Below the pieces are notes generated by a model. The model saw nothing but the letters and a program-made list of their open reading frames with translations. It was not told where the DNA came from and did no database searches. From the NCBI RefSeq assembly GCF_000260985.4, contig NC_017857.3:1922001-1986000 (forward strand): a stretch of DNA of 64,000 nt, written 5' to 3'. The DNA comes from Methylophaga nitratireducenticrescens (GTDB lineage Bacteria; Pseudomonadota; Gammaproteobacteria; Nitrosococcales; Methylophagaceae). Both the position numbers and the translations under genes were made by a program. The stretch's first letter is position 1. Each line of letters opens with the position of its first letter. Positions 1 through 64,000 of the stretch are shown here, one piece after another.

Positions 1-452
1 TGATGATGCAAACATCGGTTGATTACACCATTTTCTTTCGCGAACTCTCTTTAGTACCTGACGATATCGGGCCACTCAAAAAAAGCTTTTACCAGAACCC
101 GACCTATAATCTAGACCTCGAACGGATAAATAATCACTGGGCAGAATGGCTCACAAAATGGAAAGCGCTTATCGTTAAGGCCAACACGACAGATACTCAT
201 CCGTTTTCTCATGACGAGCTCTCCAGCAATATGAAACTGGTCAATCCAAAATACAGTTTGCGTGAGTGGTTAGTTGTGCCTGCTTATCAGCAAGCGAAAG
301 AGGGGAACTACTCACTAATTCGAAAGCTGCAAGAAGTCATGACAAATCCATACGACGAGCAATCGAAAGAGGTAGAGGAGAAGTTTTACAGGCTCAAGCC
401 ACCAGCGTTTTTTGAGGTTGGCGGGCTATCGTATTACAGCTGCTCGTCCTGA
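1..452 (+). CDS. selO: Protein adenylyltransferase SelO, C-terminal part (5' end outside window)
   Basis: The open frame runs in from the left edge, so only about the last 150 residues are visible. SelO (YdiU/UPF0061) is a pseudokinase-fold enzyme that transfers AMP from ATP to Ser/Thr/Tyr of target proteins and is linked to redox stress. The visible part carries the family's C-terminal signatures: an [10 protein letters not shown] stretch, a short EVM..PYDEQ block, and the terminal Cys-Ser-Ser, which replaces the selenocysteine-containing end of the animal proteins. The kinase-like ATP-binding core lies upstream of the window and cannot be checked. The first ATG at base 3 is almost certainly internal. 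Confidence 0.85.
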
Positions 453-1093
453 TTTTATGAAAAATCCTCAAGGGAATAGCTACTGGCACGATCTGTAAAA
501 GGGTCAATACATCTATGGTGCAGAAGGGCGAAAATTCGAAGCGAAAAGGGCTTTAGTACTGCTTTGCTTCAGGTTAATGCGCCGGTAAAAATGATGTGAC
601 TAATATGATTTTCCTTAAATAACTTGGGTATGGAAATGCAAAGATTATTACGGAAAATATTCATCAAAGGTGTAAGAGAACGTTCAGCAGTGAAGGTAGG
701 ATTGTCTCAGCACTTTTACAAAATCATCATTATGGTTTTGTGTTTGCTCGCATTTCAGATCGAGATAATTGCTCGGTTTTCGTTGAACTTGTTACCAACG
801 AGTGGTGACATTTTCTTTTTATTTGGCATCGTAGTGATAGGAATCATCATGTATATCGATTTTCAGATGATTAAATCCAGGATGGAAATGCACATGACTT
901 TAAGGCAAGTTCTGCGTTATAGAAGAAGATGCGCATAAGTTTAATTGCAACTCGTTCCCATGCTCATGCGTGGATAGGCAAAGACAGAACTAGAAGGTGT
1001 CAGTTTAAAAAGGGTTTGTTCAGATACGACGATATAGTCTGAAACATTTCCTAAATACACAACAGCTAAAATCGTAATTACCAAACCCCAGAT
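453..1093. other. Gene-poor stretch after selO
   Basis: About 640 bases with no recognisable conserved gene. From about 468 a plus-strand frame starts with ATG and reads through SYWHDL, then a stop, then KGQYIYGAEGRKF. This could be a decayed gene, but I cannot name it. The only longer open frame is the weak membrane ORF at 624-938, listed separately. From 939 to 1093 I see nothing beyond the approach to the tRNA terminator. Confidence 0.4.
624..938 (+). CDS. Possible small membrane protein, unrecognised
   Basis: A 104-codon frame starting at TTG (624), or at ATG 630. The product has a basic N-terminus (RLLRKIFIKGVRER), two hydrophobic segments at about residues 33-51 and 62-79, and a basic C-terminus (LRYRRRCA). 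It would be a two-pass inner-membrane protein. I recognise no family and see no convincing Shine-Dalgarno. The flanks look non-coding or decayed, so it may be spurious or a remnant. It is listed because no conserved gene covers the same DNA. Confidence 0.3.
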   Translation: MGMEMQRLLRKIFIKGVRERSAVKVGLSQHFYKIIIMVLCLLAFQIEIIARFSLNLLPTSGDIFFLFGIVVIGIIMYIDFQMIKSRMEMHMTLRQVLRYRRRCA

Positions 1094-1094
1094 A

Positions 1095-1118
1095 CAAAAA
1101 AACGGACCGAAGTCCGTT
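1095..1118 (-). terminator. Rho-independent terminator of tRNA-Ser
   Basis: Read on the minus strand: a 7-bp stem AACGGAC/GTCCGTT closed by a TTCG tetraloop and followed by a run of T. It starts 9 bases beyond the tRNA CCA end, so it terminates the tRNA transcript. Confidence 0.85.
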
Positions 1119-1126
1119 AGTTTGTT

Positions 1127-1217
1127 TGGCGGAGGGACAGGGATTCGAACCCTGGGTAGGCTATAAACCCACGCCGGTTTTCAAGACCGGTGCATTCAAC
1201 CGCTCTGCCATCCCTCC
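1127..1217 (-). tRNA. tRNA-Ser (anticodon UGA)
   Basis: The minus strand folds as a class II tRNA with a long variable arm. The acceptor stem is GGAGGGA paired with TCCCTCC, followed by discriminator G and an encoded CCA (1127-1129). The anticodon loop is CTTGAAA between CGGT/ACCG stems, giving anticodon TGA, which reads UCA/UCG serine codons. The T arm contains GGTTCGAATCC. The 91-nt length including CCA is typical of tRNA-Ser. A promoter lies immediately upstream and an intrinsic terminator immediately downstream, so it is a monocistronic unit. Confidence 0.97.
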
Positions 1218-1227
1218 AAGACGCGGC

Positions 1228-1256
1228 ATATTACTAGGAATGACTTGTTCTGACAA
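1228..1256 (-). promoter_or_regulatory. Sigma70 promoter of tRNA-Ser
   Basis: Minus strand: -35 TTGTCA (1251-1256), a 17-bp spacer, and -10 TAATAT (1228-1233). A GC-rich GCCGCG follows, like the discriminators of stringently controlled stable-RNA promoters. Transcription would begin a few bases before the tRNA 5' end at 1217. Confidence 0.65.
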
Positions 1257-1371
1257 CAGTGAAAGCAAAATTTATATTGCTATTGCCATTTAGAACTTAT
1301 CCGGTAGGATGATGTCCATTGGATGAACTACCTATCATCAATACTTTACTGAGTAATGGAGAAATAAACTG

Positions 1372-2043
1372 ATGAACTACGATACACAATCAACAGTTGT
1401 ACGTTCGCGCGAGTCTGCGCTGCAAACCAACAAGTTATTGCGTAACACCTATGTACTCCTGGCAATGACGCTGGGTTTTAGTGCGCTGACTGCTGGGATA
1501 TCAATGGCCTTAAACCTGCCACATCCAGGCATTATCATTACACTAATTGGTTACTTCGGCTTGTTGTTCCTGACAGCTAAATTGCGCAACAGCGTTTGGG
1601 GTATTGCCTCAGTATTCGCGCTGACGGGTTTTATGGGGCTGACACTGGGACCAATCGTTAATGCTTATCTGGGATTGCCCAATGGCCCACAGATTGTTAT
1701 GCAGGCTCTGGGCGCAACAGGGATTGTCTTTTTAGGCTTATCTGCTTACGCGATTAAATCTGAAAAAGACTTCAGCTTTATGGGTGGTTTCCTGTTTGTC
1801 GGTATCCTGGTGGCTTTCCTGGCGGGTCTGGCAGCGTTCTTCTTTAATATGCCAGGTTTGTCTCTGGCCGTATCTGCAATGTTTGTGCTATTGATGTCTG
1901 GTTTGATTCTTTATGAAACCAGCAACATCATTCATGGTGGTGAAACGAACTACATCATGGCAACCATCACGTTGTATGTCAGTATTTACAATCTGTTCAC
2001 CAGCCTTCTGCATTTAATTGGTGCATTCTCAGGTGACGATTGA
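1372..2043 (+). CDS. yccA: Bax inhibitor-1 family membrane protein, YccA-like FtsH modulator
   Basis: A 223-residue polytopic inner-membrane protein of the BI-1/YccA family. In E. coli, YccA associates with the FtsH/HflKC protease complex and slows degradation of membrane substrates. The first ~25 residues are polar and cytoplasmic. About seven hydrophobic helices follow (roughly 27-46, 51-68, 74-95, 104-126, 135-157, 160-180 and 190-215). Family features include the GLILYETSNIIHGGETNYI stretch near residues 177-195 and the YVSIYNLFTSLL segment in the last helix. GGAG lies just before the ATG. The gene is monocistronic, followed by an intrinsic terminator. The sub-family assignment rests on overall similarity to YccA. 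Confidence 0.88.
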   Translation: MNYDTQSTVVRSRESALQTNKLLRNTYVLLAMTLGFSALTAGISMALNLPHPGIIITLIGYFGLLFLTAKLRNSVWGIASVFALTGFMGLTLGPIVNAYLGLPNGPQIVMQALGATGIVFLGLSAYAIKSEKDFSFMGGFLFVGILVAFLAGLAAFFFNMPGLSLAVSAMFVLLMSGLILYETSNIIHGGETNYIMATITLYVSIYNLFTSLLHLIGAFSGDD

Positions 2044-2070
2044 TTTGACCTTCAGTTAATTTGACCCATG

Positions 2071-2096
2071 CAAGCCCCTGCAAAGGGGCTTGTTTG
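2071..2096 (+). terminator. Intrinsic terminator downstream of yccA
   Basis: Perfect stem CAAGCCCC/GGGGCTTG around a short TGCAAA loop, followed by TTTGT. It starts 28 bases after the yccA stop. Confidence 0.8.
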
Positions 2097-2321
2097 TATC
2101 TGGAGTAATCGAATAAAAAATCTGCGGTATGTAGCCAGAACATTACGCATTATAATTAGTCTGTTTATATAGTGATTACTTCGTTATACCTGGGTTCGCA
2201 GGCATTGTTTTGTAATGGCCAGGCAGTCAATGTGAAGGTTTATGCGTACTAGGCTTTTCTACTACAGGTAATTCATACGATTTTTCTCATAATAGGGCGT
2301 AGTTAGCGCATAATAGATATC

Positions 2322-3329
2322 ATGAAACAGACACTCTCACAATTAATCGATAATTTCGGGCGACACGTCACCTATATACGCATGTCGATCACTGATCGTT
2401 GTGATTTCCGTTGCGTGTATTGCATGGATGAAGAAATGACTTTCATGCCACGCGAACAGTTGCTTACGCTGGAAGAGATTGCCTTTCTGGTAAGAGCCTT
2501 TTGTGAATTAGGCGTGGAAAAAGTCCGTATCACCGGTGGCGAACCGTTAGTGCGTCGCAACGTCGATTGGTTGATAGAGCAAATTGGCGCGTTAAAGCAC
2601 ACCACATCGCTTAAAGAACTGAACTTAACCACCAACGGCTCCCAGTTACCCAAGTACGCTGAAAAGCTGGCTGCAGCCGGTATGGATCGCATTAACATCA
2701 GTCTGGACTCCTTGAATAGTAATCGTTTTCGTGAATTAACCCGAACTGGTGATTTAAAGCAGGTTTTGGCTGGAATAGCCGCAGCCAAACAGGCTGGTTT
2801 TGAGCGTATAAAACTTAATACAGTGATTATGAAAGGTCGAAACGAGGATGAGATTGTCGATCTGGCTCAGTTTGCCATTGATAACGATCTGGATATTTCC
2901 TATATCGAAGAAATGCCCTTAGGGCAGGTAACCCACAATCGCGATGAGAGCTTTTGTAGCAGTGATGAAGTATTGGATACATTACAAAAGCATTTTGACT
3001 TGCAAAGTTCTATTGCTAATACCGGCGGACCTTCTCGTTATTTCAAAGTCGCTGGCACTAACAGCAAAATAGGTTTTATTTCCCCGCATAGCCATAATTT
3101 CTGTGAAAGCTGTAATCGTGTTCGAGTAACGACTGAAGGCCGTTTACTATTGTGCTTAGGTCAAGAACATTCAATGGACCTGCGTGAAGTCATTCGTCGC
3201 TACCCAGGCGATGCCGACAAACTGAAACAAGCTATTATCCAGTCGATGGCCATCAAACCTAAAGGCCATGATTTTAACATCAAGGCCGAACCAATTCTCT
3301 TCAGGCATATGAGCGTGACCGGTGGCTAG
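2322..3329 (+). CDS. moaA: GTP 3',8-cyclase MoaA (molybdenum cofactor biosynthesis)
   Basis: Radical-SAM enzyme that, with MoaC, converts GTP to cyclic pyranopterin monophosphate, the first step of molybdenum cofactor synthesis. The N-terminal SAM [4Fe-4S] motif is C27-DFR-C31-VY-C34. The ITGGEPLVRR motif follows near residue 68. The second, substrate-binding cluster motif is C261-ES-C264 with C278 thirteen residues further on. The protein ends in Gly-Gly, as MoaA should for the step after H-atom abstraction. At 335 residues it has normal length. No strong Shine-Dalgarno precedes ATG 2322. The stop codon overlaps the start of fdhD, so cofactor synthesis and formate dehydrogenase maturation are probably co-translated. 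No other moa gene is visible here. Confidence 0.95.
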   Translation: MKQTLSQLIDNFGRHVTYIRMSITDRCDFRCVYCMDEEMTFMPREQLLTLEEIAFLVRAFCELGVEKVRITGGEPLVRRNVDWLIEQIGALKHTTSLKELNLTTNGSQLPKYAEKLAAAGMDRINISLDSLNSNRFRELTRTGDLKQVLAGIAAAKQAGFERIKLNTVIMKGRNEDEIVDLAQFAIDNDLDISYIEEMPLGQVTHNRDESFCSSDEVLDTLQKHFDLQSSIANTGGPSRYFKVAGTNSKIGFISPHSHNFCESCNRVRVTTEGRLLLCLGQEHSMDLREVIRRYPGDADKLKQAIIQSMAIKPKGHDFNIKAEPILFRHMSVTGG

Positions 3330-4161
3330 ATATTTACCTGAAATGACCAATAATGGGATTAATCGTTTGCAAACCACTATTGTTTCAGACGAGTTTGGTG
3401 AACACCGCGAGGTATCATTAACTGGTGAACGGCCGTTGACCATTTACCTGGATAACCGTGAGATTGTGACGCTGATGACGCTTGGTGCTCAGCCAGAGTT
3501 ACTGACACTAGGTTATTTACGTAACCAAAGTCTGGTGGATGAATTAACCCATATCAAATCTATTCAGGTAGATTGGGATGTTGAGGCTGTTGCTGTCACC
3601 ACGCATCAACAAAAAAATAATCTTGATTCACTTATGTCCAGACGCATTTCCACCAGCGGTTGTGGACAGGGCACTATGTTTGCTCATGTGATGGATTCGT
3701 TGTCTGAGTTGAAACTGCAATGCCCCGTTTTCAACGCACAATTTATTTATGACGTTTTACATGCTTTGAACGAATATAACGAAATTTATAAACAGGCTGG
3801 GGCAGTGCACGGCTGTGCTTTGTGTCAACAAAATAAAGTGTTATGTTTTGTTGAAGATGTAGGCAGGCATAATGCGGTTGATGCCATTTCAGGTTGGATG
3901 TGGCTGAATGAAATTAAAGGTAACGATAAAGTGTTTTATACCACTGGTCGTCTGACGTCAGAAATGGTTATTAAAGTCGCCCAAATGCAGGTACCTTTAC
4001 TTTTATCTCGCAGTGGGGTGACGGAAATGGGATTGAGCATTGCACAGGATATTGGAATTGGTATGATCGCTCGGGCGAAAGGTAAACATTTTCTGGTTTA
4101 TACTGGTCAAGAGCAATTTGAAACCAATACTTCATTATTAGGTGCTTCCGCTGGAAAATAA
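3322..4161 (+). CDS. fdhD: Formate dehydrogenase accessory sulfurtransferase FdhD
   Basis: FdhD passes sulfur from IscS to the Mo-bis-MGD cofactor, which makes formate dehydrogenase active. Family features: a GCGQGT loop at about residues 113-118, the VHGCALC segment at 162-168, the EDVGRHNAVDAISG block at about 178-191, and the FYTTGRLTSEMV and PLLLSRSG blocks after it. The loop has one Cys (C114) instead of the two-Cys CGVC loop described for E. coli FdhD. The GTG at 3322 overlaps the moaA stop by 8 bp. An ATG at 3343 is an alternative start and would cost 7 residues. The pairing with moaA fits a role in formate oxidation; no formate dehydrogenase structural gene is in the window. Confidence 0.9.
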   Translation: MARYLPEMTNNGINRLQTTIVSDEFGEHREVSLTGERPLTIYLDNREIVTLMTLGAQPELLTLGYLRNQSLVDELTHIKSIQVDWDVEAVAVTTHQQKNNLDSLMSRRISTSGCGQGTMFAHVMDSLSELKLQCPVFNAQFIYDVLHALNEYNEIYKQAGAVHGCALCQQNKVLCFVEDVGRHNAVDAISGWMWLNEIKGNDKVFYTTGRLTSEMVIKVAQMQVPLLLSRSGVTEMGLSIAQDIGIGMIARAKGKHFLVYTGQEQFETNTSLLGASAGK

Positions 4162-4191
4162 TCATCAAACAACAAACTAACGTTTACCCAC

Positions 4192-4205
4192 CGGGCAGAG
4201 GCCCG
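4192..4205 (+). terminator. Weak hairpin after fdhD
   Basis: A perfect 5-bp stem CGGGC/GCCCG around AGAG, 30 bases after the fdhD stop. No real T tract follows, so terminator function is doubtful. Confidence 0.25.
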
Positions 4206-4368
4206 TATTTGAACCCGGATAGCCAGTTACAAACGACAAGTTAGAGTGTGATTTTTGATGGCGATAATGGCAGTGATACCCTGAGGTTTTTTATTAACAG
4301 CACTTATCGGGTGTTCTCGTTGGTTATGATATTGTTGTTATTTTTTATCAATACGTTTCTTGTTATTT

Positions 4369-4779
4369 CTAATGTTGTTTCTCGATTAGTTTCGCCTTAT
4401 CCCACAGTGCGTCAAGCTCATCTAATGAAGCCGCTTGCAATGATTTTCCCTGTTGGTTTATCTGCGTTTCAATAAATTGAAAACGGCGGAGAAACTTTTG
4501 ATTACATTGCTGGATGGCTTGTTCAGGATCGACGTCTAAGTGTCTGGCAAGATTGGTAATGGCAAATAACAAATCGCCGATTTCTTCCTGTAATTTCATT
4601 GGATCAGCTTCATCCAATTCAGCAGCAACCTCATCCAGTTCTTCATGAATTTTGGCAATTACCCCATCAATATTCGGCCAGTCAAATCCAATACTGGCAG
4701 CTGTTTTTTGCAATTCAACAGCATAGTGAAGAGATAAAAGCTGTTTATTTGCAGCATTAAGCAAGGAAGATTTAGCCAT
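4369..4779 (-). CDS. mazG: Single-domain MazG-like NTP pyrophosphohydrolase
   Basis: An all-alpha NTP pyrophosphatase domain that hydrolyses (d)NTPs to NMP and PPi. The metal-binding signature is visible: E46-E47-xx-E50 in HEELDE, and E65-E66-IG-D69 followed by LLFAITNLARHL. At 136 residues it is about half of E. coli MazG (~263 aa, two tandem domains) and resembles the catalytic C-terminal half; the N-terminal repeat is absent. The ATG overlaps the hslR stop codon by one base (TAATG), so the start is secure and translation is probably coupled to hslR. It is the last gene of the acs-hslR-mazG run and faces fdhD. Confidence 0.85.
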   Translation of the reverse strand: MAKSSLLNAANKQLLSLHYAVELQKTAASIGFDWPNIDGVIAKIHEELDEVAAELDEADPMKLQEEIGDLLFAITNLARHLDVDPEQAIQQCNQKFLRRFQFIETQINQQGKSLQAASLDELDALWDKAKLIEKQH

Positions 4780-5183
4780 TAGTCGCCACGGGTAAATTTA
4801 ATAATATGCCGACGATCGCGTTTACTTGGCCGACCTTTTTGATCACGAAAACCTAATGGTTCGTTTTTGATTTGTTCGCGTAATAATTCGCGCTTTTCAC
4901 GGCTTTCCGGTGTTTCCTGATATAGCAACTGGGCTTCGCTGGCCGGACGGCGTTGTTTTTTCAAAGCTAAAACATCAATAACATATTCATAAGGTGGTTG
5001 TGAAATGGTTAATTGATCACCAGGACGGATTGTTCGGCTGGGTTTGGCGCGTTGACCATTTGCATGCACTTTTCCACCATTAATGGCTTCAACAGCCAGG
5101 CTGCGGGTTTTATAAAACCGCGCAGCCCAAAGCCATTTATCCAGCCGCTGATTTTCCTGGCTTTCGATTTCGGCTTTCGCCAT
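4779..5183 (-). CDS. hslR: Ribosome-associated heat shock protein Hsp15 (HslR)
   Basis: Hsp15 binds stalled 50S subunits carrying nascent chains after heat shock and helps recycle them. An S4 RNA-binding domain spans roughly residues 10-70, with RLDKWLWAARFYKTRSLA, GGKVHANGQRAKPSR and a GDQLTI strand. A basic, charged C-terminal tail follows, ending near RDRRHIIKF. At about 134 residues it has normal length. The ATG at 5183 shares one base with the acs stop codon (TGATG). A TTG one codon upstream is also possible. It sits between acs and mazG with one-base overlaps at both ends, so the three genes form one translation-coupled unit. Confidence 0.92.
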   Translation of the reverse strand: MAKAEIESQENQRLDKWLWAARFYKTRSLAVEAINGGKVHANGQRAKPSRTIRPGDQLTISQPPYEYVIDVLALKKQRRPASEAQLLYQETPESREKRELLREQIKNEPLGFRDQKGRPSKRDRRHIIKFTRGD

Positions 5184-7144
5184 CAAGCCTTACCTTGCAA
5201 CTGCAATAAAATGCCTTCGTTTTCCAGCGTTGAAGTGTCTTGGGTGATCTCTTCACCCTTGGCAATGGCTCGTAGTAAACGACGCATTATTTTACCGCTG
5301 CGGGTTTTGGGGAGATTATCGGAATAACGAATTTCATCTGGTTTGGCGATAGGTCCGATTTGTTCGGCTACCCATGCTCTTAATTCATTAGTCATGTCTT
5401 CATCAACGCCGCCTTCAGGACGTTCGCCTTTTAAAACGACATAAGCAAATACCGACTCACCTTTAACTTCATGCGGTTTACCGACTACTGCAGCCTCAGC
5501 AACAGATTCATGAGCAACTAATGCCGATTCAATTTCCATGGTACCAAGACGGTGACCTGAAACATTTAGCACATCATCAATACGCCCCATGATCCAGAAG
5601 TATCCTTCCTCATCAATACGAGCACTGTCACCCGCCAAATAGTATTTGCCATCGAAATAGGGCCAATAAGTATCTTTATAACGTTGATCATCTCCCCAGA
5701 TAGTTTGAATCATGGCCGGCCAGGGTTTGCGAATCACCAGAAAACCGCCTTGATTGGGACCAAGCGCTTCTCCTTGTTCATTGACCACTGCCGCATCAAT
5801 ACCGGGCAGGGCACGAGTGCATGAACCTGGTTTGGTGACTGTAACGGCGGGAACTGGCGCAATCATATGAGCTCCAGTTTCTGTCTGCCACCAGGTATCT
5901 ACAATCGGACAACGTTCCTGACCAATAACCCTGTGATACCACATCCAGGCTTCTGGATTGATTGGCTCACCGACTGTGCCCAATAAACGCAGATGGGAGA
6001 GATCATAGCGCTGTGGAATTTCATCGCCTGCTTTCATCAAGGCACGAATCGCTGTTGGAGCGGTATAGAAAATAGTGACATGATGACGTGCACAGACATC
6101 CCAAAAACGTCCAGCATCCGGCACAGTTGGCACACCTTCATAAATGATCATTGTCGCGCCGACCGCCAAAGGCCCATAAGCAACATAAGTATGACCGGTA
6201 ACCCAGCCAACATCTGCAGTACACCAGAAAACATCCTTTTCCTGAATATCAAACACCCAGCGCATGGTGTTAATGGCATTCAAAAGGTAACCGGCTGATG
6301 AATGTTGAATACCTTTTGGTTTACCAGTCGAGCCAGATGTGTAGAGTAAAAAGAGCGGATCCGAAGCATTCATTGGTTCGGGTTCACATTCTGCTGATTG
6401 CTCCTGTTCAGCATCATGCCACCAGATATCCCGGCCATCCTGCATGTTTATATCATTATTACAACGTTGAAAAACGATAACGGTTTCAACACTCTTGCAG
6501 CCTTTGCTCAATGCCTGATCAGCAGTATTTTTTAGCGGAATAATTTTGCCACCACGATGTCCGCCATCGGCTGTAATGACCAGTTTAGCCTGTGTATCTT
6601 CAACGCGGTCTTTCAATGCTTCAGCTGAAAAACCACCAAAGACCACTGAATGGATAGCACCAATTCGCGCACATGCCTGCATTGCGACTACGGCTTCAGT
6701 AACCATCGGCATATAAATAATGACGCGATCACCTTTTTTAATACCTTGTTTTTTTAACGCATTAGCAAACACGCAGACTTTCTCGTAAAGCACTTGATAA
6801 GTAATGTGTTGGATATCGCCGGGTTCACCTTCAAAAATAATGGCAGTCTTGTTTGCGTTATCTTTTAATTGTCTATCAAGGCAGTTATATGAAACATTCA
6901 ATTCACCGTCAGCAAACCATTTATAAAAAGGGGCATTGCTGTCATCCAATGTTTTACTGAAAGGCTTAATCCAATCGAGTTCCTGTTTCGCCAAATCACC
7001 CCAAAATGCCTCATAATCCTCTGATGCTTTAACATAAAGTGCATCAAGCTTTTTATGATTTAACGCAGAATTTTTACAAAAGCTTTCACTCGGAGGGAAA
7101 TGCCGATTTTCATGAAGAGTTGATTCAATATTATTCTGAGCCAT
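5183..7144 (-). CDS. acs: Acetyl-CoA synthetase (AMP-forming)
   Basis: Activates acetate with ATP and CoA to acetyl-CoA, AMP and PPi. The 653-residue length is that of full Acs. The P-loop-like AMP-binding motif [11 protein letters not shown] lies at 268-278. [10 protein letters not shown] and the adenylate-binding region follow. The C-terminal [15 protein letters not shown] contains K618, the lysine that protein acetyltransferases modify to switch Acs off. An AGGT-type Shine-Dalgarno precedes the ATG. In this context Acs may work with the upstream aldehyde dehydrogenase to carry C2 carbon (ethanol, acetaldehyde, acetate) into acetyl-CoA, although a terminator separates the two genes. Confidence 0.97.
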
Positions 7145-7224
7145 AAATACCTAACCTTATAATTCTCTCTTTTTGTTTTTTGAGTATAGCCCGCCGCCAC
7201 AGTTAAAAGTAGTCAGCATACAAT

Positions 7225-7261
7225 AAAAAACTCTCCCGAAAGCAAAGCTTAGGGGAGAGTT
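7225..7261 (-). terminator. Intrinsic terminator downstream of the aldehyde dehydrogenase gene
   Basis: On the minus strand, AACTCTCCCC and GGGAGAGTT form a strong stem around a loop of about 14 bases, followed by TTTTTTATTG. It starts 20 bases past the aldehyde dehydrogenase stop and separates it from acs. Confidence 0.8.
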
Positions 7262-7280
7262 AGGTTGTTAGAACGGGGTT

Positions 7281-8801
7281 TTAGAAGAAACCGAGAGGAC
7301 TGGTGCTGTAACTGACCAATAGATTTTTGGTTTGTTGATAGTGTTCCAGAGCAATTTTATGGGTTTCACGACCCACACCGGATTTTTTATAACCACCAAA
7401 TGCAGCATGAGCAGGGTAATGATGGTAGCAGTTAGTCCAAACGCGACCGGCTTGAATAGCGCGGCCCATACGATAGGCCAGATTCATATCCCGGGTCCAT
7501 AAACCGGCGCCCAGACCAAATTCGGTGTCGTTGGCAATTTCCAGTGCTTCAGCTTCATCTTTAAAAGTGGTCACTGAGACGACAGGTCCAAAAATTTCTT
7601 CCTGGAAAATACGCATTTTGTTATGGCCTTTCATCAACGTTGGTTCGATATAAAAACCATTATTGAATTCAGGACCTAATTGTTCTACACCACCACCCAT
7701 TAGCAGTTGAGCGCCTTCCTGTTTACCAATTTCAACATAGCTGAGGATTTTGTCGAACTGCTCCTGTGATGCCTGTGCGCCAACTTGGGTTTCGGTATCA
7801 AGCGGGTTACCACGCTTGATCAGCTTGGCACGTTCCATGACCACAGCAATGAATTCGTCGTAGATGCTTTCCTGGATAACAGCACGGGAAGGACAGGTAC
7901 AAACTTCACCCTGGTTGAAAAACGCCAGTACCATGCCTTCAGCACATTTATTAATGTAATCCTGTTCTTGCTGCATGATGTCTTCAAAGAAAACGTTTGG
8001 TGATTTACCGCCCAGTTCTACTGTTGAAGGAATAATGTTTTCAGCTGCGTATTTCATGATCAACGAGCCAACAGGTGTTGAGCCAGTAAATGCAATTTTG
8101 GCAATACGTTTGCTAGTACCGAGCGCTTGACCAGCTTCGCGGCCAAAACCATTAACAATATTTAATGTTCCGGCAGGCAATATGTCTGCAATCAATTCTG
8201 CAAGAATCAGGATTGACACCGGTGTTTGTTCAGCCGGTTTCATAACAATGCAGTTGCCTGCAGCTAAAGCCGGCGCCAGTTTCCATGCTGCCATTAATAA
8301 TGGGAAGTTCCACGGAATGATTTGACCGACTACGCCTAGCGGTTCGTGGAAATGATAGGCCACAGTATTTTCATCAATTTCACCCATGGTGCCATCCTGT
8401 GCACGCAAGCAACCAGCGAAATAACGAAAATGATCAGCTGCTAAAGGAATATCGGCATTCAATGTTTCACGGACAGCTTTACCGTTATCCCATGTTTCAG
8501 CAACGGCCAGTTTTTCAAGATTCGCTTCAATACGATCTGCAATTTTTAACAGGATATTACTGCGATCCTGTACAGAGGTTTTACCCCATGCCTCACGTGC
8601 TGCATGTGCGGCATCCAGAGCCAATTCGATATCGGCTTCACCTGAGCGAGGTATTTCACAAATTACTTCGCCGGTTACTGGAGTGATGTTATTAAAGTAT
8701 TCGCCTTTAACAGGGGCAATCCACTCACCACCAATAAAATTTTCATAACGTGGTTTAAATGAGATCACTGACTCTGGTGTTCCTGGTTTTGCGTAAATCA
8801 T
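7281..8801 (-). CDS. NAD(P)+-dependent aldehyde dehydrogenase, ExaC/AldB type
   Basis: Oxidises an aliphatic aldehyde, most likely acetaldehyde, to the acid. Family core motifs are all present: [20 protein letters not shown] (about 163-182), FTGSTPVG (238-245), VELGGKSPN with general base E262, and the nucleophile C301 in [12 protein letters not shown]. The EVCTCPSR form is typical of ExaC/AldB acetaldehyde dehydrogenases. The length of 506 residues fits. A purine-rich AGAGAGAG precedes the ATG. The divergent neighbour is an AraC-family activator, with operator-like repeats between, so expression is probably substrate-induced. In a methylotroph the substrate could include other C1-C3 aldehydes; sequence alone does not decide this. 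Confidence 0.9.
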
Positions 8802-8865
8802 AATTCTCTCTCTTGTTGTTGGGATGTTTTCAAATATCCAGCATAAGACCTATAGTAAATAAACT

Positions 8866-9020
8866 ACTTGACTCGTATTCTTAATTACTTGACTGTCAGT
8901 CCATAGATGACAAAAAAGTTAACACAATGTTCAATAATCTTGCTATCAATGTGTAAAAATCCCGGCAAGTGTGATGAATAAATATTACGGCAAAAAGTTC
9001 AATCACTTGACTAAAAGTCA
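8866..9020. promoter_or_regulatory. Three operator-like repeats (ACTTGACT-N3-AGTC) between aldehyde dehydrogenase and araC genes
   Basis: The octamer ACTTGACT occurs at 8866-8873, 8887-8894 and 9005-9012. The first two are exactly 21 bp apart, two helical turns. Each extends to GACT-N3-AGTC or a close variant: GACTCGTATTC, GACTGTCAGTC and GACTAAAAGTC. The paired copies lie 65-100 bp upstream of the dehydrogenase start. The third lies about 45 bp upstream of the regulator start. This fits tandem half-sites for the AraC-family protein encoded next door, with possible looping and autoregulation. Binding is inferred. Confidence 0.6.
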
Positions 9021-9063
9021 TTAACGGTCACACAATCAAACATTATTTATCAATGGTTATATT

Positions 9064-9990
9064 ATGGACCTGAAGACCTTCACATCAAGTAGTCGACGAG
9101 AAAACCGTCAGTTGTTGATAGAAAATAAAGTGACGTTCAATGGTCCAGAAACAGAATTGAGTATTTACGATACTTATCACACTTCTACCGGCGTGGCACT
9201 CAATGCAGATCACCTATTGTATTGCGGAATGGTCAGTGGTCGTAAAGTGATGCATGATCATTACAATGCAACGGGCGAATTATTCGTACCACACGAGTCT
9301 TATGTTATGCCTCCAGGTGAACAGGTTGAAATTGATTTTCCTGATGCCAATGAGCAGCAACCAACTACCTGTTTGACTATCGAAATTTCCAGAGAGCGTA
9401 TTGAAGCTATTTCCAGCCGCATGCGGGATTTGGTAAAAACAGATGTGCCTGAATATAACTGGGAATATCAACCTCGTATTATTCATAAACATCACACTCA
9501 GGATACTCAGCAATTGCTGGAAAAAATGGTTTCATTTTTTATTCGCAATGATCCCGATAAAGAAATGATGGTCGATTTGGGCGTTTCTGAGTTGGTGATA
9601 AGGCTACTACGTGAGCAAGGTCGTGAAGTATTACTGAGTTATTGCAAGCAGGCGCCGGATACCAATGGGATTACCGCTGTACTTCATACACTGGAGCAAA
9701 ATCTATCAGAACCTCTCGACATTGATAAACTCTGTCGCCAAGCCTGCATGAGCCGGAGCCGTTTGTATGTTGAGTTTAAAAAACAACTAGGCTGTACGCC
9801 AGGCGAGTTTCATCAGCAGGTTCGACTAAAATCAGCCGCTGATGCGATACGAGGTGGTCAGAGTATCACTGAGGCTTGTTATAACTACGGTTTTAATGAT
9901 TTGAGTCACTTCAGTCGACGCTTCAGTCATTTTTTTGGTTGTTCACCAAGTGCTTTTCGAAAAGAAAATCTGCCAGACCCAACTGATTAG
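9064..9990 (+). CDS. AraC-family transcriptional regulator, probable activator of the aldehyde dehydrogenase gene
   Basis: A 308-residue protein. An N-terminal ligand-sensing or oligomerisation region spans about residues 1-190. The C-terminal double helix-turn-helix (about 205-303) shows a first helix pair around IDKLCRQACMSRSRLYVEF and the second-HTH signature ITEACYNYGFNDLSHFSRRF, followed by FGCSPSAFRK. It is divergent from the aldehyde dehydrogenase gene. The 262-bp gap holds three copies of a shared motif. The most economical reading is a local regulator of aldehyde or alcohol oxidation; the inducer is unknown. The stop codon lies within the end of repeat element copy A, so the last residues could have been changed by its insertion. 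Confidence 0.88.
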   Translation: MDLKTFTSSSRRENRQLLIENKVTFNGPETELSIYDTYHTSTGVALNADHLLYCGMVSGRKVMHDHYNATGELFVPHESYVMPPGEQVEIDFPDANEQQPTTCLTIEISRERIEAISSRMRDLVKTDVPEYNWEYQPRIIHKHHTQDTQQLLEKMVSFFIRNDPDKEMMVDLGVSELVIRLLREQGREVLLSYCKQAPDTNGITAVLHTLEQNLSEPLDIDKLCRQACMSRSRLYVEFKKQLGCTPGEFHQQVRLKSAADAIRGGQSITEACYNYGFNDLSHFSRRFSHFFGCSPSAFRKENLPDPTD

Positions 9991-10280
9991 GGCTTATTGA
10001 TCTTTCATATCCACCACTGCTGGGACTATTTTTGTGTCCGGCAAGGCGGAAAGCACGCAGTGTAGCCATCCTGCATAAGTGATTGACAAAATGAACCTGG
10101 AACGCATTTGAATAGCTTAGCTGACCACGTAGCGGTGATATACAGGGATGTATTTCATACAACACAGGCGGGTGCAAAAATAGGTTGTGACTGAAAAAGC
10201 GCCACTCGGCGCTCCTCGTGCCTTGATTGACGCTTTTTCAGCTCACAACAGAGGCGGAGATGAAAGATCAACAAGCCCTA
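9988..10280 (-). repeat. MITE-like palindromic repeat, copy A
   Basis: A 293-bp element with ~29-bp terminal inverted repeats of the form TTAGGGCTTRTTGATCTTTC plus ATNTCCRCC, with 3 mismatches between the ends. Read on the minus strand it aligns with copy B at 63007-63276: the ends, the GTTGTGA.CTGAAAA arm, a CAATCAAGGCACGAGGAG block, a TTTCCGCCTTG block and the AAAAATAG arm are conserved. The rest has diverged. Within it, 10185-10250 forms a hairpin with arms GTTGTGACTGAAAAAGCG and its near complement. A second pair of arms (CTATTTTT/AAAAATAG) lies in the other half. No transposase frame is present. The left end includes the araC stop codon. Confidence 0.8.
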
Positions 10281-10383
10281 ATAACCTGCGTTAAGAACGC
10301 TGTCGTGTTGAAACTGTCATAATGAATGTCACTAACTAGATGCATTCACTTTTACACTCTTCGTAAATCATGACAGAAACTCT

Positions 10384-12147
10384 ATGCCGTTATGCCCAAA
10401 ACTTTTCTATAGCAGAATCATCCTGGCGTTTTTTTTGTGTTTATTTCAACCCTTTATGGTTTGGGCTGACACCGAAAAAAATATCAAGATCGAGCTTGAG
10501 GGTATAGAAAAGGACTGGAGTGAAACCATAGTAAATGGTTTGAGTATCAATCGGCAGAAAAACAGTCCGCGATTGGATTCCCGCAGTGTTCAGCGCTTAC
10601 ATGAACAGGCCGTTGAAGAATTGAAGCATATGCTTACCGTGTATGGTTATTATTCCCCCGAAGTTGCAGCCGAGTTAACCGAAACAGATGAAAATAATTG
10701 GTTAGCCAAATATAAAATTGATCTTGGTCAGCCAATTATCATTCGCCAGATTGATGCCGCAGTGGAGGGGGATGCCAAGACGGATCCAGCCTTTACCAAA
10801 ATACTCAATAAACTGCCGCTAAAGATTGGGGACCATTTTGATCATCAGAGTTATGAAAATACCAAAAAAGCCTTTTTGAGACTTGCAGCTGAGCGTGGTT
10901 ATTTTGACGGTGCGTTTGCCTGTAGCAAAGTCAGTGTCGATATAGAAGCCGAAGCTGCCGATATTTGTCTGGTATACGACTCAAAGCAACGCTATCAATT
11001 CGGTGACATTGAATTTCCCGATACCGTTGTCAATGCAAATCTACTTGAGGCTATGACACCAATTGAACCCGGCGAGCCCTTCGATGCCAATAAATTACTC
11101 AGGCTGCGAAATAATTTACAAAACAGTGGTTACTTCGCCACGGTCTCAGCCCAGGCGATGACATCTGTTCGTGAAAAGGCAGAAGTGCCGATAGACGTTT
11201 CGCTGAATGAAAATCTTAAGCATCGCTATAGCGCAGGTATCGGATATGGTACGGATACAGGCGCCAGAATGAGTCTGGGCTGGCAGAACCGGTACGTGAA
11301 TGAGCGTGGACACAGACTCTCGGTTGAAAGCCGTCTATCGCAGATTGCCACTCGGGTTGGGGCTGATTACCAGATGCCATTCTGGAGTGAAAATATTGAT
11401 ACGGTGGGTTTCAATACAGAATATAAACAAGAAGATACTGATACCAGTGAAAGTCGATCCATAGCTGTTGGGACTTATTACAACCGAATGCGTTGGGGCT
11501 GGGAAGAAACCGGTAGCATCAAGTTTTTAAATGAAAGTTTTGATGTGTCTGACGAATCAGCTTCCACTTCATTACTGATTCCCGGTATTGCGTATGCAAG
11601 AACCTGGGCAGATGACACACTTTATACCCGCCAGGGTGGACGAGTCAGTTTGGAACTAAGTGGTGCGGCTGAAGGTATTTTATCTGATATCAGTTTTAGT
11701 CAGATCGTCGTCCGTGGTAAATATATCCAGGGGTTTGGTGAGTCAAACCGAATTATCACCCGTGCGACAGTTGGTGCAACAGAGGTCAATGACTTTTCAC
11801 AATTACCCAGCTCTCTACGTTTCTTTGCTGGTGGTGATAACAGCATTCGTGGTTTTGATTATGAATTATTGGGTCCGGAAAATGATCTGGATGAAGTCAT
11901 TGGGGGGCGTTATCTGGCGGTAGGGAGTGTCGAATATGAACATATGTTTGTTAGAAACTGGGGCGCTGCAATTTTTACTGATTTTGGTAACGCATTCAAT
12001 AGTTGGTCTGATCCAATAGAGTATAGTGTGGGTGTAGGCATTCGCTGGCGTTCACCAGTTGGCTTGATTCGTGTTGATATAGCCAATGGGATTTCAGATG
12101 AAGACAAGCCTTTCGGTTTGCATATCGTGATAGGGCCTGATTTGTGA
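10384..12147 (+). CDS. tamA: Autotransporter assembly factor TamA (Omp85 family)
   Basis: Outer-membrane half of the translocation and assembly module, which helps insert autotransporters and other beta-barrels and, with TamB, takes part in phospholipid transport to the outer membrane. A signal peptide ends near VWAD (about residue 29). About three POTRA domains span 35-265, with KIDLGQPIIIRQI as a typical strand. A 16-strand barrel follows from about 270, with the Omp85 SLRFFAGGDNSIRGFDY loop near 480 and RWRSPVGLIRVDIA near the end. The 587-residue length matches TamA. The stop codon overlaps the tamB GTG start (GTGA). It lies 104 bp after repeat copy A. Confidence 0.92.
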   Translation: MPLCPKLFYSRIILAFFLCLFQPFMVWADTEKNIKIELEGIEKDWSETIVNGLSINRQKNSPRLDSRSVQRLHEQAVEELKHMLTVYGYYSPEVAAELTETDENNWLAKYKIDLGQPIIIRQIDAAVEGDAKTDPAFTKILNKLPLKIGDHFDHQSYENTKKAFLRLAAERGYFDGAFACSKVSVDIEAEAADICLVYDSKQRYQFGDIEFPDTVVNANLLEAMTPIEPGEPFDANKLLRLRNNLQNSGYFATVSAQAMTSVREKAEVPIDVSLNENLKHRYSAGIGYGTDTGARMSLGWQNRYVNERGHRLSVESRLSQIATRVGADYQMPFWSENIDTVGFNTEYKQEDTDTSESRSIAVGTYYNRMRWGWEETGSIKFLNESFDVSDESASTSLLIPGIAYARTWADDTLYTRQGGRVSLELSGAAEGILSDISFSQIVVRGKYIQGFGESNRIITRATVGATEVNDFSQLPSSLRFFAGGDNSIRGFDYELLGPENDLDEVIGGRYLAVGSVEYEHMFVRNWGAAIFTDFGNAFNSWSDPIEYSVGVGIRWRSPVGLIRVDIANGISDEDKPFGLHIVIGPDL

Positions 12148-15100
12148 TAAAACGCGCATTATGGATAATCGCAATTGTATTGCTACTGGTTGTTCCAGCA
12201 GCAATGTATTGGTTATTGATGACAAAGTCCGGTTTTAACACCGCACTCAATTTCACTCAGCAATCTCTTCCAGCACTGTCGATTGATGAAGCAAGTGGCC
12301 GGCTTTATGACGGCATTTATCTGCAAGGTGTCTCGTATGAACCTGAAGAGGGTGATGCGTTTTATATAAAAAGTATTGATGCTCGCTGGCAGTTATGGTC
12401 GTTGCTTTCCAGCCGTTTGATTATTAATCAGTTACATATCGACCGGTTGCAAATTAAACAAAAAGATGGGCTGGATGAAGAAGTTACCGCAGATGAAGAC
12501 TTTACGGTGCCGGATATCAGTCTTCCATTGGCAATTCATTTACGTTCTTTCCGAATAACACATGCAGAACGGCTTAGTCCTCAAGGCGATATAACGCCAT
12601 TGTTCGATCGTTTTGATACGTCATTACGGGTGAACTACGATCGGTTAATTCTTTCATCATTACGACTGAATCGGGATGTTCTGGCGTTTACTTTGCTCGG
12701 CGACGTCAACCTGAGCTCTCCACATGCTACCAATCTGAACTATGGCGCCCGTCTTAATGATCCGGAATTAGGGCTTATTTCTGCTACCGGGACGATTACC
12801 GGTGATTTGCAGCAAATGACGTTACGTCAGCAACTGGGCGAACCGTTCGCTTCTGAGCAAACCTTGATGGTGCGTAATATTCTTGATGATTTGGATTGGC
12901 GATTGACGGCTGAAAGCGGAATGCTGCCATTATCACGCATCCTGAACAATGAAATTGGAGATCTGACAGCATTAAATCTGAATGCCAAAGGTACGTTGGA
13001 TAGTGCTAAGGCAGAGCTCGATTTTCAGTTGCAAGGCTCTGAGACGTTAAATCCACCTGTAGCGGCCAGTTTAAGTGTCAATTCCAACGATTTGCAAAGT
13101 TGGCGGGTAGATCTGATGACGGCAATCAGTCAGAACAGTTTTGCCGAATTGCATGGAAACATCTTCATTGCAGAAGATCCCATGGAAAGTGTTTTTTCCA
13201 TTGACGGCAGCTGGTCAGAATTACAATGGCCCTGGCAGACAGATGCTGAACTGCTGGTAGGGAAGGCTTCTGGTGAATTTTCCGTTGATGGTACTTTGCA
13301 GGACTATCGTTTAATCCTCAGTAGTTCTTTGCAGGCCATGGAACAGGAATGGAATATAACCTCTTACCTACTTGGGGATATGCATAAGGCCTCGATAAGC
13401 TCTCTTGAAATCAAGTCGGCGTTAGGTCAACTAGACGTCAGTGGCGATTTGAGCTGGCAGCCGGAGTTAGCTTATCAATTGGGTGGCGAATGGAAAAACC
13501 TGCAGCTTCCTGCCAGTTTAACCGGCGTGCCGGTAGAAAGTTATATCGGGCAATTTAAGCTTGATGGAGAGAAACAGCTTTTTAATTTAACAGTTGACTC
13601 GGATTTTATTGTCGATGAGATTCCGCTCATTCTCAATCTGGTAGCAACTAGTCCGGAAACAGGCATAACGGATGTTCGGGCCGATACCAAAATAGCTGAT
13701 GGCGGGGCAGGATTCAGTGGCCGTATTAATTGGAAAGAAAAGCTTGCAGTTGATGGCAAACTGACATTGAGACAGCTTGATCCTGCTGCCTTCGCTGCAG
13801 AGTGGCCCGGGCTGATTAGTGGTCAGGTTCAGGTAACGTTTCAGGATAAAGGTGAAAACGAGTTTCATGCCAGTGTGCAGGAATTACATTTAAATGGCCT
13901 GTTACGTGATCGTAATTTCTCACTGGACAGTAATCTGCAAGCAGTAAATACCGATATCGATATCGAAAATCTGCAGTTGAATCTGGGTGATTCGCAATTG
14001 TCATTAAACGGCAAAGTAGAGAAACAACTGGACCTGAGTTGGAGTTTGTCATCCCCCAATCTGCAGGATTTTCATCCCGAATTATTTGGCACGCTGAGTG
14101 GAAAAGGGCAACTTTACGGTGAGCTGGCCAAATTAAAATTAAATGCCAATCTCGACGGTTCAGCTATCCGTTGGGCGGATGAGCTGACTGTAGGGTCTAT
14201 TTCAGCAGATGCCCAGGTGGATCTGACGGATAATCAGCAAAGTAAACTTAATATTCAATCCACGGCGATTACGATTGCACAGCAGAATATCGACTCCATT
14301 GATTTGAGTCTGAATGGCAAGCTTGACCAACATCAACTGGCGCTGGAGATTCAATCCGAAATCGGCACATTATCCAGTCTGTTGCAAGGCAGCCTGGATA
14401 AAGATGACCAATGGTCTGGGCAATTGCAGTCAATGACCGTTACCAATGATATCGCTGGCGACTGGCAGTTACGTGAGCCGGGAGCGATTCAATTATCAGC
14501 CGGTAAACAGATTGTTTCACAACACTGCTGGCAATCTTCTGAGCAGGCACAACTTTGTTTACAGGGTGAAAATACCGCAGATGGTGCACAAACATTAATT
14601 GAAATAAATCAGTTGTCGGTGGCGACTTTCAAGCCTTTAATAGAGAACTACGCTGCATTATCAGGTGAAATTTCCGGTAACCTCCAATTAGCCATGCAAA
14701 CCGGGGGCGATATTACCGGGACGGGTAATTTATCGCTGAATGATGGCATATTAAAACTGCAGTCTGAAGGGATAAGCCAGCAGCAACCGATTGCATTTAA
14801 TGCGGTTGATCTACGCTATCAGCTGACGGCAGAAGAAAGCATGGTTGCCATCACCATTGAGCCGGACATTGCCGGGGTAGAGCCTATTGAAGCCAGATTG
14901 CAAACCGCACCAATCAAAACGGTAATGGTGGCACCCATGGATACGCCAGTCACATTGCAATTGCAGAACTCTATTGAAGACCTTGCCTCATTAAATCTGG
15001 AAACGCTGGCCTTTGATGAACTGGCAGGCAAGCTGGAACTTCATGTTGATATGGAGGGCACTTTCAATCAGCCTGAATTAACGACTGCTATCAGTTTGCG

Positions 15101-16199
15101 TGATGGCCAGATATTTCTGGTCGATATGGGGATTACCCTGACCGAAATTAATGCCGACATCAATGGTGATCCTTTATCCGGCTTGAAAATATTATTACAG
15201 GCTCAGTCAGCAGAAGGTCAGTTGGAAGTGGCTGGTGACTTCACAATGACCGATTCTGATTGGTTGCTGGATGCGACGATTAAGGGGGACAAATTAGAAT
15301 TAATGAACCTGCCTGAGGCCTATGTGATTGCCTCCCCGGATTTAACGCTGAGAATTACTCCTGAAACGGCCAAAATCGGCGGTAAAGTAACAATACCTAC
15401 TGCTGATCTGGCACCCATGGATTTTAATACTACTGTTTCAGCCAGCCCGGATGTTGTCGTGGTTGGACAGGATACGACAGAAGAGAAAATGCGTTTAGCC
15501 ACTGATGTTGATGTGACGGTTGAACTGGGTGAAAACGTCTTGATTCGTGCCCTGGGTTTTAACGGTCGTCTCGCAGGTGATTTACGAATTTATGGCGAAG
15601 CCGGAGAGCTATTATTAGGCGATGGCGAAATTACTGTTCACGACGGTATTTATGCTGCCTATGGTCGCGAATTAAAAATTAATAACGGCAAAGTGCGATT
15701 TGCTGGAACGGCCATTGATAATCCCGATCTGGATATTAAAGCAGTTCGCACAGGCACAGATTATGAAGCGGGTATTCATATCACCGGACCAGCCAACAAT
15801 CCACAAGCCACATTATTTTCAAACCCATCCATGAGCCAGGAAGATGTACTGTCGTATATTGTGTTGGGACGACCATTAGGGCAGGCAAGTGCTGCTGATG
15901 CGGCGATGTTGGCCTCAGCTGCCACCAATCTGGGGATTTCCAATGGCAATGCTGTCAGTGAAAAGATTGCCAGCACCTTTGGTCTGGATACTGTTGAGTT
16001 CACTGGAGAAAGTCCGGATAACGCCGCCGTGCAAATTGGCAAATATCTGTCGCCTAAACTTTATTTAGGCTATGGCATTGGTATTTTTGAGCCGGTCAGC
16101 ACCGTTCAATTGCGTTATACATTAAGTAAAATATGGACCTTGCAAGCCGAGTCCGGCACCCAAAGTGGTGTGGATCTACTGTATATCTACGAACGATAA
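12144..16199 (+). CDS. tamB: Translocation and assembly module protein TamB (DUF490)
   Basis: A 1351-residue inner-membrane-anchored protein that spans the periplasm to TamA and forms a long beta-taco groove, thought to carry phospholipids. There is one N-terminal membrane helix (about 5-27). A long repetitive beta-rich region follows, with many Leu/Asp/Gly strands and no catalytic motifs. The C-terminal DUF490 domain covers about 980-1351 and includes LKINNGKVRFAGTAIDNP, HITGPANNPQATLFS and LSYIVLGRPLG, then GLDTVEFTGESPDNAAVQIG. The GTG start overlaps tamA by 4 bp, giving the canonical tamA-tamB operon. An intrinsic terminator directly follows the stop. Confidence 0.95.
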   Translation: MIKRALWIIAIVLLLVVPAAMYWLLMTKSGFNTALNFTQQSLPALSIDEASGRLYDGIYLQGVSYEPEEGDAFYIKSIDARWQLWSLLSSRLIINQLHIDRLQIKQKDGLDEEVTADEDFTVPDISLPLAIHLRSFRITHAERLSPQGDITPLFDRFDTSLRVNYDRLILSSLRLNRDVLAFTLLGDVNLSSPHATNLNYGARLNDPELGLISATGTITGDLQQMTLRQQLGEPFASEQTLMVRNILDDLDWRLTAESGMLPLSRILNNEIGDLTALNLNAKGTLDSAKAELDFQLQGSETLNPPVAASLSVNSNDLQSWRVDLMTAISQNSFAELHGNIFIAEDPMESVFSIDGSWSELQWPWQTDAELLVGKASGEFSVDGTLQDYRLILSSSLQAMEQEWNITSYLLGDMHKASISSLEIKSALGQLDVSGDLSWQPELAYQLGGEWKNLQLPASLTGVPVESYIGQFKLDGEKQLFNLTVDSDFIVDEIPLILNLVATSPETGITDVRADTKIADGGAGFSGRINWKEKLAVDGKLTLRQLDPAAFAAEWPGLISGQVQVTFQDKGENEFHASVQELHLNGLLRDRNFSLDSNLQAVNTDIDIENLQLNLGDSQLSLNGKVEKQLDLSWSLSSPNLQDFHPELFGTLSGKGQLYGELAKLKLNANLDGSAIRWADELTVGSISADAQVDLTDNQQSKLNIQSTAITIAQQNIDSIDLSLNGKLDQHQLALEIQSEIGTLSSLLQGSLDKDDQWSGQLQSMTVTNDIAGDWQLREPGAIQLSAGKQIVSQHCWQSSEQAQLCLQGENTADGAQTLIEINQLSVATFKPLIENYAALSGEISGNLQLAMQTGGDITGTGNLSLNDGILKLQSEGISQQQPIAFNAVDLRYQLTAEESMVAITIEPDIAGVEPIEARLQTAPIKTVMVAPMDTPVTLQLQNSIEDLASLNLETLAFDELAGKLELHVDMEGTFNQPELTTAISLRDGQIFLVDMGITLTEINADINGDPLSGLKILLQAQSAEGQLEVAGDFTMTDSDWLLDATIKGDKLELMNLPEAYVIASPDLTLRITPETAKIGGKVTIPTADLAPMDFNTTVSASPDVVVVGQDTTEEKMRLATDVDVTVELGENVLIRALGFNGRLAGDLRIYGEAGELLLGDGEITVHDGIYAAYGRELKINNGKVRFAGTAIDNPDLDIKAVRTGTDYEAGIHITGPANNPQATLFSNPSMSQEDVLSYIVLGRPLGQASAADAAMLASAATNLGISNGNAVSEKIASTFGLDTVEFTGESPDNAAVQIGKYLSPKLYLGYGIGIFEPVSTVQLRYTLSKIWTLQAESGTQSGVDLLYIYER

Positions 16200-16225
16200 A
16201 AAAGCCCTGTAAACACAGGGCTTTT
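16198..16225. terminator. Bidirectional terminator between tamB and dksA
   Basis: A perfect 10-bp stem AAAGCCCTGT/ACAGGGCTTT with an AAAC loop. It is flanked by A-rich sequence on the left and CTTTT on the right, so it can serve tamB (+) and dksA (-). The minus-strand T tract is the longer. Confidence 0.85.
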
Positions 16226-16268
16226 GGGACCGACCTTTACTCAGTATGAGGTGAGTCTGAATATTCAA

Positions 16269-16691
16269 TCAGGCGCGGTTCTTTTCGCGGATTTCATCCA
16301 GTGTTTTGCAGTCAATGCAGAGTGTTGCTGTTGGGCGGGCCTCCAAACGTCTAATACCGATATCAACCCCACATGATTCGCAAAAACCGTAATCACCTTT
16401 ATCCAGATCAATAAGGGATTCTTCGATTTTTTTGATCAGCTTACGTTCACGATCACGTGTACGTAATTCCAAAGTAAACTCTTCTTCCTGTGTAGCCCGG
16501 TCATTAGGGTCCGGGAAGTTTGCTGCTTCGTCCTGCATATGATGAACGGTGCGGTCAACTTCTGCCATTAGTTGCGAACGCCATTTTTCGAGAATATCTC
16601 GAAAATGTTTTACCATATCTTTGCTCATATATTCTTCGTTTTCACCCGGTTGGTACGGAGTGAAACTAACATCATTTTGGTTCGGGTCCAT
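16269..16691 (-). CDS. dksA: RNA polymerase-binding transcription factor DksA
   Basis: Binds the RNA polymerase secondary channel and, with ppGpp, resets promoters during the stringent response. The coiled-coil tip motif DPNDRA, which holds the two key Asp residues, is present. So is the C4 zinc site: C104, C107, C125 and C128 in the 140-residue form (CESCG, CIDC). I chose the ATG at 16691 because TGAGG sits 9 bases upstream. In-frame ATGs at 16706, 16751 and 16757 would lengthen the N-terminus up to 162 residues; E. coli DksA has 151. The 110-bp gap to the divergent phosphatase gene would hold both promoters. Confidence 0.93.
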   Translation of the reverse strand: MDPNQNDVSFTPYQPGENEEYMSKDMVKHFRDILEKWRSQLMAEVDRTVHHMQDEAANFPDPNDRATQEEEFTLELRTRDRERKLIKKIEESLIDLDKGDYGFCESCGVDIGIRRLEARPTATLCIDCKTLDEIREKNRA

Positions 16692-16801
16692 GTTGGCAAA
16701 CCTCATACTTTCTAAAAACAAGGGCGCATCTATACCAGATGCTTCGGGCATGTGCAAAATAATTGCGCTATTTTACCCTATTTTTAAAATTAAAAAGACG
16801 A

Positions 16802-17569
16802 ATGAAACAATTAAAAGCCGTTATTTTTGACGTGGATGGAACACTTGCTGAAACGGAGCGTGATGGGCACCGTCAGGCCTTCAATCGCGCATTTGCCGGA
16901 GCGGGCTTGGACTGGTATTGGGATGAGGAGATTTACGGACAACTATTGGCAGTATCCGGTGGTAAGGAACGTATTCAATATTATCTGGAAAATTTTCATT
17001 TACAGTGTGGTTCTGCAGGTAATTTCAGTGAAATAATTGATTGTCTCCATGCAGATAAAACACGATATTACCTTGAATTGCTTAAAACACGGATTATTGA
17101 ATTACGTCCGGGTGTGAAACGATTACTCGGAGAATTAAGAGAACAAGAAATTCGCCTGGCGATCGCCACAACGACCACTGCAGAAAATGTCACAGCATTA
17201 ATTAATGCCACGCTGGGGGAGTCAGCCATTAGTTGGTTTGACTGCATTGCAGCGGGCGATATGGTTTCTGCAAAAAAACCTGCACCAGATATTTATCACT
17301 ATTGTTTGCAACAACTGCAACTGGAAGCAAAAGACTGTCTGGCCATTGAAGATTCTGCCAACGGTTTATTAGCGTCTGTTGGGGCAGGTGTAACCACATT
17401 GGTGACCGTGAATGCCTATACTGTCGAAGAAAACTTCACGCAGGCAATTTGTGTTGTAGACCAACTTGGCGAACCGGATGCCCCATGCCAAGTCATCGAT
17501 GGTTCGCCGATTAAAACAAGCTATATAACAGCTCAATCACTTCAGGATTTACATGCCCAAGCCAATTAA
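16802..17569 (+). CDS. HAD-IA family phosphatase, CbbY-like
   Basis: A 255-residue haloacid-dehalogenase-type phosphatase. Catalytic motif I is FDVDGTLAETERDGH with nucleophile D10 and acid D12. Motif II lies around IATTTTAEN, and motifs III/IV around KKPAPDIY and IEDSANGLLA. The GLDWYWDEEIYGQLLAVSGGKER stretch (spanning about 38-60) matches CbbY, which in Calvin-cycle bacteria dephosphorylates xylulose-1,5-bisphosphate, an inhibitory by-product of Rubisco. No Rubisco gene is visible here, so substrate and symbol stay open. ATG 16802 is preferred over one at 16763 because the motif then starts at the usual position. Its 3' end overlaps the aminotransferase gene by 17 bp. Confidence 0.85.
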   Translation: MKQLKAVIFDVDGTLAETERDGHRQAFNRAFAGAGLDWYWDEEIYGQLLAVSGGKERIQYYLENFHLQCGSAGNFSEIIDCLHADKTRYYLELLKTRIIELRPGVKRLLGELREQEIRLAIATTTTAENVTALINATLGESAISWFDCIAAGDMVSAKKPAPDIYHYCLQQLQLEAKDCLAIEDSANGLLASVGAGVTTLVTVNAYTVEENFTQAICVVDQLGEPDAPCQVIDGSPIKTSYITAQSLQDLHAQAN

Positions 17570-18752
17570 CGTTACCCAGCGCGCCCAGGATATTAAACCG
17601 TTTCAGGTGATGGATATATTATCGCAAGGGAAGATACTGCAGGTGCAGGGCAGGGATATTATCCACCTGGAAATAGGTGAGCCGGATTTTCTGACGCCTC
17701 AACCAATTATTAACGCTGCAATTACTTCGTTAAATAAAGGCGATACCTTTTATACCCCCTCATTGGGATTAATGGCATTACGGGAGAAAATTGCCGGATG
17801 GTATCAGCAGCAATACGGGCTGGATATCTCACCCCGGCGGATTGTGGTTACACCGGGCGCCTCCGGTGCATTGCTGTTAGTGATGGGAGCATTGTTAGAA
17901 GCCGGCAAGCATTTATTGATGACCGATCCGGGATATCCCTGTAATCGTCATTTTGCCAGGTTCGTGGAAGCCTCTGCAGTTTCAGTTCCAGTAGGAGCTG
18001 ATACGGCCTACCAATTATCTCCACAACATATCGAAAAATACTGGAATCAGGATACCCAAATGGCCCTGGTTGCTACTCCTTCCAACCCAACCGGAACGAT
18101 CATTGATAAAGTCGGCTTAAAAGCCCTCTCAGAGGCCGTCAAGGCTAAACAAGGTCTGTTAGTCGTCGATGAGATTTACCATGGGTTAAATTACGATGGT
18201 GTTCATTTACCCTCGATTCTGGAAGTAGACGACGAAGCGATAGTGATCAACAGCTTTTCCAAATTCTTTGGTATGACCGGTTGGCGCTTAGGCTGGGTAG
18301 TCGTACCCGAAAGTCTTGAACCAGTGATGGATCGTCTGACTCAGAATCTGTTTTTAGCTGCGCCAACCAATGCCCAGCATGCTGCTCTGGTGGCATTTGA
18401 TCGAGATAGTCTGGATATACTTGAACAACGCAGAGAGGTGTTTGAGAAACGTCGGGATGTTTTGTTACCCGCGCTGCAGGAAATTGGATTTTCCATTCCG
18501 GTGAAACCTCAGGGCGCATTTTATTTGTATGCGGACTGCAGCAAATTTCTAAGTGACACCATGAACAACAGTATGAATTTGTCACGCTATCTTTTACAAG
18601 AAGCCGGTGTTGCGATTACACCGGGAAATGATTTTGGGCAGCATCTTGCCGATAAGCATGTGCGCTTTGCTTATACCACCGATGAAACGCGTTTAATGCA
18701 GGCTGTTGAACGGATTCATGCCGCTTTGACTAAATTGTCACAAAAACAATAA
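17553..18752 (+). CDS. PLP-dependent class I/II aminotransferase
   Basis: A 399-residue fold-type I aminotransferase. Signatures: PGASGALLLV at about 101-110 (cofactor phosphate region), SNPTG at 177-181, VVDEIYHGL at about 204-212, and the Schiff-base lysine K237 in NSFSKFFGMTGWRLGW. A C-terminal RFAYTTD holds the substrate-carboxylate-binding arginine. It belongs to the broad aspartate/tyrosine/alanine aminotransferase group; the exact amino acid cannot be told from sequence. The start lies inside the 3' end of the phosphatase gene (17-bp overlap), implying co-translation. No linked biosynthetic gene identifies the pathway. Confidence 0.87.
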   Translation: MPKPINVTQRAQDIKPFQVMDILSQGKILQVQGRDIIHLEIGEPDFLTPQPIINAAITSLNKGDTFYTPSLGLMALREKIAGWYQQQYGLDISPRRIVVTPGASGALLLVMGALLEAGKHLLMTDPGYPCNRHFARFVEASAVSVPVGADTAYQLSPQHIEKYWNQDTQMALVATPSNPTGTIIDKVGLKALSEAVKAKQGLLVVDEIYHGLNYDGVHLPSILEVDDEAIVINSFSKFFGMTGWRLGWVVVPESLEPVMDRLTQNLFLAAPTNAQHAALVAFDRDSLDILEQRREVFEKRRDVLLPALQEIGFSIPVKPQGAFYLYADCSKFLSDTMNNSMNLSRYLLQEAGVAITPGNDFGQHLADKHVRFAYTTDETRLMQAVERIHAALTKLSQKQ

Positions 18753-18816
18753 GTTTAGTCTTTCCGAGGCGTCGTGACGTTAAACCAAACTAAAAACACT
18801 TATCGTCAGGTAACGA

Positions 18817-19026
18817 ATGTGTATGAATAACAACAATAGTAACCCAGCTAATGCTGATGAGGTGGTTTGTGATTGTAGTGGAACTACCCGAGGGAAAATT
18901 ATCAGTCTGATTGAGCAGGGTATCGTCGATACCGATACTATCTCCCGAAAAACTGGCGCAATTTCAGGATGTGGTTCTTGTGATTATGATATTGAGAACT
19001 TGCTTGATGAATTAGTGCTTAAATAA
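18817..19026 (+). CDS. BFD-like [2Fe-2S]-binding protein
   Basis: A 69-residue protein with the bacterioferritin-associated-ferredoxin cysteine pattern C18-D-C20 ... C52-GS-C55, surrounding a small helical domain (RGKIISLIEQGIVDTDTISR). Free-standing BFD proteins (Bfd) reduce bacterioferritin to release stored iron. The same domain also occurs in nitrite reductase and other oxidoreductases. The ATG at 18817 follows AGG; a second ATG is two codons downstream. No bacterioferritin gene is adjacent. The convergent neighbour is a TonB-dependent receptor, which fits an iron theme but does not prove co-regulation. Confidence 0.8.
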   Translation: MCMNNNNSNPANADEVVCDCSGTTRGKIISLIEQGIVDTDTISRKTGAISGCGSCDYDIENLLDELVLK

Positions 19027-19047
19027 AAGAAACTGATAACTAAAACT

Positions 19048-19073
19048 GGGGTGCGGCAATGTTGCCGCACCCC
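19048..19073. terminator. Bidirectional terminator between the BFD and TonB-receptor genes
   Basis: A perfect 12-bp inverted repeat GGGGTGCGGCAA/TTGCCGCACCCC separated by TG. T-rich stretches (TTGGTTTT on one side, AGTTTTAG on the other strand) follow in both directions. It lies 22 bases after one stop and 14 bases beyond the other. Confidence 0.75.
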
Positions 19074-19086
19074 ATTGGTTTTAGGA

Positions 19087-21135
19087 TTAGAAGCTATAAT
19101 CAAAACCCACTTCGAAAGAACGCTCTGGGCCAACATAAATACCTTGGCGGAGACCTGTGATGTAATGTTTATCAGTCAGATTTTTCACAGCGCCACGCAC
19201 ACGAAATTGTTCGCTGACTTGATATTGTGCAAAGAAATCATAGACGGTGTATGAAGACATCTCTCCACCCCAGATACCACCTGCAGCATCATTCGGAATA
19301 TCCTCAAGATTCGTTGGATCACCATATTGCTCACCACGGTGATGGGCAGTTAATGAACTTGAGAATTTACCTTGAGTGTAGTTCAAAGCTACGTTTGCCA
19401 GGAATTTAGGAGAGTACGGTAGACGATTACCACTATTCTCTCCTGCTTCAAACCTAGAGTAGGGAACCCATGTTAGATTTGTATCGACACTGAAACCACC
19501 GCCCAACTCATAACCTAAAGCCGCTTCCAAACCATAGTGTTTGCTCTCACCGGCATTCGATCGAGATAAGTTTGGATCGGAGTTTCCAGTAACAACCAGA
19601 TTATCAAAGTCCATATAAAAACCAGTAAGTTCATAGGACATTGGTCCGGAGTCACCACGCACCCCTAATTCATAATTTACAGAGCGTTCACCATCCAAAT
19701 TCTGATCTTTGAGTCCATCAAGTGCAACGCCATTTGAAGCCGGAGAGAACGCACGATATACACCACCATATAATTGTGCTTCAGGAATCAATTGATATGT
19801 AGCACCAATGCCTGGCAGTACTTCAGTATTTGATGTGTTTTCTGATTCGTTATTTTGTGTGAGAACCTTACGTTTTTGCTTATATGATTCAACTCGCAGG
19901 CCAGGAGTTACCGCAAAGCGCTCTGTTATTTCAAAACGGTTCATAACGTATGCGGCTAAACTATCCGCACTATCTTCTCTATGACGGTCATTAACACCGG
20001 TTCGATCCTGATCACGAGTGGCACGAATACGCTTGTCATCAGATTCCTCGGTCATCCAGCGAACACCAAATTCAGCTTGGTTATTCAAACCAAACAAACC
20101 ATGATCGACTGATAAGCGGGTTTCAGCTCCATAACGCTCAAAGCTTCGGTTATTACCATTTAGACTATCAGTGTAAACCCAGCGACCAGCATCATTTGAG
20201 GCAGCTGTATTAACCCCATAACGCCAATAATCACGGCTTACTTCACTCCAATAGGCCAATGTAGTCAGCGTTGCATTATCAGTTAAATGCCATTCATGGT
20301 TAATATCAACAGCTCTACGATCCGTCAGGAAGTAATCATCTGGTGCAGGGTTGTAGGTTCTACCTGATTTGTAATCATCCAGAAACAAGCCACGGTAAGA
20401 TATGTTGGCTTCATTTTGGTAATAGGAGTACTTCACACCAAGGCTATGGTTTTCGTTTAACTTCGTTCCCGCTTTAATCATGATGTCACTCATGCGGTAA
20501 TCTTTGTCCATAAACCCATCACTTAGCGCACGGGTGGCGACGATACCAGCGAAACTATCTCCAGATTCTGTACGACCACCAGCTTCTAAAGTTGCTTCCC
20601 GTGTATTGAAAGAGCCAAAACGAGTAGAAAGATGTACGCCGTCATCAGGCGTTTTAGTTTGATAATTGATCACCCCACCAATGGTAGAGGGTCCGTAACG
20701 TAAAGATGAAGAACCTTTCAATATTTCAATACCTTCCATACGCTGAATGCGAGGATTGAAATAACGATCGTTACCAATAAACAGGCCTGGAGCAACCGGA
20801 ACACCATCTTCAAGAATCAAAGATTTAGATTCGCTGGCAGAAAGTCCGCGGATCCCGACATTGCTGACCACGGCAGATTCTTCTTCGGTCTTGACGTTTA
20901 TTCCGGGAACTCGGCGCAAAACGTCTTCAGTTGAGGTTGGCTGAATACGTTCAATTTCTTCACGGTCAATGATGATTACCGCACCAGTCTGACGCGAAAT
21001 ACTATCTGCTTCAGAGCCGACAACTTGCAATGCAGGCATTTTAAACTCTGCATTCATTGGTTCTTCAGCACTTGCAGCCATTGAATAACTCCCAATTGCC
21101 AATGCTTGCATGACAATAAGTGGTTTTAATTTCAT
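19087..21135 (-). CDS. TonB-dependent outer-membrane receptor (FecA-like)
   Basis: A 682-residue energy-coupled outer-membrane receptor. The signal peptide is cleaved after about residue 23 (SMAASA/EEP). The plug domain covers about 35-150, with VLRRVPGINV, NVGIRGLSASESKSLILEDG and the GGVINYQTK end. The TonB-box region is near the N-terminus. A 22-strand barrel ends in the aromatic-terminated FEVGFDYSF. The closest feel is to Fe(III)-dicitrate/siderophore receptors (NEANISYRGLFLDDY, RTYNPAPDDYFLTDRRAV). The ligand is not determined; in methylotrophs such receptors may also take up lanthanophores or copper chelates. No FecIR-type regulator or ABC transporter is adjacent. The 283-bp upstream gap holds its promoter and possibly a weak Fur-like site. 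Confidence 0.88.
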   Translation of the reverse strand: MKLKPLIVMQALAIGSYSMAASAEEPMNAEFKMPALQVVGSEADSISRQTGAVIIIDREEIERIQPTSTEDVLRRVPGINVKTEEESAVVSNVGIRGLSASESKSLILEDGVPVAPGLFIGNDRYFNPRIQRMEGIEILKGSSSLRYGPSTIGGVINYQTKTPDDGVHLSTRFGSFNTREATLEAGGRTESGDSFAGIVATRALSDGFMDKDYRMSDIMIKAGTKLNENHSLGVKYSYYQNEANISYRGLFLDDYKSGRTYNPAPDDYFLTDRRAVDINHEWHLTDNATLTTLAYWSEVSRDYWRYGVNTAASNDAGRWVYTDSLNGNNRSFERYGAETRLSVDHGLFGLNNQAEFGVRWMTEESDDKRIRATRDQDRTGVNDRHREDSADSLAAYVMNRFEITERFAVTPGLRVESYKQKRKVLTQNNESENTSNTEVLPGIGATYQLIPEAQLYGGVYRAFSPASNGVALDGLKDQNLDGERSVNYELGVRGDSGPMSYELTGFYMDFDNLVVTGNSDPNLSRSNAGESKHYGLEAALGYELGGGFSVDTNLTWVPYSRFEAGENSGNRLPYSPKFLANVALNYTQGKFSSSLTAHHRGEQYGDPTNLEDIPNDAAGGIWGGEMSSYTVYDFFAQYQVSEQFRVRGAVKNLTDKHYITGLRQGIYVGPERSFEVGFDYSF

Positions 21136-21418
21136 TTTTGATCCTTATGGTTTAAAAAATTGGAACTGTAATGTTAATGCTTCTTATTTAGTTGAGCAAT
21201 CGTTAATTGTGGTTTTTGTCCAACAAAGAGTGAATGGCACGAGCTGATTTGAAACAGAGGGATGATGATTTTAGTGATTAAGGAGGGCTGAGCGCAGGAA
21301 AAATGGTTGCTGACAAGGGTGGAAAGGTACGGATAAGCTTATTCAGTCATTATGTTGCAAATGCACCACAGCTCATCTTTTTCCTTGGCACATGAATCGT
21401 CTCGAGACATTCAAATTG

Positions 21419-22177
21419 TTAATTTAGAGGTGTTTTCTTATTGGAATGGCTTTGTAATTTTTCAACATACAAGGCCGTTGCACCAGCTACAGCGACTGGA
21501 ATAATCAGAAAATTAACCACCGGGATCATGGTTGCTCCCAGAGTGGTCATGCCAAAACCCAAAGCCAATGAACGTTTGGTTCTGAGCAGTTCACGTTGCT
21601 GCTTAAATCCCATTAAATGATTTCCCAACGGATAGTCATGATAATCAAGTGCCAGAGTCCAACTGGAAAAAAATAGCCATAACAAGGGTGCGATGAGATT
21701 CAGTCCGGGTATCCACGACAGGATGAACAGTGGAATCATCCATTTCAGCAAATAAGACAATTTGCGTAATTCATTAAAAATCATTCTGGGTGTGTCTGCG
21801 ATTAATTGCCAGAGAGTTTGTTCAGGCGGAGCCTGATTGGATAAACGTTTTTCTACAGCTTCTGCCAACAGTCCATTAAATGGTGCAGCAACGATATTGG
21901 CGAGAATAGAAAAGGTGAAAAATACAATTAATACAATCAGTACCGCAAACAATGGCCAAAGGATCCACATTAAGGCATTGGATAACCATTCCGGTAACCA
22001 GGTTGGTGTCAATTGTGTCATCCAATAATCAAACTGGTTAATACCTAGCCAGATCGCTCCGGCAAACAACAAGGTATTTATCAAAATTGGAATATAGGCA
22101 AAGCGACGTACGCCGGGCTGATTGATAAGTTTGAAACCACTTAGTAAATAGCGTGAGCCTTGTATGAAATCACCCAT
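21419..22177 (-). CDS. cysZ: CysZ/EI24-family membrane protein (sulfate transporter CysZ)
   Basis: A 252-residue inner-membrane protein of the EI24/CysZ family; E. coli CysZ mediates sulfate uptake for cysteine synthesis. It opens with GDFIQGSRYLLSGFKLINQPGVRRF, typical of CysZ. About four hydrophobic regions follow (roughly 25-48, 68-98, 140-180 and 203-235). The conserved IPGLNLIAPLLW and LDYHDYPLGNHLMGF segments are present. The start lies 11 bp after the stop of the sugar-kinase gene, in a queF-kinase-cysZ run. No other cys gene is nearby. Confidence 0.85.
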   Translation of the reverse strand: MGDFIQGSRYLLSGFKLINQPGVRRFAYIPILINTLLFAGAIWLGINQFDYWMTQLTPTWLPEWLSNALMWILWPLFAVLIVLIVFFTFSILANIVAAPFNGLLAEAVEKRLSNQAPPEQTLWQLIADTPRMIFNELRKLSYLLKWMIPLFILSWIPGLNLIAPLLWLFFSSWTLALDYHDYPLGNHLMGFKQQRELLRTKRSLALGFGMTTLGATMIPVVNFLIIPVAVAGATALYVEKLQSHSNKKTPLN

Positions 22178-22188
22178 TTTTCAATACC

Positions 22189-23466
22189 TTATTGGAATAA
22201 TGTAAGACCATCTCTTGCAAGTAATGCACTGCCATAAGCTGCTTCAGTCTGTTCCACTGATTCGAATGGAACCCGCAATAATGACTGACGTAGCTGTGTC
22301 CAGACAGGATTTTTAGCACCACCACCAACACTTCGAATCGACGTTAACGGTGTAGCACTTAATGGTTGAAGATATTGGTAACCTTTTTTTTCTATACTGG
22401 CAATGCCAGCCAGCAACCCATGCAGAAATAGATGATCTTCCGCTGAGCGGGGTAACATTTGTGGTGGATAGTTTGGATCAGCAATTGGGAAGCGTTCTCC
22501 TGGCTTTAGCAGGGGATAATAGACTGGTGGAGACTGCTTTAAATCAATTTTCTGGCTTAACGTGATTAATTGTTCGTCAGTAAAGAAATGTCTCAATACT
22601 GCTCCACCGGTGTTAGACGCGCCACCACATAACCAGCGATTTCCCAGCTTATGGCTGTAAACGCCTGTTTGAGCATCAAATACCGGAGTTTTACAGATAA
22701 GTTTCAAGACCAGTGTTGAACCCAGTGACGTTACGCCTTCTCCGACGCGGTTGGCACCCGTAGCGATAAATGCAGCCAGGCTATCAGTGGTTCCAGCCTT
22801 AATCAATGGTGGTACTGACTGTTTTATCCCAAGTTCTAGCATAACGGCTTCTGAGAGTTTGCCAATCACGGTGCCTGGTGCAACTACAGTTGGCAAAACG
22901 CTCATTGGCGTTATTGATTTCAGCCAGCCGGGCCAGTGATTTGCTACTACATCAAAACCGGACTTCAAGGCATTATTGTAATCCGTCATACCGGGTGTAG
23001 CGCCGAGTTGAATCGCCAGCCAGTCGGCCTGGTGCAATAGATAATATTTTTCAGGTAACGCCAGGGTTAATTGAAAATACAGCAATTTTGCCAAACCGCT
23101 GCTGGGACTATGTGCAGCTGAATTGATAGGTGCTTTTTCCGCTATTTTTTCACTCGCCAAGGAAGCAGGTTGATCGTTATACATCAACATCTCAGTCAGA
23201 GGATTTCCTTGTGAATCACATAACATCACTGAGCCGGAAGTTGCATCAATGCTGATTGAATCAATTGCAAACTCGGGAATTTGCTTTACCAGATCTGTTA
23301 AAGCCTCAAAAAGATAGTAAGACTGCTGTTTTGGTGAGGGGTAGGGGTGTGGATCTGCGGGAAGGTTTTGTTTAGTCTGGGCAATAATATTGCCGGATAG
23401 GTCGATGGCGCAGATCCGGCACCCGGAGGTGCCGAAATCAATGCCAATCCATGCACTATCGCGCAT
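22189..23466 (-). CDS. FGGY-family sugar kinase, possibly D-ribulose kinase
   Basis: A 425-residue ATP-dependent carbohydrate kinase. The N-terminal phosphate-binding loop is GIDFGTSGCRICAIDLSG. SIDATSGSVMLCDSQG and GTTDSLAAFIATGA provide substrate and catalytic elements, and SVGGGAKNPVWTQLRQ is the adenosine-binding stretch. It is shorter than xylulokinases (~490 aa). The short type with GATPGMTDYNNALKSG resembles the cyanobacterial/plant kinases shown to prefer D-ribulose; that match is from memory. I start it at the ATG at 23466, two bases after the queF stop, rather than at 23502 inside queF. It lies between queF and cysZ. Confidence 0.8.
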   Translation of the reverse strand: MRDSAWIGIDFGTSGCRICAIDLSGNIIAQTKQNLPADPHPYPSPKQQSYYLFEALTDLVKQIPEFAIDSISIDATSGSVMLCDSQGNPLTEMLMYNDQPASLASEKIAEKAPINSAAHSPSSGLAKLLYFQLTLALPEKYYLLHQADWLAIQLGATPGMTDYNNALKSGFDVVANHWPGWLKSITPMSVLPTVVAPGTVIGKLSEAVMLELGIKQSVPPLIKAGTTDSLAAFIATGANRVGEGVTSLGSTLVLKLICKTPVFDAQTGVYSHKLGNRWLCGGASNTGGAVLRHFFTDEQLITLSQKIDLKQSPPVYYPLLKPGERFPIADPNYPPQMLPRSAEDHLFLHGLLAGIASIEKKGYQYLQPLSATPLTSIRSVGGGAKNPVWTQLRQSLLRVPFESVEQTEAAYGSALLARDGLTLFQ

Positions 23467-23468
23467 AT

Positions 23469-23858
23469 TTATGGAAGATGAACAGGTGTTGGTGCAACCC
23501 AACCTTCTTTACGGTACTCGGCAACGACGTTGGTATACACACCGCCACGAACATTGAAAATACCCGTTACGCGCATAAAACGTGGTTCAGTTGCAGCTAC
23601 CAAATCGGTCAGGATTTGATTGGTCAGTTTTTCATGAAAACCACCTTCTTCACGGTAAGACCAGAAGTAAAGTTTCAGAGACTTCAGTTCAACGCATTTT
23701 AAATCAGGTACATAATCGATCTTAATCGTGGCAAAATCCGGTTGACCTGTTTTCGGACACAGACAAGTAAATTCAGGTGTTTCGATGTGGATGGTATAAT
23801 CCCGCTCCGGTACTGCGTTATCGAAGGTTTCCAGTTGTTTGCTTGGTAGCGTAGACAT
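23469..23858 (-). CDS. queF: NADPH-dependent 7-cyano-7-deazaguanine reductase QueF (short type)
   Basis: Reduces preQ0 to preQ1 in queuosine tRNA-modification biosynthesis. At 129 residues it is the unimodular type I form. The nucleophile is C34 in [12 protein letters not shown], and D41 seven residues on is the catalytic acid. The QueF motif [20 protein letters not shown] supplies the NADPH- and substrate-binding residues. AGAGAT precedes the ATG. It heads a minus-strand run with the sugar kinase (2-bp gap) and cysZ, and is divergent from zipA. No preQ1 riboswitch is evident in the 59-bp gap. Confidence 0.96.
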
Positions 23859-23917
23859 AGGTAATCTCTAAGAGTGAACAAAACCGTTATTATCCCTGAG
23901 TTGGCAGATTTAATTAA

Positions 23918-26666
<2,749 letters not shown>

Positions 26667-27713
26667 ATGAGTGCAGTTGCTGATGCTATCAAAAAAGTCG
26701 CCACCGGCCCCCATCTGAGTAAAGATCTCAGTCTTGAGGAAAGCCGTGAAGCGATGCTGGAAATCCTCTCCGGTGAAGTGGATCCGGTGCGAATGGCGGT
26801 CATGCTGATTGCATTGCGAATGAAACGTGAAACGGATGAGGAAAATCTGGGACTGTTGTTGGCTATCCAGGAAAAGACCGGGCAGCATGCACTTGAGGTA
26901 GATAATGTAATGCTACTTTCCGATCCGTTTAATGGTTTTAGTCGCCATTGTCCAATCGCAGCATTTTTGCCTGCCGTCATGGCAGCATGCGGTTTACCGG
27001 CGTTATCGCAAGGTGTTTACCAAATGGCGCCGAAATTCGGTGTCACTCATGCACAGGTGTTAGAAGCGGCGGGTGTGAATATACAATTGACTGTTGCAGA
27101 AGCCGCCGAGCAACTAAATACTACTAATATTGGCTGGGCTTATCTGGATCAGGCTATTACCACCCCCAGCTTGTTTGCTTTACAGGATTTACGTCGTTTG
27201 ATGATTAAACGCCCTAGTCTGGCGACGCTGGAAAAGCTGGTGATGCCGGTTAAGGCTAAAAAAACGCATCTGCAAATTGGCTTTGTACATAAAGCCTATC
27301 CTCCAGTGCTGGCTTATCTTGCCAAACAAAGTGGTTTTGACAGCGCATTGATCGTACGTGGTCTGGAAGGCGGAATTGTGCCGACCTTACGTGAAACCTC
27401 AGATAACTTTTTATTGATTGATGGCGCATTAAAACCCTGCTCACTGGATCCTCAGGCATTTGGAGTTGATCAACAGACCCGAGGAGTCATGCCTGATTTG
27501 GATCAACTGACAGCGGCAGAGTCTGCTCAACGTGGCATTGCGGCATTACAGGGTGAAAAAGGGGTAGCGTATGATTTGCTGGTTTATGGAGCAGCAATGG
27601 CTTTATGGCACTGCGGACTGGTTTCAGATCAGAATAAAGCAGGGGATTTAGTCATAAAGAGCCTCGATTCGGGTGATGCTTTTGCTGCTTTTGAAAAAGG
27701 TAGAACAAAATGA
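26667..27713 (+). CDS. TrpD2-like glycosyltransferase-family protein (YbiB type)
   Basis: A 348-residue relative of anthranilate phosphoribosyltransferase. The N-terminal helical domain (about 1-65) and central alpha/beta domain (SDPFNGFSRHCPIAAFLPAVMAACGLPALSQG, spanning about 90-120) resemble TrpD. The TrpD phosphoribosyl-pyrophosphate motifs are altered, as in E. coli YbiB/TrpD2, a nucleic-acid-binding protein in the LexA regulon. A conserved RGLEGGIVPTLRET segment lies near residue 230. It starts on the base after the ligA stop and overlaps yjbQ by 4 bp, so it is part of the zipA-ligA-to-darP run. A role in tryptophan synthesis is unlikely, as no trp genes are present. Confidence 0.78.
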   Translation: MSAVADAIKKVATGPHLSKDLSLEESREAMLEILSGEVDPVRMAVMLIALRMKRETDEENLGLLLAIQEKTGQHALEVDNVMLLSDPFNGFSRHCPIAAFLPAVMAACGLPALSQGVYQMAPKFGVTHAQVLEAAGVNIQLTVAEAAEQLNTTNIGWAYLDQAITTPSLFALQDLRRLMIKRPSLATLEKLVMPVKAKKTHLQIGFVHKAYPPVLAYLAKQSGFDSALIVRGLEGGIVPTLRETSDNFLLIDGALKPCSLDPQAFGVDQQTRGVMPDLDQLTAAESAQRGIAALQGEKGVAYDLLVYGAAMALWHCGLVSDQNKAGDLVIKSLDSGDAFAAFEKGRTK

Positions 27714-28124
27714 TTTTGCAACAACAATTACAATTTGAATTGAAAGGCCGCAGTACCATTAATATCACTGATGATGTGGCTAAAATTGTATCTGCTTCGG
27801 GTATCACTACCGGAACCTGTCATGTATTTGTCCAGCACACCAGTGCTTCTTTGATGATTTGTGAAAATGCTGACCCTGATGTCAGACGAGATCTGGAAAC
27901 GTTTATGCAGCATATAGTGCCGGACGGTGATGCAATGTTCTTGCATCAGGACGAAGGTCCGGATGATATGAGTGCGCATATCCGAACCGTTTTGACTAAT
28001 CCCGATCTAGTTGTACCCGTGAGCAATGGCAAATGTGCTCTGGGTATCTGGCAGGGAACGCTTATGGGAACATCGCACGCATCGCCAGCAGCGTCGTGTG
28101 ATCGTGACAGTACAAGGTGAATAA
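27710..28124 (+). pseudogene. yjbQ: YjbQ/UPF0047 family protein, frameshifted near its C-terminus
   Basis: A small beta-rich YjbQ-family protein; some members have been reported as thiamine-phosphate synthase enzymes. The open frame reads correctly through HVFVQHTSASLMICENADPDV and NGKCALGIWQGT. After base ~28059 it gives an unrelated tail (LMGTSHASPAASCDRDSTR, stop at 28118-28120). In the next frame the same DNA encodes LWEHRTHRQQRRVIVTVQGE, the expected family ending with its WEH motif, stopping at 28122-28124, two bases before darP. Two bases (TA) missing after CAGGGAACG would explain everything, since adding them restores QGTYLWEH. Either a genuine recent mutation or a sequencing error. 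Confidence 0.85.
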
Positions 28125-28126
28125 TA

Positions 28127-28657
28127 ATGAATGAAGAATTTGAACAGGATCACCTTGATGAGGAGTTTGATTGGTCTTCGATTCCGAAAAGCAAATCTCG
28201 CATTAAACGTGAGCTTGATGAGCTGAAAAAACTAGGCGAGGACTTGATTGAGTTGCCTAAAAAAGATGTATTAAAGCTGGAACTGGACGAGGATTTAACT
28301 GAAGCAGTGATCAACGCCCAATCCATGAGCAAAGGCGCTTTAAAACGTCAGAAAGGTTATATCGGCGGCATCATTGCTCGACTGGATCATGAAGAAATTC
28401 AGCAGAAACTGGAACAACTGAAGCAGCCAAAACAGGCTCAAACTGATCAGTTTCATCAACTGGAAAACTGGCGGGATCGCTTGTTAGCGGAAGATGATAT
28501 CGTTGTAACAGAACTACGCGGTTACTTTAAAGATTTTGATAATCAACATGTAAGACAGTTGGTCCGGAATGCCAAACAGGAAGCCGTCAAACAACAGCCG
28601 CCAAAATCTGCCCGACTATTGTTTAAGTATCTGCAGCAATTACAGCAAAATCAGTGA
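28127..28657 (+). CDS. darP: Ribosome-associated protein DarP (YjgA, DUF615)
   Basis: Late 50S-subunit maturation factor that binds pre-50S particles and helps the peptidyl-transferase centre form. A highly charged helical protein of 176 residues. Family features: an acidic start, the SKSRIKRELDELKKLGEDLIELPKK stretch (spanning about 22-46), SMSKGALKRQKGYIGGIIA, NWRDRLLAEDD and a final RLLFKYLQQL helix. ATG 28127 lies two bases after the restored yjbQ stop, and darP is the last gene of this plus-strand run. Its 3' end overlaps the convergent histidine kinase gene by 7 bp. Confidence 0.93.
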   Translation: MNEEFEQDHLDEEFDWSSIPKSKSRIKRELDELKKLGEDLIELPKKDVLKLELDEDLTEAVINAQSMSKGALKRQKGYIGGIIARLDHEEIQQKLEQLKQPKQAQTDQFHQLENWRDRLLAEDDIVVTELRGYFKDFDNQHVRQLVRNAKQEAVKQQPPKSARLLFKYLQQLQQNQ

Positions 28658-30003
28658 TCAATAAGTTCGATTAAAAAGCAGGCACCACCCAGATAGCTTT
28701 GTTGCACACTGATTTTGCCTTGGTAGGCATCTACGATATCGCTGGCAATCGCCAAACCTAATCCCTGGCCTTCAATCTGGGTATCCATTCGTCTGCCACG
28801 TTTGATAATATCTGCGCTGGCATGTGCGGGAACTCCCGGTCCATCATCTTCGATACGCACTAAAATTCTGTGATTTTGCTGACGTAATACAATGTTGACC
28901 TGCTTGTTACAGTATTTAAAGGCATTTTCCAGCAGATTGCCAAGCAGCTCATACATATCACTTTCGTCGGCATGGAGCATGACATCACGTTCAATTTCAC
29001 ATTGTGTATGGATACTTTTACTTTGATAAACTTTTTTTAGTGTGTTCATCAGTTTAGTGATAATTTCACCAATTGATACTGGTGCCAATAAATTACTTTT
29101 TCCTTCTGTGGCTGCACGTTGCAACTGATAATCAACCAATGCATTGATACGATTCAATTGCTCCTGGCCGGTTAATTTACAGGCTGCTATATCATCGCAA
29201 TTTTCCAGTTCAGAACGTAATAAAGCCAATGGTGTTTTCAGGCTATGCGCTAGATCTGCCAGCGAATTTTTATAGCGTTGCCGTCGAGATTGTTCGTGAT
29301 CCAGTAAGTTATTAATATTTCGTGTGAGTTGTTGCAACTCGCTGGGATAGCTGTCTCCCAGCCGTTGTTGTTGTCCCGATTCGATAGCGTGTAGATCCGC
29401 TGCTGCTTTATGCAGCGGCTGCAAACTCCAACGTAGAATTAGCCATTGAGCGATTAACAACATCAGGCCAGTACCACCCAGCCAGTACCAGAGATTTAAT
29501 TGAAATTCATTTATCTGCGCCTCCAGCATATGCTGATCTTCAGAAACATTAATGGTGTAATCAAAATGTTCACCATCATCATTTTCCCAGACAATACCAA
29601 ACGCAAGATTCTGCAATTTCATGCCGTTATCGAGATTTATCTGGCTGTACAACTGTTCAGAAGGGCCTGGATGATGGGGGAGCGCCAAAAACAAACCGAT
29701 GACTGAAGGCGATTGCCAGACAATATTATTGCCACTGGTAATTTGTGCATAAAGACCTGAGTTGGGAATAGCAAATTTTGGCTCAGCGAGGTTTCCCTGC
29801 ATATGTAACTTACCATCATGGCTGATTTCTGCAGCGGTCAGCAAGGTATACACATAATTTAATAAACGCTGTTTTTGAGCTGTTTCTGCACTACTGGCAA
29901 AGGCGTTATATAAACTGAATGCAGAAATACCCAGAAAAGCACTTAATACCAAGGTGATGGCTATCAACTGGCGATTGGTCAGTGATAAATTCAGTTTACT
30001 CAC
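28651..30003 (-). CDS. Sensor histidine kinase (PhoQ/QseC-like)
   Basis: An inner-membrane two-component sensor of 450 residues. A membrane helix lies at about 12-35, a periplasmic sensor region at about 36-168 and a second helix at about 172-192. HAMP-like linker follows. The HisKA domain carries phospho-acceptor H253 in LADLAHSLKTPLALLRSEL. The HATPase domain has N box NLLENAFKYC (~345), G1 DDGPGVP and G2 GQGLGLAIASDIV. It overlaps the upstream response-regulator gene by 8 bp, so the two are co-translated partners. The signal is unknown; the LAHSLKTPL form resembles PhoQ-type kinases. Confidence 0.92.
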   Translation of the reverse strand: MSKLNLSLTNRQLIAITLVLSAFLGISAFSLYNAFASSAETAQKQRLLNYVYTLLTAAEISHDGKLHMQGNLAEPKFAIPNSGLYAQITSGNNIVWQSPSVIGLFLALPHHPGPSEQLYSQINLDNGMKLQNLAFGIVWENDDGEHFDYTINVSEDQHMLEAQINEFQLNLWYWLGGTGLMLLIAQWLILRWSLQPLHKAAADLHAIESGQQQRLGDSYPSELQQLTRNINNLLDHEQSRRQRYKNSLADLAHSLKTPLALLRSELENCDDIAACKLTGQEQLNRINALVDYQLQRAATEGKSNLLAPVSIGEIITKLMNTLKKVYQSKSIHTQCEIERDVMLHADESDMYELLGNLLENAFKYCNKQVNIVLRQQNHRILVRIEDDGPGVPAHASADIIKRGRRMDTQIEGQGLGLAIASDIVDAYQGKISVQQSYLGGACFLIELIDH

Positions 30004-30673
30004 GTGGTAAATTCAGCCGATAGCCCCGGCCACGTAATGTTTCAATTGGATTTAGGGTTTTATCAGGGTCCAGTTTATTACGTAATCTTTTGACAAATAC
30101 TTCTATGACATTGCTGTCGCGATCCTGATCCTGATCGTAGATATGATCTGTCAGCTCGGTTTTGGAAATCACTTCGCCAGCGTGCAACATCAGATAATGC
30201 AATAAACGATATTCAAAGGCGGTCAAATCAATCGAGGACTGATTAAATGTCACTTGTTGAGATGCGGGATTTAATTCAACCGGTCCACAGCGCAAGGTGG
30301 AATTTGACCAGCCAGCGGCACGTCGTGCCAGTGCGTTCAAACGCGCCAGTAATTCTTCGAAATGAAAGGGCTTAACCAGATAATCATCGGCTCCAGCTTC
30401 AAGGCCTTCCACTTTATCTTGCCAGCGACTGCGAGCGGTCAGGATTAAAATCGGAAAAGAAATGTTCTGTTCACGCAACTGTTTAATCACATCAATCCCG
30501 GATAATTTGGGTAATCCCAAATCGATAACAGCAACATCATAAGGATATTCAGAGCCCAGAAACAATCCATCTTCACCATCTGCGCTCATGTCAACGGTTA
30601 GTTGGTGTTGGCGTAAATGCTGGCCGATTTGTTCTCGCAGGTGAGGTTCATCTTCAATTAATAAAACACGCAT
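29996..30673 (-). CDS. OmpR/PhoB-family response regulator
   Basis: A DNA-binding response regulator of 225 residues. Receiver domain 1-115: acidic pair E7/D8, phospho-acceptor D51 in VIDLGLPK, T79 and K101 in LVKPF. C-terminal winged helix at about 125-222: LTAFEYRLLHYLMLHAGEVI, the SNVIEVFVKRLRNKLD recognition helix and RGRGYRL. Its start lies two bases after the PepSY gene stop, and it overlaps the sensor kinase downstream. The order PepSY protein, regulator, kinase suggests the periplasmic PepSY protein modulates sensing. Overall it is most like PhoP. Confidence 0.94.
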   Translation of the reverse strand: MRVLLIEDEPHLREQIGQHLRQHQLTVDMSADGEDGLFLGSEYPYDVAVIDLGLPKLSGIDVIKQLREQNISFPILILTARSRWQDKVEGLEAGADDYLVKPFHFEELLARLNALARRAAGWSNSTLRCGPVELNPASQQVTFNQSSIDLTAFEYRLLHYLMLHAGEVISKTELTDHIYDQDQDRDSNVIEVFVKRLRNKLDPDKTLNPIETLRGRGYRLNLPRE

Positions 30674-30675
30674 GA

Positions 30676-30966
30676 TTATTGCATTTGATATCCGGTTAGC
30701 CGATCCAATCGGTAGGTTTTCAGCTTACCATCTACATGTAAAACTTTGACACGAAAAACCGTATGGTTTTGATATTGTTCCTGTTCTACCGACAGAACAC
30801 GGCCACCGGTTTCCACCTGAGCTAATTCTGCAGCAGTTTTCTTGGTCAGTGGTAAGGCTATATCGTTAATACTGGTTCCTGCTTCCGCATCTGGCGGCAA
30901 GTGATCAGTGTAACCAGACAAAGGTAACGTTAGCATAAAAAGTAACAGATACCAGGGAAACTTCAT
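30676..30966 (-). CDS. Small secreted PepSY-domain protein
   Basis: A 96-residue protein with an N-terminal signal sequence (about 1-20: KFPWYLLLFMLTLPLSG). A single PepSY domain follows (about 38-95), with LAQVETGGRVLSVEQ and KVLHVDGKLKTYRLDRLTG. PepSY domains act outside the membrane and are thought to inhibit or tune proteases and sensors. It is translated two bases ahead of the response regulator, so it is probably an accessory to that two-component system. Confidence 0.82.
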   Translation of the reverse strand: MKFPWYLLLFMLTLPLSGYTDHLPPDAEAGTSINDIALPLTKKTAAELAQVETGGRVLSVEQEQYQNHTVFRVKVLHVDGKLKTYRLDRLTGYQMQ

Positions 30967-31033
30967 GGAACAGCCTTATATTTTGTATGCTTGTTATGAA
31001 TCGATAATAGCAAACTGCACGTTATTGAACACA

Positions 31034-31429
31034 TCATTTTGTTCCCTGTGTCGGTTGCACCGGACCAATGGCATTGTCAGCCCTGGCACGAAGATAATTG
31101 TAGAGTTGTTCTCGTCCATTGATAACCTGAGGAGTATCCTCAAAACTCGGCATGATACCGATACGACCTTTTTTCCCCTCAATCAGCACCTGCATGAATT
31201 TATCTTTGGATAGTTTATTCAGGCTTTTAGCTAAATTGGGCCCTGCGAGTCCCTGTGCAAAAGTACCATGGCAACGCGCACACCAATTTCGATAAAGCAA
31301 ATAGCCTCGATAAGTTTGTGAGTCCAATTTATTACCTTCAGTAACGGTATAAGAAGCTTGGGCCTGAACGGGGCTAAACCAGACACTGGTGGAACATAGA
31401 AATATCAATCCTGCTAAACGTAAACACAT
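31034..31429 (-). CDS. Periplasmic class I c-type cytochrome
   Basis: A 131-residue exported monohaem cytochrome c. The signal peptide ends near VQAQA (about residue 25). Haem binds at C50-AR-C53-H54, and the likely distal axial ligand is M93 in RIGIMPSFED. GRGYLL-type and NYLRARADNAIGP segments match small periplasmic cytochromes that accept electrons from dehydrogenases such as PQQ alcohol dehydrogenases. That partner assignment is inference; no dehydrogenase is adjacent. It is 67 bp upstream of the PepSY gene on the same strand, and a possible small ORF ends 6 bp before its ATG. Confidence 0.87.
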   Translation of the reverse strand: MCLRLAGLIFLCSTSVWFSPVQAQASYTVTEGNKLDSQTYRGYLLYRNWCARCHGTFAQGLAGPNLAKSLNKLSKDKFMQVLIEGKKGRIGIMPSFEDTPQVINGREQLYNYLRARADNAIGPVQPTQGTK

Positions 31430-31435
31430 AGCTGC

Positions 31436-31609
31436 TTATGGGCCAGTTTTAGTGTTGTAATTTGGGGATCTTGAAATGACATTGTATTGAACCAGGTCCT
31501 TATACGAGAAAGCGTCTTCGCTCTGAATCTTCGCCACTGTGGAGTGAGTGGAGATGTCATGAAAACAGTTATGTCTGATGACAACCAAACTAGCAATCAT
31601 TTTATCCAT
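31436..31609 (-). CDS. Possible 57-residue small protein ahead of the cytochrome c gene
   Basis: A short frame beginning MDKMIASLVVIRHNCFHD and ending PNYNTKTGP. GTGGAG lies six bases before the ATG, a better ribosome site than the cytochrome gene has. Its TAA stop is six bases before the cytochrome ATG, so it could be a coupled leader ORF. I recognise no family, and it has no clear signal peptide or membrane helix. The frame stays open upstream into the hrpA 3' end, but the ATG at 31609 is the one with the ribosome site. Confidence 0.35.
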   Translation of the reverse strand: MDKMIASLVVIRHNCFHDISTHSTVAKIQSEDAFSYKDLVQYNVISRSPNYNTKTGP

Positions 31610-31697
31610 GACATACTCCACACAATTGAAGCTCAAGTCAGGGTAACAATGTTTAACTGAACTGTGACTGAATGTTCTGTAAATTAACGTTAATTTT

Positions 31698-34600
31698 TTA
31701 ACATTCTGCCCATTGCTTATCGAGACGTTTGGTTGATACGGGACAGGCAGTACCAATTTCCTGGGCAAAAACCGAGATACGAAACTCTTCAATCATCCAG
31801 CGATATTGCTGCATTGCTTCATTATCAGCGCGTTTAATATTGATCAGATAACGCTGCCAGTGGGGCTGGACCTCCATTTGTCGTTGACGATCTTTGGCTG
31901 GATCGGTTTTCAGTTTATCCAGACGCGCACCGATGGCTCGAAAATAAGCGGGTAAACGCTGTAAAGCTTCATCCGGAGTGTGATGCACAAATCCCTGATA
32001 CAGCAAATAATTTAATTGCTCACGGATGTCTTTAACCGCATGCATCGCCGCCAGAGGAATATTTCCAGACAGCCGTTTGGCAATCGCATGATATTCGCTT
32101 AATGGCTCAGCGATCAGTCTGGCAAGTTGGTTGGCAATGTTAATGAGTTCACTACTGCGTTGTTGCAGCCGCAGTTCAAACTGTTGTTTATCGCGTGGCC
32201 AGTCCTGATCTTTCAGAAAGCACCGATCAAATGCAACGGCTATCAAATCCTGTTTCAACTGCTCGCATGGAGTAATCTGCTGGGTTTTGTTCTCTTCAAA
32301 TGGCGCAGCAGGCACATTGGCATAATGCAGGCACATCTTCTGTATATCCGGCAGGTTTTTCTGCAGATATTTAACGTTATCTTTTTCTGCCAGCATAAAT
32401 AGTCTTCTCAACCCTATTGCTGAGAATGATTTAGCTTGCTGCAAGGTATCCATCAGCGTCAGATCTACATGATCACCACGATCTACCAGGGCAGGGTAAG
32501 CCGTCATTTCCAGGCCGTTTTGCTGCATCACAATGTGTTCAGGAAACGCATCAAATTCCCAGCCAGTCATCCCGGATTTTTCATACTCAGAATCAGGTAA
32601 CTGACGGAAACTGGCAGCAGCCTCTTTTGACCAGTCTTGCTTTAACTGATTTAAATCACGATTTTCTGCCAGCAGTTCACCTTGTTCATCAACCAGCTTG
32701 AAATTCATTTTCAGATACAGTGGCAGATCTTCCTGCCGCCAATCATCTGCTTTAATCTCAACACCAGTCATTTTACGTAATTGCTCAGTTAAAGCAGGCA
32801 ACAATGCACCTTCATAAGGCGTTAATGCTTTCAGGCAGCGATCGGCATAATCCGGTACAGGAATAAAATGACGGCGCAAGGATTTAGGCAGGCTTTTAAG
32901 CAAAAAAATGACCTTGTCACGTAACAAGCCAGGCACTAACCACTCATAACGTTCGGGATCACTTTGATTGAGCAGTGACAGCGGAATCGTCTGGGTAATA
33001 CCATCATGTTGTTTGCCAGGCTCAAAATGATATTCAAGCGGCAACGGAACACGGTTCACCAGCAACTGATCCGGATAGCTATCAACCGTTACCTGATCAG
33101 CATTGTGCTGCATCAGAATCTCACGGCTCATAAACAAACACTGTGGGTCTTTTTTCTCTGCCTGTTTACGCCATTTTTCAAAGCCATGACCATTGATAAT
33201 ATCGTCAGGAATACGCTCATGATAAAAGGCAAACAGAGTATCTTCATCTGCCAACACATCACGTCGCCGTGATTTTTGCTCCAACAGTTCAATTTCATCA
33301 ATCAGCTGGCGATTATGTTGGAAAAATTTTGCCTGACAGTTGAAGTCACCATTGACCAAAGCTTCACGGATAAATATTTCGTTGGAAGTAGGGCGATCCA
33401 ATGGTCCGTAATGAATTTTCCGACGATTTACTATGGGTAATCCATACAGACTGACACTTTCAAAAGCGACGACTTGAGCCGGTTTTTTCTCCCAATGCGG
33501 ATCACTGTATTGGCGTTTAACCAGATCTCCTGCAATCGGCTCAATCCACTCGGGTTCAATTTTGGCGACAATCCGGGCATAAAGTTGTCCGGTTTCCACC
33601 AGCTCGGCAGCCATGATCCATTTCGGACCTTTTTTATGTAATGCTGAGCCTGGAAAAATTTTCAGTTTCAGATTACGTGTGCCGGCATAACTATGCTGGT
33701 CAGCTTTCATGGCCACATTGCTTAACAGACCGCTGAGCAAGGCTTGATGAATAGGTTGATACTCAGCCGGTTGCTGATTAGGCTTGAAGCCCATCTGCGT
33801 GGTTTGCACGTGCAGTTGCTGATAAATATCATGCCATTCACGCAGACGCAGAAAAGACAGAAAGTTTTCTTTGCAGTATTTGCGAAATTTATTCTGACTT
33901 AAGTGTTTCTGACGGTCATGATACAAATCCCATAGCTTAAGAAACGCTAAAAAATCTGATCGGTCGTCTTTGTATTTGCTATGTGCCTCATCTGCCGCCT
34001 GTTGTTTATCCATCGGACGTTCTCGTGGATCCTGAATACTCAGAGCACTGGCTATTACCAGTACTTCATTCAGACTGTTTTGATCATTTGCCGCCAGAAT
34101 CATTCTGGCGATACGCGGATCAATCGGTAATTTGGCAAGCTGTCGGCCTGTTTCGGTTATTTGCCGTTTGCCATTTACAGCATTGAGTTCCTCCAACAAC
34201 CGGTAACCATCGTTGATCATCTTCGGTGGCGGGGGATTGATAAACGGAAATTTAGCCGGGTCGCCCAGTTTTAATGCGGTCATCTGCAAAATAACGGAGG
34301 CCAGATTGGTACGCAGAATTTCCGGATCGGTAAATGCCGGTCTGGCAGCAAAATCCTCTTCGTCGTATAAACGAATACAAACCCCGGCAGCAACACGACC
34401 ACAACGACCGGATCGCTGATTAGCACTGGATTGCGATATTTTCTCAATCGGTAAACGTTGCACTTTATTGCGTACGCTGTAGCGGCTGATTCGCGCCAGA
34501 CCTGGATCGACGACATAACGAATACCCGGTACTGTCAACGACGTTTCCGCCACATTGGTCGCCAGAATAATACGGCGCGGGCCACTGGTTTTAAACACCC

Positions 34601-35585
34601 GATTTTGTTCACTGGCCGACTGTCTGGCAAATAGGGGCAGAATTTCTGTATTGGGTGGGTGATGTTTGCGTAGCGCTTCAGAAACATCACGGATATCACG
34701 TTCACCTGATAAAAATATCAGTACATCGCCTGGCCCGACTCGACATAATTCGTCCACCGCCTGGACGATACCATCAACAAAATCCAGATCTTCACTGTCA
34801 TCATCGCGACTTAATAAGGGACGATAGCGGATTTCAACAGGGTAGGTTCGGCCACTGACTTCGATAACCGGTGCATTGTCAAAATGCTCAGAGAATCGTT
34901 GAGTATCAATGGTTGCCGAGGTGATGATCAGTTTCAGGTCGGGGCGTTTCGGCAGCAATTGTTTGAGATAACCCAATAGAAAATCAATATTCAGACTGCG
35001 TTCATGCGCTTCATCAATAATCAGCGTGTCATATTGATTCAGGTAGGGATCATTTTGTGTTTCAGCCAGCAAAATACCGTCTGTCATCAGTTTGATATAG
35101 CTTTTATCGGCTTTTACCTGATCATGAAACCGGACTTTATAGCCAACTGCTTCACCGATTTGGGACTTTAGTTCTTCAGCGATACGTGTTGCTACAGTCC
35201 GGGCTGCAATACGTCGCGGCTGAGTATGGCCAATCAGGCCACCGACACCCCGACCCAGCTCAAGACAGATTTGGGGTAACTGCGTGGTTTTACCAGAACC
35301 GGTTTCACCACAAAGAATAATGACCTGATGTTGCTGAATCGCTTTAGCGATATCTTCCTTTCTTTCAATTACGGGAAGATCAGCCTCCAAGGAAGGCTTC
35401 GGCAGGTTGTTCAAACGAAACTGAAAGCGCTCATTTGAACGTTCAATTTGCTGTTGCAGATTCAGCCATTCATTTTCATTGGCGGATTTATTCTGTAACT
35501 GCACTAATCGCCGACGCAGTTTGTGCTGGTCGGCGAGCATGGTGTTTTTTATTTGAGTTTTAAGTTGTTGCTGTTGATTGTTCAC
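31698..35585 (-). CDS. hrpA: ATP-dependent RNA helicase HrpA
   Basis: A DEAH-box helicase of 1295 residues, the usual length for HrpA. E. coli HrpA takes part in mRNA processing and rescues stalled or collided ribosomes. Walker A is GETGSGKTTQ at 93-102, motif II is DEAH at 191-194 (LIIDEAHERSLNIDFLLGYL), and motif III is TSATID. Motif VI is QRSGRCGR (about 391). The helicase-associated and OB-fold domains follow. A long C-terminal HrpA-specific domain runs to WAEC. The start codon is GTG at 35585; an in-frame ATG 15 codons later is an alternative. It is probably transcribed alone. Confidence 0.95.
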   Translation of the reverse strand: MNNQQQQLKTQIKNTMLADQHKLRRRLVQLQNKSANENEWLNLQQQIERSNERFQFRLNNLPKPSLEADLPVIERKEDIAKAIQQHQVIILCGETGSGKTTQLPQICLELGRGVGGLIGHTQPRRIAARTVATRIAEELKSQIGEAVGYKVRFHDQVKADKSYIKLMTDGILLAETQNDPYLNQYDTLIIDEAHERSLNIDFLLGYLKQLLPKRPDLKLIITSATIDTQRFSEHFDNAPVIEVSGRTYPVEIRYRPLLSRDDDSEDLDFVDGIVQAVDELCRVGPGDVLIFLSGERDIRDVSEALRKHHPPNTEILPLFARQSASEQNRVFKTSGPRRIILATNVAETSLTVPGIRYVVDPGLARISRYSVRNKVQRLPIEKISQSSANQRSGRCGRVAAGVCIRLYDEEDFAARPAFTDPEILRTNLASVILQMTALKLGDPAKFPFINPPPPKMINDGYRLLEELNAVNGKRQITETGRQLAKLPIDPRIARMILAANDQNSLNEVLVIASALSIQDPRERPMDKQQAADEAHSKYKDDRSDFLAFLKLWDLYHDRQKHLSQNKFRKYCKENFLSFLRLREWHDIYQQLHVQTTQMGFKPNQQPAEYQPIHQALLSGLLSNVAMKADQHSYAGTRNLKLKIFPGSALHKKGPKWIMAAELVETGQLYARIVAKIEPEWIEPIAGDLVKRQYSDPHWEKKPAQVVAFESVSLYGLPIVNRRKIHYGPLDRPTSNEIFIREALVNGDFNCQAKFFQHNRQLIDEIELLEQKSRRRDVLADEDTLFAFYHERIPDDIINGHGFEKWRKQAEKKDPQCLFMSREILMQHNADQVTVDSYPDQLLVNRVPLPLEYHFEPGKQHDGITQTIPLSLLNQSDPERYEWLVPGLLRDKVIFLLKSLPKSLRRHFIPVPDYADRCLKALTPYEGALLPALTEQLRKMTGVEIKADDWRQEDLPLYLKMNFKLVDEQGELLAENRDLNQLKQDWSKEAAASFRQLPDSEYEKSGMTGWEFDAFPEHIVMQQNGLEMTAYPALVDRGDHVDLTLMDTLQQAKSFSAIGLRRLFMLAEKDNVKYLQKNLPDIQKMCLHYANVPAAPFEENKTQQITPCEQLKQDLIAVAFDRCFLKDQDWPRDKQQFELRLQQRSSELINIANQLARLIAEPLSEYHAIAKRLSGNIPLAAMHAVKDIREQLNYLLYQGFVHHTPDEALQRLPAYFRAIGARLDKLKTDPAKDRQRQMEVQPHWQRYLINIKRADNEAMQQYRWMIEEFRISVFAQEIGTACPVSTKRLDKQWAEC

Positions 35586-35720
35586 TAATTTTCAATTTAC
35601 TTGGAAGCTTCTGAGCTTAATAATTTTCAGCGTCAGTATACAGAGTAGCATCTGAAAACGTGTACTCAGGACGGTTAATCTGTGTTCATTGCTTCCATTG
35701 CTGGGCTAGACAGCTGAGTC

Positions 35721-36686
35721 CTAAAGACTCCAAGACAGCGACAAAGTATATTTGAAATCGTGTTTACTAACCTCATCTTCCGTCTCTGAATCATACTCAT
35801 TGGTCATGCCGACTTTTAACGCTACGCCAGCACGTTCATCCAAATCAAGAATCCAGTCGAATGTGGTTACATTCCGGTAGGCATCGAAAGAATCGAAACT
35901 AGGATAAAACGTATTGGCTAACGCTAAACGTTGCGCAGCATTAATGCGCCAGCGTGTTTCGAGACCTAACAATCCTTCAGGGGTAAATTCTTCACGTTCG
36001 CCACCAAACGTTTTGTTAAAACCTGCACCGGAACGTCCAACGAATAACCAATCATCAGTATTGGCAAATTCATAACCATAACCAGCATTGGCATTGAGCC
36101 GATAGTCATAATCCTTGAATTTATCAACATCCAATCGTCCACCAGCAAACATGAACCAGGGTGTTTCAGGTTTCAACCAATCGCGGTTAATTGAGGTAAA
36201 AAAGCTGTTGTCAGACGTCTCTTCTTCGGATTTCGCATAATAATATGCAGTTCGACTGTTAATCCGGGTTTCTTCTGTGGCTAGATCAGCGTTAAAAGCC
36301 ACGTTAACCTGACTGTTATCTGATTTTCCACGGCTTCCAGCCAGTCCAAGATCAAAACGTCTTTCCCAGTTTGTTAACCAGCCGGTCCCCAGCAGGCCTT
36401 TATCTTCCGGTTCAGCCTCAGCAAGGTCAACCGATTCAATAATGGGAGTGTCATCTGTTGGTGTTTGCTGGGCCAGAGCCTCATAATCTGTTTTGATTTC
36501 GGAGACGGTATTGGTGTTAATGATCATTTCACCGAGCAGCTGATGTTTAATAGTAAGGGATTCCTGATTACGTTCTAATAAATCACCTTGCAAACGATCA
36601 CCGTTGGTCAGAATCAACGTAACGGGTGCAGCGTGGGATAAAACTGGTACCAACAAACAAACGAAGACGATTTTTTTCAAAAACAA
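35721..36686 (-). CDS. DUF481-family outer-membrane protein (YdiY-like)
   Basis: A 321-residue exported protein. The signal peptide ends at about residue 19 (LVPVLSHA). A short N-terminal strand region (LILTNGDRLQGDLLERNQESLTIK, spanning about 24-47) is typical of DUF481 proteins. From about 108 on comes a DUF481 beta-barrel of alternating amphipathic strands, ending in the aromatic-containing FKYTLSLSWSL. The function of the family is unknown; YdiY in E. coli is acid-inducible. The start is TTG at 36686, with AGGA seven bases upstream. It is flanked by gaps of about 135 and 189 bp. Confidence 0.82.
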   Translation of the reverse strand: MFLKKIVFVCLLVPVLSHAAPVTLILTNGDRLQGDLLERNQESLTIKHQLLGEMIINTNTVSEIKTDYEALAQQTPTDDTPIIESVDLAEAEPEDKGLLGTGWLTNWERRFDLGLAGSRGKSDNSQVNVAFNADLATEETRINSRTAYYYAKSEEETSDNSFFTSINRDWLKPETPWFMFAGGRLDVDKFKDYDYRLNANAGYGYEFANTDDWLFVGRSGAGFNKTFGGEREEFTPEGLLGLETRWRINAAQRLALANTFYPSFDSFDAYRNVTTFDWILDLDERAGVALKVGMTNEYDSETEDEVSKHDFKYTLSLSWSL

Positions 36687-36875
36687 AATAGGTTCCTATG
36701 GCTGAATTTGTCCGCCGTATACTAACGATTACTGCGACGAATGTCAGGAGTAATTTACCGGGAATTTTTCTTTAAATATCAGGAGTATTAACCTGGGCTC
36801 GGTTTATCTTCCTTCACCAACACTGCATGTGGCTTATTAGGTTATCAAGAAAGAGATGATGCCTTTCTTACTGAA

Positions 36876-37340
36876 CTAACAACCATCATTATTTACGCTA
36901 CCATCTGGCATCGTGGTGTTGCAGAATTTAATGCCTCGATCATGAACGCCTTTCATTGATGCCCCGGTTAAGTCTGCGCCACTCATATCCGAAAAAATCA
37001 AATGTGCACCGTCCAGTTTGGCATTTTTCAGATTGGCATCCATCAGCTGGGCGTAATCCATTAAGGAATTACTTAGATCGGCTCCTTCAAGCTGCGCTCC
37101 CTGCATCCTTGAATGCGTAAACCATGCACCTTTAACATTGGCATTGGTAAGAATAATGCCTTTGAGATTGGCTTCACTCATATCAGCACCTTCCAGATCA
37201 TGATCTTCCAGTGGCGCTTCACTTAAATTGCAATGGTGACATTGATTTTCTTCGAGCAGTCTTTTCAAATAAATTTTATCGTATGCGTAAGCGGCACTAC
37301 TGAATAAACTCAGGGCTGTGATAATCACCATTGATTTCAT
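36876..37340 (-). CDS. Exported pentapeptide-repeat protein
   Basis: A 154-residue protein with a signal peptide (MKSMVIITALSLFSSAAYA) and about 14 A(D/N)LxX-type pentapeptide repeats from about residue 43 to 125, such as ADMSE ANLKG and ADLSN. This predicts a right-handed square beta-helix. Cysteines near both ends (C33/C36 and C140/C154 approximately) may cap the helix by disulfides in the periplasm. I start it at the ATG at 37340, which follows AGGTAAG; a longer frame runs to 37394 but would bury the signal peptide. It follows the nitroreductase gene by 31 bp. Function unknown. Confidence 0.8.
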   Translation of the reverse strand: MKSMVIITALSLFSSAAYAYDKIYLKRLLEENQCHHCNLSEAPLEDHDLEGADMSEANLKGIILTNANVKGAWFTHSRMQGAQLEGADLSNSLMDYAQLMDANLKNAKLDGAHLIFSDMSGADLTGASMKGVHDRGIKFCNTTMPDGSVNNDGC

Positions 37341-37371
37341 TTTACTTACCTCAACTTCATTGATATATGTT

Positions 37372-37965
37372 TTAACCGGTCCAGCGATTTTCAAAAAAAT
37401 GTTCGTTTAAAGGACGCCGCTGCCTGGCTTTTAGTTCCCGTTCTAAGGCTTCAGCGCTCAACGTATCCAGCGCAGCAGGATAACCAACAGCAATTACCGA
37501 CCACAGGTTTACAGTGGTTGGTATGGCTAAAGCCTCTCGTAATTTATCAGCATCAAATCCACCCATCTGATGAGACATCAGACCGAATGCGGTTGATTGC
37601 AAACATAAATTAAGACTGGCCGCGCCAGTATCATATCCATTCCAACGGTTTTCGCTGCCGTTGTGAGTGAAGTGGGGCAGGGATGCCGTCACGATCAATA
37701 ACGGTGCATTTACCGCCCATTGCTGATTGCCCGGAGCAAGACAATCCAATGTTTTTTGCCAGCTTATTTCGTCTTTGATTTTGTTACAGATAACGTAACG
37801 CCATGGTGCTTCGCCGTAGCAGGAGGGGGCCCATAATGCAGCTTCACAAAGTGCCATGATGATGTCATCACTAACCGCCTGCGTAGCATCATAAGCCTTG
37901 CCACTCCATCGCTCAGCAATAATGGAAGCAAGTTTCTGTTCTGTTTCAGCGGGTTTTTGTATCAA
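37372..37965 (-). CDS. Nitroreductase-family FMN oxidoreductase
   Basis: A 197-residue FMN-dependent nitroreductase-like protein. Visible features: ERWSGKAYD with the FMN-phosphate-binding arginine at the N-terminus, CEAALWAPSCYGEAPWRYVI (FMN-binding PS..xxPW motif, spanning about 40-59), a GAASLNLCLQSTAFGL dimer helix, HQMGGFD, and IAVGYPA near the C-terminus. The physiological substrate of such proteins (quinones, nitro compounds, enones) cannot be read from sequence. The start is TTG at 37965, preceded by GGGAT. It sits between yhbY and the pentapeptide protein gene. Confidence 0.85.
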   Translation of the reverse strand: MIQKPAETEQKLASIIAERWSGKAYDATQAVSDDIIMALCEAALWAPSCYGEAPWRYVICNKIKDEISWQKTLDCLAPGNQQWAVNAPLLIVTASLPHFTHNGSENRWNGYDTGAASLNLCLQSTAFGLMSHQMGGFDADKLREALAIPTTVNLWSVIAVGYPAALDTLSAEALERELKARQRRPLNEHFFENRWTG

Positions 37966-37983
37966 GATGAATTATCCCTTTAA

Positions 37984-38277
37984 TTAACCCGGCAACTGAA
38001 TGACGGGTTTATCAGCCGGGCGATATAAACCACCAATATGACCGATGACCATGACTAAATCTGCACCGGTTTTTTCCACGATCTCATCCAGCATTTGCTT
38101 GCGATCAGCTTTTTCCTGGCCGCTGACTCGGACTTTAATCAGCTCGTGATAGGCCAAAGCATTTTCAATTTCAGCCAGTACGTTTTCAGTAAGACCCGCG
38201 TTACCAATCATTACTACGGGCTTTAGCGGGTGGGCCAATCCTTTCAGATATCGACGTTGTTTATCATTGACTGCCAT
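37984..38277 (-). CDS. yhbY: Ribosome assembly RNA-binding protein YhbY
   Basis: A 97-residue CRS1-YhbY (CRM) domain protein that binds pre-50S ribosomal particles. It shows the family start LTDKQRRYLKGLAH-like (here NDKQRRYLKGLAHPL), then PVVMIGNAGLTENVLAEIENAL with the GxxG RNA-binding loop, and a C-terminal VMVIGHIGGLYRP strand. It is divergent from rlmKL across 49 bp, which puts two genes acting on the large subunit back to back. The usual ftsJ/rlmE-ftsH neighbours are absent. Confidence 0.93.
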   Translation of the reverse strand: MAVNDKQRRYLKGLAHPLKPVVMIGNAGLTENVLAEIENALAYHELIKVRVSGQEKADRKQMLDEIVEKTGADLVMVIGHIGGLYRPADKPVIQLPG

Positions 38278-38326
38278 GTGAAGTGCTACCTGTATTAAAA
38301 TGCTGTGATTATATCAGGATAGTTTC

Positions 38327-40561
38327 ATGACTAAACACAAGTTCACCGTCACCGCAGCACGTGGCATGTTGCCGTTGCTGGAAACCGAACTCAAACAAAT
38401 CGGTATTAAACAATACAAAACAGAGGCGGGCAGCATACGTTTCACCGGTAGCCTTAAAGAAGCCTATCAAGTCTGTTTATGGTCACGCGTCGCAGTCAGA
38501 GTGCTGATGCCAATCGCTCATTTCACCGCCGAAACCACCGATCAGCTTTATAACGGGATTAAAGAGTACGCCTGGGAAGAGCATATCGATGCTGAAGACA
38601 CCACTCTGGCAATTGATTTCAATAGTTTCCGTTCGAAAATCCATCATACCCAGTTTGGTGCGCAGAAAGTTAAAGATGCCATCGTTGATCGATTACGTGA
38701 TTTATCGGGTAAAAGACCATCTGTAGATTTGCATCAACCGGATCTGCGGGTAAATGTTTATCTTAAACATAATCAGGCGATTGTCAGTATTGATTTATCC
38801 GGCGAAAGTTTACATAAACGCGGCTATCGTGTCAGTCAGACTAATGCTCCGATAAAGGAACATCTGGCGGCAGCCATATTATTGTCTGCTGAGTGGTCAA
38901 AGCTTGCCCGTGAAGGTTGGGCATTGCTGGATCCGATGTGTGGTAGTGGTACCTTTTTGATCGAAGCAGCATTGATGGCAGCCGATATTGCACCCGGTTT
39001 ACAGCGAGATTATTTTGGTTTTCTCTACTGGAAGCAGCATGACAAGGCTGCCTGGCAGCAATTAAAAGCGGATGCTGAAAGAAGACGCCTCAGTGGACTG
39101 GCGCGATTGCCGATGATAATGGGCGGGGATGAGGATAAATCTGCCGTTACGGCGGCCCAAGCCAATATTGAAGCCGCCGGACTGAGTGATCGTATTCAGG
39201 TTATCCATCGTGATCTGCAGAACTGGGCGACGGTCGCTCAAACCTTACCTGACGTTGGGTTAGTGGTTTCAAACCCACCCTACGGGCAACGTATTGGTGA
39301 TGCCGCTTCGTTACATAATGTTTACGAAGCGCTTGGTGATTTAGTGAATCACCATTTACCGGCATGGCGAACGACCATTATTACCGACAACGCCCAGTTG
39401 GGTAAATTGACCGGCCTCACTCTATTTGACAGCAAGCCCTTTGACAATGGCCCGATTGCCTGTGAAGTCTTGTCATATCGTGCCCCCAAACCATTACGCC
39501 GTGATGCCAAACCGGTGCAACAGGAGATGTCAGCTTCACCTTCACCGTGGGATAAAACGCCGAAAACCAAAGCAAAACCTGCTGTTAGTTCATCGGTGGT
39601 GGAAAATGTTTCTCCACAAGCGGAGATGTTCGCTAATCGATTAAAAAAGAATGTTCGGCATTTAGCCAAATGGGCACGCAAAAACCAGCTGGATTGTTAC
39701 CGGCTTTATGATGCTGATTTACCCGATTATGCTGTGGCTATTGATGTCTACGGAGATTACGTTCATGTGCAGGAATATGCACCGCCAGCGGATATCGATC
39801 CGTTAAAAGCCAGTGAACGTCTGGATGAAGTCATGCAAATCATTCCGGCTGTGTTGGGTGTAAAGGACGATAAAGTTGCGCTAAAGCTACGTCAGAAACA
39901 ACGTGGTTCTAATCAGTATGAGTCACAGGCGGCTTTACGTCAGCGTTTTGAAGTACGGGAAAATGATCTTCGCTTCTGGATTAATCTAACGGATTACCTT
40001 GATACCGGATTATTTCTGGATCACCGAATCACCCGGCAGATGCTGGCTGAAAACAGCAGAGACAAAGCCTTTCTGAATCTGTTTGCCTATACCGGCAGTG
40101 CGACGGTTTATGCTGCTGCAGGCGGCGCTAAATCGACTACCACCGTAGATATGTCAAATACTTACCTTGGCTGGGCCAGAGATAATATGCAATTGAATAA
40201 CTTTGTTGGTGAGCAGCATCAATTTATTCGTGCGGATGTATTGGCCTGGTTAAATGAGCCTGCAACGCAGGATTTACGTTTTGATTTGATATTTGTTGAT
40301 CCGCCGACCTTTTCCAACTCCAACAAAATGGAAGGGGTGTTTGATATTCAGCGGGACTATAGCGATATGCTGCAAAAGGTGGCAGGCATGTTGAATCCTG
40401 GCGGTGAAATATTCTTTTCAACCAATCGCCGTGATTTCAAACTGAATGCATCGGCATTGAAAGCTCTGGATATAAAAGATATTAGCAAAGCTACGCTACC
40501 AATTGATTTTGAACGTAATTCAAAAATTCATTATTGCTGGCGAATGCAAAAATCAGCTTGA
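38327..40561 (+). CDS. rlmL: Bifunctional 23S rRNA methyltransferase RlmKL (m2G2445/m7G2069)
   Basis: A 744-residue fusion enzyme that modifies two guanines in helix 74 of 23S rRNA. The N-terminal half has a THUMP domain (about 45-155) and a methyltransferase with DPMCGSGTFLIEAAL (about 204-218) and catalytic SNPPYGQR (m2G, RlmL). The C-terminal half is the RlmK m7G domain, with FLDHRITRQML, FLNLFAYTGSATVYAAAGGA and IFVDPPTFSNS. Length and order match E. coli RlmKL. It is divergent from yhbY. Its last 9 bp overlap the 3' end of the convergent parA-like gene. Confidence 0.95.
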   Translation: MTKHKFTVTAARGMLPLLETELKQIGIKQYKTEAGSIRFTGSLKEAYQVCLWSRVAVRVLMPIAHFTAETTDQLYNGIKEYAWEEHIDAEDTTLAIDFNSFRSKIHHTQFGAQKVKDAIVDRLRDLSGKRPSVDLHQPDLRVNVYLKHNQAIVSIDLSGESLHKRGYRVSQTNAPIKEHLAAAILLSAEWSKLAREGWALLDPMCGSGTFLIEAALMAADIAPGLQRDYFGFLYWKQHDKAAWQQLKADAERRRLSGLARLPMIMGGDEDKSAVTAAQANIEAAGLSDRIQVIHRDLQNWATVAQTLPDVGLVVSNPPYGQRIGDAASLHNVYEALGDLVNHHLPAWRTTIITDNAQLGKLTGLTLFDSKPFDNGPIACEVLSYRAPKPLRRDAKPVQQEMSASPSPWDKTPKTKAKPAVSSSVVENVSPQAEMFANRLKKNVRHLAKWARKNQLDCYRLYDADLPDYAVAIDVYGDYVHVQEYAPPADIDPLKASERLDEVMQIIPAVLGVKDDKVALKLRQKQRGSNQYESQAALRQRFEVRENDLRFWINLTDYLDTGLFLDHRITRQMLAENSRDKAFLNLFAYTGSATVYAAAGGAKSTTTVDMSNTYLGWARDNMQLNNFVGEQHQFIRADVLAWLNEPATQDLRFDLIFVDPPTFSNSNKMEGVFDIQRDYSDMLQKVAGMLNPGGEIFFSTNRRDFKLNASALKALDIKDISKATLPIDFERNSKIHYCWRMQKSA

Positions 40562-41305
40562 GCTATCAAGCGTGAGTTTAATTTCCTGCCACAATGCCTG
40601 GTAGGCTTTATTGACTGTTGAATTTGCCGCAAAAGCCGCCAAAGGTGCTCTGACTTCACCCATTTTTTCCACTACGGCGGCATAAGGGATAGCTGTTTGC
40701 AATCCGTGTTTTAAAACTTTAGGCGGATGAGCCAGCATTACTCGATGCAGACTGCGACGGCGATCTGCCATGGTAAAAAAAGCGTGCAGACGTTTAGGTT
40801 TAAGATTGTTTTCTTTGAAGAAGTCACGCGTTTGTTCAAATGTTCGCATCGATAAATGGCTGGGAATAATCGGCACATAAATTACGTCAGCCGCAGTAAA
40901 CATTTGTTCAGTTAATTCCGAAAAGCTGGGTGGACAATCCAGAACAATTAACGAATAGCTTTCACCAAACGGGGCTAACAGTTTTGCCAGTTGATTTTTA
41001 TTATCCCCAGCTTTTGCCAGGTCCAAATCCATTTGCCGGAATGAAAAATCGGCCGGAATAATATCCAACAACGGATAATCCGTGTTCTTGACCAATTCCC
41101 CAATCGGGGTTTTGCCTGACAACAGTTTTTTGGCTTCCGCTTTAGATTTACTTTTGCGTTGCAACAACCAGCTGGCAGCACCTTGCGGATCCAAATCCCA
41201 TAATAGCGTAGGAATGCCCTCATTTGCGGCTTGCCAGGCAATATTTACTGCAGATGTGGTCTTACCCACACCACCTTTCAGATTAAAAAATGCGATTATT
41301 TGCAT
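40553..41305 (-). CDS. Orphan ParA/MinD-family ATPase linked to polyphosphate kinase
   Basis: A 250-residue deviant Walker A ATPase. The motif KGGVGKTT (K10-T17) has the signature lysine needed for dimer formation. LLWDLDPQGAASWLL is the switch region and IVLDCPPS the Walker B region. ParA proteins form ATP-dependent gradients on the nucleoid that position plasmids, chromosomes or large protein assemblies. No ParB gene or parS-like repeat is nearby, so chromosome partition is unlikely. The ATG is two bases after the ppk stop, and both genes are probably transcribed from the Pho-box promoter. I infer that its cargo may be polyphosphate granules or Ppk itself. Confidence 0.82.
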   Translation of the reverse strand: MQIIAFFNLKGGVGKTTSAVNIAWQAANEGIPTLLWDLDPQGAASWLLQRKSKSKAEAKKLLSGKTPIGELVKNTDYPLLDIIPADFSFRQMDLDLAKAGDNKNQLAKLLAPFGESYSLIVLDCPPSFSELTEQMFTAADVIYVPIIPSHLSMRTFEQTRDFFKENNLKPKRLHAFFTMADRRRSLHRVMLAHPPKVLKHGLQTAIPYAAVVEKMGEVRAPLAAFAANSTVNKAYQALWQEIKLTLDSSS

Positions 41306-41307
41306 GA

Positions 41308-43398
41308 TTAATTGGTTTTCGCCAATTGTTCCAGAAGCGTGTTCTGAGCACTGATCATTGCATCTCCTTCGTTGCGGGGGGCACGCCGATAGCGACCATC
41401 AGCCGATAAAACCCACGCCTGAGTATTATCAGTAAGGTACAGATTCAGATCATCGATAATTCGTTTTTGCAGGCGTTTTGACTCAATTGGGAAACAGGTC
41501 TCGACTCGACGTAGCAGGTTACGTTTCATCAAATCGGCACTACCTGCCCAGACTTCAAAATCGCCGCCATTTTCGAAATAAAATACCCGAGTGTGCTCGA
41601 GAAAACGACCAATGATGCCTCGCACCTGGATATTTTCCGAAACGCCTGCAACCCCCGGTTTTAATGTGCAGATACCACGTACAATCAAATCTACTTTAAC
41701 ACCTGCAATGGACGCACGATAGAAGGCATTAATCATTTCAGGTTCAACCAATGCATTGACCTTAACAATGATATGCGCGTTTTTGCCGGCTTCAGCGTGA
41801 GCAATTTCCCGATTAATTTTATCCAGTAAACCTTGATGCAGATTGAATGGTGCATGCATTAATTTATGCATTTTGGGGATTTTCCCCAAGCTGGTGAGCT
41901 GGATAAACAGGTTATTAACGTCTTCACCAATCTGTTTGTCTGAGGTCAATAATCCATAATCGGTATAAATACGAGAAGTACTACGATGGTAGTTACCGGT
42001 ACCCAGATGGACGTAACGACGTAATTTATTATTTTCACGACGCAGAATGAGCAACATTTTGGCATGGGTTTTATAGCCAACAATGCCATAGACGACATGA
42101 GCACCCGCCTGTTGTAACTTGGATGCCAACGCAACATTGGCTTCTTCATCAAAACGCGCCCGCAACTCAATAACCACAGTGACTTCTTTTCCGCCGTGAG
42201 CGGCGGCAACCAATGCATCGACAATGGGTGAAACAGCACCTGTACGATACAGGGTTTGTTTGATAGCCAGCACGCTGGAATCGGAAGCCGCCTGTTTGAT
42301 CAGATCAATGACGGGGGTAAAGGATTGAAAGGGATGATGTAAAAGAACATCCTTCTGTTTTAACAGCCCAAAGATTTCCACCTCTGACGTCAGACCATTT
42401 GGTCGTCCCTGAGTAAAGGGTTTGAATTTCAAATCCGAACGTTCAACCATTGAATGCAAAGCCTGCAAACGGCTTAGATTCACAGGGCCATTGACCAAAT
42501 AGACGTTATCCTGATGCATTGCACACTGGTCACGCAGGAAATTAACCATTTCTTCAGGGCAGTTATGCGCAATCTCAAGTCGTACTTCGTCACCGTAATT
42601 ACGATGCGTCAATTCATCTGCAATGGTTGCCAGCAAATCACTGGTTTCTTCTGTATCAATGGCTAAATCACTGTTTCGGGTAACGCGAAATTGATAACAG
42701 CCCTTGATCTTCATCCCAAAAAACAAATCATCGGCAAACGCATGAATAATTGATGATAAAAACACAAAGTGATATTGACCCGGTTCACATAACTCCGGAG
42801 GCAGCTGGATCACCCGTGGTAGCGCTCTAGGGGCCTGTAAAATGGCAAAACCGATATTGCGGCCAAAAGCATCTTTGCCATCCATCGATACAATAAAATT
42901 TAAACTTTTATTGAGTAATCGGGGAAATGGATGTGAGGAGTCCAATCCAATAGGGCTGAGGATAGGTTGAATTTCATCACGAAAATACTGTTCCAGCCAG
43001 GCACTATGTTCACTGGTCCACATCGGCCTTGGCAGGACTTTAATACCTTCCTGCTCCAGTAACGGTAATAATTCATTGTTAAGTACTGAATATTGCTCAT
43101 CAACCAATTCATGGGCACGTATGCTGATCAACCTTAATGCTTCCTGAGCGCTGATTTGATCAGCTTCCAGGTAGGGATCGCCAATTTCGATCTGTTGGAT
43201 CAGACCGGCCACTCGTACTTCAAAAAATTCATCCAGATTGGTACTGGAAATACACAGATAATTCAGTCTTTCCAGCAATGGCACACTGGGATCCAGAGCT
43301 TGTTGTAATACGCGCCAATTGAACTCCAGCAGACTCAACTCACGATTCAAGTAAAGGTCGGAGCTATTCAGATCAATTTGTGTTTCCATGTTTTCCAT
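41308..43398 (-). CDS. ppk1: Polyphosphate kinase 1
   Basis: Polymerises ATP gamma-phosphate into polyphosphate, reversibly. At 696 residues it is complete: N domain (LNRELSLLEFNWRVLQQA, STNLDEFFEVRVAG), head domain, and C1/C2 phospholipase-D-like domains. The autophosphorylated histidine is H445 in VGYKTHAKMLLI. LAIKQTLYRTG and VHLGTGNYH are further C-domain landmarks. The start is at ATG 43398, or the second ATG three codons on; neither has a strong ribosome site. A Pho box with a -10 element lies about 95-127 bp upstream, so induction under phosphate starvation by PhoB is likely. It is co-translated with the parA-like gene downstream. Confidence 0.96.
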   Translation of the reverse strand: MENMETQIDLNSSDLYLNRELSLLEFNWRVLQQALDPSVPLLERLNYLCISSTNLDEFFEVRVAGLIQQIEIGDPYLEADQISAQEALRLISIRAHELVDEQYSVLNNELLPLLEQEGIKVLPRPMWTSEHSAWLEQYFRDEIQPILSPIGLDSSHPFPRLLNKSLNFIVSMDGKDAFGRNIGFAILQAPRALPRVIQLPPELCEPGQYHFVFLSSIIHAFADDLFFGMKIKGCYQFRVTRNSDLAIDTEETSDLLATIADELTHRNYGDEVRLEIAHNCPEEMVNFLRDQCAMHQDNVYLVNGPVNLSRLQALHSMVERSDLKFKPFTQGRPNGLTSEVEIFGLLKQKDVLLHHPFQSFTPVIDLIKQAASDSSVLAIKQTLYRTGAVSPIVDALVAAAHGGKEVTVVIELRARFDEEANVALASKLQQAGAHVVYGIVGYKTHAKMLLILRRENNKLRRYVHLGTGNYHRSTSRIYTDYGLLTSDKQIGEDVNNLFIQLTSLGKIPKMHKLMHAPFNLHQGLLDKINREIAHAEAGKNAHIIVKVNALVEPEMINAFYRASIAGVKVDLIVRGICTLKPGVAGVSENIQVRGIIGRFLEHTRVFYFENGGDFEVWAGSADLMKRNLLRRVETCFPIESKRLQKRIIDDLNLYLTDNTQAWVLSADGRYRRAPRNEGDAMISAQNTLLEQLAKTN

Positions 43399-43491
43399 TT
43401 TGATGGCTTGTTTGAAGGTTAATTAACGATAAGCTTGAACATAAAAATTGCGGTAATTGTGTAGTGTTTATGTAACCCGACACCCCCAAGC

Positions 43492-43525
43492 AAACTAGAG
43501 GGATTTGATGACAATCTGATGACAA
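43492..43525 (-). promoter_or_regulatory. Pho box and -10 element upstream of ppk
   Basis: On the minus strand two TTGTCAT heptamers (43519-43525 and 43508-43514) are separated by 4 bp, the 11-bp repeat of a PhoB-binding Pho box (consensus CTGTCAT-N4-CTGTCAT). Exactly 10 bp after the second repeat comes TAGTTT (43492-43497), a usable -10, matching the architecture of PhoB-activated promoters that lack a -35. It lies just past the 3' end of the next gene upstream. Confidence 0.75.
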
Positions 43526-43526
43526 C

Positions 43527-44006
43527 CTACCAACGATATTTGTCATAGTTTTCCGGATTCGCCCAGAAACGACTGTTCAGCCAGTCGCGCTTGGGTTGGT
43601 AATTTTCAATAGCATAACTGAACACCTGTAAACCATCACTGGTTCCGGCAATATGATGCAGGCCCATGGCCAGATAATCGTGAAATTGCCATCCTTGTTT
43701 TTGCGCCAGCGCAGGATCGGCAATCAAAATGATATGTGGTGCATGCAAATTGCGTAAATAGCCCAGCCATTGTTGTCCGGCCTGTAACGGCAAAGTTTCC
43801 GTCAAATCGCTGATTACCGCCAGATCCACACTGTGAATTTGCTTGAGTTGTGCTTGTTCAAATGGTGTCGCCAGCGCCAGTGATCTGGTATCTTGGCAGT
43901 CGTTCAGGCATAGCCTGGCCGACTCTCCCGCAACCAATACAGATTGCGGATCAAATTGCTGTATCAGCGTACTGAGCAGCGAAGATAATAAGACTGATTG
44001 ATTCAT
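43527..44006 (-). CDS. Conserved hypothetical protein (DUF6231-like)
   Basis: A 159-residue soluble protein with a Rossmann-like alternation: SVLVAGESA, VDLAVISDLTETL, and APHIILIADPALAQ as successive strands. It ends in a conserved-looking aromatic tail FWANPENYDKYRW. I associate this with DUF6231, a small gammaproteobacterial family without assigned function; that link is from memory. It has no SAM or nucleotide motif I can assign. It is head-to-head with ycgN, with overlapping start codons, and its 3' end lies beside the Pho box of ppk. Confidence 0.65.
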   Translation of the reverse strand: MNQSVLLSSLLSTLIQQFDPQSVLVAGESARLCLNDCQDTRSLALATPFEQAQLKQIHSVDLAVISDLTETLPLQAGQQWLGYLRNLHAPHIILIADPALAQKQGWQFHDYLAMGLHHIAGTSDGLQVFSYAIENYQPKRDWLNSRFWANPENYDKYRW

Positions 44007-44478
44007 GACTGACCAGCATAAAACATCTACCGAGTTCTGGAAACATAAACGTCTTGGACAGATGACACATACCGAGTGGGAAAGCCTTTGCGATGGCTGT
44101 GGACGATGCTGTCTGCATAAACTTGAAGATGATGCCGATGAACGGATGTATTACACCCGTGTAGCCTGTGAATTACTGGATATTTCAACATGTCGCTGTA
44201 AGGATTATGCGAATCGTCAAAAGACTGTGCCGGATTGTATCCAACTCAGCGTAGAGCAGGCACACTTTTTTGACTGGTTGCCCGATACCTGCGCCTATCG
44301 TTTACTGGCCGAAGGCGAATCGTTACCAGAATGGCACCCATTGATTACCGGTGACCCTCAAAGTGTGATGGATGCAGGAGTTTCTGTTCGCAATGTGGCT
44401 ATTAGCGAATCAGAAGATATAGATCTAACCGAAGAGGTTATTGCGTTGCAGCCACCTGTTTACCCGCATGACACCTGA
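44005..44478 (+). CDS. ycgN: YcgN-family cysteine-cluster protein (UPF0260)
   Basis: A 157-residue member of the UPF0260/YkgJ cysteine-cluster proteins, presumed to bind zinc or an iron-sulfur cluster. It has the family core LCDGCGRCCLHKLED near residues 30-44. Further cysteines lie at STCRCKDYANRQ and PDCIQL, then WLPDTCAYRLLAEG and LPEWHPLITGD. The start at 44005 gives the usual short lead before FWKHKRLGQMT. Its ATG shares two bases (CATG) with the divergent gene's ATG. Downstream, the next gene begins inside its last 11 bp. Function unknown. Confidence 0.88.
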   Translation: MTDQHKTSTEFWKHKRLGQMTHTEWESLCDGCGRCCLHKLEDDADERMYYTRVACELLDISTCRCKDYANRQKTVPDCIQLSVEQAHFFDWLPDTCAYRLLAEGESLPEWHPLITGDPQSVMDAGVSVRNVAISESEDIDLTEEVIALQPPVYPHDT

Positions 44479-44893
44479 AGAAAGCCGCGAATTTACCACT
44501 CGTCTGGAACAAGCTGCATTGACGCTGCTGGAGATGGAAATTTACCGAAAACCTGATGATTTGGCTCGTCGTTTTGGACTACCATTGCCAGTGGTGCGTT
44601 ACTGGTGGCGCCATACTGATGAAAAAACACGTCCAGTCGATCAAAACAGTTTGTCACCCCGGGAAGTAAAAGTCATTCGTAAAGCCACCCAAACCCTGGA
44701 AGGATGGGAAAAGATCAAACGTTATCGCCCGCCATGTGGTGCACGATTACCAGGCGGGAAGAAGTGCAAACGTTCAGTGGCGATCCGCCAGCCTGAAGCA
44801 TGGTCGCTGGGCGCTTTGGCTGATCGTTGTCGTTTACATGGCGGTAATGCCCGGCGCATCATTCGATCAAAATCCCAGAACGATACAGAATAA
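44468..44893 (+). CDS. Conserved hypothetical protein with CGA...HGG motif
   Basis: A basic protein of 141 residues. N-terminal helices (EFTTRLEQAALTLLEMEIYRK) lead into a helix-turn-helix-like stretch (KPDDLARRFGLPLPVVRYWW, about 29-48). The C-terminus has a metal-site-like set PPCGARLPGGKKCKR ... RCRLHGGNARR, resembling the HGGxSTG proteins. DNA binding is plausible but not shown. I start it at ATG 44468, which overlaps ycgN by 11 bp; a longer frame from 44441 overlaps more. It is probably co-transcribed with ycgN. Confidence 0.6.
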   Translation: MTPEESREFTTRLEQAALTLLEMEIYRKPDDLARRFGLPLPVVRYWWRHTDEKTRPVDQNSLSPREVKVIRKATQTLEGWEKIKRYRPPCGARLPGGKKCKRSVAIRQPEAWSLGALADRCRLHGGNARRIIRSKSQNDTE

Positions 44894-45062
44894 GGCCTTG
44901 TCATAGCCAAATAGCTGCGATGATTAATAACTCAACAAAGTAACGTTAAACAGTTTGCTGAGCAGACGAGCCAACATGAAAAATGAGCAGAAAAATTTGC
45001 CGTGTAGGATTATCTCTTAAGACAAGATCAAAAAGTTAATTTCTGCCAACCAGTCAAACACC

Positions 45063-45214
45063 AAACGTATGTATCGTGGGCATCTGGTTTTTGAAAAGGC
45101 GCAGACAGACTCAACATCAAAAGGGTTAACAGTCCCTCCCAACCGGTTGAGAAACAATCGTCCTCAAAGCCTAAAAGTAAACGGATTTATCGCGGCCAGA
45201 ACATAGAAGATTGA
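45063..45214 (+). pseudogene. Possible frameshifted DUF4278-like (YRG-repeat) small gene
   Basis: In the 398-bp gap before the aminopeptidase gene, KRMYRGHLVFEKA is encoded at 45063-45101 in one frame. [11 protein letters not shown] followed by a stop is encoded at 45179-45214 in another. The second frame is open back to about 45095 (KRVNSPSQPVEK), so a single frameshift near 45095-45100 would join both YRG motifs into one small protein. Two spaced YRG motifs are characteristic of DUF4278 proteins. No good start codon precedes the first motif apart from its own Met. Elsewhere in 44894-45291 I see nothing. Confidence 0.4.
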
Positions 45215-45291
45215 AACAATCGGCTGAATTTGTCACATTGATGCAACAAAATCGTTACCATATCGTCCAGTTTCATACTCCGGAATTCATC

Positions 45292-46584
45292 ATGAGCAGC
45301 ACGTCTCCCCATAACCTCAATCGTGGTTTACTTGATTTTATTGATGCTTCACCCACACCGTTTCATGCAGTCGCCAATATGAAAGCGGCTCTGGAGGCTG
45401 CTGGATATAAACCGCTTAATGAAAAAAACAGCTGGGGAACATTATCGACCGGTAGCTATTATGTTACCCGCAATGATTCCTCCATCATTGCGTTTAATCT
45501 GCCCGATATCAACTTGGCAGAAGCTGGCTTTCAAATGGTGGGGGCACATACCGATAGCCCTTGTTTAAAAGTCAAACCGCAACCAGGCACAGTAAAAAAT
45601 TCATTCTGGCAGCTGGGCGTTGAAGTATATGGTGGAGCTCTGTTAAACCCCTGGTTCGACCGCGATTTATCGATGGCCGGACGCGTAAGTTTTGCTGATG
45701 CTGATGGTCAATTAAGTCATGCGTTGGTTAATTTCAAAAAGCCTGTGGCGGCTATTCCTAGTCTGGCCATCCATCTGGATCGGGACGTTAATCAGAATCG
45801 CAGTATTAATCCGCAGCTACACCTGCCACCGATAGTGCTGCAAACCGAAGAGGGTGATAAACCGGACTTCCGTGCCTTACTCGAGCAACAGCTCAGATCC
45901 GAGCAGGGTGAACTGACGGTGGGTAAAGTGCTGGATTACGAAATCTGTTTTTACGATACCCAGCCGTCGGCGCTGGTCGGTATCAATGAAGACTTTATCA
46001 GTGCTGCGCGCCTGGACAATTTGCTGAGTTGTTATATTGGCTTGCAGGCGTTATTGGCCGGATCGAAAAATAAGGCCAATTTACTGGTATGCACAGATCA
46101 CGAAGAGGTCGGCAGTGTGTCGACCAGTGGCGCACAGGGAACCTTCTTGCCCGCCGTTCTGCAGCGTCTGGCCCAGGATAATGAAAGCTATCAACGAATT
46201 ATCCAGCACTCATTATTAATTTCTGCGGATAATGCGCACGGTATTCACCCCAACTATGCTGATCGGCATGATGAACAACATGGTCCCATTCTGAATAAAG
46301 GACCGGTGATTAAAAGTAATGCCAATCAACGCTATGCCACTAACAGTCAAAGCAGTGCACGTTTCCGGCAGCTTTGTGAACTGGCTGATGTGCCGGTGCA
46401 GGATTTTGTGGTGCGAACGGATATGGGCTGTGGCAGTACTATCGGTCCGTTGACTGCCAGTAATCTGGGCGTTCACACTCTGGATATAGGGGTACCAACT
46501 TTTGCCATGCATTCGATTCGAGAGCTTGCCGGCAGCCAGGACACTTCGCATTTATACAATGCGCTTAAACAGTTTTTTAATTAA
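45292..46584 (+). CDS. apeB: M18-family aminopeptidase
   Basis: A dinuclear-zinc aminopeptidase of 430 residues that removes acidic or other N-terminal residues, forming a large homo-oligomer. Zinc and catalytic motifs: [13 protein letters not shown] (His ligand with Asp), [17 protein letters not shown] (Glu general base and ligand), [11 protein letters not shown] (Asp ligand), and [14 protein letters not shown] with the C-terminal His in [10 protein letters not shown]. The start at ATG 45292 ([17 protein letters not shown]) gives the length of Pseudomonas ApeB (about 429). The frame is open to a TTG at 45211, but that extension has no family support. It is followed closely by two small genes. 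Confidence 0.93.
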
Positions 46585-46604
46585 ATCAAAGGAATATAAA
46601 CACT

Positions 46605-46889
46605 ATGTCAGAAACAGTTGATGAGTTAACGGTGACCTATCAGGAAGGCGATGTTACCACCGTCAAGGAACTCGATAAGGTTGTTCTTACCAAAGGTGCC
46701 TGGGCGACCGTGATGTTCCGTTATCAGGATCTGGATCGCAAAACTGGCGAGTTTGGTCCTGATAAATATACGATCCGTCGCTATCAAAAACGTAATGGTG
46801 AGTATGGCCAACGTTCAAAATTCAATATCTCCAGCCGCGATCAGGCGCAACAGATCATTGAAGCATTAACCCGCTGGACTAAAGACTGA
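46605..46889 (+). CDS. Conserved small hypothetical protein
   Basis: A 94-residue soluble protein: two antiparallel strands (VTTVKELDKVVLTKGAWATVMFRY), then KYTIRRYQKRNGEYGQRSKF, and a C-terminal helix (RDQAQQIIEALTRW). The strand-strand-helix pattern with basic and aromatic residues recalls PC4/YdbC-type single-strand nucleic-acid-binding folds, but I cannot confirm homology. AAGGA lies upstream of the ATG. It lies 20 bp after the aminopeptidase gene and 16 bp before the DUF445 gene, so it is probably in one operon with both. Confidence 0.65.
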   Translation: MSETVDELTVTYQEGDVTTVKELDKVVLTKGAWATVMFRYQDLDRKTGEFGPDKYTIRRYQKRNGEYGQRSKFNISSRDQAQQIIEALTRWTKD

Positions 46890-46905
46890 ATAGAATTAAC
46901 TGCCG

Positions 46906-47628
46906 ATGAATAAGAGTTTATTAACCAATCTCTGCGCGGCCGCAGTGATTGGCGTAGGTTTATTGTTGGATACACCTTGGCGTGAACCGGTTTTATCCAT
47001 GGGAATGTTTGCCTTGGCAGGAGGGATAACGAACTGGCTGGCCATTCATATGCTGTTTGAAAAAGTGCCGGGATTGTATGGATCCGGTGTTATTACAGCG
47101 CGCTTTAGTGAGTTTCGCACGGCGATTGAAAAACTGGTGATGGAACAGTTCTTCAATCAGCAAAGTCTGGATCGTTTTGTCAGCGAAATGCTCGATGATA
47201 AGCGTGACCATCAACTCGATTTTTCCGAAATCATCGATCAAACTGACCTGAATCCGGTGTTTGATAATCTGGTGGCCACCATTATGGAATCATCATTTGG
47301 CAGCATGTTATCAATGGTTGGCGGTGCCAAGGCGCTTAATCCACTGAAAGAACCGTTTGTTCGTAAAATGCAGCACTCATTGAATGATATTGCCCATAGC
47401 GAACATTTTCAGCAGCATCTGCGAGAAAAGCTCAGCAGTGGGCCAGTCAGTGATGATTTATATCGGCAGATTTACGCTATTGTCCATAGTCGCCTGGAAG
47501 AACTGACACCCTTAATGGTCAAGCAGATGATTCAGGATCTGATTCGTCAGCATTTGGGCTGGCTCGTCGTCTGGGGTGGCGTGTTTGGTGGTTTGATAGG
47601 ATTGCTGACCAGCTTTTTACCGTTGTGA
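46906..47628 (+). CDS. DUF445-family membrane protein
   Basis: A 240-residue member of DUF445 (YheB-like). Two N-terminal hydrophobic segments (about 6-22 and 30-48, with the family's GGITNWLAIHMLFEK motif) are followed by a long helical middle region and a C-terminal membrane segment (about 217-238, LVVWGGVFGGLIGLLTSFLP). The GGxTNWLAxxMLF motif is the hallmark of the family. Function is not established; it may be an envelope protein. The stop overlaps the methyltransferase GTG start by 4 bp. Confidence 0.83.
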   Translation: MNKSLLTNLCAAAVIGVGLLLDTPWREPVLSMGMFALAGGITNWLAIHMLFEKVPGLYGSGVITARFSEFRTAIEKLVMEQFFNQQSLDRFVSEMLDDKRDHQLDFSEIIDQTDLNPVFDNLVATIMESSFGSMLSMVGGAKALNPLKEPFVRKMQHSLNDIAHSEHFQQHLREKLSSGPVSDDLYRQIYAIVHSRLEELTPLMVKQMIQDLIRQHLGWLVVWGGVFGGLIGLLTSFLPL

Positions 47629-48269
47629 CCCCGTGGATCGAGAATAATTGTCGCTTATGTGCCGCGCCAGTGACGTTTTATCAAAACTGGCGCGGTCGCG
47701 ATTACTGGCAATGCGATGAATGTCATGCTGTGCAGATGGATAAACAGCATTTGCCAGATACGGAAAGCGAAACAGCGTTATACCTGACCCATGAAAATGA
47801 TGTTGATGATCCACGATATCAGCAATTTGTCTCACCCATCACCGAGGCTATTCTAAGCCAAATTACCTCTGACAAAATCGGTCTGGATTTTGGGGCGGGG
47901 CCTGGACCTGTTATCAGTAAAATCATTACTGAAAAAGGCTATCAGACAAAGCTGTATGATCCGGTTTTTCATCCGGATAACAGCGTGTTATCCGAGCAAT
48001 ATGATTTTATTATCTGTTGCGAAGTTATTGAACATTTTCATCAACCGGCGGTGGAATTCGCCCGGCTTAAATCGTTGTTAAATCCAGGTGGTAAATTGTT
48101 TTGCATGACTCAACTATTTGAGAACAGCATTGATTTCGCCAAATGGCATTACAAAAACGATATGACCCATGTGTTTTTCTATCATCGCAATAGCCTGAAT
48201 TTCATTGAGCAACAATTTGCTTTCAGTACCATTGAAATTAACCAGCGTTTGATAACGTTTACGAACTGA
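47625..48269 (+). CDS. Class I SAM-dependent methyltransferase with N-terminal zinc ribbon
   Basis: A 214-residue protein. A zinc-ribbon-like start (CRLCAAPVTFYQ ... CDECHAVQ; Cys at about 9, 12, 30 and 33) is followed by a Methyltransf_23 core. Motif I is IGLDFGAGPGPV (about 85-96). The acidic strand-2 region KLYDPVF and the motif IICCEVIEHFHQP (about 124-136) follow, then LNPGGKLFCMT. The substrate is unknown; the short C-terminus suggests a small molecule. The GTG start at 47625 overlaps the DUF445 gene. Its 3' end overlaps the convergent yigZ by 11 bp. Confidence 0.85.
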   Translation: MTPWIENNCRLCAAPVTFYQNWRGRDYWQCDECHAVQMDKQHLPDTESETALYLTHENDVDDPRYQQFVSPITEAILSQITSDKIGLDFGAGPGPVISKIITEKGYQTKLYDPVFHPDNSVLSEQYDFIICCEVIEHFHQPAVEFARLKSLLNPGGKLFCMTQLFENSIDFAKWHYKNDMTHVFFYHRNSLNFIEQQFAFSTIEINQRLITFTN

Positions 48270-48837
48270 ATTGTTCGCGAATTGCGACAAGATGCTCAGC
48301 GGGCAATTCAATTACCACTCTGACCATATCGGTAAATTGCTGATCGACAATTCGTCCTTTGATCTGTTTAAGCTGATATTCCAGCATTTGTAACTGGCTG
48401 TAATCAATCTTTAAGCTGAGTTGCGCCATTTCTACCCAGGGAAGCTTGCCGGCCGCATCGATGGCTTGTTTGGCGGCATTTCCATAAGCTCGGGTCAAAC
48501 CTCCTGTGCCTAATTTAACCCCGCCAAAATAACGAATGACCGCCACAACCGTATTAATCAGGTCTTCACCCTGTAACGGTGACAGAATGGGTCGGCCTGC
48601 AGTACCGGAGGGTTCGCCGGCATCAAAAAAACGTTCGGTGATAAACCCTTCCGCTGCGCGGATCCGCCAGGCAAAGGCCAGATGATTTGCAGAAGAATGT
48701 TGGGCAGCCAATTGCCGAAGCTGTTTTAAAGCCGATTGTTCACTGTCACAGTGCATGGCCACACCAATAAACCGCGATTTTTTGATTTCCGATTCGCTGA
48801 TTGAAGGAGTGCGAAGTATAAAAAACTGGCTGGACAT
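48259..48837 (-). CDS. yigZ: YigZ/IMPACT-family protein (UPF0029)
   Basis: A 192-residue protein of the YigZ family, related to eukaryotic IMPACT, an inhibitor of the GCN2 stress kinase. The UPF0029 N-terminal domain is clear: KKSRFIGVAMHCDSE, ANHLAFAWRI, FDAGEPSGTAGRPIL and AVIRYFGGVKLGTGGLTRAY (spanning about 101-120). A smaller C-terminal domain (about 140-190) completes it. The bacterial role is unknown; nucleic-acid binding has been suggested. It is divergent from rapA across 111 bp. Confidence 0.93.
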   Translation of the reverse strand: MSSQFFILRTPSISESEIKKSRFIGVAMHCDSEQSALKQLRQLAAQHSSANHLAFAWRIRAAEGFITERFFDAGEPSGTAGRPILSPLQGEDLINTVVAVIRYFGGVKLGTGGLTRAYGNAAKQAIDAAGKLPWVEMAQLSLKIDYSQLQMLEYQLKQIKGRIVDQQFTDMVRVVIELPAEHLVAIREQFSS

Positions 48838-48948
48838 CTTATTTACTATAGGAAAATACAGCCTGACAATTTACCATATCGGCATATTTTGCTCGCCTGT
48901 CAGGTTGGGCAATGTCTAAATTCATCGCAATTAATCAGGTAGCACAGT

Positions 48949-51807
48949 TTGTCAGAAATAAGTTTTGCAGTTGGCCAACGTTGGGTCAGTAACAGCGAGG
49001 CCGAGTTAGGTCTGGGTATCATCATTGAAGTCACCGGAAGACGAATTGAAATTTCCTTTCCGGCTGCCGAAGAGCAGCGCAGTTATGCGGCCAATAATGC
49101 GCCGCTGAGTCGGGTTGATTATCCGCTCGGTGAACAGGTGAAAACGCGTACCGGAGAACGTTTTACTATCAATGAAAAGCATCCATTAAATGGTTGTTTT
49201 GTTTATCAAGGTGAGACTGAAAACGGTGAATCCATCAGCATTCATGAAATGGATTTGGATAGTTTTGTGCAGTTCAGTCAGGCCACAGACCGCCTGTTTG
49301 CCGGTCAGATAGACAAAAACCGCAAGTTTCAACTACGTCTCCGTACTCATCAATATTTCCATCGTTTGCATCAATCACCAGTATTTGGTCTGTTAGGTGC
49401 TCGGGTGCAATGTCTGCCGCATCAGTTTTACATTGCCTCACAAATGACCAACCGCATTTCTAGCAGAGTTTTACTGGCCGATGAAGTTGGCTTGGGGAAA
49501 ACCATTGAAGCCGGCTTGATTATGCATCAGCAAATCATGCAGGGTCGGGCCAGTCGTGTATTGGTGATCGTTCCCTCAGCATTGGTGCATCAGTGGTTGG
49601 TGGAAATGCTGCGACGGTTTAATCTGGCTTTTACAGTGATTGATGCCGAACGTTACGAAGCGCTGGTTGAACTAGACGAGGGCAATGCCTTTGATAGTGC
49701 ACAATTAGTTTTAACTGATTTACAGACGCTGGAAAATCATCCTGAAATGCAAACAGATGTGTTGCAGGCAAGCTGGGATATGTTGGTAGTGGACGAGGCG
49801 CATCATCTGCAATGGCATGAAGATCAGAGCAGTGAAGGCTATCAACTGGTGGAAAAGCTGGCCGCACAGATTGCCTCAGTTTTATTGTTAACCGCTACAC
49901 CTGAACAGTTAGGTATGGACAGTCACTTTGCTCGTCTGAAGTTACTGGATCCGGATCGCTATTATGACTTGGCGCAATTTCGTGAAGAACAGCAGCATTA
50001 TCAGCAAATCAGTCTGTTACTGGATCAACTGATGGCGGTTGAATCCGCCAGTGATTTCGATAAAAACAAAAGTTTAAAAGCCCAATTAAAACCTTATTTG
50101 GATGATGAGTTGTTATCTGCACTGGCTGAAAGTGATGAATTTGCAGCAGCACGTGAACAGGCTAAACAACGGTTTCTTGACCAATTCGGTACCGGGCGGA
50201 TTTTATTCCGTAATACCCGCGATACGGTTAAAGGGTTTCCTGAGCGGCAGTTAACATCTTATCCACTGGAGTTTCCAGAGCAGTTTTTGCCGGAAACCAA
50301 CAGCGAGCTTACTCACTTGGTACAACCCGAAACACTTTTAGGTGAAGACTGGCTGGAGCTGGATCCGCGGGTTGAATGGTTGGTGAGCTGGCTGAAACAG
50401 CACCGTGGTGAAAAGACCTTATTAATTACTGCCAATGCTGAAACCGCAAAAGAGTTGGAATTACATCTGCGTCTGCAACATGGGGTGCGAAGCGCCGTAT
50501 TTCATGAACAGATGACGTTAATTACCCGCGATCGTGCTGCGGCTTTTTTTGCTGATGATGAAGAGGGCGCACAGATTCTGATCTGCTCGGAAATTGGCAG
50601 TGAAGGCCGTAACTTCCAGTTCTGTTCGTATCTGGTGTTATTTGATTTACCGCTCAATCCCGATTTGCTGGAACAGCGCATTGGGCGACTGGATCGTATC
50701 GGCCAGCGTAATACCGTCAATATCGTGCTGCCGTTTTATCAGGATACTGCTCAGCAATTGTTGCTGGACTGGTATCAGCAGGGTTTAAATGCGTTTGAAT
50801 CGGTTTGTAAAACCGGTGCCGCATTACGTGAGCAATTTGCTGATCAGCTGGAGCAGTGCCTAAGGCATCCCGAAGACAAAAAAGCCTTTGCCAAATTGCT
50901 TAAGGATACTCAAAAGGCAGAACAGCAATTACGCGAAAGTCTCAGTCAGGGCAGGGACCGACTGCTCACATTGAATTCCTATGATGAAGCCGCGGCAAAA
51001 GAGATCCTGATGCAGGTAGACGATGCCAGCAGCCCATTGGAACTGGCTGCTTTTATGGATGATTTCTTTGATGCTTACGGTGTGGAGCAACAGGCTCACA
51101 GCGCTGACAGTATTATATTGCAGCGTGGTGATGAGTTACGTAGTGATGAAATTGATCTGCCAGAAGACGGTTTAACAGCCACTTATCAGCGTGCCAGAGC
51201 ATTATCCCGCGAGGATATGGCGTTTCTGAGCTGGGAGCATCCATTGGTGTTGTCGGCAATGGATGCGGTGATCAGTTCTGATCTGGGCAATACCGCATTC
51301 TGTCAGTTAAAAAGTAATCTGGTGCCCGCCGGAAGTCTGTTACTTGAAGTCGCCTTTGTGATGCATTGTCCTGCACCGAAGCAGTTTAATATTACGCGGT
51401 ATATTCCGGAATCGTACCTGCGAATTGTTATAGACGAGAATGGCCGGTGTTTTGAAGAACAGTTGCCGGAGCAGGAAATGAATCAGCAAGCTGGTCGCAT
51501 TCCCAAACATACTGCTCAGCAGATGGTGCAGGTCGCCAGATCCCGAATCGATAACTTAATTGACACTAGTAAAAAAATGGCAGACAACCATCAAAAACAG
51601 TTAATTGAACAGGCTATCCGTAAAATGACCGAACTGACCGACCATGAATTGAATCGTCTGCAGCATCTTGCTGAACAAAATACCCATATCAAGCCAGTAG
51701 AAATTGAAGCGCTGCAGTCGCAACAGCAACAGCTGCAACAGTATTTGCATCAGGCCGAACTGAAATTGGATGCTTTACGCTTAATCATCGTGACAGAAGC
51801 GGAGTGA
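48949..51807 (+). CDS. rapA: RNA polymerase-associated Snf2-type ATPase RapA
   Basis: Recycles RNA polymerase after transcription. At 952 residues it matches E. coli RapA (968). The N-terminal Tudor-like pair is seen in FAVGQRWVSNSEAELGLG. The Snf2 helicase core contains LLADEVGLGKTIEAGL (about 173-188), VVDEAHHLQW (Walker B, about 278) and LLTATP. The second lobe has QILICSEIGSEGRNFQFC and LEQRIGRLDRIGQRN (about 576-590). The RapA C-terminal region follows. The start is TTG at 48949, aligned with the E. coli N-terminus and preceded by AGG; no ATG fits as well. It lies upstream of, and on the same strand as, the RND operon. Confidence 0.95.
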   Translation: MSEISFAVGQRWVSNSEAELGLGIIIEVTGRRIEISFPAAEEQRSYAANNAPLSRVDYPLGEQVKTRTGERFTINEKHPLNGCFVYQGETENGESISIHEMDLDSFVQFSQATDRLFAGQIDKNRKFQLRLRTHQYFHRLHQSPVFGLLGARVQCLPHQFYIASQMTNRISSRVLLADEVGLGKTIEAGLIMHQQIMQGRASRVLVIVPSALVHQWLVEMLRRFNLAFTVIDAERYEALVELDEGNAFDSAQLVLTDLQTLENHPEMQTDVLQASWDMLVVDEAHHLQWHEDQSSEGYQLVEKLAAQIASVLLLTATPEQLGMDSHFARLKLLDPDRYYDLAQFREEQQHYQQISLLLDQLMAVESASDFDKNKSLKAQLKPYLDDELLSALAESDEFAAAREQAKQRFLDQFGTGRILFRNTRDTVKGFPERQLTSYPLEFPEQFLPETNSELTHLVQPETLLGEDWLELDPRVEWLVSWLKQHRGEKTLLITANAETAKELELHLRLQHGVRSAVFHEQMTLITRDRAAAFFADDEEGAQILICSEIGSEGRNFQFCSYLVLFDLPLNPDLLEQRIGRLDRIGQRNTVNIVLPFYQDTAQQLLLDWYQQGLNAFESVCKTGAALREQFADQLEQCLRHPEDKKAFAKLLKDTQKAEQQLRESLSQGRDRLLTLNSYDEAAAKEILMQVDDASSPLELAAFMDDFFDAYGVEQQAHSADSIILQRGDELRSDEIDLPEDGLTATYQRARALSREDMAFLSWEHPLVLSAMDAVISSDLGNTAFCQLKSNLVPAGSLLLEVAFVMHCPAPKQFNITRYIPESYLRIVIDENGRCFEEQLPEQEMNQQAGRIPKHTAQQMVQVARSRIDNLIDTSKKMADNHQKQLIEQAIRKMTELTDHELNRLQHLAEQNTHIKPVEIEALQSQQQQLQQYLHQAELKLDALRLIIVTEAE

Positions 51808-51847
51808 TCTGCCAAAGTCACCAATGAAAATTTAACGGAGTAGGGTT

Positions 51848-53080
51848 TTGATTAAACGTTTGTTACCCCCTTTGCTGGTCGTGGCATTGGCCATCGTAAT
51901 ATTCAGTACGTTAATCAGTACCCGTCCCCAGGCTCCGGTTCAGGATCGTCCGGTACAGGGTGTCTTGGTTGAGACCCAGACGATTGATTTTGCCGCATTA
52001 TCACCAACATTAACGTTGTATGGTCGTCTTGAAGCGCCGCAAATGGCTAATTTGCGAGCTGCTGTTACCGCAGATGTCGCTGAGGTTTATGTGTTTGATG
52101 GCGAATATGTTGAACAGGGTGATGTGCTGATTGAACTGGATCCTCGAGAAGCGCAATTGGCGGTCGAGCAGGCTGCTGCCGAACTGGCATTGATTGATGC
52201 ACAGATCGACGCAGAAAAGTCGCAACTTCAACGCAATCAAGCCTTGTTAGGTACACAACAGCAATTAGTTGATCTGGCCAAAGCGGCAGTGAATCGTGCC
52301 GAAAAGTTGCAACAGAGCCAGTTGTCGTCACAGGCTTTATTGGATGAGTCAATCTCCTTACAGGCGCAACAAAGCCTGGAGCTTAAACAACGGCAATTTG
52401 ATATTCAGGATCATCCCATTCGAATTGCCCAGCTTCAGGCAAACCGTCAACAGGCTCAGGCACAACTGGACCGTGCAGAACTGGATCTGAGTCGTACCGT
52501 TATCGAAGCGCCATTTTCAGGTCGAATCACTAATCGGCAAATTGCCAAGGGCGACAGGGTGCAGATCGGTGATGCTTTAATGACACTTTATGATATGCAG
52601 CAACTGGAATTGCGTGCATCCATTCCGCAGCGTTATCTGATGGATATTTATTCAGTACTTGAAACACAGCGTTTGACCGCCACCGCAGACGTTTCCGGTC
52701 AGCAATATGAATTTGAATTACAACGCCTCAGCGGTGAAGTGAATGCCAATGTCGCAGGACGAGATGGCCTGTTCCGTCTGCAAGGTGATCCGGGGCCCTT
52801 GGCCGCAGGACAGTTTGTCAGCGCCCAACTGGATTTGCCTGTTCGGCAGGATACTGTAGCCATTCCTTACAGTGCTTTATATGGTTTGGATCGGGTTTAT
52901 CGGGTTCGTAATAACCAGCTTGAAGCGGTGCACGTCAGCAAAATCGGTGATTATTCCGATCAGGATGGCAAAAGCCGCTTGCTGATTCAAAGCGACGCTT
53001 TGCAACAAGGCGATAGGATTATTGTTACTCAATTGCCTAATGCTATCAATGGGTTATCCGTAAGTATTAAAGATGAATAA
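51848..53080 (+). CDS. RND efflux periplasmic adaptor (membrane fusion protein)
   Basis: A 410-residue HlyD/AcrA-type adaptor. The N-terminal anchor is about 5-24 (RLLPPLLVVALAIVIF). A first lipoyl half (VTADVAEVYVFDGEYVEQGDVLIELD, spanning about 73-98) is followed by a helical hairpin (about 105-215), the second lipoyl half (VIEAPFSGRITNRQIAKGDRVQ, spanning about 218-239) and beta-barrel and membrane-proximal domains. It links the inner-membrane RND pump to the outer-membrane channel. The start is TTG at 51848, with GGAG about 10 bases upstream. It overlaps the permease gene by 8 bp. No local regulator is seen. Confidence 0.92.
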   Translation: MIKRLLPPLLVVALAIVIFSTLISTRPQAPVQDRPVQGVLVETQTIDFAALSPTLTLYGRLEAPQMANLRAAVTADVAEVYVFDGEYVEQGDVLIELDPREAQLAVEQAAAELALIDAQIDAEKSQLQRNQALLGTQQQLVDLAKAAVNRAEKLQQSQLSSQALLDESISLQAQQSLELKQRQFDIQDHPIRIAQLQANRQQAQAQLDRAELDLSRTVIEAPFSGRITNRQIAKGDRVQIGDALMTLYDMQQLELRASIPQRYLMDIYSVLETQRLTATADVSGQQYEFELQRLSGEVNANVAGRDGLFRLQGDPGPLAAGQFVSAQLDLPVRQDTVAIPYSALYGLDRVYRVRNNQLEAVHVSKIGDYSDQDGKSRLLIQSDALQQGDRIIVTQLPNAINGLSVSIKDE

Positions 53081-56000
53081 TACGGTGAAACGTGACTTTA
53101 TTGGTGTCTTTGCCCAACATCGGGTTGCGGCCAATCTGTTGATGATGGTGATGATCCTCGCCGGGGTTCTGTCATTAAATCGTATTAACACTCAGTTTTT
53201 CCCGACCTTTGCTCTGGATATTATCAGCGTCAGTATTGAATGGCGTGGTGCCAGTGCCGAGGACGTTGCTGAGTCGATTACCCGTCAAGTGGAGCAGGAA
53301 CTTCGCAGTGTTGATTATGTGAAAAAGATGACCTCAACCTCATCTTACGGTATGGCACGGGTCACGCTTGAATTTGTTGAAAAAAGCGATATGGGACAGG
53401 CGCTGGATCAGGTCAAGGATCGAATTGCTCAGATCCGCAATTTACCCACGGATAGTGAAGAGCCTGAAGTCACCCTGGTCACCAATTATGAGAGTGTGGC
53501 GCGCATTCTGATCACCAGTGAAACCGGCGACTTGGCCTCCTTGCGTTACCTTGCACATGATATTGAGCATGAGTTGCTGGACCGTGGTATCTCGCGGATC
53601 AATATCAGCGGATTACCGCTTGAAGAAATAGCCATTCAGCTGGATAAAACCAAATTGGAAGCATTGGGACTGGATCTGGATGAGGTTGCTGATCGTATTG
53701 CCCAGCTGAGTCAGGATTTACCCGCCGGTGAAATAGGCAATGATGAAAGCACACGGCAGATCCGCAGTCTGGATCAGGGGCGTGATGTGCAGGCTTTTGC
53801 TGAATTTCCGGTTCAGTCCGATTTCGCCAATGGATTAGTGAAACTGGAAGATGTGGCAACAATTGAGCGTCGGCCTTTACGTAAACAGATGAATCTGTTT
53901 TATCAGGGACAACCCGCCATTGAACTGGAGTTACAACGCACTGAAAATGCTGATTCGTTGGAAAGCGCACGGGTGCTTGAAAAATGGCTGGATGAAAAAG
54001 CCGGAACACTACCTGATGGCGTTGAGCTCAAAGTCTATGATGCCAGCTGGCAACTGATTAAAGAGCGGATCAATCTACTGTTAAAAAACGGTCTGGGCGG
54101 ATTATTGCTGGTATTGGGCATTCTGTTTCTATTCCTGCATGGGCGCGTCGCATTCTGGGTAGCGGTCGGTATACCGGTTTCCTTTATGGCGGCCATAGCG
54201 GTGTTATATGCATTGGGCGGCAGTATTAATATGATCAGCCTGTTTGGTCTGATCATGTCGCTGGGGATTATTGTTGATGATGCCATCGTGGTCGGGGAAG
54301 ATGCATTTGCCCATTATCAGAGTGGTGAACCATCACTGACAGCATCGGAAGGTGGTGCCAGACGCATGTTGGCACCGATTTTATCTTCTTCGCTGACCAC
54401 CATTTCTTCATTTATTCCATTAATGCTTATCAGTGGTGTGATTGGTAATATTCTGTTTGATATTCCGTTTGTAGTGATTTGTGTGATTATCGCCTCATTG
54501 ATTGAGTGTTTTCTGATCCTGCCCGGGCATCTGCGCCATAGTTTTCAAAATATTCATCATGCCAAGCCTTCGGCCATACGTGCACGACTGGATAATGCTT
54601 TCAATTATCTGCGTGACGATCTTTTCCGTCCATTGGTCACCAATGCGGTAAAAAATCGTGGCTTAACGGTGAGTATTGCCATGGCGTTACTGATCATCAG
54701 TTTTGGTTTGCTGGCAGGTGGTCGCATCAGTTTTAACTTTTTCCCATCCCCTGAAGGCACCACGGTGTTAGCCAATGCCCGTTTTGTTGCTGGAACGCCG
54801 CGCAGTGAGTCTGATAAATTTCTGCAACATCTCACGGCGACATTGCAGCAAACTGATCAGCAATGGGACCAGCCATTGGTTGATGTCGCCACCAGCAAGC
54901 TGGGCGCGGCGGGCACTGCCGGAGGAATGTCTGCCGCTCAGGTTGATGATCGGTTTGCCTCAATACAGGTTGAACTGACCTCACCAGATCAACGTGATGT
55001 TCGCAATCAGACCTTTATTAATGCCTGGCGCGAGAAGATCGTTATGCCTGCGGGCATTGAAACCTTCACCATATCGGAACGTCGCGGTGGACCACCGGGT
55101 AGTGATATTGATATTCGGCTCACCGGCGGCACTACCGATAACCTAAAAGCTGCTGCCACTGAGGTTATTGAAGTATTACAGCGTTATCCCGGCGTGAGTG
55201 CGATTGAGGATGATTTGCCTTATGGTCAATCACAGTTGATTTATCGCCTCAAAGAGCAGGGCGAGGTGTTGGGGTTAACGGTAGAAAACGTTGGCAGACA
55301 ATTACGCTCGGCTTACGACGGACGTCTGGTACAGATTTTTCAGGATGGTGATGATGAAGTTGAAGTTCGGGTGATGTTTCCAGATAGCCAGCGAAATACT
55401 CAGGCCTCACTCGACGATTTTATGATCCGCCTGCCAGATGGTGGCAGTGTGCCGCTGGACTCAGTGGTGCACTTTGACGCTCGGCGCGGCTTTGATGTGT
55501 TGCGGCATACTGATACTCGACTGGCGGTACATGTCACGGCAACCGTAGACAGTCAGGTCACCAATAACAACAATATTCTGGCGGATTTACAGGAAGAATT
55601 TCTACCTGATTTGATGGCGCGTTATGGCATCCAGGTAGTTTTTGAGGGCAGGGCAGAAGAACAGGCCGATACCATTGGTGATATGAAGCAGGGCACACTG
55701 CTGGCCTTTGCGTTAATCTATATCATTCTGGCCTGGGTATTTGCATCGTATGGCTGGCCGCTAGTGGTAATGACTGCCATTCCATTTGGTCTGATTGGGG
55801 CGCTGGTCGGCCATTGGTTACTCAATATCGATCTGACCATTCTGTCGTTATTCGGCATCTTTGGGCTGTCGGGCATCGTGGTCAATAATGCGATTATTCT
55901 GGTGACCTTTTTCAAAAACCTGCGGGAAAAAGGCCTGGAGACCCAAAATGCCATTATTGAAGCCTCGGTTTTACGGTTAAGGGCAGTATTATTGACTTCT

Positions 56001-56210
56001 TTAACCACTATTGGCGGGCTCACGCCATTACTATTTGAAACATCGCCTCAGGCGCAGTTTTTGATTCCAATGGCTGTATCGATTTCGTTTGGTTTGATGT
56101 TTGCCACGGTGTTAGTGTTACTGGTCATTCCGGCATTATTGTCGTTCCATGAAAGCATTGCCGAAAATTTTGCCAAACTTCGTCACGGCAAGACTCAAAC
56201 CACCGAATAA
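53073..56210 (+). CDS. RND efflux transporter permease (AcrB/HAE1 superfamily)
   Basis: A 1045-residue proton-driven inner-membrane pump. Twelve helices are arranged in two repeats: TM1 at about 18-36, large periplasmic loop 1, TM2-6 at about 335-500, TM7 near 535, periplasmic loop 2, and TM8-12 at about 870-1030. The proton-relay aspartate pair is in LGIIVDDAIVVGEDAF (TM4). The matching LSGIVVNNAIILVTFF segment is in TM10. It fits a hydrophobe/amphiphile (HAE) type rather than a heavy-metal type, but the substrate is unknown. It sits between adaptor (8-bp overlap) and outer-membrane factor (10-bp gap), giving a full tripartite operon. Confidence 0.94.
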   Translation: MNNTVKRDFIGVFAQHRVAANLLMMVMILAGVLSLNRINTQFFPTFALDIISVSIEWRGASAEDVAESITRQVEQELRSVDYVKKMTSTSSYGMARVTLEFVEKSDMGQALDQVKDRIAQIRNLPTDSEEPEVTLVTNYESVARILITSETGDLASLRYLAHDIEHELLDRGISRINISGLPLEEIAIQLDKTKLEALGLDLDEVADRIAQLSQDLPAGEIGNDESTRQIRSLDQGRDVQAFAEFPVQSDFANGLVKLEDVATIERRPLRKQMNLFYQGQPAIELELQRTENADSLESARVLEKWLDEKAGTLPDGVELKVYDASWQLIKERINLLLKNGLGGLLLVLGILFLFLHGRVAFWVAVGIPVSFMAAIAVLYALGGSINMISLFGLIMSLGIIVDDAIVVGEDAFAHYQSGEPSLTASEGGARRMLAPILSSSLTTISSFIPLMLISGVIGNILFDIPFVVICVIIASLIECFLILPGHLRHSFQNIHHAKPSAIRARLDNAFNYLRDDLFRPLVTNAVKNRGLTVSIAMALLIISFGLLAGGRISFNFFPSPEGTTVLANARFVAGTPRSESDKFLQHLTATLQQTDQQWDQPLVDVATSKLGAAGTAGGMSAAQVDDRFASIQVELTSPDQRDVRNQTFINAWREKIVMPAGIETFTISERRGGPPGSDIDIRLTGGTTDNLKAAATEVIEVLQRYPGVSAIEDDLPYGQSQLIYRLKEQGEVLGLTVENVGRQLRSAYDGRLVQIFQDGDDEVEVRVMFPDSQRNTQASLDDFMIRLPDGGSVPLDSVVHFDARRGFDVLRHTDTRLAVHVTATVDSQVTNNNNILADLQEEFLPDLMARYGIQVVFEGRAEEQADTIGDMKQGTLLAFALIYIILAWVFASYGWPLVVMTAIPFGLIGALVGHWLLNIDLTILSLFGIFGLSGIVVNNAIILVTFFKNLREKGLETQNAIIEASVLRLRAVLLTSLTTIGGLTPLLFETSPQAQFLIPMAVSISFGLMFATVLVLLVIPALLSFHESIAENFAKLRHGKTQTTE

Positions 56211-56220
56211 GGGGTAGAAC

Positions 56221-57441
56221 ATGAAACTGCGTATGCTGTGTTTATTATTCGGACTGAGCTCAAGTTTGTTCAGTTATTCCGTTAATGCTGAGGAAGCGGA
56301 TCCCATCACGCTGAAAACACTGACGGATTACGTTTACAGCCAGCACCCTGCCAGACAAGCTGAATCCAGCATGGATGCGCTGGCACAAAGTCGTGCAGAT
56401 CTTGCTGGCAAAATATTTGCCGAGCCTTTAAGTTTATCGGTAAATCATTTTAATGATGTCATTGGTAGTGGTGAGGGGCTGCAGGAATGGGAATCTTCAG
56501 TAGAAATGCCGATTTGGCTACCCGGTGAGAAGCGTCAACAACAGAATCTGTCGCGCCATCTGGCCGCAGAACTGCCTTACTATCAACAACGGATTCGCCT
56601 TGATGCCTCGGCACAGGTAAGACGTCATGTCTGGCTAGTGATGCTTTCTGCAGTCAAAGTTCGCCATGCCGAAACATTACGGGACAATGCCCGAAACTTG
56701 CTAAAGAATGTTGAAAATCGGGTAGAGGGGGGAGATTTAGCCAGCTCAGAAGCTCTGCTGGCAAAAAGTCATCATCTGGAAATGCAGTCTCAATTGGCTT
56801 CAGCAAAGATGGATTTGCAAAAAAGCTTAAATCAGTACCAGTACCTGACCGGACAGCAGGTATTACCCGATGTGATTGAAGAAAACTTACCGGCGTCGAC
56901 TGAAATTGATAAAGCCCATCCGTTATTAGCTGAGTTGGAGCAACAAATTGCCCGACAACGCAGTGAAATGGCTAATGCGCGGTATGACAATGTGCAGCAT
57001 CCCAGCCTGTCTGTTGGAGTCAAACGTGAACGGGATGAACATGCCGATCCCTACAACAACAGCGTTGGTGTGGGCGTCAGCTTTGCCTTGAACGATAAAC
57101 AATATCAGCAACCGGCTATTGCACAGGCCAGCCGGCAGTTAGCCGATTTGCAGATTGCCCAGCAGCAACAGAAACGTCAGCTTGAAGCTGACTTGCTTGC
57201 CGCGATGGATACCCTTAAAACGTTGCAACAGAGACAGACGCTATTGAAAGAACAATATGCGGTCAGTCAGCAATATGTTGATATGCAACAACGCAGTTTT
57301 GATATGGGTGGAGTGGATTTAACCAGTTTTTTACGTAGTCAGGAAGTTGCTGATAAACATCGTCACCAACTACTGCAACTGGAAATCGAAATTCAACAAC
57401 AGATTGCACAGATTAATCAGATTGCCGGACGTACTCTGTAA
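56221..57441 (+). CDS. TolC-family outer-membrane efflux protein
   Basis: A 406-residue outer-membrane factor. The signal peptide ends at about residue 23 (YSVNAEE). The long coiled helices of the tunnel are visible, with Q-rich stretches such as LADLQIAQQQQKRQLEADL and repeated AxxxxxL heptads. It is shorter than TolC (~470 aa). The GxxxxSEALLAKSHHLEMQSQLASAK region and VDLTSFLRSQEVADKHRHQL fit the repeated OEP domain. It is the third gene of the RND operon and probably the dedicated exit duct. Its stop is 15 bp from the convergent lapG stop. Confidence 0.88.
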   Translation: MKLRMLCLLFGLSSSLFSYSVNAEEADPITLKTLTDYVYSQHPARQAESSMDALAQSRADLAGKIFAEPLSLSVNHFNDVIGSGEGLQEWESSVEMPIWLPGEKRQQQNLSRHLAAELPYYQQRIRLDASAQVRRHVWLVMLSAVKVRHAETLRDNARNLLKNVENRVEGGDLASSEALLAKSHHLEMQSQLASAKMDLQKSLNQYQYLTGQQVLPDVIEENLPASTEIDKAHPLLAELEQQIARQRSEMANARYDNVQHPSLSVGVKRERDEHADPYNNSVGVGVSFALNDKQYQQPAIAQASRQLADLQIAQQQQKRQLEADLLAAMDTLKTLQQRQTLLKEQYAVSQQYVDMQQRSFDMGGVDLTSFLRSQEVADKHRHQLLQLEIEIQQQIAQINQIAGRTL

Positions 57442-57456
57442 CAAAAAACGTTATCT

Positions 57457-58125
57457 TCAATCCGCAACGGTTTCGGCCCGCATTCTGGCAGCTAAGTCTT
57501 CCCACAATGATAAGCGTGAGGCATCACCTACCCGTTGTCCTTCGCCACGGGATTTGGCCAGCCATAACCCTGTGCCATTAAAACTGTAAACAGGTGTCAG
57601 ATCCTGACGACGACTAGCCGGTTGAATTTCATTAATCAGATTGTCCAGTACCAGCGGAATGGCACGTTTATTTTCAAAATAGGTTAAAACCATATGTGCC
57701 TGATTCAGGTCAATGGCTTTAACATAAGTGATTCGCAGTTTATCTTCATCCACACCGAGCTGTTTCAGAGTGAAGTATTTGGCAATGGAATAATCTTCAC
57801 AGTCACCCGCACCAATGGAAAGCATTTCAATCGGCGTAGCCCAGTAATCCTCTTTATCCCATAACAAAATATCATCAACAAACAGGACATTACTGTTAAA
57901 AAAATCGTTCACTACCGCGAGTTTTTCCCGCTCTGTTAAATCCTGATTTTCCTGCATCAATATTTGCCAGGCTTCAACGCGTTGTCTGGCATCGCTATCG
58001 TATTCATTTTCAATTCGTTGCAATAACGCTTCTGAAATCAGCAATTCTGCCAGCAACGGAACAGAAAACGGCAGCCACCAGACCAGCAATAAGATTAATA
58101 CAACAGGTTTTAGCCGAAGCAACAT
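57457..58125 (-). CDS. lapG: Periplasmic cysteine protease LapG (BTLCP family)
   Basis: A 222-residue transglutaminase-like cysteine peptidase that, in Pseudomonas, cleaves the biofilm adhesin LapA from the cell surface when c-di-GMP falls. The signal or anchor segment is about 8-28. The catalytic triad is C109 (GAGDCEDYSIAKYF), H144 (NQAHMVLTYF) and D161 (LVLDNL). The C-to-H and H-to-D spacings (35 and 17) suit the family. Acidic residues around D107 and E110/D111 match the LapG calcium site. It starts 3 bp after the lapD stop, the usual operon. No LapA-like adhesin or its type I exporter is in the window. Confidence 0.92.
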   Translation of the reverse strand: MLLRLKPVVLILLLVWWLPFSVPLLAELLISEALLQRIENEYDSDARQRVEAWQILMQENQDLTEREKLAVVNDFFNSNVLFVDDILLWDKEDYWATPIEMLSIGAGDCEDYSIAKYFTLKQLGVDEDKLRITYVKAIDLNQAHMVLTYFENKRAIPLVLDNLINEIQPASRRQDLTPVYSFNGTGLWLAKSRGEGQRVGDASRLSLWEDLAARMRAETVAD

Positions 58126-58128
58126 TGA

Positions 58129-60030
58129 TTAACGACTAATACCGAACAAGCCAGCCTGTTGCAACCAGAGAAAGTCTTGTTCGTCTTTTGCACTTTCTGC
58201 CAATACTCTTACTTCCAGTAAGCGGGCAATTTCCTGAATGATATCGAGCAAGTCCGGTTTATTGGTATTACTACGGATATCTGTGGTCAGATCGCGTGCC
58301 AGGCGAATGTAATCAATATGCAGATCTTTCAAAAGATTCACCGGAATCACATCACTGCTATAACGTTTTAATAAACTGTGAGCGCCTAACTGTCTGACAA
58401 AGATGCTGAAATTGGTGAATGTATCCAGATCTTTGGCCGCAGCATAAGCGGTCACACTAAAAGCTAACAGGGCAGGTGATAAGCCTGATTGAATCACTGC
58501 TTTGCCAAGCCATTGACGAAAGTCTGCTGAAGCAATTGATGCCAGAGAAAGGTTGATTGTGACCGGGGCTGGATTGGACTCTTTGGCCATTAAGTCCAAC
58601 ACCTTTTGCACAATATGTTTGTCCAGCGTTTCAACCAGATCAAAAGCCTCAGCCATTGAGAAGAAGGTACCAATGGGCAGCAAATCACCGTTTGCATCGC
58701 GAACTTCGGTAAAGGCTTCCCGCATTACCAGGTGGGGTTTTGCCTTATCACTGTAGTTGTAAGCCTGGTTGGTAAAGGTAATCATCGCCGAATCTGTATT
58801 AATCACCTGTTCGATAGTCGCTTTCCAGCTCATTTCAGTCATTGAGCTTAAGGTGTTTTCCTTAATGTAGAAAGCATTGGCCTCAATCAACCGTGCTTGC
58901 TCGTAGGCCTCAATCAAGGCTGGCATCAGTCGTTCAATTTCACTGCTGCGTTCGTAGGAAACAATCCCCATATGCAGCAAGTCGCTATGCTCATATTGTT
59001 GACCCAGTTCGCTGGCCAGAGCCTGAATATGTTCGGCAATCTGAGTTATATCCTCGATATTGCTATCGGTTGTCTGAACAGCAAATTCTGATCCGTACCA
59101 GCGATAATTGCGCACATTGGCAAAGGGTAATTGTTGCAACTGGCTGGCAAAATCTATCAGCAATGCATCAACTGCATTTTTGCCCTGATTTTTCACCACT
59201 GCGCTCAAGTCATCGAATTTGATGTAGATAACATGGCCGAACTCGCCAATGGAGAGCGCCTGTTTTATATCGACATTGAACATTTGCTGATTTAATAAGT
59301 TTGTCAGGGGATCACGATTCAAATTGTCATTGAGCTTATCAAGTCGCAAATTCAGGTGATGAATGGTTTTGCCAATTTTGGTTGACATGCTGTTCATGGA
59401 TTTGGCGACTGAGCGTACTTCTCTGGTCCAGGGTAAATTTTCAATAACGGTAAATTTCCCTGCAGAAATATCATTTGCCTGTTCAGTTATGGCTTTTAAT
59501 GGGCGTAAGGTCATTCTCAGCACCACCAACAACAGCAAAATCGCGCCTAGCAGAATTAACAATGAAAATTTGAGTGTGGATTTAAATTGTTCGTATAGCT
59601 TGAGGTAACCATAACCAGGATTACTGGTGACTTGCAGGGTACCAGCAATATTCCAGCCGGTACTGAGTTCACTGACAGCAGTGGCGGTTTCGATGGGAAA
59701 AAACCGGATCAGCCAGCTGGGTACACCACGCACTTCATCGGGATTGGTCAGCCGAATCAATTCATTGCCATCCACATCCAGTAACCGCATTTCCTTGTAA
59801 TAACCGGTATCAAAAATTGCGTTCATCATGGTCCGTAAAATCGGATCAGTCTCATCAGCCATATGCGGGCTGAGTGATAAACCAAGTGAGGTTGCGGTGT
59901 CCTGTACATGCACTTCCGATTCGCCCTGCAGATAACTACGGATATTGTCCATGCTCATGACAAAATTTACTGAGAACACAATCAGAAAAATCAGTGTTAG
60001 CAAGATAAGTAATTGTTTTGATAAAGACAT
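58129..60030 (-). CDS. lapD: LapD-type c-di-GMP receptor (degenerate GGDEF-EAL)
   Basis: Inner-membrane receptor that binds c-di-GMP through its EAL domain and holds LapG away from the adhesin. About 633 residues from ATG 60030, which follows GAGG; the frame is open to 60162, but that extension has no family support. Two membrane helices (about 6-26 and 150-172) flank the LapD/MoxY-type periplasmic domain. A HAMP linker follows (RMTLRPLKAITEQANDI). The GGDEF site reads YGSEF and the EAL site EAF, and EAL metal-binding motifs such as DDFGxG are lost. Both domains thus appear catalytically dead, as in LapD. It is co-operonic with lapG. Confidence 0.92.
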   Translation of the reverse strand: MSLSKQLLILLTLIFLIVFSVNFVMSMDNIRSYLQGESEVHVQDTATSLGLSLSPHMADETDPILRTMMNAIFDTGYYKEMRLLDVDGNELIRLTNPDEVRGVPSWLIRFFPIETATAVSELSTGWNIAGTLQVTSNPGYGYLKLYEQFKSTLKFSLLILLGAILLLLVVLRMTLRPLKAITEQANDISAGKFTVIENLPWTREVRSVAKSMNSMSTKIGKTIHHLNLRLDKLNDNLNRDPLTNLLNQQMFNVDIKQALSIGEFGHVIYIKFDDLSAVVKNQGKNAVDALLIDFASQLQQLPFANVRNYRWYGSEFAVQTTDSNIEDITQIAEHIQALASELGQQYEHSDLLHMGIVSYERSSEIERLMPALIEAYEQARLIEANAFYIKENTLSSMTEMSWKATIEQVINTDSAMITFTNQAYNYSDKAKPHLVMREAFTEVRDANGDLLPIGTFFSMAEAFDLVETLDKHIVQKVLDLMAKESNPAPVTINLSLASIASADFRQWLGKAVIQSGLSPALLAFSVTAYAAAKDLDTFTNFSIFVRQLGAHSLLKRYSSDVIPVNLLKDLHIDYIRLARDLTTDIRSNTNKPDLLDIIQEIARLLEVRVLAESAKDEQDFLWLQQAGLFGISR

Positions 60031-60246
60031 AAGAAACAACCTCATTATGAAAGGTATCATCAGGCTGGAGTCAGCATGAGACAGCTGTTTTACAGCATCA
60101 TCCAGTAATCGGGCTAACATTACCTGTGCAACTGCCGTCAGGCAAGCTAAATCCAGCACCATGCAAGCAAAGCAATTGACTTTTGGCTTTTGTTATCAGT
60201 GACCGATTGATACGATCACCTGTCCTCCATTCAAGGTAGTCTTCCG

Positions 60247-61161
60247 ATGTTTATGGTGTTGGCGCAAATGGCCGTATTAATTGCCTGTGGTGCACTATGG
60301 CAGGCTTTGGCCCCCAGACACATCCCGGCGCTGGCTCATCGCCGGGCACTGACCGATCTGGTGTTTTATATTCTGTTGCCAGCCATGGTGATTGATGTGA
60401 TCTGGCAAGCGCCACTGGATATCACTTCAATGAAGATATCGCTGTTGGCAATGAGTGGTCTGGCGACAGCAGCCTTGTCTATATGGCTGGTATTAAAAGT
60501 GATTCCGGTGACCAATGCCCAAAAGGGCGCGTTGATCCTGGCGGCAACTTTTCCCAACGTCACCTATCTTGGCCTGCCAGTGTTGGATCAGGTGCTTGGC
60601 AGCTGGTCGAATGCTATTATCCTGCAATACGATTTATTTGCCTGTACACCGGTGTTAATGACGGTCGGGATGCTAGTGGCCGAATATTACGGCAGTCACG
60701 ATCAGTCAGCGCACCCATTAAAAAGCATGCTGAAGATCCCGCCTTTATGGGCAGTGACCATTGCAGTGCTATTAAATTTGCTTAATGTGGAACGCCCTGA
60801 GTTTATTCATTCTGCCTTACAAACGCTTTCAGGTGGCGTGGTGCCTCTAATGCTGATAGCACTGGGGATGAGCATTCGGTGGCAGAGCCTGCGATTGAAC
60901 CTGTTACCACTATTACTACCAGTGGCAGCAATTACCTTATTTATGGCGCCAGCGGGTGTTTGGCTGTTGACTCAGGTCCTGAGCTTGCCGACCGATATTA
61001 TGACTACGGTGATATTATCAGCTGCCATGCCGACGATGGTATTTGGGATTGTGATCTGTGAACGCTACGGTTTGGATACATCGCTTTACGCGGCAGCAGT
61101 GACATTAACGACCGTGCTCTGCATGGCGAGTTTACCGCTATGGTTTTACTGGATTAACTGA
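60247..61161 (+). CDS. AEC-family (auxin efflux carrier-like) membrane transporter
   Basis: A 304-residue inner-membrane carrier of the bile/arsenite/riboflavin-type AEC family. About ten hydrophobic helices span the whole length in two five-helix repeats. The crossover-helix regions FYILLPAMVIDVI (about 41-53) and ILSAAMPTMVFGIVICERYG are typical, as are FPNVTYLGLPVLDQVLG (about 102-118) and VPLMLIALGMSI. The substrate cannot be predicted; bacterial members move malonate, malate and other organic anions. It is divergent from lapD, and its 3' end overlaps the next minus-strand gene by 16 bp. Confidence 0.88.
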   Translation: MFMVLAQMAVLIACGALWQALAPRHIPALAHRRALTDLVFYILLPAMVIDVIWQAPLDITSMKISLLAMSGLATAALSIWLVLKVIPVTNAQKGALILAATFPNVTYLGLPVLDQVLGSWSNAIILQYDLFACTPVLMTVGMLVAEYYGSHDQSAHPLKSMLKIPPLWAVTIAVLLNLLNVERPEFIHSALQTLSGGVVPLMLIALGMSIRWQSLRLNLLPLLLPVAAITLFMAPAGVWLLTQVLSLPTDIMTTVILSAAMPTMVFGIVICERYGLDTSLYAAAVTLTTVLCMASLPLWFYWIN

Positions 61162-61892
61162 TTGGACCAGACAAAACCGGCTTGATCAACAGCCTGTTTA
61201 ATAAATTGCATGGCTTGTTCAACCTGATCCAAATCCCCACGCAGACTGAATTCGATATGGGGGGGGTCACCGAGATGAGGCAGACTGGATAATTTCAGAA
61301 GTGGATAATCGTTAACAATCTGATTCATTACCGGTAACAAATCCGACTCACGTCCACGTTGTACAAAAATAGTCTGCTCCGTGGCAGGACGTTGATTTTT
61401 TAAATGTGGATATAAATTATCTAAAACCCACTCCACCATCGGCCAGGCCATCTCCGGAAAGCCCGGTGTAAAGTGATGATTTGCATAAGAAAATCCCGGT
61501 ATGCGATTGATTGTATTAGGAATTGTTCTCGATCCTTCTGGCAGGTAGCCCATCAATATACGGTTGGGATAAGCATCTTTACCAAAACACGCCTCGATTT
61601 CAGCAGTTGCCTCAGGGTGAGGGATTAACGGTACATCGGCAATTTTGGCGACTGTCTGGCGGGTTCTGTCATCGGGCGTTGCACCGATTCCACCGAAGCT
61701 GAACACCAGATCTTCACTGCTCATGCTGTAACGCAAAGCCCGTTCAAGTTGTTGTGGATCATCGCCAACAATCAAGGTCCAGCTGAGTTCAAGACCGCGT
61801 TTGGCCAGCATGATTTGCAATTGATTGAAATGCTTGTCCTGACGTTTACCGCTGAGAATTTCATCACCAATTATGACCGCACCAATATGCAT
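61146..61892 (-). CDS. Molybdopterin-binding (MoCF) domain protein, CinA N-terminal-like
   Basis: A 248-residue protein. Its first ~165 residues are a MoCF_biosynth/CinA-N domain: GAVIIGDEILSGKRQDKH at the start, then DLVFSFGGIGATPDDRTRQTVAKI (spanning about 61-84), and GYLPEGSRTIPN. The CinA C-terminal nicotinamide-nucleotide deamidase domain is absent, so the protein is not a full CinA. Related domains bind molybdopterin or act on ADP-ribose/NAD derivatives; the true reaction here is unknown. CGGAG precedes the ATG. It lies 2 bp after the truncated haemoglobin gene and is probably co-translated with it. Confidence 0.85.
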   Translation of the reverse strand: MHIGAVIIGDEILSGKRQDKHFNQLQIMLAKRGLELSWTLIVGDDPQQLERALRYSMSSEDLVFSFGGIGATPDDRTRQTVAKIADVPLIPHPEATAEIEACFGKDAYPNRILMGYLPEGSRTIPNTINRIPGFSYANHHFTPGFPEMAWPMVEWVLDNLYPHLKNQRPATEQTIFVQRGRESDLLPVMNQIVNDYPLLKLSSLPHLGDPPHIEFSLRGDLDQVEQAMQFIKQAVDQAGFVWSNQLIQ

Positions 61893-61894
61893 AT

Positions 61895-62290
61895 TTACTC
61901 CGATTCCTGTCGATTACGCATAAAATCTGCGGTCTGGGCAAATGAACTCATTAGTTGTGTAGTAAATAACGGATCGAGATCCATTGTGTTTAGTGCCTCC
62001 GTCATACAATAAAGCCATTGATCACGCTCTTCTATACCAATGGAAAAGGGTAAATGTCTAGATCTCAATTTTGGATGTCCATACTTTTCCGTATACAAAG
62101 GAGGGCCGCCTAACCAACCAGTCAAAAACATATACAGTTTATCTTCACTAAGTTGTATTTCTTGCGGATGCAAGCTCCGAATGAGCTGGGTTTGCGGCGT
62201 CTCGGTCATAATCTTATAAAAGGTGTGACAAAGTTTACGAACGGCTGATTCTCCGCCAATGCGTTCATAAGGTGTTGCAATATCGGTCAT
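61895..62290 (-). CDS. Group II truncated haemoglobin
   Basis: A 131-residue trHbII (GlbO/YjbI family) haem protein implicated in oxygen, NO or peroxide chemistry. Signatures: the N-terminal PYERIGGESAVRKLCHTFY, LTGWLGGPPLYTEKYGHPKLRSRH containing the proximal histidine region and the family's GWxGGP motif, then LPFSIGIEERDQWLYCM with the conserved Trp (position G8). The start is ATG 62290; a TTG at 62305 would add five residues. It heads a two-gene operon with the MoCF-domain gene and is divergent from the fae-like gene. Confidence 0.93.
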   Translation of the reverse strand: MTDIATPYERIGGESAVRKLCHTFYKIMTETPQTQLIRSLHPQEIQLSEDKLYMFLTGWLGGPPLYTEKYGHPKLRSRHLPFSIGIEERDQWLYCMTEALNTMDLDPLFTTQLMSSFAQTADFMRNRQESE

Positions 62291-62353
62291 GCTAAATCCA
62301 AGCAAAAAAATGTCAGTTTACTCTGCATCAATATTGTCATAAAGGTTTATAAG

Positions 62354-62382
62354 GTTGCGACATGTGGTTCAGACCGGGATAA
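62354..62382 (+). promoter_or_regulatory. Probable sigma70 promoter of the fae-like gene
   Basis: -35 TTGCGA (62354-62359), a 17-bp spacer and -10 GATAAT (62377-62382), about 40 bp before the ATG. The ribosome site AAGGAG lies at about 62408-62413. Strength and spacing suggest a well-expressed gene. Confidence 0.6.
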
Positions 62383-62422
62383 TGATTTGTTTTCTTAGTA
62401 CTAATTCAAGGAGCAATAGCTT

Positions 62423-62974
62423 ATGAGTGAGAGAATTGTGATGCGAACTGGTGAAGCATTGATCGCTGATGGCCCACCATTGACTGCTGCGGAACCAGAA
62501 GTTGTTATTGGCGAATTGGATGGACCAGTAGGAACTGCCTTTGCTAATTTAATGGGTGATCAGGTCAAAGGTCATTCACGTGTTTTAGCGCTGATGAATA
62601 CAGATGTTCAGGTTCGTCCTGCGACAATTATGGTCAGTAAAGTAACTGTTAAAAACACTGCCTATACCAATATCCTGATGGGGACAGTTCAAGGTGCAAT
62701 TGCCAATGGTGTATTGGATGCTGTACGTAACGGCACTATCCCTAAAGAAAAAGCCAATGATTTAGGCATCATCGTGTCAGTCTGGTTAAACCCTGGTATT
62801 ACTGGCGTTGAAAACCTGGATCACGAAGCGTTATTTGATGTGCATCGTCGTGCGACTACTCGCGCCATCGAGAAAGCGATGAATCATGAACCAAGCATTG
62901 ATTATCTTCTGGAAAACCAGGATAAGCTGGTTCATAAGTATTATCAGAAAGAACTGGATGCGAAAAAATCATAA
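62423..62974 (+). CDS. Formaldehyde-activating enzyme (Fae) homologue
   Basis: A 183-residue Fae-family protein. Fae catalyses condensation of formaldehyde with tetrahydromethanopterin in methylotrophs. Shared landmarks: TGEALIADG at 9-17, VVIGELDGPVGTAFANL (27-43), LALMNTDVQVRPATIMVSKVT, GTVQGAIANGVLDAVRNGTIP and DLGIIVSVWLNP. Between GEAL and VVIG, where I recall the catalytic histidine of Methylorubrum Fae1, this protein has no histidine (PPLTAAEPE). It may therefore be a Fae2/Fae3-like paralogue with another role. It is a single gene with a good promoter and Shine-Dalgarno and no other tetrahydromethanopterin genes nearby. The end is followed by repeat copy B and then a terminator. Confidence 0.85.
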   Translation: MSERIVMRTGEALIADGPPLTAAEPEVVIGELDGPVGTAFANLMGDQVKGHSRVLALMNTDVQVRPATIMVSKVTVKNTAYTNILMGTVQGAIANGVLDAVRNGTIPKEKANDLGIIVSVWLNPGITGVENLDHEALFDVHRRATTRAIEKAMNHEPSIDYLLENQDKLVHKYYQKELDAKKS

Positions 62975-63006
62975 TTGAATTTTTTGCATTGGTTTGTGGT
63001 CTTAAT

Positions 63007-63276
63007 AAGGGCCTGTTGATCTTTCATAACCGCCTCTGTTGTGACTGAAAATGTACCAATCAAGGCGCGAGGAGTGAAGTTTAGTCACTCTAAATAAATG
63101 ACGAGCAACGCAGAGTAGTGCATTTTCAGCCACAACCCGAAGGGCTGGGACTATTTTTCCGCCCTACCGCGTTGGAAATGACTTATGTAGGACAACTACA
63201 TCGCATCATTTCCGCCGCCTTGTTGGATGAAAAATAGCCTCCAGCAGTGGTGGTTATGAAAGGTCAACAGGCCCTA
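63007..63276 (+). repeat. MITE-like palindromic repeat, copy B
   Basis: A 270-bp element. The left end AAGGGCCTGTTGATCTTTC and the reverse-complemented right end TAGGGCCTGTTGACCTTTC both continue ATAACCRCC, giving ~29-bp terminal inverted repeats. Hairpin 1 (about 63039-63137) has arms GTTGTGACTGAAAA and TTTTCAGCCACAAC. Hairpin 2 (about 63146-63245) has arms GCTGGGACTATTTTT and AAAAATAGCCTCCAGC, with nested GGAAATGA/TCATTTCC and TGTAG/CTACA pairs. It is homologous to copy A in opposite orientation. It contains no open frame and fills most of the 418-bp gap between the fae-like gene and the next gene. Confidence 0.82.
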
Positions 63277-63305
63277 GTAGGTTATTCACAGCCTCGACAA
63301 AATTT

Positions 63306-63343
63306 ACGGTTTGTCTGCGAAAGCAGGCAGACCGTTTTTTTTT
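63306..63343 (+). terminator. Strong intrinsic terminator beyond repeat copy B
   Basis: A 13-bp stem (ACGGTTTGTCTGC with GCAGGCAGACCGT, two G-U pairs) closed by GAAA and followed by eight or more T. It is presumably the terminator of the fae-like gene, now separated from it by the repeat. TATAAT at 63350-63355, just after it, may be a -10 for the next gene. Confidence 0.88.
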
Positions 63344-63392
63344 GCCATGTATAATGCTTCAATGTGAATAAAAAAAGCGGTCTGAGATAGAA

Positions 63393-63893
63393 ATGGATTT
63401 ATATTCCATCGATACATTAATGCACGAAACCCGACAGCTGGCCGCACGCTATCGTCAGGCGACTGGCAGCACCTTGCCGGTCACCGGTGAAATTGCTCGT
63501 TTTGATGCCGCAAAATCGCTGGATCTGCAGTTACTGGATAATTTGAATTCCAGTTATGACGCAATCGGCAAAAGTGGCACATTAGCCGATCAAAAACTGG
63601 TGATTAAAGGTCGTGCCATTTTTGATAGCAGCAAATCCACCCCACGAATTGGTCAATTAAACCCAACACAGGAATGGGATGGAGTGTTACTGGTATTGTT
63701 TGATGATGAATATCAGCCAATAGAAATATTTTATGCTTCCAAGCAGGTTATCCAGGAAGCACTGACTGATCGTGAGAGTAATCGTAAAAAACGTGGCGCC
63801 ATGTCTATCGCCCAATTCAAAATTATCGGTGAACGGATCTGGACGGCTGAAAATGGTGCAGAACCTGAAATCTGGGATAATCAGGCTACGTGA
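63393..63893 (+). CDS. Conserved-looking hypothetical protein
   Basis: A 166-residue soluble protein I do not recognise with certainty. The N-terminal helix (SIDTLMHETRQLAARYRQATG) is followed by a mixed alpha/beta core with VIKGRAIFDSS, EWDGVLLVLFDDEYQPIEIFYASKQVIQEAL (three strands and a helix, spanning about 92-122). It ends with a basic patch SNRKKRGAMSIAQFKIIGERIW. The strand pattern and basic motif could suit a nucleic-acid-related protein, but no catalytic motif is clear. It has its own -10-like TATAAT upstream. Forty bases after its stop begins the last, partial frame. Confidence 0.6.
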   Translation: MDLYSIDTLMHETRQLAARYRQATGSTLPVTGEIARFDAAKSLDLQLLDNLNSSYDAIGKSGTLADQKLVIKGRAIFDSSKSTPRIGQLNPTQEWDGVLLVLFDDEYQPIEIFYASKQVIQEALTDRESNRKKRGAMSIAQFKIIGERIWTAENGAEPEIWDNQAT

Positions 63894-63932
63894 TTTACCC
63901 AGACAGGTTAATGGAGTTGTACGGACGTTGTT

Positions 63933-64000
63933 ATGCAGGATGATTTACAACAGATTTTTGCTGATGGCGGCATTCTTGCCAGGCAAATCAAGGGATATCA
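63933..64000 (+). CDS. Start of a possible DinG/YoaA-like helicase (3' end outside window)
   Basis: An open frame from ATG 63933 to the right edge encodes MQDDLQQIFADGGILARQIK and then GY. An N-terminus of this form, with a short helix followed by GxLARxIxGY, resembles DinG/YoaA-family ATP-dependent DNA helicases. Only about 22 residues are visible and no ATPase motif is reached, so this is a suggestion. Confidence 0.4.
   Translation, partial: MQDDLQQIFADGGILARQIKGY

What the first reader, a model, noticed from the sequence alone, without database searches (positions are those of the whole stretch)
9988..63276. A ~270-293 bp double-hairpin repeat with 29-bp terminal inverted repeats, present twice in opposite orientation
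Copies at 9988-10280 (minus orientation) and 63007-63276 (plus) share their ends (GGGCYTRTTGATCTTTCAT), a CAATCAAGGC.CGAGGAG block, a TTTCCGCC block and both pairs of hairpin arms. The interiors have diverged. Each copy is two long stem-loops set end to end inside one inverted repeat. Conserved arms with compensating interior change suggest structure is selected or needed for mobility. It has no coding capacity, so it would need a transposase in trans, like a MITE. It could also act as an mRNA 3'-end stabiliser, since both copies lie just after a gene.
Basis: partly seen in the sequence, partly recalled or inferred. Interest (0 to 1): 0.7.

Follow-up and report, generated by a model that had tools for sequence, protein, structure and literature searches.

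The report
Widespread mobile double-hairpin DNA element
The two repeats are copies of a small jumping DNA element that cannot move by itself, is present many times in this bacterium, and carries a folded two-hairpin interior that recurs, with matching stem changes, in many other bacteria, which hints that the fold itself is kept for a reason not yet known.

Summary
The two copies belong to a family with 160 matching ends in this 3.1 Mb genome against 2 in the control; the genus is Methylophaga. It is a MITE: its ends match those of an IS5-family, ISSpu10-like insertion sequence, one intact copy of which lies in the same genome. One exact empty site shows a TA duplication, and related species lack other copies cleanly. 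None of 76 entries with usable flanks lies inside a gene.

A model of one arm matches 72 of 369 gammaproteobacterial genomes, with outer ends that differ between lineages. Stems change in compensating pairs: 26 of 31 pairs, 536 cells against 168 in shuffles.

What the fold does is unproved. Across genera the apical stem has 57 G-U against 10 A-C, and copies lean to one orientation between genes, 19 to 6. But within Methylophaga the transcribed strand shows no wobble excess. No search made here found it described.

The parts
9988..10280 (-). copy A, 289 bp plus the flanking TA on each side; rearranged copy, P2 arm on the minus strand
9988..9990 (+). stop codon TAG of ORF 9064-9990, made of the target TA and the first G of copy A
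9990..10008 (+). copy A terminal repeat on the low-coordinate side
   Evidence: 0 mismatches
10173..10250 (-). copy A shortened P2 arm
   Evidence: E 1.8e-13
10260..10278 (-). copy A terminal repeat on the high-coordinate side
   Evidence: 0 mismatches
63007..63276 (+). copy B, 266 bp plus two flanking bases on each side; 33 bp after ORF 62423-62974
63009..63038 (+). copy B outer stem P1, left strand (terminal repeat in its first 19 bases)
63039..63135 (+). copy B arm P2 (module on the plus strand)
   Evidence: model match 63037-63146, E 1.6e-30
63136..63144 (.). mini-hairpin CCCGAAGGG at the centre of the inverted pair
63145..63244 (-). copy B arm P3 (same module on the minus strand)
   Evidence: model match 63134-63246 on minus, E 3.7e-10
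63245..63274 (+). copy B outer stem P1, right strand (terminal repeat in its last 19 bases)

Best explanation
The repeats are a non-autonomous DNA transposon (a MITE). A transposase of the IS5 family, IS427/ISSpu10 type, would recognise the GGGYYTRTTKATCTTTCAT ends and insert the element at TA, duplicating it. SHOWN by sequence: many copies, matching ends on an intact IS in the same genome, a TA duplication at one exact empty site, sites without the element in relatives, intergenic location. SHOWN by sequence: the interior is an inverted pair of one hairpin module that recurs across Gammaproteobacteria behind different outer ends, with compensating changes in its stems. INFERRED: the module is maintained because it folds as a single strand, most likely in read-through mRNA between genes where a closed three-way junction is tolerated or useful, and different IS5-type transposases have moved it in different lineages. 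NOT SHOWN: transposition, transcription or any effect of the fold.
For: Copies: 160 ends against 2 control, 127 against 0. Partner: 282-aa transposase in an 881-bp element with like ends, IS5 family by NF033580, PF13340 and PF01609; 22 of 27 checked IS loci (of 80 returned) have both ends within 4 mismatches of the same repeat, next to TA; ISSpu10 has the same ends. Mobility: TA duplication; site B absent in five relatives, site A in three. Interior: 31 of 86 pairs change on both sides against 15.2 shuffled in 34 copies; arm model in 72 of 369 genomes, 62 of 271 genera; 26 of 31 pairs, 536 cells against 167.7; second arm found on the opposite strand in 24 of 42 sources. Single strand: apical G-U 57 against A-C 10; orientation 19 to 6, p 0.015.
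Against: No transposition was observed. Close intact transposases were seen only in G000 and G015 of 58 genomes, so most element-rich relatives hold no visible partner. Within Methylophaga no transcribed-strand excess of G-U: 27 against 21 in the outer stem, 49 against 45 overall, 24 against 27 without three fixed columns, sense more stable in 24 of 49. Orthologous copies show 37 one-sided and no two-sided changes in seven comparisons. Basal stems have G-U 17 against A-C 22. A5 was aligned to the model, cells are not independent events, and the share of strongly conserved columns in P2 is no higher in loops than in stems (11 of 34 against 15 of 44).
Confidence: 0.7

Rival explanations
1. A MITE whose fold has no function. 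Arms match because replication switches template between the arms of a hairpin and copies one arm onto the other, so compensating changes arise without selection.
For: Arms match within an element (0.864) more than between elements (0.783; 0 of 2000 permutations). G-U equals A-C in Methylophaga. The mechanism is published: homogenisation of arms and inversion of the spacer (PMC8604942 abstract; PMC8794818 passages).
Against: No two-sided change in seven orthologous comparisons, though time may be too short. It does not by itself explain internal-loop motifs shared across genera, the apical wobble excess in both arms or the orientation lean.
Confidence: 0.3
2. The fold is needed at the DNA level, as a hairpin or cruciform that helps transposition or replication, and RNA plays no part.
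For: No transcribed-strand signal in Methylophaga; the inverted-pair layout puts one module on each strand; G-T is also better tolerated than A-C in DNA (recalled).
Against: IS copies with the same ends lack the interior and their own two ends may differ, so the transposase does not seem to need the arms. Orientation lean relative to genes.
Confidence: 0.2
3. A vertically inherited intergenic RNA gene or regulatory RNA family, not mobile.
For: Conserved fold, intergenic, one orthologous copy 99.6% identical between species whose flanks are 92% identical.
Against: Sites without the element, TA duplication, very many copies, ends shared with an IS. No Rfam family matches the element.
Confidence: 0.03

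Closest known systems
IS5 family, IS427 group / ISSpu10-type insertion sequences
   Same: Same ends and TA context; 2-bp direct repeats and 832-865 bp length are listed for most IS427-group elements of Paracoccus (PMC3281130, passages).
   Different: The repeats carry no transposase and have a structured interior that the IS lacks.
Bacterial MITEs: Correia/NEMIS, RUP, ERIC
   Same: Small, intergenic, terminal inverted repeats, TA at the ends, no gene of their own (PMC2229807, passages).
   Different: Here the ends match an IS in the same genome, and the interior is a two-arm module shared by many genera behind different ends.
CerM-associated intergenic repeats (CIR) of Caulobacter and Brucella
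   Same: Two arms with a phylogenetically conserved predicted RNA fold (PMC2229807, passages).
   Different: Alphaproteobacterial, two arms joined by a linker and, per that review, without the closing end-to-end stem seen here; no sequence comparison was made.
Double-hairpin elements of mitochondrial genomes
   Same: Intergenic double hairpins (search listing only; their mobility is recalled).
   Different: Mitochondrial; size and lack of an IS link are recalled. Analogy only.

Membership tests
MITE | short, no transposase gene, terminal inverted repeats | tested here: met
   TIR-bounded copies of 54-613 bp
MITE | target-site duplication | tested here: met
   TA at one exact empty site; 20 of 35 listed copies have TA on both sides, 22 left, 29 right
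MITE | multi-copy, with empty sites in relatives | tested here: met
MITE | ends shared with an autonomous element that moves it | tested here: met
   ends shared; that the IS actually moves the repeat is not testable here
MITE | observed transposition in trans | not testable with these tools
   needs a trap-plasmid assay
IS5 family, IS427/ISSpu10 type (the partner IS) | IS5-type DDE transposase | tested here: met
   NF033580 271.9 bits against cut-off 110; PF13340, PF01609
IS5 family, IS427/ISSpu10 type (the partner IS) | 2-bp TA duplication of the IS itself | tested here: inconclusive
   TA flanks on both sides of 21 of 22 matched copies, the other reaching the end of stored DNA; no empty site of the IS was examined
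REP/BIME with RAYT transposase | 20-40 bp palindromes tagged by GTAG or CGTC, linked to RAYT genes | not tested
   set aside because the element is larger and has IS5-type ends; RAYT genes were not searched (definition from listings of PMC3733652 and PMC2817692)
Rfam RNA families | match to a curated model | tested here: not met
   window: only a tRNA; 10 further loci: no element match above a gathering score

The most novel reading that the evidence does not exclude
One structured cassette, an inverted pair of a hairpin module, has long been carried across the Gammaproteobacteria by diverged IS5-type transposases, each lineage supplying its own ends. The cassette is selected as a folded single strand (RNA or extruded DNA), and the inverted-pair layout means that whichever strand is read carries one working module. 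That would be a new class of structured mobile nucleic acid rather than a decayed IS.
Probability: 0.3. Interest if true: 0.85.

Novelty: new variant of a known kind. Interest (0 to 1): 0.62.

Why it matters
Bacterial MITEs are usually read as decayed insertion sequences. Here the interior, not only the ends, recurs in about a fifth of the sampled gammaproteobacterial genomes with compensating stem changes, and no search made here found it described. It makes an open question testable: whether covariation in long hairpins needs selection or can come from template switching during replication. Orthologous sites with gain, loss and exchange of hairpin blocks are at hand for that test.

Tried and rejected
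RNA-level constraint within Methylophaga was tested by G-U against A-C on the transcribed strand and by sense against antisense stability; no signal. In one search the copies without same-direction neighbours, read in locus orientation, gave 26 G-U and 13 A-C. The cross-genus wobble excess is therefore called suggestive only.

Inversion in place: three orthologous sites looked inverted. For L013 against G017 the elements also differ by 19% with 8 two-sided changes, so exchange with another copy or an independent insertion is as likely. The 82-bp L088 is nearly palindromic, so its orientation is uncertain. At site A the G021 contigs break inside the element. I do not claim inversion.

Other transposases as partner: the 10 loci returned of 21 PF01609 places (L061-L070) showed no matching pair of ends, nor did six further IS5-like copies (L212-L217); the remaining places were not all checked.

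Element interior near the 80 IS loci: none found in the stored flanks. One element (L367) against phage records: none.

Literature: no Methylophaga MITE paper; no hit for the modular/IS5 wordings; no paper with the first set of sequence strings; 9 papers hold a string of the second set, judged off-topic by title and abstract start, none opened.

Rows dropped: (stability test) and 116 leave out nested detections (L031:1535, L041:1533, L075:1163, L102:1663, L074:834); one search also L022, L044 and L287. The divergent L102 was aligned but left out of A3. One search used copies of 140-650 bp; 3 of 28 own-genome co-directional copies could not be oriented; L022 and L044, weak detections, were kept there. 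The 76 entries include those five nested detections and weak ones.

Full report
1. The observation. The end motif is found 4 times in the window against 0.16 expected. Both copies fold far better than shuffles as single-stranded DNA (z -5.97 and -10.08). Copy B is a regular 266-bp element; copy A is a rearranged 289-bp one.

2. Copies in the genome. The window is part of a single contig of 3,135,000 bases. G015, a genome of the same genus, shares 3,795 bases at 100% with a contig titled Methylophaga sp. OBS4, so the genus is Methylophaga. Searches with the two copies gave 74 and 109 matching pieces. The end pattern with up to 3 mismatches occurs 75 + 85 times against 1 + 1 for the reversed pattern; a wider pattern with one mismatch gives 59 + 68 against 0 + 0. 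Both listings stop at about 100 places. A script over the loci then held, relatives included, bounded 90 entries; these include two insertion sequences and a few chance pairs. The elements proper run from 54 to 613 bp, and 35 entries are 262-266 bp.

3. A mobile element. Of 35 copies listed, 22 have TA before the left end, 29 TA after the right end, 20 both. At G000:2185537 relative G017 reads GCC-TA-GCGAC where G000 reads TCC-TA-element-TA-GCGAC, so the duplication there is TA. Site B lacks the element in five aligned relatives, though its junction is not base-exact. Site A lacks it in three and holds a 149-bp copy in G017. In the 20-kb stretch, sites differ in occupancy between G017, G021 and G016. 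At one site G016 keeps a 20-base remnant, as if deleted between two short repeats (my reading).

4. The partner. A 282-aa ORF at G000:465964-466812 lies in an 881-bp element between GGGCTTGTTGATCTTTGAT and a less perfect right end, with TA on both sides. The protein is an IS5-family transposase. Of 80 related loci from named genomes I checked 27; 22 have both ends within 4 mismatches of the same repeat. All 22 left ends follow TA and 21 right ends precede TA; the other reaches the end of stored DNA. The annotated ISSpu10 has the same ends. Of 58 genomes, 7 have a match at E 1e-20 or better, but close intact copies only G000 and G015. Most element-rich relatives thus hold no visible partner.

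5. Where copies sit. Of 76 entries with usable flanks (own genome and relatives, five of them nested detections) none lies inside an ORF; 28 and 25 lie between genes of one direction, 11 divergent, 11 convergent, 1 undetermined (ORFs called mechanically). In 13 of 52 own-genome copies a neighbouring stop codon is the target TA plus the element's first G, copy A included.

6. Architecture. In 34 copies of 262-266 bp (alignment A3), 93.2% of cells in the proposed fold are paired. 31 of 86 pairs change on both sides against 15.2 in shuffles; slid versions reach 5-10. The fold is an outer stem of 30 bp with one fixed mismatch, arm P2, a CCCGAAGGG mini-hairpin and arm P3. A covariance model of P2 also finds P3 on the opposite strand (in 24 of 42 sources at E 1e-10), so the element is an inverted pair of one module. 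Long copies carry further short hairpins. One such hairpin occurs at 20 places in the genome against 0 control. At one orthologous site G000 has a 66-bp block of hairpins that G017 lacks, the rest being 98.5% identical. Some short copies keep little more than the outer stem.

7. Beyond the genus. DNA search found related pieces in 19 of 58 genomes, the own genome among them. One is G054, another family of the class; five bounded copies there (of nine loci) share loop motifs but have other stems and other ends. A model built from 19 arms of the Methylophaga family and 5 of G054 matches 72 of 369 gammaproteobacterial genomes at E 0.001 (62 of 271 genera; 55 of 369 at 1e-10 by my count of the table), with at most 10 candidates scored per genome. 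In one search, 21 of 30 loci (one from the own genome) gave an outer inverted repeat of 219-287 bp; 3 gave implausibly long pairs and 6 none. Plasmids of Halomonas, Azotobacter chroococcum, Methylophaga frappieri, Pseudomonas aeruginosa and Ca. Magnetococcus massalia carry it too, the last outside the Gammaproteobacteria. The ends differ between lineages. Some resemble ends of other IS5-type elements: ISAba31 (one end TAGGGTCTGTTGACATTT) the Azotobacter and Magnetococcus elements, and a Psychrobacter IS (GTGTCATCAATTA) the element of G183. This was judged by eye, not scored, and the IS were not from the same genomes.

8. Selection or mechanism. In the 66 arms of A5, 96.1% of cells pair against 68.6% in shuffles, 26 of 31 pairs change on both sides, and the covariation score is 0.707 against 0.176 at most in slid controls. 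A5 was aligned to the model's structure, which favours it. In module orientation the apical stem has 57 G-U against 10 A-C (P2 27 to 8, P3 30 to 2), the basal stem 17 against 22; cells are not independent events. Internal-loop columns are on average a little more conserved than stem columns (0.84 against 0.76 in P2, 0.77 against 0.70 in P3), but columns conserved at 0.9 or more are as frequent in P2 stems as in P2 loops (15 of 44, 11 of 34), unlike P3 (7 of 44, 18 of 34). Between genes of one direction P2 lies in the sense direction in 19 of 25 oriented own-genome copies (p 0.015), 8 of 13 in relatives and 7 of 10 in other genera.

9. Against an RNA role. In Methylophaga the transcribed strand has no excess of G-U, and sense is more stable than antisense in only 24 of 49 copies. 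In seven orthologous comparisons there are 37 one-sided and no two-sided changes, 17 of the 37 in one recombined copy; an eighth pair, which looks replaced, had 8 two-sided and 10 one-sided. Element and flank divergence follow no steady rule: 99.6% against 92% at one site, 89% against 97-99% at another. Template switching between hairpin arms is a published way to obtain matched arms without selection (PMC8794818 passages, PMC8604942 abstract).

10. Verdict. It is a MITE of an IS5-type transposase; this part is firm apart from the missing transposition assay. The structured interior as a class-wide module is well supported by sequence. Its role is not settled; I weigh a single-strand role, most likely in read-through mRNA, somewhat above neutral arm copying.

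Noticed in passing
G000:C1:2195083-2195414 (L016) against G017 (L297): Same insertion site in two species; G000 has an extra 66-bp block of short hairpins inside one arm, the rest is 98.5% identical.
   Followed up: partly
orthologous sites L078/L092, L020/L345, L218/L219, L013/L322: Copies at the same site in different species have different interiors or sizes, as if interiors are exchanged between copies.
   Followed up: partly
window 9988-9990 and 12 further own-genome copies: The insertion sits in a stop codon and rebuilds it as TAG from the target TA and the element's first G.
   Followed up: partly
G000:C1:2178756-2179175 (L295): A damaged second relative of the partner transposase, frame interrupted.
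   Followed up: no
20 places in G000, for example 101116-101139: A perfect short hairpin GTGAGATACATSSATGTATCTCAC recurs; many of the places coincide with long copies of the element, but not every place was checked.
   Followed up: partly
L421, Ca. Magnetococcus massalia plasmid MAGMO_p1: The arm module occurs outside the Gammaproteobacteria, on a plasmid.
   Followed up: no
window 1130-1217, minus strand: A tRNA gene by Rfam.
   Followed up: no
G000, nine copies such as 849725-850222: A different PF01609 insertion sequence with a 313-aa frame in eight of its nine near-identical copies and 274 aa in the other.
   Followed up: no
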